A stretch of DNA of 64,000 nucleotides from Branchiostoma floridae (lineage: Eukaryota; Chordata; Leptocardii; Amphioxiformes; Branchiostomatidae). Where the stretch lies: contig NC_049997.1 of the NCBI RefSeq assembly GCF_000003815.2, positions 16,937,708-17,001,707 of the forward strand. The letters run 5' to 3'. Both the position numbers and the translations under genes were made by a program. The notes below the pieces were generated by a model. The model ran no database searches, had not been told where the DNA came from, and saw only the letters and a program-made list of their open reading frames with translations. Shown one piece after another: positions 1-64,000 of the stretch (position 1 is its first letter; every line of letters begins with the position of its first letter).

Positions 1-661
1 CGACTTGGATAACCACGGTATGCTTATTTAAACCATCATTTAAGCTATCCACATTCCAGAATCATGACGATTCGCTGGCCAAGTAGACTTATTCTCTTTC
101 AAATTTCGAAATAAAATTGATGCATGCATTTTCAAAACATTGTCTTCCTCGCAACAGCAACACGAGATTTCAAAACCGGAAGCTCCGCTTCATTCATTCA
201 TCAAGTATAAAGACAATACATACAAGCCATTCTTGAGTTATCGTGTTCACAGACACATAGACACACACAAGATCGAGCGTTCCCGAAAGCATATCCTTCT
301 TGGCGAAAGAAATAAAGCAAATACAAACACTATTTAAACTGGGCTGTCATCATCGGAAATATCCGAATGGAGATCATCTATGCGTTGGCAGAAAAAAATA
401 TATAAGACAATCATGTACGTGCCTCCTGTTTCTACTTTTTTTCCCTGAGGCCTCTCTCCTTCTCTCCTTTCTTTATTTCTATGTCTATCTTTCTGTTTTT
501 AGTTTCTTTCTTTCTCACTTACTTTCTTCCTATCCCATACACGAACACACGCACGCACGCATACACGCACACACCCCCACAAACACACATACACAAACAC
601 ACAAATGCAAAGCAAATAGCAAAGGTAAGAAAGTGACCAAGCCAAGTCAAGTGACACTTAC
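1..661. other. Left edge: presumed intron 1 of gene A, no further exon seen
   Basis: No coding exon was found here. If gene A resembles genes C and E, this is the beginning of its first intron, and its other exons lie beyond the left end of the window. The stretch around 540-605 is rich in CA on the plus strand, so GT-rich on the strand of gene A, as in the first introns of the other family members. The open frame across 300-779 consists mostly of pyrimidine-rich and CA-rich low-complexity sequence and is not believed. Confidence 0.5.
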
Positions 662-715
662 CTGTAGCGCCAATTCGTTGTCATTTCCAGAACAGCTAGA
701 ACAGAAGATCCCCAT
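662..715 (-). CDS. Gene A, first coding exon (partial gene) of the IL-1-like family; MGIFCSSC start
   Basis: An 18-codon exon reads MGIFCSSCSGNDNELALQ and ends in phase 0 at a good donor (CAG|GTAAGTG, plus positions 655-661). Glycine 2 and serine 6 fit the N-myristoylation consensus, and cysteines 5 and 8 are placed for palmitoylation, so the product may be doubly acylated and membrane bound. The exon belongs to the same module as exon 1 of genes C and E: a TATA box about 90 bases upstream, a short leader containing a TGTTCTGAGGTGTCGAGG-type segment, and a CACTTGACTTGGC sequence just inside the intron. No second exon (RQTL type) is visible before the window ends. The start was chosen because it follows the TATA box at the same distance as in C and E. 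The family assignment rests on promoter and exon structure only, because the trefoil exons are not in the window. Confidence 0.6.
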
Positions 716-803
716 GATCAAAGCCTGTGCTTTACTCTTCTTCTCCCTCGACACCTCAGAACAAACTTCGGCACGGTAGTGAGAGAGAAAAACATTCTCA
801 CCC

Positions 804-812
804 TCTTTATAT
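804..812 (-). promoter_or_regulatory. TATA box of gene A
   Basis: On the minus strand the sequence reads AATATAAAG, about 90 bases before the ATG of exon 1. The neighbouring bases (TTAGACCTGG before, AGGGTGAG after) match the promoters at 17767-17775, 28991-28999 and 42402-42410, so it is part of a duplicated core promoter. Confidence 0.6.
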
Positions 813-844
813 TCCAGGTCTAATAATAGGAACAGGTGGGGGCA

Positions 845-1195
845 ACATGGGTCGGTGAAAATATCAGTACCTGAAGACTGTTTGTGCGTGTTTTTAAAGT
901 TGCTAAGCTAGCCATTCTCACCTGTAACATTATCTGAGGACCTCTGTACGGGTATGTCATTCAAAACAGAACATGCTAATCAACTTTGTGTCATTTTTAT
1001 TCAGTTGCAACAAATGAGAGGACTCATCCATACCAAGAACAATAACTCTTATTCTGGTTATATTTTTGGTATTGTTTGTGCTTGTAGCTGTCTATGGTTG
1101 GAAAGAATTTGACTCAAGCAGCTGATGACGGTTTGCTGCGATATTTGGCATGGGTGCTTGTGTCGTAATATATACTCATTATTGCAAAAATTACA
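845..1195. repeat. Upstream ~330 bp repeat (R1), single diverged copy behind gene A
   Basis: It begins GTCGGTGAAAATATC and carries the landmarks GTTTTTAAAGTTGCTA, GACCTCTGTACGGGTATG, TTCAAAACAGAACATG and ATTCAGTTGCAACAAATGAG in the same order as the six-unit arrays upstream of genes C (17.8-19.8 kb) and E (42.4-44.5 kb). It is more diverged than those copies. Confidence 0.6.
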
Positions 1196-1239
1196 TAATT
1201 AACACACACAGAAACGCAAAAAAATACAAAGGACAAAGA

Positions 1240-1335
1240 AAGACAGTGACCTATTCAAGGCCATGGACCATTATTTTTTGACACCAGCCCTTCAACCTGG
1301 TCACCGTCCTGCACCGTACTCCGTGAGAACGCGAG
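1240..1335 (-). pseudogene. Relic of a first-exon module
   Basis: The minus strand carries GGTGACCAGGTTGAAGGGCTG, here cut to its core GACCAGGTTGAAGGGCTG, matching a segment at 20060-20110 and 44743-44790 that sits just before a CTTGACTTGG intron-1-like sequence. No initiator or usable donor is left. I read it as a dead copy of the promoter/exon 1 unit; this is inference. Confidence 0.3.
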
Positions 1336-1374
1336 AAGAAGTCGAATTCACTTAGTATACTCGAAGTTTTATAG

Positions 1375-1490
1375 AATAAGAATTCTTGCTCTGGTTGTAT
1401 TGTAAATATGTCGTGTATTTGTATTAGCTATCAGTTGCGACCTGTTCTTAACCCAGTGGGCGTATAATGTACAATAAAGGTCTTCCTACT
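1375..1490 (+). mobile_element. LINE 3' tail
   Basis: The order GACCTGTTCTTAACCCAGTGG, shortened here to CTTAACCCAGTGG, then GTACAATAAAGG matches the tails at 4540-4600 (CTTAGCCCAGTTGG, GTGCAATGAAG) and 8700-8770 (minus). It looks like a heavily 5'-truncated copy with its polyadenylation-type end. Confidence 0.45.
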
Positions 1491-2390
1491 TTATCAGTAT
1501 GGTTAGGAATGTGACTGCGGCGAGGATGAGTGAGAGTGAGTGAGAGTGAGGCTTGTGTAAATCTTTTGCAGTCTGCGTCTTCCTGTTGGCATTCGTCCAA
1601 CACACTGGCGTCCTGACATGACCTCGGTATAACCCATGTTGTACCATTCAAAGCCACCGTGTTGAAGTCCACAATCAAAGGCCCATTATTTTGTCGACAC
1701 CTGCAGACATGCCAAATGTCACAGCAATACCTCCGTAGTTGCTGGAGCTATGCTGTTTTAAGAGCATAAAAACCACAAACGCTACCGAAAACACATTACC
1801 AGAATGGGAGCTATGACCCTGGTGATTCTGGGTGAGGCCAAGAATGTTTTTCCGTTCTCTTTCGCTGCAACTGAAAGGTAACACAACAGTTTTCTTTCAA
1901 CACGTGTTCTGTTTTGACCAATCTACCTGACCTGTGTAGAGGTCATTGGCACGCTGATTGAGTTACTAATGGGTATGACCGTCCTTTCAGAGTGAGACCA
2001 AGAATTGTTCTCTGTCTTTTTGCAGACGAAGGGAAGGAACGCAAAGGTTTTCACTCAACAGTTTAAACAAATCTACCTGACCTGTACAGAGGTCATTGTC
2101 ACGCTCATAGAGTTTAAACATGAGTAAGAAATTCCTTTATACCGTTAAAGCATACACATGGGGTGGTCCACTCTTACGAGGAAGGATATTTCGTTGGCAT
2201 GGCCTTGTGTCGACAAATCATACGAAAAAAATGTAAGTGCGGTCGACGTCAACACGTCGCAAAAAGACGACCAGGCCAAAGAATGGTCATCACACGTAAA
2301 TGTCGCTTGACCTGCGTGTTCGGTTTTGAAAAATCTACCTGACCTATTGAGAGTTGATTGGCACGGTGATAGAGTATAGATTAATAATGG
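1480..2390 (-). repeat. R2 dispersed block, inverted copy
   Basis: Read on the minus strand it contains the landmarks GACCTCTGCACAGGTCAGGTAGATT-type (several degenerate copies at 1920-1960, 2080-2110, 2335-2365), GTTTTGACC inverted, TTTGGCATGTCTGCAGGTGTCG, and ACTGGTGT/CAACAGGAAGACG. The same series occurs at 10.8-11.25, 20.8-21.25 and 32.1-32.55 kb on the plus strand. The motif block at the left end is present up to three times. Confidence 0.55.
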
Positions 2391-3184
2391 TAGTATTTGT
2401 TAATTCCGAAGAACACACAAGGCAGTTAACTATAGGCTATGACAAGACGACAAATATTCCTCTTGATTCCTTAAAAACGTTACTTTTCGACATGTATCGG
2501 TATATATAATCATTATGCTAGTTCACCTTCTTTATTCGCGGGGATACCTATATTCATTGCATTTCAATATGAAGCATTCGTCAGTCTTGTAATACTATGA
2601 ATAGTACGTTTTCTACACAATGTACTTTATATTCAAACGGAGTATTTGGGCATATCGAGTCAAAGGACTGTGATTCCAAATTGACATATTTTCAGAATGT
2701 CCGTTGCAGTTTGAAACAACCGTCTGTTGTCTTGGTATCCCTAAATACACCATGCGTATATAGACAAAGGATATAGGTAACCTCGCAGATATAAAAGGTG
2801 AACTAGCGTTTAAGGTCTAGTGCTACGCACGTATACGTAGATTTCAACCTTCTCAATTTTATGGTGCCTGCAAATTGATAGTTAATATTTGATTCTTTTG
2901 TATTTGGTCGGAAATTGATTTTGTTGGTTTCCTGTCACACACCTTAGCACAGCCATCAGAGATACCCTTCCAATCTCAAATCCACAGATATAAACTAGAC
3001 CGTAGAAACCGTTGGTTCGAACAGGGAGTTACTGATGTGATTCTGTTTTGCTTCCCTCCCCACTGCAGCTAACGTTGCAAAAAATGGAAAGCCATAACAA
3101 TTAGTGCAGTTACATTAATTCTGTCGTAGTCAGTCATACGACTTTGATGTTGGAGAATTTTCAGTCTGGATGAAACTGAACAAC
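2391..3184 (+). promoter_or_regulatory. Upstream region of gene B with candidate TATA at 2790-2797
   Basis: TATAAAAG occurs at 2790-2797, about 390 bases before the ATG of gene B. It lacks the conserved flanks of the other family promoters, so it is only a candidate. I see nothing else recognisable between 2391 and 3184. Confidence 0.25.
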
Positions 3185-3235
3185 ATGGCAGTAGAGCCTG
3201 GCAAGGTAAGAGGAACTTACTTGGCCGCTGACTAG

Positions 3236-3283
<48 letters not shown>

Positions 3284-3414
3284 TATGTTTGTTTGTGAGT
3301 GTGTGTGTGTGAGTGTGTGTGTGTTTGAGTGTATGTGCGTGTGTGTGTGTGTGTGTGAGTGTGTGTGCGTGTTTGTGCGTGTGTTTGTGAGTGTGTGTGT
3401 GTGTGTTTGTGCGT

Positions 3415-3513
<99 letters not shown>

Positions 3514-6500
3514 CTAAAACCTGTCCTGCAAAGTCTAGACATTTAGACCTAGACCTCTGAGTGTTGTTTTGATTATGACAGGCAATCCCTGCTTTACAGA
3601 TCATCAAATTTAAACATGCCCTCCCACCAGTCATGATATCGACCGCTTCGTACAACGGATACCTCATTGAAAAAACAGGGTCGCATGGAAGAGGCACCGG
3701 GCAGGTGGTATGGGCTAAACTTACGCGGAGGAACAAGCGCAGAGGTAAGCTAGAACTGACAAGTTTGGTCTTCTGTTAAAATAGCTCTCCTTACCCCGTG
3801 CAACAAATACTACTGTATAATTGACATTTCCAGACATAAGAAAGCAACATTGATTGATATGCCAGACACGTATCTTAACAGGTTAAAAAAAAAAGTTATG
3901 AAACATTACTGTTGAAAGAAATATTACAGCATCGCAACTAGAATTGAGTCAACGATTTATGGTTACGGGTATGGGTGAAACATGGGTCAGGCCCTCCTTC
4001 TGACCCACAAAGGTAAATTTGCTGTACAATGAGGGAGGGGGGCGACGAAGATTACATCGGTGATGAAGCAATGTCAATATTCGTGAGTTTGAATTTACAC
4101 CACATTCCCCTCGATCCTTAAGCCACTCCAAATTGCTATTGTAGACTCCGGTGATGCCATGTACAGCGCAGAGAGTGGTGAAACGCTTTTCATATCCGTG
4201 CTGCACCCAAACTAACAGATACCAGTGGCTGTTGTGTCACCTCGGCGGAAATCTTAGCTTATATTAGATAAAGAAGAAAAAGAAGAACCCCTACCTTCCA
4301 ACTCATTTTCAGGCCCATTAACGAAACCACGACATATTTCCCTTGGTCTGAGACAACTGTAGGTGTTGAATGCAATATGAAAGAACTCTAACCAACCATT
4401 ATGATACAGCTAGCTACATTTATGCAATTACCAAGAAGCGAGAGAAAGTCGAATGTCCTAGAATATATTAGACATACTCGTATATATGCACATAGATGTG
4501 TATGGATCTTTCCACTGTTACATATCTATGATTGTTACCATGTGACCTGTACTTAGCCCAGTTGGGCAAATATGTGCAATGAAGTTATTCATTCATTCAC
4601 TATCTACTCCCACCAAAAAAAAATATAGAGGGTCTACATGGTGAGTATTTAGCAAGGCACTATAAATTCAGGAGGCCTGGCATTTCGTTATTGCGAAAGG
4701 TTTTGAGAAGAGAATCCATCGGATTTTTGTATAATTTTCATGGAAATCATTCGTCTGGAAAAACTCGACTAAGCAATTCGTGGAATTTGTCAAAAACGTT
4801 TAACGATGGATTCTGAATAACAGAAAACAAATGATTTTGCTATATAGAACTGAGTCATCTTACAGACAGTTGTACCTTTCTACTACCATTCTTCGATAGG
4901 ATTGTTAAGCCGTAGACAATGCTGTAGGGTTGATTTTATTTGATCTATTCGTCTGTATAGTGAGAAATACAGCAGTACAGCCAGGGCTACCCAACTAGCC
5001 GGAGGCTATTATCAAGGGCTAGCCCTGGTAACAACACAATATACAATAACAGCAAAACGTTTACCGATACATGAAGTTTCTTTTTTGAACTAGGTCATAC
5101 AGGCAACGCAAGATACGGAGGGTTGATGCGAATTAGGATTCTATCATGGTCAGGCGAAGGATACGCATGGTTACAGCACATGGAATTGAAGGAACTAATT
5201 ACGCATTAATAATAATTTGCCGCTATTAGACCATGTTGATTTGATTATATGGATGGCATCCTCGATCTGGGAATCCCAAAACTGATGCGAGCCTGCGAAC
5301 AAATTAGAATGAAAAAATACCAAAAGACTTTTGCCTTTACTATGAAATCTAAGTGGTTGAAAAATGGGCAACAACGGTGTTAGTTTGCAAAACTGAACAA
5401 ATTGTTCGTTTTTGTTTCTCCGCATCCTTGTAGACGTTGGAAATGAGGCTGATATTCTGTCACATTAGCGTACGTTTTCCTGTAATATCTGTTGCAACGT
5501 AAGGCATTCATTTGCTCATTTTACAGCTGTGCAGTACAATCTATGGTATGGTTGAAACCATGAGTCTTTTGAGGCCCGCTCCTTCCAACTCCTGTGACTC
5601 TCGCAAACTGTGCCCCATTGCCATCTAACTCCTCTGGCGTGTTTTCTGTTTTATTTGGTCAATTTTCTACTATTTTTCCAGCGACCTGTGGAGCCTGGTA
5701 GAGGCTAGGGAAGGTCAGCCCAATGAGCTCCTTGGTCAGCCTGACCCCTCTTTAAAAAATAGATGAAATATAGAAAAAGTAAGGTATACCGGCGTCGAGA
5801 CAAGACAAGAGAGGGGGGGGGGGGGGTAATCCCTACTTCACCCATACCCGGCGCTCAAAACAACATATTCCCATAGCCTCTATCTGCCGTCAGACGATGA
5901 CCTCTGACCTGCACAACTGGCTCCACCACAGTAAATGACATCAGCGTGTCGCTACTATTCTACTGGCACTGGGTGACAGAAATCGTAGAGTGAGGAACGC
6001 AATGTAATTAGGCAAAATGAACGTCTTCGAGTTTTGAAGTGATTTTCCTCTTGTATTTCATTGATATTTCCAGTGCTTGTGAACGTGTACACCTACACTA
6101 CTTCAGCACCTGCTGACGGCACCTATGTTTTACTGGAGTTTGTTCAGTCTGGAAAGTTCTTCTACGCCAGCAAAAACAACCCACAAAAGCTGCGTCTAAA
6201 GGTGAGTTACAAACAAATAAGGAAAAGCGTCATATATAAATTGTGTTGGCAGGGGTACCTAAGCATTTGCACGTGCACGAACCCTACGAGATTCGTACGA
6301 ACATTATGTGATACGCACGGATCACTATGCGAAAACGTACGAACCTTATGTGATTCGCACGAATCACTATGTGACACACACGAACGTTATGCGATTTGCA
6401 CGAACCGATTTGCGCGAAACCGGCCAACCACCGCCGGGTCACGTGACATTGCGTCATTCGCATAAGGTTCGTGCAAATCACATAAGGTCGTACGTTTTCG

Positions 6501-7608
6501 CATAGTGATTGTGGAAATGCTGTGCTGTAGAGCTATTGATCTTTCAAGTGTGGTAACACGTTCAGCCAAATGTTAAGAACAGAGTTGATTTATCGTTAAA
6601 GAGATTCATCATTCACGTAGGAGGGGGGATGGGGCAGATGATCTACCACGGCAAGCCTGACCAAGTCTCGTACTCTCTCGCGAGACTTGGTCACTTTCCG
6701 TGAACTGATAGCCATCGAAAATTTTGAGGGTTTTTTTTGCATTTAAAACTGCCGCTGTTAGAAGATAATTTTGGAGAAACCAGAGTCAATGTAATGATTG
6801 TTATCATGCTTACAGGAGGGGGACTGGGACCCCTATTCAGAAAATCCTGAAGACATCTCGACAACTTCGGACCCGCGAGTGTTCCTGATGAAACGGAGTG
6901 GGTCAGATGTCGTGTTTACCCATCACGGCTTTTCTGGTGCTGCCATCTCCGTGTTTCCCAACCCAGAAAAGCCGGCTGAAAACAAGTCCGAAGGTACAGC
7001 ATTTGACCGTCTCTTTTATCCATCGATATCCTCCTACGCAGGGACATCCAACGGCGAAACAACGGATGTACCCTGCTTTCTCAACCGTCATTCTTAGTTC
7101 CAGACAACCCTGCTTGTAAATATGAATGAACTTACTGCCGGCTTATATATGCGAGATCCCTTTTGAAAACGGAAAGGCCCATTCTCTTTGAGACGTTGAG
7201 ACTTTGTTAGAAAATCCATTAGTGACGTGCCCCAGGGCACGCCACTAATCTTCCTGGACTTCATACATAGATAACATATTACATACAGTTGTCTGATTGG
7301 CTGACAGCCGGTTTGTGGCGACGCCCACAGTAACCAAGAGTGACGGTTGAGAAAGCAGGGTACATCCACCCTGGCGTTTTCACTGTTGGATGTCCCTGCG
7401 TAGGAGGATGCTTTTATCACTTTTTAAACGTCTTTGACAATTTGGCCATATGCATATAGCGCTCCACGCCTGACTTAATCTCCAAGCGGTGGCAGCCAAA
7501 CAGTATCCATGTAAGCAATCTTCATTCGACCCCCAAAGACATGGATACTGTCTTTCTGTCACCTTAGAATCACATACACAAAGTTGTTTATCATATATTT
7601 GCGCATAA
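3185..7608 (+). CDS. Gene B: spliced IL-1-like beta-trefoil family member (last exon tentative)
   Basis: Exons: 3185-3205 (MAVEPGK, phase 0), 3600-3744 (or from 3582, see findings; ends phase 1), 6074-6201 (ends phase 0 after LRLK), 6816-6993 (ends phase 1) and tentatively 7568-7608. Frames join at each junction; the product is about 171-177 aa. Exon 2 contains PPVMISTASYNGYLIEK, exon 3 PADGTYVLLEFVQSGKFFYA, exon 4 TTSDPRVFLMKRSGSDVVF; these correspond to successive beta strands in the paralogues. There is no signal peptide and no myristoylation glycine; the start MAVE resembles the MAEV start of gene D, both preceded by AAC. Intron 1 holds a GT/GA microsatellite, intron 3 a foldback element, and a MITE lies just after exon 4. 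The last exon (reading SHTQSCLSYICA, stop at 7606-7608) was chosen from its acceptor after TCTTTCTGTCACCTTAG and the AATAAA at about 7787; it has no paralogue match and may be wrong. Receptor-ligand function is inference from fold resemblance. Confidence 0.65.
3238..3509 (+). repeat. (GT)n/(GA)n microsatellite in intron 1 of gene B
   Basis: Imperfect GT repeat from about 3240 followed by a (GA)n tract from about 3461, starting only ~30 bases after the exon 1 donor. First introns of A, C, D and E are also GT-rich on the transcribed-sense strand near the donor. Confidence 0.9.
4535..4605 (+). mobile_element. LINE 3' tail
   Basis: The sequence GACCTGTACTTAGCCCAG followed by GTGCAATGAAGTTATTC and a CATT-rich end matches the other LINE tails in this window. 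It lies inside intron 2 of gene B, with no coding part left. Confidence 0.45.
4915..5045 (-). mobile_element. Short retroelement 3' fragment with 9 bp hairpin
   Basis: CCAGGGCTA near 4981 and TAGCCCTGG near 5021 are inverted copies around GC-rich sequence, and the adjacent segment reads (minus) CAGACGAATAGATCAAATAA, like a retroelement tail. Located in intron 2 of gene B. The rest of intron 2 (5046-6073) shows nothing recognisable. Confidence 0.3.
6262..6521. mobile_element. Foldback MITE, 260 bp, in intron 3 of gene B
   Basis: Ends are AGCATTTGCAC (6262-6272) and its near-perfect inverse GTGGAAATGCT (6511-6521). The interior is built from repeats of a CGTACGAACCTTATGTGATT-type unit, several in direct order on the left arm and inverted on the right arm (6450-6510), so the transcript could form a long hairpin. 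Short ORFs here are artefacts of this repeat. Confidence 0.6.
7031..7410. mobile_element. MITE of about 380 bp directly after exon 4 of gene B
   Basis: The ends are inverted copies: TCCTCCTACGCAGGGACATC at about 7031 and its complement GATGTCCCTGCGTAGGAGGA at about 7387-7407. Similarity continues inward (the peptide-like reading VPCFLNRHS appears from both ends on opposite strands). The element begins only ~37 bases after the exon 4 donor. Confidence 0.65.
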
Positions 7609-7919
7609 TGGCTACATCTTCGACATTATTTGAACAGAGGACTTTTAACTTACTGATTGATATACAGTACACTTGATTTCGAAAAGTGTCACCATCGCCG
7701 AAAAGTGAAATAGTGTTTGTTTGCTTGTTTGTTTGAACCTTTGTTTACGCTGCACATAATTTCTGAATGGTAAAAGTTGATTTGTAAATAAAACTGTACT
7801 TGTGGTATAGATTTGTTGATTCAATTGTTTGCTTGAAAGTCACAATCCTTTGATATTGGCCATGCTTGAAAGTAAACGAGGCTTCGAGAGCAAATCAAAG
7901 AATGACAACTATTGAAAGA

Positions 7920-7980
7920 CATGAGAACTTTATTGCACGGCAATTGTACATGGTACAAGGTATGACAACAAATATTACGC
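7920..7980 (-). mobile_element. LINE 3' tail
   Basis: On the minus strand TTGTACCATGTACAATTGCC and GTGCAATAAAGTTCTCATG match the tail of the LINE fragment at 22245-22300 (TTGTACCGTGTGCAAATGTC, GTGCAATAAAGTTCATTC). Confidence 0.5.
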
Positions 7981-8229
7981 AAGTAAAAAAAAAGTAAAGG
8001 ATAAAGCTTAACATCCTAGTTAACATATATATAAGACTGACCGTACTTTTTTTCATAAATAAACCAGGAGAGAATGGACAACATCTTAAACTTGTTACTC
8101 CGAAACTCCGCTGTTGCTCGGATGGTGACTGCATGGAGGTTGTGGAGTAACCACCAAACCACTGCAAGTTAGTCCAAGTGGCTGCCGAGCATCAAGATCA
8201 GCCGAGATTTTTCTTAAAGTGTGTCGATG

Positions 8230-8375
8230 TAGGTTAGACATCCAGGTAATAAGATATGCTAAAAAGCAGTTACTTAGTCAGTGTCACTGACGAAAACTGG
8301 TGGATTCCAGTTGAAACATCTGACCGTTTCCAAAATAATATCCAGTTACTTGAGTAACTGCTTTTTGGTTAACGC
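8230..8375 (+). mobile_element. MITE with hammerhead-like core (copy 1)
   Basis: AAAAAGCAGTTACT at the left and AGTAACTGCTTTTT at the right form short terminal inverted repeats. Inside, CTGACGA (8287-8293), a perfect 6 bp stem AACTGG/CCAGTT (8295-8300 and 8307-8312) and GAAAC (8313-8317) resemble the conserved core of a hammerhead ribozyme. Relatives: 12683-12785, 34308-34656, 37861-37960. Confidence 0.5.
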
Positions 8376-8459
8376 TATGTCACACTTAATCGTAAGGTTC
8401 TTTATGCACAGCCTCGAAATTTTAACTTGAAAGTTCATCTGTGTTGGTAGAAGTCATTC

Positions 8460-8589
8460 TTGAAATAGTTGAACTGTAATTTCCAACACAGCGGTGAATT
8501 GTTCATTCCTTGACAAAGACTGGTGCTGTGCATTCGAAAATTTAGGTAAGTTCAATTTTTGTGTTGGAAATTACAGTTCAACTATTTGA
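8460..8589. repeat. Long inverted repeat, 30 bp arms
   Basis: The arm at 8460-8490 (AATAGTTGAACTGTAATTTC core) is the inverse of 8560-8589, separated by about 70 bases. A retroelement-like segment follows (8605-8645, on the minus strand GATGACAGATGGTCATC). Likely the end region of a mobile element. Confidence 0.6.
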
Positions 8590-8699
8590 GCCATGAAATT
8601 TATTAAGGACCAACGTTTTGATGACCATCTGTCATCTTCGTACAGAACAATACTTAACATTTGGAACCGCATTATCTAACCATTGTTACCTGACAATAT

Positions 8700-9430
8700 C
8701 TATTAATATTGGATGGATGGCCTTTATTGTACATTTGTGCTCAAACAAGCTAAGTACAGGTCGTAGCGCTAGTGATAAGGTACAATTTTGACAAAAAAAG
8801 GTATCTTATCATCTCTACATATGCTAATACATTCAAGTATGTACAAGTTCAATGTCTTCTCGCTTCTTAAAACAGTTATAAACATAAGGACAAATGGAAT
8901 CAATAATATATGGTTTATCTAATTGCATGAGAAATATGAATTTTTCCGTGGTATTCAAGTATCGGAAATTTGGGAACATATGTTGTATATTTTCAACAAG
9001 GACGTTTCTTTCGTTGTTGTACAAAGTACAGTCAACAGTAAAGTGGCACTCATCCTCTATCTTATTCAAGTTACAGTATTGGCAGATTCTTTCTTCCAGA
9101 GGAAAGTGGTTATGTCAGCCTTTTTCAATGCGGAGTCTATGTGAGCTAATGCGGAGCTTTGTGATGGCTGTTCTGTGCCGAATGTTTGCAATCTTTAAGT
9201 ATTTCTCGTCGTTGTAAGTAGTCTTATTATATAATAAGTAATCTGTATGTTCGTAATTTGTTGTTGTTGCGCATTGCTGTTACGAAAGATTGAAGGTACA
9301 TATCTTTTAAACGTTGGTCGATGGATGGAATTATTTGTGATGGATTTAGGACAGATGATATGGGAGAGTGCCAGACATAGCCAAAACCACATTCCTCTAG
9401 CGTCTTGCGGACTCCAGAAGCCCAGCATTT
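8700..9430 (-). mobile_element. 5'-truncated LINE fragment, C-terminal part of reverse transcriptase ORF
   Basis: The minus strand frame at 8833-9069 reads EDECHFTVDCTLYNNER and ends near CFKKREDIE. This matches in order the plus strand fragment at 21842-22135 (EDEFHFLMECSGYAILR, then CFAIRKNNE). The pattern D-E-x-H-F-x-x-x-C-x-x-Y is typical of the zinc-binding tail found at the end of many non-LTR retrotransposon ORFs. A tail with AATAAAGG lies at 8712-8760. Further frames up to 9430 are probably older parts of the same element, broken by stops. Confidence 0.5.
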
Positions 9431-9499
9431 AGCCCCTAATGTGTCCAGTTCAAGTTGACACAAAAGCGCGTCTGCTGATAGACTATCAGCTGGCACGTT

Positions 9500-10600
9500 C
9501 TGGCGTACTCTAATATACTGTTTGATGGCGTTAAGGGATGCTTCTAGTTTAAGACGGTGTCTTCCCAGTAATTTACGGTTGGGACTGCATCACCCAGTTC
9601 CAGTGCACTGAAAACCAGTCAGCATAGCCCTGATGAAGCTGATGACAGATGGCCATGGAAACATTGGTTCTTAATCAATTTTATGTGACAGCCAATTCTC
9701 GGCTTTGTTGTTTTTGTGTACGAGCAATGCTGGAATGTTGGAAGTGTACGTGGTTTTTGCTTGTTACGTTTGGTTATGGATTACAGAGAAATTTTTTCTG
9801 AAATAACGCTATGCCACTTTGTCCATAGATATCTTGCTGTAGATGATCTGTGATTGTATTTGTATGGCATGACGTTTGTCTCAGTGGTAGTTCAGTATTG
9901 TAATGATCGAGTTCAGTGGTAGTTGAAGACATTGTTTTACGTGAACAATCGTCATGCATTGCATCTCTCTGGAATTGTCAGCCGCTGGAGTTTGATCTGT
10001 TGCTGTGATTTGAATTGTATTCCTTTTACATATTAAGTACAATAGAAAAGGCCATAAAAGGGTCAATGGAGAGAGACCAATTAAATCGGAGACTAAGGGA
10101 GAAGAGGGAAGGGAGGTGTGGAAATTAAAGGAATTGTCCCAAGATCTGATGCTTTTGTGATTATTCGAACCTTCATAACGTTGTTGATGTGTCTGTTTTA
10201 TTGTAGTCTTTGTGACATAATCACAAGTAGACCCATATCCATCCGGATGTTTGGAGCATATCCTGCACTATGATCTCCGGTCAAACGTAGGGTTGAAAAT
10301 AGGTTTATCCACTTATTGTCGTGATGGCTGAGTGCTTTCCCATGCCATATGTTCGGTTATACGGAGGATTGTGACTAGTAAGGTAACATTTTCACAAAAA
10401 TGTAGGATGTGTCTCTCTATTTTTTGTCAAGCTACTCGCATACAACACTATATATTTAGTCTCACCCCGAGGCATGTGTGTGTTTATGTGTTTGTTTGTT
10501 TGTGTGTGTGGGGGGGGGGGGGGTACTTGCGTGTTTGCGTGTTTATGTGCGTGCGTGTGTGTATGTGTATGTGCGTGCGCATGTGTGTGTGTGGGAGAGA
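9500..10600. other. Spacer without recognised genes; fragments of repeats
   Basis: At 9628-9665 CCTGATGAAGCTGATGAC and GGAAACATTGG recall a common retroelement terminal motif. At 10036-10170 a segment (AATAGAAAAGGCCATAAAAG start) is repeated at 20560-20700, and its inverse is found in R2 blocks (11880-12000). GT-rich tract at 10478-10590. Confidence 0.4.
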
Positions 10601-10722
10601 AGCAAGCAAGATCCAATCCTACATACTTGATCTTCTTCGTCAGCTTAGACCAAAACTCGCCACAGAAATGCGGCAACAAGATTCTTAGCTGCTTTATATA
10701 CCAGTTCTAAAATCAAATGTGT
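10600..10722 (-). pseudogene. Relic promoter and leader of a family member without first exon
   Basis: On the minus strand a TATATAAAG box (10692-10700) flanked by TAGAACTGG is followed by CGCATTTCTGTGGCGAGTTT and GGTCTAAGCTGACGAAGAAG, matching the leaders of genes C and D. Where the initiator should be, the sequence reads ATGTAGG, so the frame stops at once. I see no downstream exons. It is a dead or promoter-only copy. Confidence 0.5.
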
Positions 10723-10789
10723 AGAATGACGTGGGTCGAAGAAGCAGGCAGATTTAGGAAGTCTTAACGAGTCCAAGTAGACTCTATTT

Positions 10790-12060
10790 GCAAAATGCCC
10801 CCCCCCCCCCTTCTATTAGTGACTCTAAAAGCGCGCCAATGACCTCTACACAGGTCAGGTAGATTGGTGAAAACAGAACACGTGTTGAATTAAAACTGTT
10901 GTATTGTCTTTCAGCTGCAACAAACAAACGATAATTCTTGTTCTCACCCATTGCCTTCAGGGCCATTACTCTAGTTCAGCTTAAGTTTTCGGAAGCTTTG
11001 TGGTTGTGTTTGTGGTTTAACAGCATCACTCGTGCAGCTAAGAAGGTATTGCTGTGACGTTTGGCATGTCGGCAGGTGTCGACGAAACAAAGGGCCTTTT
11101 GATTGTGAGCTTCAAGCGACTTTGTATGGTACAACATGGGTCATGCCGGGGTCATGTCAGGACGTTGGTGTGTTGGACGAACGCCAACAGGAAGAATCCG
11201 CACAAAAGAGCCGGACTATAATGACTTAGTCGCATGCCTAATCATATTAACATGAGACTTTGAGACTTTAACATGAATACAACAACAAGCGTTTTATATT
11301 CAATTGAACAGTTTTGCCCATGATGAAAATGATTCCTATTCCTTGATTATATACATCACATTCTGAAGAACATATGCCTAATCTTGGGTGAGTGGTTTGA
11401 GTTAGATGCCAAGCTGTACATTTTGCAAATTCATGTAAATTTCGGGTTACTTCTATGTGTTAAAACAACTTTAAGCTAGATTGAATATATTTTGAACTGT
11501 TACCAACGGAAATCCTGCAACCAATGCAAGAAGGTAGGTCTGCTGTACCGGTTAAGAAAATGGCAGTGATGCATTCTATTGCTAGGAGGCGCTAGTGTGC
11601 TGTGCTTTCATATCTTTTTGAGTGGTACATTAACCCACACCTTAAACAATAAATTCCGTACAGTTAGCGATATCGATAATGCATGACTTAAACAAGCTAG
11701 AAGATGTTTCAACGGTTGGTCGTATTGCAATATTCAACCCTACGTTTGACAGGAGATATGGCTTTAATTTTCAAAAATACTTCAACAATCTGACAACCAC
11801 AATGTGAACCCGGGATTACTCGTTGTCCTGTATTAGGGCCCCGCTAAAGACTACCACAAAAAGATATATCAACAGTTTGAAGGTTCGAATAATCACAAAA
11901 GCACTCGATTTGGGGTCAATTATTTTTATTTTCACACGTCCCTTCCGTCTTCTCCCGATGTAATTGATATGTGTCTCCCTTTGTCCCTTTAAAGAATAGT
12001 CTTTTCTAATCATGTATAGATGGTTGACTTCAAGGCACAACAAACAGGTCGAATTTCAGA
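10790..12060 (+). repeat. R2 dispersed block, copy 1
   Basis: Ordered landmarks: GACCTCTACACAGGTCAGGT (10850), AACAGAACACGTG, TTTTCGG...GTTTGTGGTT, TTTGGCATGTCGGCAGGTGT (11059), GCCAACAGGAAG (11183), GATGCATTCTATTGCTAGGA (11570), CCTACGTTTGACAGGAGATA (11736), CAATTATTTTTATTTTCACAC (11919; core). The same order occurs at 20.8-22.5 and 32.1-33.2 kb. No protein is encoded. Confidence 0.7.
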
Positions 12061-12279
12061 GGCATACAATTCTGTACATAAAGGAGAACCGGCATCTGAC
12101 ATCTGACTGAAGCCGTGGAACATTAGTAATAGTAAGGGTTAACCAGACGAATTCATGTAGATGAAATGCAAATTTATACATGAGATGCAAGTTTATTCAG
12201 AACATGCAAATGTTCCATGAAAGGCAAATTTATTCCTGAGAGGCAAATCTATTCATGGAAATTCAATTAATGACTTTAT

Positions 12280-12457
12280 AATTACGTCATATTACGTCAC
12301 AATGATATAAAAATTTAGAAATTTTAAAACTTGACGAGCATATCACCCCCTGCAAACTTGGTGATCGTACAGTAAGCCGTTTTGAAAATACGAAGGGGGG
12401 TCGAATGAGCCCCCCCCCCCCCCGAATGCCCCAAAAGCCCAGTCTGGATAGGGTTAA
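12280..12457. mobile_element. piggyBac-like element, right end
   Basis: It ends TCTGGATAGGG followed by TTAA (12454-12457). The inner 150 bases (ATTACGTCATATTACGTCA..., CCCCCTGCAAACTTGGTGAT, GTAAGCCGTTTTGAAAATAC) match 63880-64000, the inner part of an element whose opposite end TTAA|CCCTATCCAGA lies at 63146. TTAA target and CCC ends are characteristic of piggyBac transposons. No transposase; an internally deleted copy. Confidence 0.55.
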
Positions 12458-12479
12458 ACTCTATGAGCCATTTAATCTA

Positions 12480-13150
12480 TGTGCCGGTTCTAAAAATTCT
12501 AAATGACGTGTGTCGAAGAAGCCAGAGGATGTGCCTTTTAAAAAACTTCGCGTCCTGACTCGTAGTGCCCCCCCCTCCCTTTAGTAACTCTACTAGGGTA
12601 CCATGCAATGACCTCTGCACAGGTCAGCTGGATCGGTCAAAACAAAACACGTGTTGAATGAAAACCCAGTTGTGTTCCTGTTGTGTAAGTGTCAGTCACT
12701 GACGAAAACTAGTGGATGCTAGTTGAAATGTCTGACCGTTTCCAAAATCATATCCAGTTGCTTGAGTACCTGCTTTTTTGGGCGTTTTCAGTTGTGTTAT
12801 CTTTTCGCTACAGTAAACGAGAACACAAAATAATTCTTGCGGTCATTGTTGTGGGTAGCTTTTGCGATTTCGTTTGTAGTTAACGGTGCTTGCGGTGTGC
12901 TTGTGGTTGTGCTAATGTGCTACAAAATGGAAAACGATAATTGGAATTTTAAACCCTTAGCTTATATAGTTACATATTTTATCAATGTATATACATGGCA
13001 AGGAAAAACCACGTTAACAGTTCGAACATTGGAATGATCACAAAAACACCAATACTTGGGTCAGTTTCTTTAATTTCCAAACCTTACTTCTTTTCAATGG
13101 TTTTCCTTATATGTAATTGATATCTCCGTCCTTTGACCCTTTACTGACAC
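12480..13150 (+). repeat. R2-related partial block with embedded MITE (12683-12785)
   Basis: A degenerate promoter-like segment GTGCCGGTTCTAAAAATTC, then GACCTCTGCACAGGTCAGCT and the later R2 landmark TTGGGTCAGTTTCTTTAATT (13055). Inserted at 12683-12785 is a copy of the hammerhead-like MITE: CTGACGA (12699-12705), stem AACTAG/CTAGTT, then GAAAT. Confidence 0.5.
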
Positions 13151-13419
13151 ACTTTACTGGGATACACTTCAACACACAACAGATCAAATTCAAGAGGAAT
13201 ACAATGCTGTACTTACTAGGAAACATACTTTCTTCATGACATTGTAGAAAATATCCTCGACTACCACCGTACGGTGTCTCACTGAAGTTGTATCTGTATC
13301 TATATAGCCGACATGTTGAGATCTTACTGCGGCCGAGTGATTTGATAGGGCGCTCAACGAATTTTACATTATCTTTTTAGTCATACTCATACCTTTTGCA
13401 TGACCGTCTGATTGTGATG

Positions 13420-13560
13420 AATGAATACGTTTATTGTACATACAATACATGGTTTAAGTATACAGGTGACAACAAAAGAATAGTTGACAGATACATGAAT
13501 TATGTACAACACAAGAGTCCGCTTCTCGCTTCTTTGTGAAACAAAACATGTAGGAACAGA
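13420..13560 (-). mobile_element. LINE 3' tail
   Basis: On the minus strand GTATGTACAATAAACG and a GAATG-type end resemble the other tails of the window. The AATAAA (13430-13435) might look like the polyadenylation signal of gene C, but it more likely belongs to the element. From 13561 to 14197 I see nothing recognisable except GTTATTGAA repeats near 13935. Confidence 0.35.
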
Positions 13561-14197
13561 TCTGTTTACTATCAAAAGATTGTCTTAATTCATTAGAAAT
13601 ATTAATCTGTCTCTATGACTTAGGTGTATGAAGTAAGAAAACCGGTATCTACCGGTATCGATCTATACAGTTCAGCTCTCTGTTATTCTTGACTTCTGGG
13701 ACTTATTTATACAAAACTTTCGTCGAAATTCTTTGAAAGTAACGTTTAGCTTTATATTCCACCATTACAGCCTTCTATGACTTGCCACAGCACTTTTTGG
13801 TAATGGTATGAACGAGTTACAGCAACAAGGAACATAAAGCTAGAAGCCGATTTTGTTGCTAACATTCAGTCTCAAAAGCATTCAGTTTCGTGCCATTTGG
13901 AAACGATTGAAGAAATGATCGTGATTTCTGTTATTGAAGTTATTGAAGTTATTTTCGTTTATCAGTTATTCTAAAGTCTGTGAAAATGTTGGAGATGTGG
14001 ATTGAAGAGCAAGAGGTGCTATTTACAGGCCGCGAAGTCGTGAGATAAGCGTGCTCAATTTTAAAAGAGTACACTGCACAATTCTTACTTGGTTATGCAC
14101 ATTACGAAAAACACATTACTTGATTATGTGGCATTATCATCCAAAAATAACGTCACGATTTTGTCGATTCTCAGTATTCAGTATTGATTGTCTGGGT

Positions 14198-17100
14198 TTA
14201 TTTGTCCATGCTCGGTGTGGGTTCAGGGAATGGCACAACTTCCAAACGATCAGCACTTGTTCTCTCTTTGGTGAATCCCGCAAAATGTACCGGTTGAAAC
14301 TGTTGAGACTCTTTTGGCCAATCTCCTGTGAACATATTCCAAAATTACGGCTTTTTCACCAAATCATTCTATCGATTTAACCTAATTTTTTAAATCTTTA
14401 ATCTTACATTTATTTTTGACCCACACATGTACTGCTAACAACGCAAAATTTATCTTATAGACAGGATCACCCTGTAAATAGCTATAGCCACTTTAGAATA
14501 ACTTGCCTACAGATCCCAGTTATACCGTATACGGTCGTGTACGAAGTATTGGGAAAAGAATACTGACCAATATTACTGATTTCATGGATTTTTAGCAGAC
14601 ATTTTTGTATTTTACCGTTCCACTATCTTATCGTTACATTTTATCGTTAGACTATATAAATCCAATAACAAAGAATTATGGGAAGAGTAAAGACATTTGG
14701 ATACTGGACCATACAACTGCACTAAAAGAGACAAACCTTACCTTCTGGCATGAGGACAGCAATTTGATTGTTGTCCTCATCTTCAACAAAAGTGATGACG
14801 TTGCCCTTGCTTTTTTCGTAACAAGAAGTGAAAATGAAGTCAGATCCATCCGAACTCATCAGGAACATGCGTGGGTCGTTAATTGCCGTGATGTCTTCAG
14901 CATTTTCCTCGAAGTTCAGAATATCATCACCCTGTGGGCAAAAAGAAATTATATATGTATGATGGTCCTTATTCTACTAAGAACAACTTAATTAGCTTAA
15001 TCTAAATAAATATTTGATTAGCAAGCTGATGACAAGTTTTGCCTTCTTTATCTCCAACCAATACACCTTACCTGAATGAGCGCGAGCTGTTTGGGTGCGT
15101 TCGGCAGGGCGAAGATGTACCTTTCAGACTGCAGAAACTGCAGTACAACATATGTCCCAGTCGGTTCACCAACTTGGAGCTTCTGGTAGCTGTACACAAG
15201 CAGAATCGCTGAAAGAAACAAGATTTCGAATATCTCATACCTCCGTGAAATATTTTCCTTGCAATAAATGTTATGTTTCATGGTTTGTGGTCGAATGTTT
15301 TTGTCAACATGTTACCTTCGCCAAGAGTGTTGTGTTTCCTGAGACGTTGAAGGGTTAAAAAGGTGTGGGTTTCATAGCTGTTTGTCCGACAAGCTAAATG
15401 AATGAGGATATATATATCACAAGAAGGGTAATAACTCAACTATTTCAACATAACTCTATCCTTCCCTTTGGTCAGAAGCAGACAGACATGCCATATGCTT
15501 ATTTTCATCTCTAAGATTCAATTGAATTTTTGTTTCGTTGCTGGAGTGAGGCATGAATTACTTCAGAGCGGCAGTCAGGTCCTGAATGTGCGTTGTGTTT
15601 ATCAACTAACTAAAAGATACTTTTGAATAAGATACATTGAACAATACGTATGCCGTAGAATACTATATTTTCAGTATTGAATGATAGAAAAATCATACAT
15701 GCGGCCATTTTTAAGTAAAGGTGGCCATTATTACACATTTATCATGCAAATTATGTTCATGCGCGAAATTGACTTATGAGACTTCCATTACCTTCGTACT
15801 TGTTACCCGGCGTCAGGTTCTCAAACCGAGACGCCCTCCATCTTTTTTTGTCGTTAATAGTCACACGTTTGGGCTGGAGGAAGCCTGTAGACGACGTGGT
15901 GTTGTTCATTATCACCATTGGATTTGCTTCACTAAACTTGAGCTGAATCTTATGAAAAAAATGTATAAAAAGTTAAAACAATACAAGATAATATCTATAA
16001 TTGATGTATCATCTATTTCAAGTTGTTCATAAATATGTTAGCATTTCCGCCTATGACAGCGCTGTAAACGTCCAAATGTTCTTTAAAATGTGACCGGTTT
16101 GGCGGAAGGGCGCGGTAATAGGCCGAAATTGCGCGGTTGTCTTTCTAACTTTTGCTACGTACACCTTGGTGATCGTTATAGCTGAGCATATATGTTTTTA
16201 TTTCCTATCATTTGTGTGCATGGGAAACAATATCTGCCAGCGAAGCCTCTTTGTATTAGTCCGCAGCAACGGTGATGCGTTTTTTTTTTTGTTCGCTTGA
16301 TGATCCAAATAGCAGCGTTTTTCATGCACTTCCAATGAATTTGCGTCACCGGATATAATTTTTTTTTTCAATTTTCATCTTTCACAAACATGAAGCAATT
16401 AGCTTCTATATCATGTAAGCCGCTATCATGAGAAAATATAAGCAGCTTCGAAGAAAAAATGTGAAAAATGAAGCTTCTTAATCTTTGGTCCAAAGTTAAA
16501 ATGTCACTGTATGGTCTACCCCAAATAAAGAGACAACAGACGATACCGAGAAGTTAATCAGAAAGAAGCGGAAAACGTTAACGGTCTTCTACCGTATTAA
16601 TTAAGTCCTACGTTTCTTGGTATTCAAAATATTCTTCAATTTGCCATATTACCTTTTTTTCTTGTTTTTTTTTTTTTTCTTGTAAAAACAAATTATCAAC
16701 AATTACGTTCCTGGTGCAAAACCACTGCTGTCATCGTGCACACTGCGTATTGGCGGCTCGTTCTCTTAGATTTATACTACCTCTACCAAGCAGCCACACA
16801 GCCATACATGAGAAAATATATCTCAAGAAAAAAACTACACATAAGGGCTTCTGTAATATTTTCATTCACGTCTGTACAGGTAACGGTAGAGTCCTTTCAG
16901 CTGGGAAGAACACACACACACACAACCCTACACACACACATAAAAGCGCCCGCGCGCACGCACAAACACACACACACACACACACACACACAAACCAAGA
17001 TGTTGTTTTAAAAAGTAGTAGTTAAAGTATTGTCGGAGACCACTTTTTGTCGGGGGCGGTCTTATACAGAGGAACACAGGAACAAAAAAACGTCTTATGA

Positions 17101-17692
17101 TAGAGGGGTGTGGGAATGGCGTGATTCGAAAATGTTGTTACTCTGTTTGTTCCTGGAACTATCTCCATGAGCACACAAAAGCACTCCGCGGCAAATCAAG
17201 CCTTACCGTTGCAATTGCTGCCGACTCTACCTGCACGTCACCTCGAGAATTCTTGTTTCCGGCGACAAGAGTCTGCCTCTATGAACAAGAAACATTAATG
17301 GTTAAAATTTAAACATTGACACGGATATGGCCAATTAATGATCTAAGAATATCGATCCTTTATTCACCTTTGTACGCATTACGCATTCTACCAAAACTGT
17401 CCCTGAAGTTCCAGAGCAAGCTGCAAGAGAGCTCGCGCTAACACTACTCCTTCCTTACATCCAAAGCTATGCGTCACCAAAACATTATTCGGAAAGTTAT
17501 CCGACCCAAAAACACAACAAAGACACACACACACACACACACACGCGCGCGCGCAAACACACACGCAAACACACAAGCAGAAACGAAACGAACACTCAAA
17601 AAATTCAACAGCGAAGGCAAGTCATGATCAAGACAAGTGACGTTTACCTGTGGCGCAGGCTCTACGGTCTTCTTGGAACTGCGATTTCCCAT
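14198..17692 (-). CDS. Gene C: complete six-exon IL-1-like beta-trefoil protein, 237 aa, MGNRSSKK start
   Basis: Exons in order: 17692-17648 (MGNRSSKKTVEPAPQ), 17278-17207 (RQTLVAGN start), 15948-15807, 15208-15072, 14931-14742, 14325-14198 (stop TAA). Phases 0,0,1,0,1; every frame closes and all introns are GT-AG. Residues 40-86 hold strands such as NPMVIMNN; about 88-132 contain GTYVVLQFLQSERYIFA and end LALIQ; about 133-195 contain NDPRMFLMSSDGSDFIFTSC and GNVITF; the tail has ESQQFQPVHFAGF and ends PSMDK. There is no signal peptide or membrane segment; G2, S6 and K7-K8 fit myristoylation plus a basic patch. The hydrophobic spacing resembles the last strands of interleukin-1/IL-18, with an intron where IL1 genes have theirs. 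Predicted: a leaderless cytokine-like or membrane-tethered trefoil protein. A divergent FGF-like or other trefoil remains possible. Closest in organisation is gene E. Confidence 0.8.
16905..16995 (+). repeat. (CA)n microsatellite in intron 2 of gene C
   Basis: Imperfect CA repeats. Just before it (16868-16905) the segment CGTCTGTACAGGTAACGG with TAGAGTCCTTTC recurs at 29399-29435 with small changes; its meaning is unknown. Confidence 0.8.
17520..17577 (+). repeat. (CA)n microsatellite in intron 1 of gene C
   Basis: CA/CG repeats 70 bases inside intron 1, GT-rich in the sense of gene C, equivalent to 42131-42215 in gene E. Confidence 0.85.
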
Positions 17693-17766
17693 GATCACAC
17701 TCTGGTTATTCTCGTCAGCTTATACCAAACCTCAGCAGATAAATGTTGGGCCAGAACTTTTAGCCC

Positions 17767-17775
17767 CTTTATATA
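17767..17775 (-). promoter_or_regulatory. TATA box of gene C
   Basis: TATATAAAG on the minus strand, preceded by AGACCTGG, 75 bases before the ATG. The leader (TTCTGGCCCAACATTT, CTGCTGAGGTTT, AGCTGACGAG) is nearly identical to that of gene E, so the leader is only about 45 bases if transcription starts ~30 bases downstream. Confidence 0.7.
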
Positions 17776-17810
17776 CCAGGTCTAACAATAGAAACGTGTG
17801 GGAATAACAA

Positions 17811-19775
17811 GAGTCGGTGAAAAACATCATTGTGTCCGGACTCTGTTTATGCATGTTTTTAAAGTTGCCAAGGGATACCTTCCTCATCAGTAACAATATC
17901 AATGTGCAAAAGACCTCTGCAGAGGTATATCTTTCAAAACAGAACATATTGAACAAAAACTGTTATGTCGTGTTTATTCAGTTGCCAAAAATAAGAAGAC
18001 TCATTCAGACATGAGATCAATAACTACTATTTAGGTAATGTTTTCGGTAATGTCTGTAGTTGATTGTAGTTACACAGCATCCAACACAAGAAGCTATCGA
18101 TGGATTGCTTTGGATATTTGGAATGTGGACACGTGTTGCTAATCACCTGTCCACATGAGTCGGTGAAAAATATTATTGCTTGAAGACTCTGTTTAGACGT
18201 GTTTTTAAAGTTGCTAGGGGAAACCTTCCTCATCAGTAACACTATCGGCGTAGTTTTCATTTAGCTACCACAAATAATAGGACCCATCCATACACGAGAG
18301 CAATAACTACTATTCATTTAATGTTTTTGGTAATTTCTGTATACTTCTGGTTGCTTGTGGTTACACAGCATCTAACACAAGAAGCTATTGGTAGATCGCT
18401 GTTAATATTTGCCATGTGGACTATTGTTGACAATCAAATATCAACATGAGTCGGTGAAAAATATTATTGCATGAAGACTCTATTTAGGTGTGTTTTTTAA
18501 GTTGCTAAGGGATACCTCCCTCATCAGTAACACAGTGTGCCACAGACCTCTGCAAAGGTATTTTTGTTCAAAACAGAACCTACCGTACAAAAACTGTCGT
18601 GTTGTTTTTTAATTAGCTGTCAAAAATAAGAGGACACATGCAGACATGAGATTTGTATAAACTCAGTATGAATACAGTTCATGTTTCGATAACATTTGTA
18701 GTTGTTTGTGGTTAAATGGCGGTTAACACAAGGAGCTATTGACAGAATGCTGTTGATAAACACCTGTCCACATTATTCGGTGAAAAATATTATTGCTTGA
18801 ATTCTCTGTTTAGGCGTGTTTTTAAGTTGCTACGGGAAACCTTCCTCATTAGTAACACTATCAGTGTGCAAAAGACCTCTGCAAAGGTATATATTTCAAA
18901 ACAGAACATGCCGTGCAGAAACTGTTATGTCATTTTTATTCAGCTGCCACAAATAAGAGGACTCAACCATACAAGAGAGAGATAGCTGTTATTCAGGTAA
19001 TTAAATGTTTTCGGTAACGTCCGTGGTTCATTGTTGTCATACAGCATCTAACACAAAAATCTATCGATTAATTGCTGTTGATATTTGGCATGTTGACACG
19101 TGTTGCCAAACACCTAGTACCCACATTATAGTCGGTGAAATATATTATTGCGTGAAGACTCTGTTTAGGTTTGTTTTTAAAGTTGCTACGGGAAACCTTC
19201 CTCACAAGTAACAATATCAGTGTGCAAAAGACCTCTGCAAAGGTATATCTTTCAAAACAGAACATGTCGTCGTACAAAAACTGTCGTTTATATTTAGTTC
19301 TCACAAATATGAAGAAACACCCAGACACAAGAGCAATAACTACTATTCAGTTCATGCTTTCGGCAGCGTCTGTGGTTGTGGCATCTAACACAAGAATCTA
19401 TTGGTGAATAGTTGTTGATCTTTGGCATGTGGACATGTGTTTACCACATGAGTCGGTGAAAAATATTGTTGCGTGAAGACTCTGTTTATGCATGTTTTTC
19501 TAAAGTTGCCAATGGATACCTTCCTCATCAGTAACACTAGCAGTGTGCCAAATACCCCTGCAAAGGTATATGTTTCAAAAACAGAATATGCCGTACAAAA
19601 ACTCAGTTGCCGTTATTCAGTTGCCACATCTAAACACAAGAGCAATAACTACTATCCAGTTAATGTTTTCGGTAGCGCCTATGGTTGTGGTTGAATAGCA
19701 TCTAACACAAGAATCTATTATATTGATGAATAGTTGTTGATCTTTTGGCATGTGGACAGGTGTTGAAAAAGGGCC
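17811..19775 (+). repeat. R1 tandem array, six ~330 bp units upstream of gene C
   Basis: Units begin (GA)GTCGGTGAAAAATATT at about 17811, 18157, 18448, 18774, 19131 and 19450. Each carries GTTTTTAAAGTTGC, CCTTCCTCATCAGTAACA, GACCTCTGCAAAGGTATAT, TTTCAAAACAGAACATG, GCATCTAACACAAGAA and a TTTGGCATGTGGACA end. Unit length varies from 290 to 355. A matching six-unit array lies upstream of gene E. Confidence 0.85.
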
Positions 19776-20170
19776 ACTTTGATTACGTAATTCAAGTTGG
19801 TTATGGGCTTGATCCCTCTTTCTTCATAACTACCAATAAAAACGTTTAACATCTTACAAAATAAACTGGTGTGAAAAAATGATTCAAAGAAACGACATTG
19901 TTGTTGCGTGTTAACCATGTTTATATAAATGTGTGTGTTTTGAACGTTACTACGCAGTATATTACTTGTCGTAACTAAATATACACAAACGCATACAGGC
20001 ACGCAAACAAAATACACACAAACGACCAAGCAAAACAGCAGCCAAGTCAAGTCAAGGAGCTTTTTTATCACCAACCCCTCAACCTGGTCATCGTCTTACA
20101 CCGTTTTGAAGTCGAAAACATCAAGTTCTTCGTTCCCATGGCAGAAAACTTCTTGTGTTTTGGTGTTGTT
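18740..20170. repeat. Near-identical duplicate of 43425-44853
   Basis: After one single-base indel near 18829, positions match the second copy at a constant offset of 24683. I found only a few single-base differences in the first 400 bases and none in the rest up to about 20165. Outside these borders similarity falls to about 90-93% by eye. Confidence 0.85.
20030..20120 (-). pseudogene. Relic of a first-exon module
   Basis: Minus strand: ATGACCAGGTTGAGGGGTTG, then a stop and AAGCTCC before CTTGACTTGACTTGG, the sequence that follows the exon 1 donor in genes A and D. The donor GT is gone. It is followed by GTGTGTATTTTG-type intron sequence. The identical copy is at 44713-44803. Confidence 0.4.
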
Positions 20171-20799
20171 TTTTTGTAACGGTGGCTGCTTATGTATTAG
20201 TCCTTCCATCAGTATATGCATTATGCCCGCCAGTGACCTTATCTAGGGTCACGTTTATCTTACAACACTGAACACACAGGTCAAGTCAAGCGGAACAGAC
20301 CACCTGTAACTGTTGATGTCTGTTTTGGAAAGGTGCTAGGAAATGCCCAACTAGTACGTTAGACTCTGTTAGAACGCCAATGACCTTAATATGCGGAAGT
20401 CAAGTAAATCTTTCAAAACAGAACATTTGATGAAGACATATAAAGTCTGTTGTGTTTATTGAGCTGCAAGAAATAGGGGTGGGTAGCGGTGCGGTGTACC
20501 GGTGTCACAGCGATCTCGCCCCCCGTGATCTCGCCCATAGGACACCCATACTCGTAAGTACAATAGAAAAGGCCATAAAAGGGTCAATGGAGAGAGACCA
20601 ATTAAATCGGAGACTAGGGGAGAAGAAGGAAGGAAGGGAGGTGTGGAAATTAAAGGAATTGCCCAAGATTGGATGCTTTTGTGATTATTCGATTCAGCGA
20701 GCAGATTTGAAGATAGTCTGGTCAGGTCTCAGGAGACTCTATTTGAAGAATACAAAACAATCCCCCACCCATCCCCCCGCTCCAACCCCCCATTCTCCA

Positions 20800-21680
20800 T
20801 TAGTAACTCTATCAGCGTGCTATTGACCTCTGCACAGGTCAGGTAGATTGGTCAAAACAGAACATGTGTTGAATGAAATTTGTTCTGTTATCTTTCATCA
20901 GTTGCAACAAACAAGAACAACAAAAAATTCTTTTTCTCACCCATAGACGTCAGGGCCATAGATCTTGTTCAGGTTATGTTTTCGGCAGCGTTTGTGGTTT
21001 AGTTAGTGGTTTAACGGCATAACTTGAGCAGCTAAGGAGGTACGCTGTAACATTTGGCATGTCGGCAGGTGTCGACAAAACAAAGGGCCTTTGATTGTGG
21101 GCTTCAAGCGACTTTGTATGATACACAAGTACAGTACAGGGGTCATTTCGGGGTCATGTCAGGACGCCTACAAGTGTATTGCTTGTTGGACGAACGCCAA
21201 CAGGAAGACGCAAACGGCAGGAAATCCGCACAATAACTATAATGACTCTGTCGCATTCCTAATCATATTAGTTATGCGAATACAGCAACAAACACTTTAT
21301 ATTGAATTAGGACAGTTTAGCCCATGATAAAAACTGATACTATTCCTTGATTAGATATACGTTATCACATTCCAAAGAACATATGCATAATCTTAGGGGA
21401 GTGGTTTGGGTTAGTTGCCAAGCTGTACAGTTTGTACTTTCATGTACTTTCATCGTGTTACTTCTATGTGTTAAGCCAAGTTTCAGCTAGATTAGATATG
21501 TTTTGGACTCTTACCAACGAAAATGTTACAACCAATGTTAGACAGAGGTCTTCTGTACCAGTTACGAAAAGGGCAGTGATGCATTCTATTGCTAGGAGGC
21601 GCTATTGTGCTGTGTTTTCCTTTTAGTGGTTCATTAAAACACACCTGTAGCAATACATTCTGTACAGTTAATTAGTGCTA
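20800..21680 (+). repeat. R2 dispersed block, copy 2, first part
   Basis: Same ordered landmarks as the 10.8 kb copy: GACCTCTGCACAGGTCAGGT (20825), AACAGAACATGTG, TTTGGCATGTCGGCAGGTGT (21053), GCCAACAGGAAGACG (21196), GATGCATTCTATTGCTAGGA (21579). It is interrupted by a LINE fragment and resumes at about 22320. Confidence 0.7.
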
Positions 21681-21689
21681 ATAATTAAA

Positions 21690-22312
21690 ACTAGCTAGAA
21701 TTTTTTCAGCTTTCATTAGTAGCAAAACTGTCAATTCTTAGCAAGTTAAAACAATGTTATGAACAAGAAACATACCTTTATGATATAAATGATTTTGAAA
21801 GTTGAAAAGCGATAACTCAGTTCAGAATCAGTAGCCATAAATTGAATATTGAAACAGGCAGATACTACAATATAACCCTTGACCAAAGGTTCTGTCCTTT
21901 CTGTCCAAAGCATATTGAAGATGAATTTCACTTTTTAATGGAATGTTCTGGATACGCTATTTTACGTAGTGAGCTATTCACATTTCTCGAATCCAGTACA
22001 GCAGATTTCAAGAGACTCGATGCTACAGACAGATTTGTATATATCTTTAGATGCCACAACTCCCATAATGCAAAGATATGCAAATATATCAAAGACTGCT
22101 TTGCTATTAGAAAGAATAATGAAACTCATGATTAGCCAAACTCGATTGTAATACTATATCAAAGACTTGTGTTAGCCCTTCTTGTTATGTTAATTAGCAT
22201 GTTGAGTCTTATTCTTTACACCTATTTTGTACTTTGTATTATAGTCGTTGCCATACATTGTACCGTGTGCAAATGTCGTGCAATAAAGTTCATTCATACA
22301 AAAAAAAGTATC
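21690..22312 (+). mobile_element. 5'-truncated LINE fragment inserted in R2 copy 2
   Basis: The frame 21842-22135 carries CPFCPKHIEDEFHFLMEC and CKYIKDCFAIRKN, a C-x2-C...H...C zinc-binding tail typical of the end of non-LTR retrotransposon ORFs. A 3' untranslated part and GTGCAATAAAGTTCATTC with a final A-rich run (22301-22307) follow. R2 sequence continues on both sides, so the element landed inside R2. Confidence 0.65.
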
Positions 22313-22319
22313 TAATATA

Positions 22320-22560
22320 TAATTCTTAACCCTACGTTTGACCTGAGATATGGTATGAGAAATGCTTCAACCTTCTGGATGAATATTGGGCTACTATAAT
22401 AATTGTTTATGTCATAAGAACTGTACAAAAAGACATGTAAACAATATTAGGTGAAAGTTAGAATAATCACAAAAGCACTCGATCTTGGGTCAATTCCTTT
22501 TATTTCCACACCTCCCTTCTATCTTCTCAACTGCCCTGCGATGTAATTAAGGATTAATGA
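22320..22560 (+). repeat. R2 dispersed block, copy 2, second part
   Basis: CCTACGTTTGACCTGAGATA (22331) and GCACTCGATCTTGGGTCAAT (22475) continue the R2 order seen at 11736-11930 and 32933-33110. Confidence 0.6.
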
Positions 22561-22666
22561 CCCGCCCCGAGGTGTATATGGTGTCACTCGGTGGTTTTAT
22601 TCGGAGGTTATAGCAAAGGACCCTGCGTTATGACACCATATACACCGATGAACAGGCGGGTCAATA
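22558..22666. mobile_element. Short foldback element (~108 bp)
   Basis: TGACCCGCC at the left and GGCGGGTCA at the right are exact inverses, and inside them GTGTATATGGTGTCA pairs with TGACACCATATACAC. The transcript would form an extended hairpin. Confidence 0.6.
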
Positions 22667-23289
22667 ACGTTATTATCATATAGCCTATCCAAACTTGCAA
22701 ACTCCTGTATGACGCATACATACGTGTGATAATTTCTTTGTCGAATATCTGAAAGTTCACATTTGTTCTTTGGTACATACATTTGTAATAAGATTACAGA
22801 TTGTATTATGAAACCAAAATTTCCACAGAAAATATTCGAAACATTGCAGTCTCTGGCTTTTTAGAACAACAAAACTCATTATCAATGTCAGGAGCCATTC
22901 CCCCTTGCAGTCTGTACTTATTCTCTCTGCTCTGGCATGTGTTTCGTTCTTTTTGAGTGGCCAATGCCTGCATATCCCTTACTTTTTGGTGTGTATCGCT
23001 CCTTGATTGGTCAGAATGAATCGACACCGGCATCAGATGAGCGATGCACACCGGCCTAGCCGGAATCTATAGCTATGTGTTATGGCGTCATAACCAACGT
23101 GGAACGGGGCCTTCTGATTGGTCCGCGGCGCCTGGCTTTATGATAATTGATCTTTCTCCCTTGACCCTTTTGTAGGCTACTCTATTGTAGATTTGTACAA
23201 AGGTGAGTAAAAAAATGCAAGTAGTTTTAATTCATTCTCTTCGCCAATGGCGATAGAGTATGATTTTGCCGACTTGGGTCTGTATGTAG

Positions 23290-23960
23290 GTCAACAACAC
23301 ATAAGTCGAGAAATTGTGGATGGAACTTTTTGATTTTTTGCAGGTGTGTTGCGGTTGTCAAAAGGCATGCCTATTTCGAAAACGGTTTACCTGGCGTTTT
23401 CTTATGGTACAGCAGCGAGCTTTGTATTTTTTCGGGATTTGTTTCCGGAAGCATGAGTCAAAATGCAGCTGGGCGATTTCCACGATATTTGGCAGGTGTG
23501 TAGCGGTTGTGGAAAGGATTGTCATGTGCGAGAATGGTTTAGCTAGCTTTTACCTATGGTGCTGTAGCTGGCTTTGTATGTAAGTGCGTTTGTCTGTATG
23601 CAAGATAACTCGAGATGTTCTTGATGGATGTTAATGATATTTCGTTGATAGGTAGGGGACACAGAAAGGAAGGTCAAGTTCGATAATGGGCTTCCTGGCA
23701 ACTTGTTTTGGTACTGCAAGTGAGCGTCAAAGTTTGCGCCTAAATTTTCCAGAAGTGCCAGGTTCATGAATTTTAAGTGGTGGATAGCTGTTGGGACTAG
23801 GAGTAAATGGTGTAATTTTGGGCCCCCTAGCAGCTTGTTTGGAACTGCAGTGGGTCTTATAGTCCGTAACTTTTTAGATGGATAACTCCTGAGGGGATTG
23901 AAAGATATTCTTTATTTTTGGTATGTAGGTACTTTGGGTGATTATCAACATAATGAGATG
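23290..23960 (+). repeat. Degenerate ~150 bp tandem repeat
   Basis: Four to five diverged units share a TGGATG...GATATTTGGTA/GTAGGTAGC...GTTGTGAAAAGG pattern followed by a GGTACTGCAG-like segment. Related sequence is at 26030-26600. In similar genomes such units are parts of non-coding mobile elements; here that is inference. Confidence 0.45.
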
Positions 23961-24130
23961 CTAATTATATAAATCACTATGTATTTAATATAATTACTTA
24001 GGGAAACTATAATGGTTGCAATATACTTGTGACGGAGTTACCTGAAAGGACTTGAATCGGCCCATAGATGCCTAAAAATAGAGAAGAATTAGGTCAAGAG
24101 AGCCAGTGGAAGCAGAGAATCCCTGACGTT

Positions 24131-24212
24131 GTCTTGGAAGCATGAAATTCTGATTGACCAGGGATGATATGTCTTGAAAGCATGAAATTCTGATTGACCA
24201 GGGATCATACCA
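24131..24212 (+). repeat. Two direct copies of a ~40 bp segment
   Basis: GTCTTGGAAGCATGAAATTC with TGATTGACCAGGGAT occurs twice in tandem with two base differences. Confidence 0.85.
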
Positions 24213-25266
24213 GGTCATCTGTGTACTATTCGACCAGGCCGGAGTCTGGTGAGACTACTGATTTTGACAAAACACTATGAAAGTTGCGCTGGAAAATTGT
24301 ACATAATTTCATTGTCATCAGTTCGCTGAGACGGTTATGTTTTTGGTAGCATTTGTGGGTTTGTGAGGAACACACGTTCATGCAGTCATTTGCTATTGGG
24401 GTAGGTACTCTTTAGTAATACATGAATAAGACGTTAAAGTCTTGATAAAGGCATGATTATTTGGCGAAGAGAATGTGTTTGTCGAACTTTAGTTTTTTGT
24501 ATCGAGTTAGTCGAAATTTGGCACAAACGTAACGACATATATCCTTCAGATTAAAGCTAACCACACCGTTGGGAGATTGTCAGACGATCAGTAACGAGTT
24601 CCTCCAGATCTGACCAACCTACACCAACGTATACCAGCAAACGACAGACACCAGTGCTGTACAAGTCAAGTGCTACAGATTCCATATGTAAAAGGAGATG
24701 CGCCTACATTTCAAATAACATTATTTTACAATATTGACTGCTAACACAGCATATATATAACAACCCCTACGGTTGCTAAAATGTGTCAATTTATGAACAT
24801 GAAGTGGGGCAGCGTTATTTTATGTCCTGCTATGGTTACGTATTTCTAGTAAATCTAGCAAATTGTTTCGATACTGACATTCTACTTACACCATTCTGAA
24901 GGTGTTCTGATTTAGCGATGCTATATTGTTACTCAGTATTAATTTTAAAAAATGTCTGATTATGATTTATGGATCATTAAAAAACACTATCACATGCCTC
25001 CATAATATAACATTCCCAGTAAGCTCAACTTAGAAAAACGTATATTTTAAAATATTTTTGAATCTTTAAATCATATTGATATTCATCAAAAACTGTTAAC
25101 AAAAACTAAGATGTCCCTCTCCAGGTCAGCTTTGTGAATCAAGAAAAAGAGTCTCATTCCTTGATTATGTCACTTAAAGAGAATTCAAGACAGTTCTGCG
25201 ACTTCATCCAGTCGTCAAGCTGTAGTTCTTGAAGTACGCGATCGTCAGACTGTGCGCCAGCTTTTC
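24213..25266. other. Spacer after the stop of gene D (3' side)
   Basis: AT-rich sequence with no recognised gene or repeat. The 3' untranslated region of gene D should lie in its right part; I could not fix a polyadenylation site. Confidence 0.4.
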
Positions 25267-28200
25267 TTACCAGCAGAAACACGGGCAACATTTAGTAGTA
25301 GGAGAAGGAGGAGGAGGTGGAGGTACGATTTGAAACCTCTGCGACTCCAATGATGGTCCTTGTCCTGTTAAAGTTAAAGTTATAGTCAAACAATAGAATC
25401 CTTCATCTCGACATTACATAGTTTCAGAAAACGAGAAATATTCAATTTATAGAAGATCTTATTCCACTCACCTACATGTAATCATAACTAACTCAGTTAA
25501 TATGATTAATAATGAAGTATAGTATGATTGATAACTCTATTCCATATTTTAATCTTACAGATATTGTAAATGTTGTGGTTATATATGCATTGCATTGCAT
25601 CGTATTGCATGACTATGTATACAATTGCAGACAATAAAAATTCAGCAGAAATGACAAAAAGACCTTCAAAAGTCGTACCTTGGAGCTTGAATAAAGCCCG
25701 ATTTAGTTGTTTTTTTTTAAACTCAGTCAAGGTGATAACTTGTGCTTTGCTTTTGTCGCCTGGCTGTTGTTGTGAGCCCACACAAGAGGCGAATATAAGC
25801 TCTGTCATGCCAACGTGCGTTTTCATCAGGAACACTCGTGGGTCGGCAGTTGTGTTGATGTCTTCAGCATTTTTCGGATATTCCGGTTTAAAGTCCTTCG
25901 GCAACTGTGAGAGAAGCAACAAACATGTGAGAGACCATGTTACATATAGCTATTTTTTATTCACTTCGTGAAACGAAGTGTTTGCAGTCAGTGCTGTTTT
26001 GATGTCAGGTGGTCGTTTGTCAGCCTGATAACTAGGGAACGCGTGAATGGATGGTTTTGATATTTGGTATGTGGGTAGGATTAGACATGACGAAGGAATG
26101 GCAGGAATTGCGTTACGGCAGGGCGCTCTACCGGTGTGTTATGGTACTGCAGCGGAACTTCCGGTTTTGCTATTTTTTGTTTGGGACTTGTTTGGGTGAT
26201 GATTTTTAAGTGGTAGGTAGCTGTGTAAAAGCATGAAAAGGTGTGTAAGTTTTGGCCACCTAGGGGTTTCGCAAGGGCGGTGAAAGTAATTCTTGTTTTA
26301 GGTTTTGAGAAGGAATAATGAGAGAAGGGGTTGATGGATGTTAATGACTGTAGGTATGCAGATAGCTTACGTAATGATGTGCATTCTTGTATGCTTGTTA
26401 TGCAAATTAGGTGGTAATTTGCATAATACAATAGGTATGTGTAGAAACCCTCAAAACTCTGTGTCTGTGAACAGTCCAGCTCCTTCACGCCAACACAGAT
26501 TGATCTGATATTTGGTATGTGGGTAGCTGTTGAGAAGGAGAAGAAACGTACGAGGCGTTTTTTGTCTAGTGGCTTTTGACGGTTTTGCAGGGGATGTTTG
26601 TACTTGAAAAATAGTGTTTAGTGTGCTAAGTGTGGCGATTACGCAATAGTGGTTTATATTTAGGAGTTACGTCATTCTGCGTGGGTTGGAGTTTTGCATG
26701 GCCCCGTCCCCACAGGAAGTGACCCCAAAGGTCATAGTTGCGCAATAGAGGACAGCACGACTTATATATACCAGACGATTACAAGACAATGGTACTACAG
26801 GGACAGTACATTATACATGATGGGGTGTAAACGTTTCCTATAAGATTTGATAATCTGTAGATTAAGGGCAATGAATAAGGGCAATATAATGGTGATATTG
26901 TTTACAGGGGCCTATATTATACGTTTTAAAAGGGTTGTACATGTAACCGTTACTACCGGTACAATACATTGTTGAACAAAGCAGGGTTTGTTTTTCACAG
27001 TAACTTGTAGTCATTGATGAGAGTGTTTATAGGGATTCTACATTAGACATATGGGATACACAATGTAGTGGACTGCATGTTACATCAGCATTGTTGCAAC
27101 CATTGATACATTTGCTTCCGGTGGTGGATTTGTTATCCTACCTGCTGAAATCGGACAAATTTCTTGTTGGATAAGCATTTGGTCTCTCTTCCAAGGAAGA
27201 AATTATGCATCCTGTATGTTATCCCGGACAGAAAAAGGTGTCGCGAGGCGTATAATCCTATTGACTGACAAACCCCGTGCGGGCGGATAAAGCGTTCCCT
27301 CCACGGCAGGACTTGGGCCAGCTGGACTGATTTCACCGGGCGACGCGCGGCTTGTCATGGTCGTCAGTAGGGCTCCCATAACCTGGCTAAATGGTTGGAA
27401 ATTAACCACTCTACCCGGAAAAGTCAATACTTGGACAAATACATGCGATGTACATCTCAAAGTTGAAATTTTATCAACTCACCATTTGGTTTTTATGTTT
27501 TGTTTTGTTTTTTTTGTTCCTATGAAAACACCCACCGACTCCAGATATAAAGAACAACCCATTGAACAGTATCGCCTGTTTCATTCATATCTTCCTTCCA
27601 AAACATCAAGGACAATTAAGTTCAGAAGAGGATCGAGTAAGTGTCTGTTGTAACTTACCTGCAGACTAGTATACTCTGGTTCATCTTCATCGAAGGTAAA
27701 GTACATTGTGGACTTTTCAAACTGCAGCACAACATAGGTGCCGTCTGCAGGTGGTATACTGGTGTAAGAGTACACTCGCACTTTCACTGAATGGAAGAAT
27801 GAAATACAGGATCAAAATTTGTTCAACTTTAAGTCTTAACCATATTTTGTATAATATAAGAAAAATTCAGCAATTATAAAATATAAACGCTACTGGAACT
27901 AGCTTGTAAGAGGTCCACTTACCGTTCTCTGGCGGCACATTTTTGTTCTGCGTCCGGAACACCTTAGTTCCCGGATCCCCATTTTTCAAGTATTTCTGAA
28001 CAAGGTAACATTCAAGGTACTGGTTGAGTATGCTCTGTGGTTCATATGGACTCGGTGTTGAATTCCCATCAAATACAATCGTCTGAAAAAAAGGTGAATA
28101 ATCAAAATAAGTGGATGGGCCTTACAATCCATATTTTGCTACATTTGTCTCTTTCCTACTCATAAATACCAACATGTACACACCCACCCGAACAAACAAA

Positions 28201-28636
28201 CAATCAGACAAGAAGGCGGTCAAGCCAAGTGGCACCGACTCTCCCACTGAGATTCCATTTTTATTGTCGTCGGCGGCGTTTTCAAAACCAGGGACATAAA
28301 CATTATTTTTAAAAGCTTCATTCTACGTGTATTGCCCTTTCACACAGACACTCACACCCAACCATACACATCAAAACAGGGAGAGAGAAAGAAACAGACA
28401 CAAACCACAAATTCACACACAATCAGCGAGGAACTCATGTCAAACTTATTAGCACCTTTGTCTCTTCGCCCTCGTCTGCCATGTTGACGCCGTGAGAATA
28501 AAACTGTGCTGCAGACTAGTTTTTCCTCGTCCGCTCAGACCAAAACTTGGCAAAGATCAACAATGACATACCTTTAAGTATTGCTCCCTTTATATATGCA
28601 CATATATACACGCGCACACACACGCACACACACACG

Positions 28637-28686
<50 letters not shown>

Positions 28687-28875
28687 CACACACATACACA
28701 GTTAAGTACGCAAGCATGAACGTAGAAACTCACACACCTGTACGTCCGCACGTCGAACTTAAAAGCATAAACATATACTTTCGCGAACACAAACAGACAA
28801 TCAAACAAGTCAGTAACCAAGTCAAGTCAAACTTACTGTTGCCTTTCCGATCAAAATTTGGCCCACCTCTGCCAT
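25267..28875 (-). CDS. Gene D: complete five-exon IL-1-like beta-trefoil protein, 216 aa, C-terminal CCPCFCW
   Basis: Exons: 28875-28837 (MAEVGQILIGKAT, phase 0), 28082-27923 (ends phase 1), 27786-27659 (ends phase 0), 25904-25679 (ends phase 1), 25364-25267 (stop TAA). All frames close; the short RQTL-type exon of C and E is absent. Residues about 14-66 include SILNQYLECYLVQKYLKNGD; about 68-109 include PPADGTYVVLQFEKSTMYF; about 110-184 include TTADPRVFLMKTHVGMTELI, FASC, PGDKSKAQVITL. The last exon reads LESQRFQIVPPPPPPS and ends TTKCCPCFCW; ESQxFQxV matches gene C. There is no signal peptide and no N-terminal glycine; four cysteines at the very end suggest palmitoylation at the C terminus instead of N-terminal acylation. 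Closest to gene F in the FASC/PGDK region. An alternative first exon lies at 28450-28482. Confidence 0.82.
28450..28482 (-). CDS. Possible alternative first exon of gene D (MADEGEETK) with defective donor
   Basis: It lies 355 bases inside intron 1 and has its own TATA box (28588-28596) and a leader homologous to that of the main exon (TTGGTCTGAGCGGACGAGGA; GGCGTCAAC before ATG). The place of the donor reads CTA|ATAAGTTTGAC instead of ACA|GTAAGTTTGAC, so GT has become AT. A weak in-frame donor AAG|GTGCTA six bases earlier (exon 28456-28482) would also leave phase 0 and could join exon 2. Either a working alternative promoter or a decaying duplicate. Confidence 0.4.
28588..28596 (-). promoter_or_regulatory. 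TATA box of the alternative first exon of gene D
   Basis: TATATAAAG on the minus strand, followed by GGGAGCAATAC and a leader similar to that of the main promoter. Confidence 0.5.
28605..28700 (+). repeat. (CA)n microsatellite in intron 1 of gene D
   Basis: CA repeats between the main and the alternative first exon; GT in the sense of the gene. Confidence 0.9.
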
Positions 28876-28974
28876 GTTGACACCTTGAGAACTGGGCTGT
28901 GTTGCACACTTCTTCTTCCTCGTCAGCTCAGAACAAAACCTGGCCCCGAAATGTGGGATCCAGTCCCTCACCCC

Positions 28975-28999
28975 CGTTATATACCACCCTCTTTATATA
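28975..28999 (-). promoter_or_regulatory. Main promoter of gene D with tandem TATA boxes
   Basis: TATATAAAG at 28991-28999 with TAGACCTGG before it, and a second TATATAACG at 28975-28983. The ATG is about 110 bases downstream of the first box. Confidence 0.65.
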
Positions 29000-29549
29000 C
29001 CAGGTCTAAAAATAGGTACAGGTGGGGATACTGTGATTTATATTCAATGTCAACAGACCATAAATCAACGGATACGTCGTTGTAAAAATGTAAAAACGCG
29101 GGAAATCAACACTTGCTAGTTTAGTCCCTTTATTTAGTACAGAATATTCTCAAACGTTAAAAACGTGTTATTGCAAGGAATGGTGCTAATTCTATACATG
29201 GTTAGTTAATTCATTCTTACCACACTGAATTATCATAGAAAATGACGTATTCCAGGAGGTAAGAGGAGCATTTGCATTTGTTCTTTCAAGAGGACCCATG
29301 CCATGACCGTCCGCAGTTCAAGTCTATCTATTCATTACCCTAAGGTGTCAGTTGTGATCAAAACGTTTACGCATATGTAACTCTGTGATAGTTTCGTTCA
29401 CGTCTGTACAGGTAAAGTTAGAGTCCTTTCGCATTTTGACCATGGGGAGAAGTTGTCTAGGTTTCGGCCCCTTCCCATCAACACATACATAAAGTTTGTG
29501 ATAAACGCACGCAAAGGCATACGCACACATAGCAGGTGTTTTTCCACCA

Positions 29550-29790
29550 GAACGTTCTTGGCCGCACCCATGACGTCAGGACCATTATATTGCTCTTTTT
29601 TATGTTGCTTTCGGCAGCGTTTGTTGTTAGCTCGAGCAGCTAAGGAGGTGATGGTAGGTATAAACGAAGCAAAGGACATTTGTGTATAGGCTTCAAGTGG
29701 CTGTGAATGGTACAGCATGGGTTGTGCCGGGGCCATACCAGACGAATGTCAACAGGAAGACTCAAGCGGCCGAAACGGCCGACCTATGGC
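29550..29790 (+). repeat. R2 fragment
   Basis: GACGTCAGGACCATTATATT, CGGCAGCGTTTGTTGTTAGC, CTCGAGCAGCTAAGGAGGT, GCCGGGGCCATACCAGACG and GTCAACAGGAAGAC follow R2 order with deletions. Confidence 0.5.
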
Positions 29791-29899
29791 TTAGTCACAT
29801 TCCCAATTACATCAATCATAATGCAAGCATTTCATGCTCATTATATTTCAGCCATACCATAGGTATGGTGAAATATATTGTATTCGTAATGTTTCTTTC

Positions 29900-30974
29900 T
29901 TTCTTTCTTTCTCCTGTCAAATCTTCAAATCGAATCAACTCCGCCATTTTTTAACCGATTGACTTGAAATTTGGCACAAAGGTAGAGTAAGCCAATACCC
30001 CCAGGTGTTTTTTTCATTTTTTTCATATCTTCCTTTAAAATGATTTTATTGAGGTTTTTGTCAATTTTTATGTATATTTCGGGCTCCTGTACCCTGGTAT
30101 TACAGTCGAATGACATGAAATTTGGTAGAGAGGTGCCTTGATCATATGCTCACCTAGATTCAATAACAGTTTTGGCATACGGTACAACATAATGCTTAAT
30201 TTTGCGATTTTTGGCAATTTTTTTACCAAAAAAAGGACATTTTTGGCTCCTGTAGCCTCGTTTTACAACCAAATGATCTGAAATTTGGTATAAAAGTGCC
30301 CTTTAATTATGTGCACATAAATTCAATAAAGGTTTTCCCATACGGTACAACAAAATGCTTAATTTTGCGATTTTTGGTCATTTTTTGACCAAAAAAGGAC
30401 ATTTTTGGCTCCTGTAGCCTCGTTTTACAACCAAATGATCTGAAATTTGGTATAAAAGTGCCCTTCAATTATGTGCACATAAATTCAATAAAAGTTTTCC
30501 CATACGGTACAACAAAATACTTAATTTTGCGATTTTTGGCCATTTTTTTGACCAAAAAAGGACATTTTTGGCTCCTGTAGCCTCGTTTTACAACCAAATG
30601 ATCTGAAATTTGGTAAAAATGTGCCCTTCAATTATGTGCACATAAATTCAATAAAAGTTTTCCCATACGGTACAACAAAATGCTTAATTTTGAGATTTTA
30701 TGGCCATTTTTTTGACAAAATTTGGACATTTTTTGCTCCTGTTCCCTCGATTTACAACCTAATGACCCGTAAATTGGTAAAGGGGTGCTCTAGATATCTA
30801 TTCAAATGACCCATGTATAATTTTTGGCATGGACCACTTTAAAATGATATGTTTGGGATTTTTTGGTCATTTTCCAATGGCCAAAGGGGTCAACGACCTC
30901 AAGGCCTATTGTTGCATGAGGGAGATGGCTGAAATATGCTGTATTTGCTCTCAAGCAAATGTCGGCCTTTCTAG
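29900..30974 (+). mobile_element. Non-autonomous Helitron with internal ~163 bp tandem repeat
   Basis: The 3' end shows the Helitron signature: hairpin ATTTGCTCTCAAGCAAAT (30943-30960), then GTCGGCCTTT and CTAG (30971-30974) followed by T. The body holds about five units of ~163 bp between 30090 and 30890 (GGCTCCTGTAGCCTCGTTTT, GAAATTTGGTATAAAAGTGC, CATACGGTACAACAAAATGC). The left border is not certain; it lies after the TTTC run at 29890. A related unit lies alone at 62215-62330. Confidence 0.6.
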
Positions 30975-31930
30975 TTTTATGATATTTTTATGATGAATAT
31001 AGAAAACGGTTTTATACCTTGATTACCCAAGAAAGTTTTCCTCATCTGAAGAGAGCCTCAAGTTGTACATCCTAGGCGGTTTTTATCTTTATTCACACAT
31101 GTACGTTTTCCTATTAATTCAAATTTAACACAAATCCAAGCTTCATTTGGAGCCTGGTAGATGCTAAGTTTTTTACACACGATCAAACTAAAACTCTCGG
31201 CAAAAACAGTAGCGGCGACACGAGGGATGAGGGTGTCTTTGGGAATACCTCAACCAACTCGCCCCCCCCCCCCAAAAAAAAATATGCAAAAATCATGCAA
31301 CAGCCCTCCTCCCCAAAAAATTTCGTGCTGCCGCTTCTCACATAAAGTTGTGATCAAATCTCCAACTAACTCCATTTCCATATGTTCACTCGGTCGCTAC
31401 TTTGAAGTACTAACGTTAAGTATAGAGAATATCAGAGATAGATGGGTTATGAAAACAAGATCCGATCCTAAGCTTTGCTGGGCATGTGTTCTTCAGCTAT
31501 GACCAAATCTTAAGCATGAAAGAATATTACCTCTCTTACTCTCTGTTGGAGCCAGTTGATTTTGCGGTCTAAGATATCTATGCATTTCAAATGAAATGGG
31601 TGTCAGTGCTGGCTATATGTTTAAGGCAAAGTAAAGTTACCAACAACATCACAGACCGTACGTGTAATAACTACGGGGTACCCCTTGGTCATTTTCAACC
31701 AAATACAAAAGAACTAGAAATCATCCATGAGTTTATAGGTATCACTAGACCTTTATGTACCATAGAAAAAAATTGATACAAAATACCAAAAACAAAAAAA
31801 TGTAACGTTATTTCAAGTAATCGAGAGGAATATTTGACTGAAGTCTTGTCGTATCCTAACTGTGTCTGTGAATCTTCGGGACGGTGTTAAGGAACATCCC
31901 CATCAAAACTGAACACAGAAGTCAAGTGGC
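30975..31930. other. Spacer without recognised genes
   Basis: Contains C- and A-homopolymer runs near 31262-31290. No family exon, promoter or transposon end was recognised. Confidence 0.4.
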
Positions 31931-31933
31931 ATC

Positions 31934-31972
31934 TGTTGACAACTCTTTAAACTGGCCGTTCTCTTGCACCAT
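31934..31972 (-). pseudogene. Dead first exon of a D-type family member
   Basis: Thirteen codons reading MVQENGQFKELST, the same length as exon 1 of gene D (MAEVGQILIGKAT), preceded by GTCAAC as in D and followed by GATGCCACTTGACTT where D has GTAAGTTTGACTTGACTT. The GT donor is lost. An upstream in-frame ATG (32009-32011) gives MGHKNC. The leader GAGCCTACGAGGAAGAACAC also matches D. No TATA box and no further exons were found. Confidence 0.5.
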
Positions 31973-32119
31973 GTTGACGTCGGGTATATATTTACAGTTC
32001 TTATGTCCCATGACACAAGACTGTACCACACGAGTGTTCTTCCTCGTAGGCTCAGGCCATTCGAGGCGTTTGTTTTGGGGACGGTGTGAAGGAATTTTTT
32101 CCTCATACTAAACTCTAAA

Positions 32120-33360
32120 CTCTATCGGTGTGCCGATGACCTTTGCACAGGTCAGATAGATTGGTCAAAACAGAACATGTGTTGACTGAAAACTGTTTTG
32201 TTATCTTTCAGCCGCAGCCAACGATCGAGCGAGAACACAAAAAATCATTGGCTTCACACTGAGACGCCAGGGCCATAGATCTTGTTCAGGGTACGTTTTC
32301 GGTAGCGTTTGTGGTTGTGTTTGTGGTTTAACGGCATACCTCGAGCAGCTAAGGAAATATTGTTGTGACATTTAGCATGTCGGCAGGTGTCAACAAAACA
32401 AAGGGCCTTTGGTTGTGAGCTTCAAGTGGCTTTGTATGGTACAAGTACAGTACAGGGGTCATTCCGGGGGCATGTCAGAACGCCTGTGTGTTGGAAGAAC
32501 GCCAACAGGAAGACGAAAATGGCAGAAAATCCGCACAATAGAGTCGGACTAAAAAGACATTTACCTAATCTTACGGGAGTGGTATGAGTTAGTTGCCAAG
32601 CGGTACATTTTGCATTTTCATGTTATTTTTGTGTTACTTCTTTATGTTCAGTCAAGTTCAAGCTAGATTGACTATATTTTGCATTACCAACGAAAAATTG
32701 CACTCAATGTCAGACGGTAGGTCTACTGTACTAGTTACGAAAATGGCAGTTATGCATTCTATCGCTAGCAGGCGCTAGTGTGCTGTGTTTTCATAGGCTT
32801 TTGAGTGGTACATTAGCACATACCTGTAGCAATGAATGCTGTATAGTTAGTGCCGATGGCTAAATCAAGCTATAAGATGTTTCAACTTTTTTTTAGTTTG
32901 AGTTTGCGTTCTTCCTATTGCAATATTCAGCCCTACGTTTGACAGAAGATATGGCTTCACAAATACTTCAGCAATCCGCCAACCACTGTATGAGTTCGGG
33001 GCTACTCGTAATTATGTACTAGGACCCCTCTAAAGACGGTACAAAAAGGCAACAGTTTGAAGGTTCGAATAATAACAAAAGCACTGGATCTTGGGTCAAT
33101 TCCTTTTATTTACCACACCCCCTTCCCTCTTCTCCCGATGTAAAAGATATCTCTCTCCCTTGACCCCTTTATAGAATAGTCTAATCTTATCAAGGTATAG
33201 GGTTCAACACACAACAAACAGTTCAAATTTCAGAGGCATACAATGCTGTACTTACAATACTGCACCGCATGGTATCTCACTGAAACTGCGGCACATCTTT
33301 GCGACTTCGGCGCGGCCGAGCGATTCGACTGAGCCCTAAAGGAATTTATCGATAAAACGA
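32120..33360 (+). repeat. R2 dispersed block, copy 3
   Basis: Complete order: GACCTTTGCACAGGTCAGAT (32140), AACAGAACATGTGTTGAC, TTTAGCATGTCGGCAGGTGT (32369), GCCAACAGGAAGACG (32501), ATGCATTCTATCGCTAGCAG (32752), CCTACGTTTGACAGAAGATA (32933), GGATCTTGGGTCAATTCC (33085), a GCGGCCGAGCGATT end near 33312 that also occurs as GCGGCCGAGTGATT near 13331. Confidence 0.7.
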
Positions 33361-34300
33361 ATAGCTTTGTGTGTTTTGTTGTCCTTTTATACTCGTACGT
33401 GTTGAATAATATTCCCATCATAAAATTAAGGATAACGCAAATCCAATTTAGAACGCAGTGAGGCCGCCAACCTGCCACAGTCCAGCTAGTAAGATTATTG
33501 TTCCACTTAGAATGCAAAAAAAGTATGACAGGGTAAAAGCAGTCATATTATAATCATAGTCTTAGTGGTTTCTCAATGAGTTCATAACAGTATCTCTCTC
33601 CTATTCCTTTCACATAAAATTGGTTAACATTTTGCACGGCATACACTGTGAGTCATTTTTGGGTGTCATTCTGTATGTACCATTGTATGCGAAATCCTGT
33701 CTAAATATTTTTAAATATGACATAATAGTGTTAGAAAACCAAACATAATATAAGATAGTATTACTAAGAAGATTATTTTGTTGCTAATATAACATATTCT
33801 TCCGTCATGTCTCAGAATATTTCAGCTGACATCTTCATGATCAGAATCAATTCAACCAGGTTTACTCCCAGTCGTGGGATACGCCAGAGTATATATTAGA
33901 CTCGGATGGGAACAAAATGGATTCAGCCACCCTGTAAACAGTACGTGGAATGAATTGAATACTGGGCCGATTGTTAGGTACAGGGGAAGTATAGTGAACG
34001 ATAGAATTGACACGTACTTGACGTCACGTTTTAAGTATCGACAAATAGCTATATACATATATATATCCGTTGTAAAATAAAGACAGGTACGTCAACAGTT
34101 CTAACATTTACGATCTATTTCAGGATTCATTGCTAACACAGCAAACGAAAAGCCGCAACAAAGCCCATAGACCTTTGAAGGCGTCTATATATAGTCATGA
34201 ACATGATATGGTGATCCGTTTAATTATACCTAATGTTACAATGTGACAATGTAGGGTAATGTGACTGTTTGAACATACAGATTGACTCTGATGACATCCG
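33361..34300. other. Spacer without recognised features
   Basis: AT-rich, only short open frames. Nothing recognised. Confidence 0.4.
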
Positions 34301-34307
34301 CGTAATA

Positions 34308-34656
34308 AGATACGCCAAATACTACTTACTCAAGCAAGTGGATATAATTTTGGAAACGGTCAGACGTTTCAGATAGCATCCACTGTCTTTCGTCAGTGAC
34401 ACTGAGGAGATCTTGTTGGAGAGCAGGTTTATACAAGTAAGTCATACTTTGATATGTAAAGATTACGTTTTCTATTAGGCTATCTAAAATTTGCCTTAGC
34501 CTCCTTGCATAGTCAAATTCATAGTTATCAAACCGGCTCTTCAACAGATCTGCTCAGTGTTACTGACAAAAGACAGTGGATACTATCTGAAACGTTTTCA
34601 AACGTTTTCAAAACCTTGTCCAGTTGCTTCAGTAACGGTTTTCTTGGCGTGTGGAC
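34308..34656. mobile_element. Foldback member of the hammerhead-like MITE family
   Basis: The left arm (ATACGCCAAATACTACTTAC, then CTCAAGCAAGTGGAT) and the right arm (ATCCAGT-like GTCCAGTTGCTTCAGTAAC, TTCTTGGCGTGTG) are inverted. Each arm holds the CTGAC(G/A)AAAGACAGTGGAT...CTATCTGAAACG core, so two core copies face each other. Confidence 0.6.
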
Positions 34657-35111
34657 ATCTAAGGTACCATTTATTGAAACTGTTCATCGTCTAATTATCA
34701 AATTAACATTCAGTGATGAATTATGCTTATAGAATTGTATTTTTTTTGGAGGTATTATTCTAGTCATGACCACGAGTACAAGCTGTAAAACATCTATTTG
34801 TAATATTTAAAAAAAACATGCAATCATGTGAGGTTTATCATATAACGTTACAGTTGTGCTATCAATACACACCTACTGCATATTTAATACTTAGTCACTT
34901 TGAGGACTTTTGGATACAAAACTAGATGGGCTTTATAAAACATTCAGAAAGCAAGGAAATCCTTCAATCATATCAATCAAAATAACATACATTTTATACT
35001 CATGACAGATTTGCACCTAATCAAACAGAATTTTGCTCCTTTAAAATGTCCTGTTCTCATAAAAGCTACACTTTGCTGACTTGACATTTCACAAACTGTT
35101 CGCCTGGTGGT
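34657..35111. other. 3' side of gene E, no other feature seen
   Basis: AT-rich sequence that should include the 3' untranslated region of gene E. No clear polyadenylation signal could be assigned. Confidence 0.3.
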
Positions 35112-42323
<7,212 letters not shown>

Positions 42324-42401
42324 GACACTCTGGTTCTTCTTGTCAGCATGTAAATGTTATAAAACCTCAGCAGAGAAATGTTGGGCCAGAACTTTCAGCC
42401 G

Positions 42402-42410
42402 CTTTATATA
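42402..42410 (-). promoter_or_regulatory. TATA box of gene E
   Basis: TATATAAAG on the minus strand with TTAGACCTTG before it, 79 bases before the ATG. The leader is shared with gene C apart from a small insertion (ATAACATTTACA). Confidence 0.7.
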
Positions 42411-42445
42411 CAAGGTCTAACAATGGAAACGTCTGGGAATAACAA

Positions 42446-44460
42446 GAGTCGGTGGAAAACATCATTGTGTCCAGACTCTGTTTGTGCGTGTATTTTTAAG
42501 TAGCCAAGGGATACCTTCCTCATCAGTAACAATATCAGTGTGCCAAAGACCTCTGCAAAGGTATGTCTTTCTAAACAGAGCAGGCTGGACAAAAACTGTT
42601 ATGTCGTTTTTTTCAGTTGCCACAAATAAGAGGACAATCCCAGACAATAACTACACTATTCAGGTAATGTTTTCGGTAGGGTCTGTGGTTGTGGTTGAAC
42701 AGCATCTAACACAATAATCTATTGGTGAATAGTTATTGATATTTGGCATGTGGACATGTGTTTACCACATGAGTCGGTGAAAAATATTATTGCGTGAAGA
42801 CTTTGTTTAAGATTGTTTTTTAAGTTGCTACGAGAAACCTTCCTCATACGTAACACTATCAGTGCGCCAAAGACCTCTGCAAAGGTATATCTTTCAAAAC
42901 AGAACATGCTGTACAAAAACTGTCGTTTGTTTTTTTCAGTTGCCACAAATATGAAGACACACCCAGACACTAGAGCAATTATATATAACTACTACTCAGG
43001 TAATGTTTTCGGTAAACGTCTGTAGTTGATTGTGATTCCACAACATCTAACACAAGAAGATACTGGTAAATCGCTGTTTATATTTGGCATGTGGACACGT
43101 GCTGACAAATAGCTGTCCACATAAGTCGGTGAAAATATTATTGCGTGAAGACATTGTTTAGGCGTGTTCTTTTAGAGTTACCAATGGATACCTTCCTCAC
43201 TAGCTAGTAACACTATCAGTGTGCCAAAGACCTATGCACAGGTATATCTTTCAAAACAGAACATGCTGGACAAAAACTGTTATGTCGTTTTTGTTTAGTT
43301 GTCACAAATAAAAGGACACATCAAGACACGAGATTTGTATGAACTCAGTATAAATACAGTTCATGTTTTGATAACATTTGTGGTTGTTTTTGTTTAAATA
43401 GTGGTTAACACAAGGAGCTATTGACAGAATGCTGTTGACAAACACCTGTCCACATTATTCGGTGAAAAATATTATTGCTTGAATTCTCTGTTTAGGCGTG
43501 TTTTTAAAGTTGCTACGGGAAACCTTCCTCATTAGTAACACTATCAGTGTGCAAAAGACCTCTGCAAAGGTATATGTTTCAAAACAGAACATGCCGTGCA
43601 GAAACTGTTATGTCATTTTTATTCAGCTGCCACAAATAAGAGGACTCAACCATACAAGAGACAGATAGCTGTTATTCAGGTAATTAAATGTTTTCGGTAA
43701 CGTCCGTGGTTCATTGTTGTCATACAGCATCTAACACAAAAATCTATCGATTAATTGTTGTTGATATTTGGCATGTTGACACGTGTTGCCAAACACCTAG
43801 TACCCACATTATAGTCGGTGAAATATATTATTGCGTGAAGACTCTGTTTAGGTTTGTTTTTAAAGTTGCTACGGGAAACCTTCCTCACAAGTAACAATAT
43901 CAGTGTGCAAAAGACCTCTGCAAAGGTATATCTTTCAAAACAGAACATGTCGTCGTACAAAAACTGTCGTTTATATTTAGTTCTCACAAATATGAAGAAA
44001 CACCCAGACACAAGAGCAATAACTACTATTCAGTTCATGCTTTCGGCAGCGTCTGTGGTTGTGGCATCTAACACAAGAATCTATTGGTGAATAGTTGTTG
44101 ATCTTTGGCATGTGGACATGTGTTTACCACATGAGTCGGTGAAAAATATTGTTGCGTGAAGACTCTGTTTATGCATGTTTTTCTAAAGTTGCCAATGGAT
44201 ACCTTCCTCATCAGTAACACTAGCAGTGTGCCAAATACCCCTGCAAAGGTATATGTTTCAAAAACAGAATATGCCGTACAAAAACTCAGTTGCCGTTATT
44301 CAGTTGCCACATCTAAACACAAGAGCAATAACTACTATCCAGTTAATGTTTTCGGTAGCGCCTATGGTTGTGGTTGAATAGCATCTAACACAAGAATCTA
44401 TTATATTGATGAATAGTTGTTGATCTTTTGGCATGTGGACAGGTGTTGAAAAAGGGCCAC
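42446..44460 (+). repeat. R1 tandem array, six ~330 bp units upstream of gene E
   Basis: Units start (A)GTCGGTG at about 42446, 42771, 43124, 43456, 43814 and 44132, with the same landmarks as the array of gene C. Confidence 0.85.
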
Positions 44461-44853
44461 TTTGATTACGTAATTCAAGTTGGTTATGGGCTTGATCCCT
44501 CTTTCTTCATAACTACCAATAAAAACGTTTAACATCTTACAAAATAAACTGGTGTGAAAAAATGATTCAAAGAAACGACATTGTTGTTGCGTGTTAACCA
44601 TGTTTATATAAATGTGTGTGTTTTGAACGTTACTACGCAGTATATTACTTGTCGTAACTAAATATACACAAACGCATACAGGCACGCAAACAAAATACAC
44701 ACAAACGACCAAGCAAAACAGCAGCCAAGTCAAGTCAAGGAGCTTTTTTATCACCAACCCCTCAACCTGGTCATCGTCTTACACCGTTTTGAAGTCGAAA
44801 ACATCAAGTTCTTCGTTCCCATGGCAGAAAACTTCTTGTGTTTTGGTGTTGTG
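43425..44853. repeat. Near-identical duplicate of 18740-20170
   Basis: See the partner entry; constant offset 24683. The copy includes the last R1 units and the exon 1 relic at 44713-44803. Beyond 44853 the two regions continue to be similar up to about 20470/45155 but with frequent differences. Confidence 0.85.
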
Positions 44854-45159
44854 TTTTTGAAACGGTGGCTGCTTATGTATTAACCCTTCCATCAGTAAAT
44901 GCATTATGCGCGCCAGTGACCTCATCTAGGGTCACGTATATCTTACAACACTGAACTCACAGGTCAAGTCAAGCGTATCAGACCACCTGTAGCTGTTGAT
45001 GTGTGTTTTGGAACGGTGCTAAGAAATGCCCAACTAGTAAGTTAGACTCTGTTAGAACTCAAATGACCGTTATCTGCGAAGGTCAAGTAAATCTTTCGAA
45101 ACAAAACATTTGAAGAATATATAAAGTCTGTTGTGTTATCTTTATTGAGCTGCAAAAAA

Positions 45160-45635
45160 TAGGCCTGGGGTACGGTGTACAAAACCAGTTTTCCTTGTTG
45201 AACCGGACCTGAAAACCTGACCTGAAAAAAATCAGTGGACCGAATAATGGACCGATTCGAAATTGAACATATCATACTGGCAGGCGTTCATCGTTTTAAG
45301 GCTTACAGATCCAAGAAAAGAACAAGAGCGAAGTAGAGGAGACTTGATTTCTACCAGGCTTTTACAGTCAAACTTGGTCTAAAGCAGAGGCAGTTGGTGC
45401 TGTTTACATGACTTGGATAGGATTTGATAAAGTCAGTTGACGTCGGATACTCCACCAAACGGGATCCTTTTTGGCGAAATGGACCCATTCAAGTTTTCAC
45501 ATATGATTAGATCTATGTTCAGGTCCGGACCTGGACCTGATCCTCTGGACCTGTACCTTGACTTAAATTTTCTGTATCGGTACCCACCCCTAATTTGTAT
45601 CATCGCACACCGGTGCATACCCCTACTCTTTTTCG
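45160..45635. mobile_element. Element with GGGTACGG/TACCCACCCC ends, next to a second TACCCCTA end
   Basis: The left end GGGTACGGTGTAC and the right end CGGTACCCACCCCTA (about 45578) are roughly inverted, like hAT-type MITEs. A second similar end, CACCGGTGCATACCCCTA, is at 45609. The core (AAGAACAAGAGCGAAG, CAGAGGCAGTTGGTGCTGTTT) recurs at 57060-57370 on the other side of the satellite. Confidence 0.4.
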
Positions 45636-45639
45636 AAAG

Positions 45640-46190
45640 GTGTTAGTGGTGGGTTCTTTAACGTGCTTGAAGTGTGACTCTTCTCAAACACGGAACCTCC
45701 ATTTCACGTCCTATCTGACGGACATCCCTAACCAAAACTAGGTAATCACTTTTAATGAAGTGAGGAAAGTCTTGCAAAGTTCCATAGGCACAAGAGTGGT
45801 GACACGATAGGATTCAAACCCGGGACCCGTCGGTTATTGGTCAAACACTGTCTGGGGATTCTTTTAAGTTAAGAACGTATATGTCACGTCACAGAGTTTT
45901 GATCGGAGTTTGTCCTGGGACAGATTCCGATTGCAATCTGTACTAGTAGAATCGCCGATTGTCCTAGGACAGATCGCGATCGCACTCTGTCCTATGACCA
46001 ACTCCTAGGACAATGGACGATTCTCCTGGATCGTGATCTCAACTCTAACATATATACGTATGGTTCACTGGGCTCCTGAGCGATGGCGGCGGCGCTGCGC
46101 AGGTTGTTGAGATTACCCCTCTACGTATACATTGCCGCGAGGGGTTTTATGTTACGAAAGCGACATTGACACTGTACAGGGAGCTTGCCA
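45640..46190. other. Spacer with CCTAGGAC palindromes before the satellite
   Basis: TTGTCCTAGGACAG and related GTCCT(A/G)GGACA palindromes occur near 45915, 45960 and inverted near 46010. GGATTCAAACCC near 45810 resembles an inverted tRNA-type B box but no tRNA fold was seen. No genes. Confidence 0.35.
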
Positions 46191-49100
46191 CCGGGTCTCT
46201 TTGCGGTTACCGAAAGGTGCGCTTAGCGTTTACCTAGGCGACCCTTCATTCGCTTTCAAGCCCTGTAGAAAAGAAAGGAAGTAATTTTTAGTACTCAAAT
46301 CACTTTTTGTCTTCTCCTTACGGGTAATACTATTGAATGCAAGTCATAGAAGTAACGTACATTTTCTTCAAGATTCTGAAAGTTCGATCGTATGGGGTCT
46401 CTTTGCGGTTACCGAAAGGTTCGCTTAGCGGTTACCGTAGGTGAACCTTCATTGGCTTTCAAGCCCTGTAGAAAAGTAAGGAAGTAATTTTTAGTACTCA
46501 AATCACTTTTTGTCTTCTCCTTACCGGTTGTACTATTGAATTCAAGTAATAGAAGTAACGCACATTTTCTTCAAGATTCTGAAAGTTCGATCGTATGGGG
46601 TCTCTTTGCGGTTACCGAAAGGTTCGCTTAGCGTTTACCTAGGCGACCCAAAATTCGCTTTCAAGCCCTGTAGAAAAGAAAAGAGTAATTGTTAGTACTC
46701 AAATCACTTTTTGTCTTCTTCTTACCGGTTGTACTATTGAATTCAAGTGATAGAAGTAACGCACATTTTCTTCAAGATTCTGAAAGTTCGATCGTATGGG
46801 GTCTCTTTGCGGTTACCGAAAGGTTCGCTTAGCGTTTACCTAGGCGATCCTTCAAAAAGGCTTCATTCGCTTTTAAGCCCTGTAGAAAAAAAGGAAGTAA
46901 TTTTTAGTACTCAAATCACTTTTTGTCTTCTCCTTAACGGTTCTACTATTGAATTACCGTAGGTGAACCTTCATTGGCTTTCAAGCCCTGTAGAAAAGTA
47001 AGGAAGTAATTTTTAGTACTCAAATCACTTTTTGTCTTCTCCTTACGGGTAATACTATTGAATTCAAGTGATAGAGGTAACGCACATTTTCTTCAAGATT
47101 CTGAAAGTTCGATCGTATGGGGTCTCTTTGCGGTTACCGAAAGGTTCGCTTAGCGGTTACCGTAGGTGAACCTTCATTGGCTTTCAAGCCCTGTAGAAAA
47201 GTAAGGAAGTAATTTTTAGTACTCAAATCACTTTTTGTCTTCTCCTTACGTGTAATACTATTGAATTCAAGTGATAGAAGTAACGCAAATTTTCTTCAAG
47301 ATTCTGAAAGTTCGATCGTATGGTGTCTCTTTGCGGTTACCGAAAGATTCGCTTAGCGGTTACTGTAGGTGAACCTTCATTGGCTTTCAAGCCCTGTAGA
47401 AAAGTAAGGAAGTAATTTTTAGTACTCAAATCACTTTTTGTCTTCTCCTTACGGGTAATACTATTGAATTCAAGTCATAGAAGTAACGCACATTTTCTTC
47501 AAGATTCTGAAAGTTCGATCGTATGGGGTCTCTTTGAGGTTAAGGTTACCAAAAGGTTCGCTAAGCGTTTACCTAGGCGACCCTGCATTCGCTTTCAAGC
47601 CTTGTAGAAAAGAAAGGAAGTAATATTTAGTACTCAAATCACTTTTTGTATTCTTCTTACCGGTTGTACTATTGAATTCAAGTGATAGAAGTAACGCACA
47701 TTTTCTTCAAGATTCTGAAAGTTCGATCGTATGGGGTCTCTTTGCGGTTACCGAAAGGTTCGCTTAGCGTTTACCTAGGCGACCCTTCATTCGCTTTCAA
47801 GCCCTGTAGAAAAGAAAGGAAGTAATTTTTAGTAATCAAATCACTTTTTGTCTTCTTCTTACCGGTTGTACTATTGAATTCAAGTGATAGAAGTAACGCA
47901 CATTTTCTTCAAGATTCTGAAAGTTCGATCGTATGGGGTCTCTTTGCGGTTACCGAAAGGTTCGCTTAGCGTTTGGCAAGGCGACCCTTCATTGGCTTTC
48001 AAGCCCTGTAGAAAAGAAAGGAAGTAATTTTTAGTACTCAAATCACTTTTTGTCTTCTTCTTACTGGTAATACTATTGAATTCAAGTGATAGAAGTAACG
48101 CACATTTTCTTCAAGATTCTGAAAGTTCGATCGTATTGGGTCTCTTTGCGGTTACCGAAAGGTTCGCTTAGCGGTTACCGTAGGTGAACCTTCATTGGCT
48201 TTCAAGCCCTGTAGAAAAGTAAGGAAGTAATTTTTAGTACTCAAATCACTTTTTGTCTTCTTCTTACCGGTTGTACTATTGAATTCAAGTGATAGAAGTA
48301 ACGCATATTTTCTTCAAGATTCTGAAAGTTCGATCGTATGGGGTCTCTTTGCGGTTACCGAAAGGTTCGCTTAGCGTTTACCTAGGCGACCCTTAATTCG
48401 CTTTCAAGCCCTGTAGAAAAGAAAGGAAGTAATTTTTAGTACTCAAATCACTTTTTGTCTTCTCCTTACCGGTTGTACTATTGAATTCAAGTGATAGAAG
48501 TAACGCACATTTTTTTCAAGATTCTGAAAGTTCGATCGTATGGGGTCTCTTTGCGGTTACCGAAAGGTTCGCTTAGCGGTTACCGTAGGTGAACCTTCAT
48601 TGGCTTTCAAGCCCTGTAGAAAAGTAAGGAAGTAATTTTTAGTACTCAAATCACTTTTTGTGTTCTCCTTACCGGTTGTACTATTGAATTCAAGTGATAG
48701 AAGTAACGCACATTTTCTTCAAGATTCTGAAAGTTCGATCGTATGGGGTCTCTTTGCGGTTACCGAAAGGTTCGCTTAGCGTTTACCTAGGCGACCCTTC
48801 ATTCGCTTTCAAGCCCTGTAGAAAAGAAAGGAAGTAATTTTTAGTACTCAAATCACTTTTTGTCTTCTCCTTACGGGTAATACTATTGAATGCAAGTCAT
48901 AGAAGTAACGCACATTTTCTTCAAGATTCTGAAAGTTCGATCGTATGGGGTCTCTTTGCGGTTACCGAAAGGTTCGCTTAGCGTTTACCTAGGCGACCCT
49001 TCATTCGCTTTCAAGCCCTGTAGAAAAGAAAGGAAGTAATTTTTAGTACTCAAATCACTTTTTGTCTTCTTCTTACGGGTAATACTATTGAATTCAAGTG

Positions 49101-52100
49101 ATAGAAGTAACGCACATTTTCTTCAAGATTCTGAAAGTTCGATCGTATTGGGTCTCTTTGCGGTTACCGAAAGATTCACTTATCGGTTACTGTAGGTGAA
49201 CCTTCATTGGCTTTCAAGCCCTGTAGAAAAGTAAGGAAGTAATTTTTAGTACTCAAATCACTTTTTGTCTTCTTCTTACCGGTTGTACTATTGAATTCAA
49301 GTGATAGAAGTAACGCACATTTTCTTCAAGATTCTGAAACTTCGATCGTATGGGGTCTCTTTGCGGTTACCGAAAGGTTCGCTTAACGTTTACCTAGGCG
49401 AACCTTCATTGGCTTTCAAGCCCTGTAGAAAAGTAAGGAAGTAATTTTTAGTACTCAAATCACTTTTTGTCTTCTCCTTACGGGTAATACTATTGAATTC
49501 AAGTCATAAAAGTAACGCACATTTTCTTCAAGATTCTGAAAGTTCGATCGTATGGGGTCTCTTTGCGGTTACCGAAAGGTTCGCTTAGCGTTTACCTAGG
49601 CGACCCTTCATTCGCTTTCAAGCCCTGTAGAAAAGAAAGGAAGTAATTTTTAGTACTCAAATCACTTTTTGTCTTCTTCTTACCGGTTGTGCTATTGAAT
49701 TCAAGTGATAGAAGTAACGCACATTTTCTTCAAGATTCTGAAAGTTCGATCGTATGGGGTCTCTTTGCGGTTACCGAAAGGTTCGCTTAGCGTTTACCTA
49801 GGCGACCCTTAATTCGCTTTCAAGCCCTGTAGAAAAGAAAGGAAGTAATTTTTAGTACTCAAATCACTTTTTGTCTTCTTCTTACGGGTAATACTATTGA
49901 ATTCAAGTGATAGAAGTAACGCATATTTTCTTCAAGATTCTGAAAGTTCGATCGTATGGGGTCTCTTTGCGGTTACCGAAAGGTTCGCTTAGCGTTTACC
50001 TAGCCGACCCTTCATTGGCTTTCAAGCCCTGTAGAAAAGTAAGGAAGTAATTTTTAGTACTCAAATCACTTTTTGTCTTCTTCTTACGGGTAATACTATT
50101 GAATTCAAGTGATAGAAGTAACGCACATTTTCTTCAAGATTCTGAAAGTTCGATCGTATGGGGTCTCTTTGCGGTTACCGAAAGGTTCGCTTAGCGTTTA
50201 CCTAGCCGACCCTTCATTCGCTTTCAAGCCCTGTAGAAAAGAAAGGAAGTAATTTTAGTACTCAGATCACTTTTTGTCTTCTCCTTACCGGTTGTACTAT
50301 TGAATTCAAGTGATAGAAGTAACGCACATTTTCTTCAAGATTCTGAAAGTTCGATCGTATGGGGTCTCTTTGCGGTTACCGAAAGGTTCGCTTAGCGTTT
50401 ACCTAGGCGACCCTTCATTCGCTTTCAAGCCCTGTAGAAAAGAAAGGAAGTAATTTTTAGTACTCAAATCACTTTTTGTCTTCTTCTTACCGGTTGTGCT
50501 ATTGAATTCAAGTGATAGAAGTAACGCACATTTTCTTCAAGATTCTGAAAGTTCGATCGTATGGGGTCTCTTTGCGGTTACCGAAAGGTTCGCTTAGCGT
50601 TTACCTAGGCGACCCTTAATTCGCTTTCAAGCCCTGTAGAAAAGAAAGGAAGTAATTTTTAGTACTCAAATCACTTTTTGTCTTCTTCTTACGGGTAATA
50701 CTATTGAATTCAAGTGATAGAAGTAACGCATATTTTCTTCAAGATTCTGAAAGTTCGATCGTATGGGGTCTCTTTGCGGTTACCGAAAGGTTCGCTTAGC
50801 GTTTACCAAGGCGACCCTTCATTGGCTTTCAAGCCCTGTAGAAAAGAAAGGAAGTAATTTTTAGTACTCAAATCACTTTTTGTCTTCTTCTTACGGGTAA
50901 TACTATTGAATTCAAGTGATAGAAGTAACGCACATTTTCTTCAAGATTCTGAAAGTTCGATCGTATGGTGTCTCTTTGCGGTTACCGAAAGGTTCGCTTA
51001 TCGGTTACCGTAGGTGAACCTTCATTGGCTTTCAAGCCCTGTAGCAAAAGTAAGGAAGTAATTTTTAGTACTCAAATCACTTTTTGTCTTCTCCTTACGT
51101 GTAATACTATTGAATTCAAGTGATAGAAGTAACGCACATTTTCTTCAAGATTCTGAAAGTTCGATCGTATGGGGTCTCTTTGCGGTTACCGAAAGGTTCG
51201 CTTAGCGGTTACCGTAGATGAACCTTCATTGGCTTTCAAGCCCCTGTAGAAAAGTAAGGAAGTAATTTTTAGTACTCAAATCACTTTTTGTCTTCTTCTT
51301 ACGGGTTGTACTATTGAATTCAAGTGATAGAAGTAACGCATATTTTCTTCAAGATTCTGAAAGTTCGATCGTATGGGGTCTCTTTGCGGTTACCGAAAGG
51401 TTCGCTTAGCGTTTACCAAGGCGACCCTTCATTGGCTTTCAAGCCCTGTAGAAAAGAAAGGAAGTAATTTTTAGTACTCAAATCACTTTTTGTCTTCTTC
51501 TTACGGGTAATACTATTGAATTCAAGTGATAGAAGTAACGCACATTTTCTTCAAGATTCTGAAAGTTCGATCGTATGGTGTCTCTTTGCGGTTACCGAAA
51601 GGTTCGCTTATCGGTTACCGTAGGTGAACCTTCATTGGCTTTCAAGCCCTGTAGCAAAAGTAAGGAAGTAATTTTTAGTACTCAAATCACTTTTTGTCTT
51701 CTCCTTACGTGTAATACTATTGAATTCAAGTGATAGAAGTAACGCACATTTTCTTCAAGATTCTGAAAGTTCGATCGTATGGGGTCTCTTTGCGGTTACC
51801 GAAAGGTTCGCTTAGCGTTTACCTAGGCGACCCTTCATTGGCTTTCAAGCCCTGTAGAAAAGTAAGGAAGTAATTTTTAGTACTAAAATCACTTTTTGTC
51901 TTCTCCTTACGGGTAATACTATTGAATTCAAGTCATAGAAGTAACGCACATTTTCTTCAAGATTCTGAAAGTTCGATCGTATGGGGTCTCTTTGAGGTTA
52001 AGGTTACCAAAAGGTTCGCTTAGCGTTTACCTAGGCGACCCTTCATTCGCTTTCAAGCCCTGTAGAAAAGAAAGGAAGTAATATTTAGTACTCAAATCAC

Positions 52101-52128
52101 TTTTTGTCTTCTTCTTACCGGTTGTACT

Positions 52129-52402
52129 NNNNNNNNNNNNNNNNNNNNNNNNNNNNNNNNNNNNNNNNNNNNNNNNNNNNNNNNNNNNNNNNNNNNNNNN
52201 NNNNNNNNNNNNNNNNNNNNNNNNNNNNNNNNNNNNNNNNNNNNNNNNNNNNNNNNNNNNNNNNNNNNNNNNNNNNNNNNNNNNNNNNNNNNNNNNNNNN
52301 NNNNNNNNNNNNNNNNNNNNNNNNNNNNNNNNNNNNNNNNNNNNNNNNNNNNNNNNNNNNNNNNNNNNNNNNNNNNNNNNNNNNNNNNNNNNNNNNNNNN
52401 NN
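52129..52402. other. Assembly gap (274 N)
   Basis: Run of N within the satellite; the true number of units is unknown. Confidence 1.
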
Positions 52403-53755
52403 ACCGAAAGGTTCGCTTAGCGGTTACCGTAGATGAACCTTCATTGGCTTTCAAGCCCTGTAGAAAAGTAAGGAACTAATTTTTAGTACTCAAATCACTT
52501 TTTGTCTTCTTCTTACCGGTTGTACTATTGAATTCAAGTGATAGAAGTAACGCACATTTTCTTCAAGATTCTGAAAGTTCGATCGTATGGGGTCTCTTTG
52601 CGGTTACCGAAAGGTTCGCTTAGCGTTTACCTAGGCGACCCTTCATTCGCTTTCAAGCCCTATAGAAAAGAAAGGAGGTAATTTTTAGTACTCAAATCAC
52701 TTTTTGGCTTCGCCTTACCGGTTGTACTATTGAATTCAAGTGATAGAAGTAACGCACATTTTCTTCAAGATTCTGAAAGTTCGATCGTATGGGGTCTCTT
52801 TGCGGTTACCGAAAGATTCGCTTAGCGGTTACCGTAGGTGAACCTTCATTGGCTTTCAAGCCCTGTAGAAAAGGAAGGAACTAATTTTTAGTACTCAAAT
52901 CACTTTTTGTCTTCTCCTTACCGGTTGTACTATTGAATGCAAGTGATAGAAGTAACGCACATTTTCTTCAAGATTCTGAAAGTTCAATCGTATGGGGTCT
53001 CTTTGCGGTTACCGAAAGGTTCGCTTAGCGTTTACCTAGGCGACCCTTCATTCGCTTTCAAGCCCTGTAGAAAAGAAAGGAAGTAATTTTTAGTACTCAA
53101 ATCACTTTTTGTCTTCTCCTTACGGGTAATACTATTGAATGCAAGTCATAGAAGTAACGCACATTTTCTTCAAGATTCTGAAAGTTCGATCGTATGGGGT
53201 CTCTTTGCGGTTACCGAAAGGTTCGCTTAGCGGTTACCGTAGGTGAACCTTCATTGGCTTTCAAGCCCTGTAGAAAAGTAAGGAAGTAATTTTTAGTACT
53301 CAAATCACTTTTTGTCTTCTCCTTACGGGTAATACTATTGAAATCAAGTGATAGCAGTAACGCACATTATCTTCAAGATTCTGAAAGTTCGATCGTATGG
53401 GGTCTCTTTGCGGTTACCGAAAGGTTCGCTTAGCGTTTACCTAGGCGACCCTTCATTGGCTTTTAAGCTCTGTAGAAAAGAAAGGAAGTAATTTTTAGTA
53501 CTCAAATCACTTTTTGTCTTCTCCTTAACGGTTGTACTATTGAATTCAAGTGATAGAAGCAACGCACATTTTCTTCAAGATTCTGAAAGTTCGATCGTAT
53601 GGGGTCTCTTTGCGGTTAAGGTTACCGAAAGGTTCGCTTAGCGGTTACCGTAGGTGAACCTTCATTGGCTTTCAAGCCCTGTAGAAAAGTAAGGAAGTAA
53701 TTTTTAGCACTCAAATCACTTTTTGTCTTATCCTTACGGGTTATACTATTGAATT

Positions 53756-53855
53756 NNNNNNNNNNNNNNNNNNNNNNNNNNNNNNNNNNNNNNNNNNNNN
53801 NNNNNNNNNNNNNNNNNNNNNNNNNNNNNNNNNNNNNNNNNNNNNNNNNNNNNNN
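53756..53855. other. Assembly gap (100 N)
   Basis: A round 100 N run, usually a placeholder for a gap of unknown size, within the satellite. Confidence 1.
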
Positions 53856-56800
53856 ACTCACATTTTCTTCAAGATTCTGAAAGTTCGATCGTATGGGGTC
53901 TCTTTGCGGTTACCGAAGGGTTCGCTTAGCGGTTACCGTAGGTGAATCTTCATTGGCTTTCAAGCCCTGTAGAAAAGAAAGGAAGTAATTTTTAGTACTC
54001 AAATCACTTTTTGTCTTATCCTTACAGGTTATACTACTGAATTCAAGTGATAGAAGTAACGCACATTTTCTTCAAGATTCTGAAAGTTCGATCGTATGGG
54101 GTCTCTTTGCGGTTACCGAAAGGTTCGCTTAGCATTTACCTAGGCGACCCTTCATTCGCTTTCAAGCCCTGTAGAAAAGAAAGGAAGTAATTTTTAGTAC
54201 TCAAATCACTTGTTGTCTTCTCCTTACCGGTTGAACTATTGAATTCAGTGATTGAAGTAACGCACATTTTCTTCAAGATTCTGAAAGTTCGATCGTATGG
54301 GGTCTCTTTGCGGTTAAGGTTACCGAAAGGTTCGCTTAGCGGTTACCTTAGGTGAACCTTCATTGGCTTTCAAGCCCTGTAGAAAAGAAAGGAAGTAATT
54401 TTTAGTACTCAAATCACTTTTTGTCTTCTCCTTACCGGTTAAACTATTGAATTCAGTGATTGAAGTAACGCACATTTTCTTCAAGATTCTGAAAGTTCGA
54501 TCGTATGGGGTCTCTTTGCGGTTAAGGTTACCGAAAGGTTCGCTTAGCGGTTACCTTAGGTGAACCTTCTTTGGCTTTCAAGCCCTGTAGAAAAGAAAGG
54601 AAGTAATTTTTAGTACTCAAATCACTTGTTGTCTTCTCCTTACGGGTAATACTATTGAATTCAAGTGATAGAAGTAACGCACATTTTCTTCAAGATTCTG
54701 AAAGTTCGATCGTATGGGGTCTCTTTGCGGTTACCGAAAGGTTCGCTTAGCATTTACCTTGGCGACCCTTCATTCGCTTTCAAGCCCTGTAGAAAAGAAA
54801 GGAAGTAATTTTTAGTACTCAAATCACTTGTTGTCTTCTCCTTACGGGTAATACTATTGAATTCAAGTGATAGAAGTAACGCACATTTTCTTCAAGATTC
54901 TGAAAGTTCGATCATATGGGGTCTCTTTGCGGTTACCGAAAGGTTCGCTTAGCGGTTACAGTAGGTGAACCTTCATTGGCTTTCAAGCCCTGTAGAAAAG
55001 TAAGGAACTAATTTTTAGTACTCAAATCACTTTTTGTCTTCTCCTTACGGGTTGTAATATTGAATTCAAGTGATAGAAGTAAGGCACATTTTCTTCAAGA
55101 TTCTGAAAGTTCGATCGTATGGGGTCTCTTTGCGGTTACCGAAAGATTCGCTTAGCGGTTACCGTAGGTGAACCTTCATTGGCTTTCAAGCCCTGTAGAA
55201 AAGAAAGGAAGTAATTTTTAGTACTCAAATCACTTTTTGTCTTCTCCTTACGGGTAATAAGTACTATTGAATTCAAGTGATAGAAGTAACGCACATTTTC
55301 TTCAAGATTCTGAAAGTTCGATCGTATGGGGTCTCTTTGCGGTTACCGAAAGGTTCGCTTAGCGTTTACCTAGGCGACCCTTCATTCGCTTTCAAGCCCT
55401 ATAGAAAAGAAAGGAGGTAATTTTTAGTACTCAAATCACTTTTTGTCTTCGCCTTACCGGTTGTACTATTGAATTCAAGTGATAGAAGTAACGCACATTT
55501 TCTTCAAGATTCTGAAAGTTCGATCGTATGGGGTCTCTTTGCGGTTACCGAAAGATTCGCTTAGCGGTTACCGTAGGTGAACCTTCATTGGCTTTCAAGC
55601 CCTGTAGAAAAGAAAGGAAGTACTTTTTAGTACTCAAATCACTTTTTGTCTTCTCCTTACGGGTAATAAGTACTATTGAATTCAAGTGATAGAAGTAACG
55701 CACATTTTCTTCAAGATTCTGAAAGTTCGATCGTATGGGGTCTCTTTGCGGTTACCGAAAGGTTCGCTTAGCGTTTACCTAGCCGACCCTTCATTCGCTT
55801 TCAAGCCCTGTAGAAAAGAAAGGAAGTAATTTTAGTACTCAGATCACTTTTTGTCTTCTCCTTACCGGTTGTACTATTGAATTCAAGTGATAGAAGTAAC
55901 GCACATTTTCTTCAAGATTCTGAAAGTTCGATCGTATGGGGTCTCTTTGCGGTTACCGAAAGGTTCGCTTAGCGTTTACCTAGGCGACCCTTCATTCGCT
56001 TTCAAGCCCTGTAGAAAAGAAATGAAGTAATTTTTAGTACTCAAATCACTTTTTGTCTTCTCCTTACGGGTAATACTATTGAATGCAAGTCATAGAAGTA
56101 ACGCACATTTTCTTCAAGATTCTGAAAGTTCGATCGTATGGGGTCTCTTTGCGGTTACCGAAAGGTTCGCTTAGCGGTTAACGTAGGTGAACCTTCATTG
56201 GCTTTCAAGCCCTGTAGAAAAGTAAGGAAGTAATTTTAGTACTCAAATCACTTTTTGTCTTCTCCTTACGTGTAATACTATTGAATTCAAGTGATAGAAG
56301 TAACGCACATTTTCTTCAAGATTCTGAAAGTTCGATCGTATGGGGTCTTTTTGCGGTTACCGAAAGGTTCGCTTAGCGGTTACCGTAGGTGAACCTTCAT
56401 TGGCTTTCAAGCCCTGTAGAAAAGTAAGGAAGTAATTTTTAGTACTCAAATCACTTTTTGTCTTCTCCTTACCGGTTGTACTATTGAATTCAAGTGATAG
56501 AAGTAACGCACATTTTCTTCAAGATTCTGAAAGTTCGATCGTATGGGGTCTCTTTGCGGTTACCGAAAGGTTCGCTTAGCGGTTACCGTAGGTGAACCTT
56601 TATTGGCTTTCCAGCCCTGTAGAAAAGTAAGGAAGTAATTTTTAGTACTCAAATTACTTTTTGTCTTCTCCTTACGGGTAATACTATTGAATTCAAGTGA
56701 TAGAAGTAACGCACATTTTCTTCAAGATTCTGAAAGTTCGATCGTATGGGCCTCCTAGTATGCTTGGCGGGGATAATACGCTCTGGTCTCTTTCCTGCAC

Positions 56801-57059
56801 TTGACGGTTCTATTGGAATGACTGAGTGTTGAAATACGAACATTTTAATGCCCGCAAATCCAATAAAGAAACACTATACATATTACGTTACAACTGTTCG
56901 TTAGATGATAAAAAAATGTCACCCAAATCTAACGGATACAATGATAGTTATCGAATTTCAAACTGCAATTACCCACTAGCCACTAGAGGTCCTTTTGTGC
57001 AAAGACCTGCAGACCACAGACACAAGGCATAGAAACGTACACGTCCGACACTCGTTGGT

Positions 57060-57400
57060 AGGGTATGGTGTTTCGGTAAAAAAAAAAACGGTTTTTCTTG
57101 TTGGTCCGGTCCAAAAAAAATTGGACCTGAAAAAATGAGTAAATCGGATGTTAGACTAGTTAGAAAACGAACAGATTATACCAGCACTACGGCTGCAGGT
57201 GTTCACATGTTTTGAGGGCCATTTGTGTTACAAAAAAAACAAGAGCGAAGAATAGGGAAGTCGATAGTCATTTTACCAAGTTGCTACGGTCAAATTTGAT
57301 CTAAGTTAACAGAGGCAGTTAGCATTGTTTACGTGAAGGTAGAATACTCGACCAATTGCGAAAAATATTTTTTTTAATTTAAGCGAAATGGACCTTTGAT
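57060..57400. mobile_element. Second copy of the element flanking the satellite
   Basis: GGTATGGTGTTTCGG, TTCTTGTTGGTCCGGTCC, AACAAGAGCGAAGAATAGG and CAGAGGCAGTTAGCATTGTT match 45160-45430 in order and orientation with many substitutions. Confidence 0.5.
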
Positions 57401-58158
57401 TTGAGTATTGGCCATTCATAAAAAATCACTGTGTTGAAATCTTTATTTTGCGTTCTATAATAAACTATTTGAAGGAGTCATTTGAAAGCAGCAATAGTGT
57501 GTCAGGCAAAAAACTTGTTCGCAAAGTTTTAAATTTTCACATAACTTTAGGGTGAAGACGATAGAATTACATATGGGGGGGGGGGCACCGGAAGTAACTT
57601 TTCGACTGTTGCTCATAGTTAACCGGCATGTCTTTTTTTTAAACGACAGCCAGTTCAAAGTCTTAAATCCTACATAAATTCACAATTTGTACTTACTAGA
57701 ACGCAAAGTCTTCGCCATTATTAAGATAAAGCCACTTTTGATTTCAGCTGAGGTTTTACAAAGGTACAGTGTGCGCGTGTGGTCCCGACCTTGGTGCTGA
57801 TTACATCATCCGAAGCAGAGAACCTCGTGTACTTTATACATATTTCTATTTTCTGAGCACCAACACAACGAAGACTGCTCAGTTGCGCCCTCCAGCGATA
57901 TACCTGTAAAGAGCAACGGTAGAATGTTTTGCATGCACTTTGAAAATGGATCGCTAGAGGACGCTGCTGCATGGTCTGAAAACTATATTGATAGAAAACT
58001 ATGCAAGGGGCACCTTTCCTTATTTCATTCATTTGGTCATTCAGTCAATCAATGAAACAATCATTCCTTTCTTGCCTCGCTTGTTCGCTTCTTCATTCAT
58101 TCATAGATACTTTCAAATGCAGTACAAAACACTTAGGTTTCCACTAAGAACAATTTAT
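57401..58158. other. Spacer, no gene supported
   Basis: A minus strand ATG at 57714-57716 followed after seven codons (MAKTLRS) by GTAAGT could be a first exon, but it has no TATA box, leader match or downstream partner. Nothing else recognised. Confidence 0.3.
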
Positions 58159-59241
58159 TACCTCCATGAAATGTTATGGAATGGAGGTTATATTTTCTGT
58201 TATATGTCTCTGTCTGTGTAGATGATTACTCAAGAACGGCTGGATGGATTGGTTTCATACTTGTTGTGCTGGTGGGGTGTGATAAAAGCTCGAATCGATG
58301 AGATTTTGGGAGCCGTATCTGTCGTTATAATCGATGTAATAACATCAGAAATCACCCCTATATTTGAGATATATTGGTACTGGCATCGTGCTTTATGTGT
58401 TTGTTAATGGCTTAGCTCCAAGCAGATGGTGAGGTGACAGCTGTTTGGGGAACCTCGAGTTTTTTTAATATGATAATTAGTTTTATTTAAGTCTGCTTAG
58501 GATATCATGGAGATGTGAAGCGTAAGTATAATTGTAAGAAGTTGAGGTACATTTAACGATAATGCTTAACAGGTATGGATGTCTCACCTACTGTACTGCT
58601 GATTTGAGTGACATGGTGATTAAAATGCCATTAGGTCCTCTCATCTGGGTTGGGTTTCAGAAGTTTTATAGGCGATACAGATGTTCTGATTTTGTTACGA
58701 TAAGGGGCAGTTGTTAGTTGTCTCTTTCGTAGCCAATGGTACTTGTTTTTTAGCAGACGGGGTTGGTGCCAAGTATTCATCTTACAGTTGGTGTAGGGCT
58801 GTCAGAGGAAAGTGTGCATCTCGTTTTTGTACCGTGTGAACAGCTGATGTTATGACATATTGGTGGAAAATCAAATCACCATCTGACTAAAGTTGGCCAC
58901 ATCCCTTCTTCTTTCTGAGTTTCAAAACTTCCTCCCACCACACAGCTCTGAGGCACATAGTCGAACCTCAATAATGCTGACAACCTTAGACATTTTAAAT
59001 GCCAAACATCAAGCTTAATGAACACCACGCTACCATATGCCATCGACCTCTTAAACACACATTACACAATTAAGTGTCACATTTTGATAATTACTAATCA
59101 TATGGACATCCTCTGTGTCATTAAATAAATACACCACTACTTTCCCATAACATTTATATTATATAACCATTACTCTCAAATACAACCGACTATGAACATA
59201 CATACCATCCACAAAAAAGCAATAAATATTTCATGGAGGTA
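58159..59241. mobile_element. Possible DNA transposon, ~1.08 kb, 17 bp inverted ends
   Basis: TACCTCCATGAAATGTT (58159-58175) and AATATTTCATGGAGGTA (59225-59241) are inverse with one difference. The left part contains AAGAACGGCTGGATGGATTG, a phrase common in repeats. No transposase. Confidence 0.45.
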
Positions 59242-60464
59242 TGAGGTCCCCGAACTCTAGTTACATCTTGCTTATAATATCTTATCAGATGTATTTGAAA
59301 TTTCTTCTTCTACAAGGTTTACATTCAATAAGACGTGATATTGACACGAAATGACCATGCGATACATAGCAAAAAATGACACAGATTTCTATGTGTGTAT
59401 AGTTTAAACACATGATTTGTAATTTTGAATCCAGGTCTATGAGTTTAACGAATTCTGGTTTAAACCCATGTGGTAAAAACCTACAGATTGATAACAGATA
59501 AAACGCTAAAATTAGCTGCTCGCTAACTTCCCTTCTATTCTATAGGTATTTAAGTCACCGTTTACTTTGCTAATTGAGGCCGCTTATTAAGCATTTCTGC
59601 CCATCGCATTAAAATATTTAGTGATATATTTTTAGTTTGTTGAATTATCATTATGATAATTATCTTTTAGAAACAAGCTGTCAATACGAAATTTTCAATG
59701 CTAACCAATCACCACTCCCTGTATATCATATAAGGAACCTTCTTAAAGTGTGCTTCTAAACTTCTAGGAGATCTTGATGCAAATCCTTCAGAAATAGTAT
59801 TTCCTAGTTAACATTAATATGTCCGGCTATTACTCTATTCTGTGTCCTGACACAGTATGTATTTGGTTATGATATAAAAACAAGCATCGTAAAACTAGCA
59901 GCTTATTTTGTTGCTAACATTCTGTTTCTAAGTTAGTCATCTTTGGATAGGATTCAAGAAATGTTCTTGATTTAATGAAGTCATATTTTCACTCAATCGT
60001 CACTTTATATTAAAGGACGCTCGGATACCAAAGATGAACTGTTGATGAAATAAACAAGGTTCGTTTCGTGTAGAATATAACAGCGAGTTCAGCATAGCGA
60101 AAACAATCATTGCTTTTTTTTAATCATGATACCAAAACAAAACAAGCATTTTTGGCTTATTTTCAGAACGTTTTGCACAGAATTGAAGCGTTTTACCACC
60201 GAGTTGGCCATGTTGTTTTGATTTTATGGATGCATCAATTTTCAGGCGTTTATCTAAAAATGTTTTCTTAAAACACGGCTGAAAAATGAGAAAGAATTAC
60301 ATAGCAAATTGCAAACAAAATATCGAAAAAAGGGAGAAAAGTTGTAGAATGTCAAAGTCAATCCCATAGTCAAAGGAGAAGAAGATGTAAAGAAACAGCA
60401 AAAGAGAATCTATTGTTCAATAAACAATAAACTAATAAAGTATATGATTACTCATTTGTTCAGC
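59242..60464. other. AT-rich spacer, nothing recognised
   Basis: No family exon, promoter or repeat end was found. Confidence 0.4.
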
Positions 60465-60707
60465 CTCACTGCACTTGCGTCAAGCTTGCGTCATTGCGGG
60501 GTTCTTAAACTGCGTCACTGTTTTGTTATTTTCTCCGATTTTTTATAATTTAGATATTGAGTAATATGTAAAACTATGACTTAGAAGACGACAAAATACA
60601 CAGAACGTAATAAAATTCATTCTTTAGCTCTTCAATTCGTTTAGTATCTTTCTAACAATATTCAATCTAACCCCGCAGTGACGCAAGCGTGACGCAATTG
60701 CAGTGAG
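60465..60707. mobile_element. MITE, 243 bp, ~39 bp inverted ends
   Basis: The left end CTCACTGCACTTGCGTCA and right end, inverted CTCACTGCAATTGCGTCA, continue to GCGGGGTT with four differences over 39 bases. The interior is AT-rich. Confidence 0.75.
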
Positions 60708-62744
60708 ATACCATCTTTAGATTTCATAATGAAGGCAACTTTTTCACCAAACATTTTTTATCTGCCCGCTCGCACCAGTTTGTGGTTTCCAGGATATCAC
60801 CCATGTAATTTAACCAACATGGCCTCATGTCGTATTTGCACGAAAACTTGTCTTTATCTCAAGAGAGTGACGACATTCGGTCTCCAAGCTGGACTTCCTG
60901 CTCCTGGACTGGATGTTTGTCAGACAGCTTGGAAACGCCCTCTAGCGGAACTGGTTGAAAATACTGTGATTCCAATGGTGCCCTTCCTGTGAAAATCATT
61001 TTTCAAGATGTCAGCATTACTATTTAGAATGTATAGCGACATGATAATGACCTTCTTTTCCCTTCTGTCTTTGGTTATTATTTCTTTGCAAATGAAAATA
61101 TCAAAACTGTGACAACCTGTCCTAATAAGAAAATTTTCCATCATGGCAAGCTCTTCGTGTACTGTAGACAAGTAATTTTTCCACATATGTGACGTCATCA
61201 CTGCGTCAAAGTTCGTCTGAAATCGGTAACGCCTTCTTAATTATTCCTCTCTCAAAGTAGTGGAATTTAAACCAACTACTTTGTGACAGTAGTGTTCAAC
61301 GCACGTACGTAGTTCAAAATGCATCCATTCCTGAGAAACGATGTGGGCCGTAGACTCTTGTGAGCAGTGAACACTAATGGAAATCTGAATTGGCGATAAT
61401 GTATAAATAGGCAAGTTCAGGGTGTCATAATCTCATCCGTGAACATTCCAGGTCATAAGAACTCACCCCACAAAGCAGCCCGCTATCTCAAGTGTCCAAA
61501 AGTCTAATTTTTAAACTTTCTAACCAGCGCAAGATTCCCACCGGTCAAAACTGCCGCCATCTTGGATATTCATTACGTCATTTTAGGGACTGACTACTTC
61601 AAATTAGGCCGAAAAGATGGACCAAAACCTAGTTTTTTTGCCTAATCTGAACCTCTGCAACTTACACTGCCTCACCAATATGAAATGTTTCTTACATTTT
61701 CCTGCTACAAGTCGAAAATAGGCTAAAATACTGTATGGACTCATTTTGGGCCTTCTGCGGCTGCGTCAATTAGGGTCATTGCCCTTGTGAGAACTCAGAC
61801 GATACCGGAGCCTGTGACACTGGCGCCCGATTACACTGGCGCAGGGTTGTAGCCAGCATCTGTCCTTCAGTCCTTTGAAGGAATTTTGCAGCTGGGGACT
61901 GAAAAAAGTTTTGCCATTCCGTCCCCAGGGACAGACAAAAATTGATATGTAAAGATATAAAAAAACTGAAACCCATGTGTTCTTCCTCACCAAAACAGAT
62001 GACATTGAACAGCTTAGTCTACAAACAAAATTTGCACCTCAAAATGCAGGAAATAGTGTTTCAGAGGGTCTAGGTTTCAAAATTTTCTGGGACCCAGACC
62101 CCCTAGAAATGACGTGCGACAACACGCCATGCCTTCGGTGCTCGATAGGATTCCCATCCAAAATCAAGGGGACTGAAAATGATTTCAGGCTGGCTACAAC
62201 CCTGCACTGGCGTTATACCTTTGGCATACAGTGCAACAAAATGCTAAATTTCGTGATTTGGGGCCATTTTTTAAACAAAAAAAGCACATATTTGGCCCCT
62301 ATAGCCTGGTTTTACAACTAGATGACTAGATGACTAGTTATATGCTGGTTGTTTTGAAAAACTCCATGTTGGTTGAACTCAGAAGTGCCCGTAACGCAAT
62401 GAAAAACTATCGGGGGGTTTCAGAGCACACCAACCTTCTCTACCGAGACTGGGGGCCGTTACCGACTTCGGACGAACTTTTACCAGGTGCTGACATTACA
62501 ACCCCGGAAATATCACGTGTCTGCAGCACTATGAAACTTCTATGTTAGATAACATGATTCGGTCAAAAATTCGGGTGTGAGACAAAAATTCTTGAGTCGA
62601 AGAATAGTTTTATTTTCTCATTATGAAATTTACCAACTCAAATGAACATTTACGCTAACAACGTGGCCGGTGTACTCAAATAGGGTGACACAATTTTAAC
62701 AGAACTGACAAATGAGACAAAAATCATGAATTCAAAATTAGTAC
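60708..62744. other. Spacer with repeat fragments; 3' side of gene F
   Basis: Contains an inverted relative of the 38.3 kb repeat (62035-62110) and one Helitron-type repeat unit (62215-62330). The final exon of gene F should lie here, but I could not identify it; a weak candidate after CTTCGACTCAAG (62555-62618, minus) has no match to the other tails. Confidence 0.35.
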
Positions 62745-62976
62745 CTTCGCGCTTGAGTCTAGCGGGGAACCTCTGGCTCTTTAGCAATGTGATGACGCGG
62801 GCTTTGTTTTTGTCGCCTGGGTTTTGCTGCGAGGCTATACATGAGGCGAACACGAAATCTGTCACCGCAAAATCTGCAGCTGGCACGGCACCAAGGACCG
62901 GTTTCATCAGGAACAGTCGCCTGTCGGCAGTTGTCGTTATAGCTTCGGCATCTTCCGTATCAAACTCCCCTGGTTC
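62745..62976 (-). CDS. Gene F: one trefoil exon of an IL-1-like family member (partial gene)
   Basis: A 232 base exon, phase 0 in (after TTTTACTTTCAG) and phase 1 out (GAAG|GTACTA), equivalent to 25904-25679 of gene D. It reads ITTTADRRLFLMKPVLGA, DFVFASCIASQQNPGDKNKA, RVITLLKSQRFP. Compared with D it has an insert of several residues before the F-x-F-A-S-C strand, and DPR has become DRR. The preceding exons must lie right of the window; no last exon was recognised, so whether the gene is functional is unknown. It shares FASC and PGDK with D, which marks a D/F subfamily against B/E. Confidence 0.72.
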
Positions 62977-63145
62977 CTGAAAGTAAAATAACAAACAAGT
63001 GAGTGCCGATGTTACAGAATGTTACTGACTTGTTGTATACATGTAAGATTCAATCGAAAAATCACGTGCATATCTACACAGCATGTACACCATGTACTTG
63101 CAATTAGCCTCTGGGCTTCAACTTGTAAGTAAACTTTCAATATCA

Positions 63146-64000
63146 TTAACCCTATCCAGATTGGGGGCGGGGGGTTTCTAAAAGTGCCTGTGCCAACTTT
63201 GACGTCGTATAGCTCCCGAACGGCTTGTGCTAGAACAACCAAACTTAGAGACTTTTCCTAGAATATTGTTGGCAACAATTTACAAAAAAACGGAAGTTTA
63301 TGATTTTTCGTGTTGCCATGGCAACGGGTTTCTGAAAGGCAAATTTTACAAAAATCACTAATTTTGGTTTAAACAATGGGATTTTAAGATTTTGTTGCTA
63401 AACTAAACTTCTTTTCATATATCTTTAATATCTAACACATCTTAGTTGAACATTTATAATTAAATATTCATAAATTGTGCTAATGAGATGACGTAATTGG
63501 TCAAAATCCAAGATGGTCGACGATATCATGATGAAAAGATAACCAGCTTATTTTCACACGGATTTCATCACTTCTTGGTATTTTCTTACAGAAAACATTC
63601 ATGTGAACGTTTTCAATCCATTTTCATGGGGTTTTAGCGTTATATGTTGAAAAAATGTATCTTAAGACATTTAAGGTTGATAAATCCAAGATGGCGGATA
63701 GCTAAACTACGGATGACGTCATTCTATGACGTCATTTTGACGTCGTTGCGTCAGCTTTTGACAACAAAAGTCTTAAAACACGAATATTGACAAGAAACGT
63801 TTATTGGTAACTTTTTGAGTGTGATATTTAGGTATTATAGGAATTCCCCGTTTTAGCCAAAAAAATCAATTATAGACGCCATAATTACGTCATATTACGT
63901 CATAATGACATAAAAATTTCAGGAATTATAAAACGAGCATAACACCCCCTGCAAATTTGGTGATCGTAGAGTAAGCCGTTTTGAAAATACAAAGTGGGGG
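63146..64000. mobile_element. piggyBac-like element, left end, runs past the window
   Basis: TTAA (63146-63149) followed by CCCTATCCAGATTGGGGG. The sequence up to 64000 ends in the same inner segment that precedes the right end at 12280-12457 (CCCCCTGCAAATTTGGTGAT, GTAAGCCGTTTTGAAAATAC), so the full element should end shortly after the window with TCTGGATAGGG|TTAA. No transposase seen. Confidence 0.55.

Follow-up and report, generated by a model that had tools for sequence, protein, structure and literature searches.

The closest described systems to the genes reported here are the IL-1 family (IL-1beta, IL-18, IL-33, IL-36 and IL-37) and its relative in the beta-trefoil superfamily, the FGF family. 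According to PMC9382457, IL-1 genes are missing from invertebrates and jawless vertebrates, and PMC9020223 likewise describes IL-1 as absent from invertebrates, with IL-1 receptors having arisen before their ligands; the latter also mentions that IL-1-like factors have been reported in echinoderms, tunicates and insects, none of them characterised at sequence level. For amphioxus, PMC3196919 states that no IL-1 or IL-18 homologue was found. With respect to gene structure, the last three introns of IL-1beta genes typically have phases 1,1,0, and the twelve strands are encoded in the last three exons (PMC4880838); the published intron phases are II,0,I,I,0.

Here we describe a lancelet locus, analysed as a window of 64,000 nucleotides (C19:16937708-17001707, its right edge lying about 115 kb short of the end of contig C19), which carries part of a tandemly expanded, apparently leaderless gene family. 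We put at roughly 60% the probability that the conserved domain of this family is an IL-1-type beta-trefoil with 12 strands. The family resembles that of IL-1 in the predicted order and spacing of strands 4-12 and in the profile register, in having introns of phases 1 and 0 within the domain, in the apparent lack of a leader and in the occurrence in gene clusters. It differs in lacking the strict IL-1 signature (0/14 members) and sequence identity of the level seen among vertebrates, in its N-termini, and in an acidic or divergent tail past the last strand. Ordinary sequence searches miss the exons of this family because they are so small and diverged. Among the literature matches listed, which covered few subscription papers, we found no earlier description of such a family.

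Gene content of the locus

Homologous exons were found by translation and tblastn at the positions given in the original prediction, and its claim that spliced genes form an expanded family stands firmly: the window and its flanks contain 16 copies of exon 5 (15 on C19 and 1 on C17; 5 within the window), with splice sites that agree in phase. A borderline exon-5 fragment lies in the flank at 17019604. Genome searches with two family proteins as queries (513,431,437 bases in 431 contigs; C19 itself has 17,116,508 bases) recovered one extra copy on contig C352 and, beyond that copy, no further family members. As a correction, gene A lies on the plus strand, opposite to genes C, D, E and F on the minus strand. 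The leftmost partial member (715-662) is indeed a family exon, specifically the first exon of a gene (B) whose remainder lies beyond the left edge of the window and probably belongs to the copy that has its exon 4 at C19:16933497. The label "invertebrate" is supported by an observed/expected CpG ratio of 0.75 in the first 46 kb, which is not vertebrate-looking. Genes A, C, D and E also resemble one another in repeats of mobile DNA, which were set aside. Rfam gave no match. The gene parts, numbered from the first base of the window, are as follows.

662-715, minus strand: gene B exon 1 (MGIFCSSCSGNDNELALQ); sequence read, promoter upstream, donor GT at 661-660
3600-3744, plus strand: gene A exon 3 (IIKFKHALPPVMIS...; predicted strands 1-3); homology
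6074-6201, plus strand: gene A exon 4 (VLVNVYTYT...TYVLLEF...KLRLK); translation, tblastn, splice sites
6816-6993, plus strand: gene A exon 5 (EGDWDPY...DPRVFLM...KSE); translation, tblastn, splice sites
8068-8150, plus strand: gene A exon 6 (ENGQHLKLVTPKLRCCSDGDCMEVVE, stop); weak match
14198-14325, minus strand: gene C exon 6 (DWPKESQQFQPVHFA..., stop); conservation among paralogues
14742-14931, minus strand: gene C exon 5 (DPRMFLM, FIFTSC); translation, splice sites
15072-15208, minus strand: gene C exon 4 (ILLVYSYQ...TYVVLQF); translation, splice sites
15792-15948, minus strand: gene C exon 3; homology, splice sites
17207-17278, minus strand: gene C exon 2 (RQTLVAGNKNS...); homologous to D 39886-39963
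17648-17692, minus strand: gene C exon 1 (MGNRSSKKTVEPAPQ); homologous to D 42273-42323
25267-25364, minus strand: gene E exon 6 (QGPSLESQRFQIVPPP..., stop); conservation among paralogues
25679-25904, minus strand: gene E exon 5; translation, splice sites
27659-27786, minus strand: gene E exon 4 (VKVRVYSYT...TYVVLQF); translation, splice sites
27923-28082, minus strand: gene E exon 3; homology, splice sites
28837-28875, minus strand: gene E exon 1 (MAEVGQILIGKAT); spliced model
35809-35998, minus strand: gene D exon 5; ends at donor GTGTGG (if read through, stop at 35771)
36339-36493, minus strand: gene D exon 4 (GLVNIYTYT...TYVVLQF); translation, splice sites
37163-37304, minus strand: gene D exon 3; homology, splice sites
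39886-39963, minus strand: gene D exon 2; homologous to C exon 2
42273-42323, minus strand: gene D exon 1 (MGNRSSKKTVGVEPAPP); homologous to C exon 1
60859-60986, minus strand: gene F exon 6 (RAPLESQYFQPVPLE..., stop); conservation among paralogues
62745-62976, minus strand: gene F exon 5 (DRRLFLM, FVFASC); translation, splice sites
C19:17009862 and 17009219, beyond the window, minus strand: gene F exons 3 and 4; flank search

Spliced models of C, D and E were assembled from GT-AG sites in the genomic DNA. Of the protein lengths originally reported (237, 216 and 240 aa), 216 aa is matched by our model of E; C comes to 242 aa instead of 237, and D would reach 239 aa with an unproven last exon at 35215. 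The sequence blocks said to be shared at constant spacing fared unevenly. The minus-strand genes C (15155), E (27739) and D (36434) carry TYVVLQF without change, while A (6121, plus strand) has TYVLLEF; DPRxFLM occurs as DPR[MV]FLM in A, C, D and E, but F carries DRRLFLM. The third block, F-x-F-x-S-C, is not common to the five window members, being strict only in C (FIFTSC) and F (FVFASC), altered to LIFASC in E and absent from D and A; nor is the spacing constant, given that in F about 10 aa are inserted into exon 5. When the five exon-5 peptides were compared by tblastn, 8 of the 10 pairs had E-values of about 5e-4 to 2e-17, the weakest pairs being C-D (E = 0.022) and D-F (E = 0.008). Genome-wide, the 21-base pattern encoding TYVVLQF matched exactly at 11 places, versus 3 for the reversed pattern; when up to three mismatches were allowed, its count in the window (4) did not exceed chance (3.02 expected).

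Splice sites, a further last exon and selection

Exon 4 is flanked by AG in 13/13 and by GT in 13/13 copies, and exon 5 by AG in 14/14 and GT in 13/13; for exon 3 the acceptor AG was present in 10/11 copies and the donors were GT (9/11), GC (1/11) and GA (1/11). Exon boundaries were partly chosen by the same signals, so that counts and models are not independent of each other, and we regard the identical alignment place and phase across paralogues as the stronger point. Exon 5 had initially been read to its stop codon. We found, however, that the donor GT lies at one place and in phase 1 in all 13 scored copies, with a further exon in most of them. Exon 5 thus read probably ends before its stop codon, and the first models of C, D and E, in which it ran to the stop, were dropped once the donor and exon 6 had been found.

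This further last exon (exon 6, motif [LV]E[SA]QxF) was detected by comparing the DNA downstream of exon 5, and was picked by conservation among paralogues before any comparison with IL-1. It is present in h2, h3, p1, p2, g2, g3, g4, g5, E, C and F and weak in Q and A; in gene D and h1 the same comparison gave no acceptable last exon downstream. The candidate for D at 35215 was not accepted, its strand motif being unlike that of the other members.

Several copies are damaged (g1 has an in-frame stop in exon 5 and p2 one in exon 3, and in h2 exon 3 is broken), and therefore not every copy is a working gene. Such damage, along with the lack of a clear last exon in D and A and an orphan promoter (see below), could be taken to mean that the locus consists of relics or repeats and not of working genes. 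This is hardly credible given that pS exceeded pN in 155/169 pairs (exon 4, 82/91; exon 5, 73/78; the pairs are non-independent) and that splice sites and promoters are conserved. In one example, exon 5 of g2 and g3, dN was 0.07 and dS 0.49. As judged from these substitution patterns among paralogues, the family is under purifying selection.

Promoters and N-termini

Genes B, C, D and E have in common a TATA-type core promoter, TTAGACCTNGNATATAAA (exact match), and the flanks of the promoter copies also align. At up to three mismatches, six occurrences were found versus 1.03 expected. The copies supported by alignment are listed here.

806-823, minus strand: promoter of gene B; exact match to TTAGACCTNGNATATAAA
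10693-10710, minus strand: orphan promoter copy; one mismatch to TTAGACCTNGNATATAAA
17768-17785, minus strand: promoter of gene C; exact match
28992-29009, minus strand: promoter of gene E; exact match
42403-42420, minus strand: promoter of gene D; exact match

Behind the orphan copy at 10693 no family exon was found. A sixth similar site, with three mismatches, lies at 29037.

The predicted proteins of C and D start with MGNRSSKK, that of B with MGIFCSSC and that of E with MAEVGQ, while neighbouring copies have MADKGEE and similar starts; judged by eye, no N-terminus resembles a signal peptide. In C and D, the short N-terminal region encoded by exons 1 and 2 would measure about 40 aa. The MGxxxS start of B, C and D fits the N-myristoylation rule. 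That some N-termini look suited to membrane attachment and not to release favours a different explanation of the family, namely a beta-trefoil or other all-beta lineage with the gene layout of the FGF/IL-1 superfamily that is not an IL-1 ligand, its members being intracellular or lectin-like and having only the fold in common with IL-1. We consider such a non-ligand lineage unlikely.

Intron phases

The introns flanking exon 4 lie inside the domain and have phases 1 and then 0. Via the profile alignment they map to V40 of IL-1beta (split codon) and after E83 (phase 0). We take the introns of human IL1B to lie in F42 and after V85, based on exon sizes of 171 and 131 nt, which reproduce the published phases. 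With the IL-1beta positions placed in this way, the two introns appear to match those of IL-1beta in phase and to within two residues. As in the IL-1 family, the last exons encode the domain and are split by introns of phases 1 and 0; one extra intron precedes the last strand. This exon 5/6 intron (phase 1) has no counterpart in IL-1beta, and the intron before exon 3 is in phase 0 here but in phase 1 in IL-1beta. Judging from exon sizes, both intron phases recur in FGF genes. The introns therefore favour the FGF/IL-1 superfamily more than IL-1 itself and, as they would not separate IL-1 from FGF, count among the points for a non-ligand lineage.

Profile comparison with IL-1 and FGF

A Pfam search gave no match at E-values up to 10 for C, D and E (models without exon 6), and HMMER matched no IL-1 chain in the PDB. 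An AlphaFold model of exon 5 of D alone (pLDDT 51.2, pTM 0.31) was uninformative. The lack of Pfam and PDB sequence matches would also suit small all-beta proteins of an unrelated, rapidly evolving and lineage-specific family, whose likeness to IL-1 would be due to chance among repeated hydrophobic strands.

We compared a profile of 14 family members (11 with exon 3 and 11 with exon 6) with seven human IL-1 proteins, and obtained a score of 25.9 (probability 13%, E 0.0022) in an alignment to residues 45-153 of IL-18 whose register is constant from strand 4 through the last strand. This score was reached by 0/80 column and 0/80 block shuffles (largest 17.7), and the reversed profile scored 12.4. 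The same register was found in 9/9 IL-1 runs, i.e., the full set, seven leave-one-out versions of it and IL1B as template. Leaving out single IL-1 sequences gave scores of 19.2-30.7 (the lowest without IL-33; without IL-18 just 44 columns were aligned), and leaving out single family members 23.8-27.7. Against a 14-sequence IL-1 set the family profile scored 23.1, reached by 0/200 shuffles, in an alignment that stops before the last strand. An early five-member profile (A2) had an hhalign score of 21.6, which 1/200 column and 2/200 block shuffles attained, and was replaced by the 14-member profile.

The signal was nevertheless weak and dependent on the subset used, which counts in favour of a non-ligand lineage: it was lost against IL-18 and IL-33 alone (15.1, reached by 13/60 shuffles) and against the IL-1 set without these two (14.0, reached by 9/60). 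The same applies to the absence of the strict IL-1 signature, [FC]-x-S-[ASLV]-x2-P-x2-[FYLIV]-[LI]-[SCA]-T-x7-[LIVM] (given in part in PMC7144542), from all 14 family members, although just 3/7 human sequences carry that form. Among 22 single sequences the decoy RBP4 came top (23.0, 16 columns) and IL-18 second (22.8, off register), while IL-1A and IL-37 were aligned over 69 and 65 columns. That the decoy, aligned over 16 columns, equals IL-18 alone in score speaks for chance resemblance in an unrelated all-beta family. We nonetheless find this explanation improbable in view of the shuffles (0/160 and 0/200), the reversed profile at background, the long colinear alignment, and intron phases and places that match IL-1beta.

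Between the family and FGF there was no profile signal: scores stayed at background (10.0-11.6), with 10.0 reached by 35/50 and 42/50 shuffles. The absence of an FGF signal, set beside an IL-1 register that persists from strand 4 up to the last strand, argues against a non-ligand lineage. In control comparisons with the rest of the IL-1 family, probabilities were 94.8 for IL-18, 71.2 for IL-33 and 94.7 for IL-1A; the link between FGF and IL-1 was also recovered (score 30.2, probability 45.6; second run 37.2, probability 78.1). As the full profiles beat their shuffles and FGF-IL-1 scores higher, the link between the family and IL-1 is above chance, yet weaker than that between FGF and IL-1.

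The original reading of the family as IL-1-like ligands thus gains from the one-register profile match, the two intron phases and the last-strand exon found by conservation, and loses from the missing signature, the failure of HMMER to match an IL-1 structure, the loss of signal with subsets and single sequences, and the greater closeness of FGF to IL-1. Profile register, intron phases and exon 6 are independent of that first reading, and we regard the IL-1 likeness as supported, not proven.

Proposed mode of action and significance

If the domain is an IL-1-type trefoil, strands 1-3 would come from exon 3, strands 4-7 from exon 4, strands 8-11 from exon 5 and strand 12 from exon 6. The protein would be made in the cytosol, where some members (MGxxxS in B, C and D) may be membrane-held by N-myristoylation. 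Damage to the cell, its lysis, or cleavage of the N-terminal region could then set the protein free, and the released protein would be a putative ligand of IL-1-receptor-like Ig/TIR receptors. That these genes encode true lancelet IL-1-family ligands, the missing partners of invertebrate IL-1-receptor-like proteins, is a tentative proposal to which we give somewhat less than even odds. If true, the IL-1 ligand family would have arisen before vertebrates and would have expanded independently to a dozen or more linked genes, in some of which the precursor is anchored to the membrane by myristoylation. The presence of IL-1-like ligands in an invertebrate chordate would provide candidate partners for IL-1-receptor-like proteins, and would make the "receptor first" idea directly testable.

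Repeats and possible partial gene copies within the cluster

Tandem repeats of ~202 bp form an array that covers 46204-52931 and extends further, for which 46 copies of a 300-nt reference were reported. Two N runs accompany it:

52129-52402, N run
53756-53855, N run

A single 125-aa open frame is present in two copies (19718-20095 and 44401-44778, both minus strand), both of which belong to a longer duplicated block, and 19198-19350 and 43881-44033 likewise encode one peptide identical between these two places. The first intron of gene D, a minus-strand family member, holds a 612-aa open frame on the opposite, plus strand (39984-41822), with motifs that resemble those of reverse transcriptases.

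We also found an extra copy of the TATA-type family promoter at 10693-10710 (minus strand). A search for a family exon behind this copy found none, and the copy is perhaps the remnant of a dead gene. Downstream of exon 1 of gene E lies another MADEGE-type start with a similar leader (28465-28491, minus strand), which may be a duplicated or alternative first exon.
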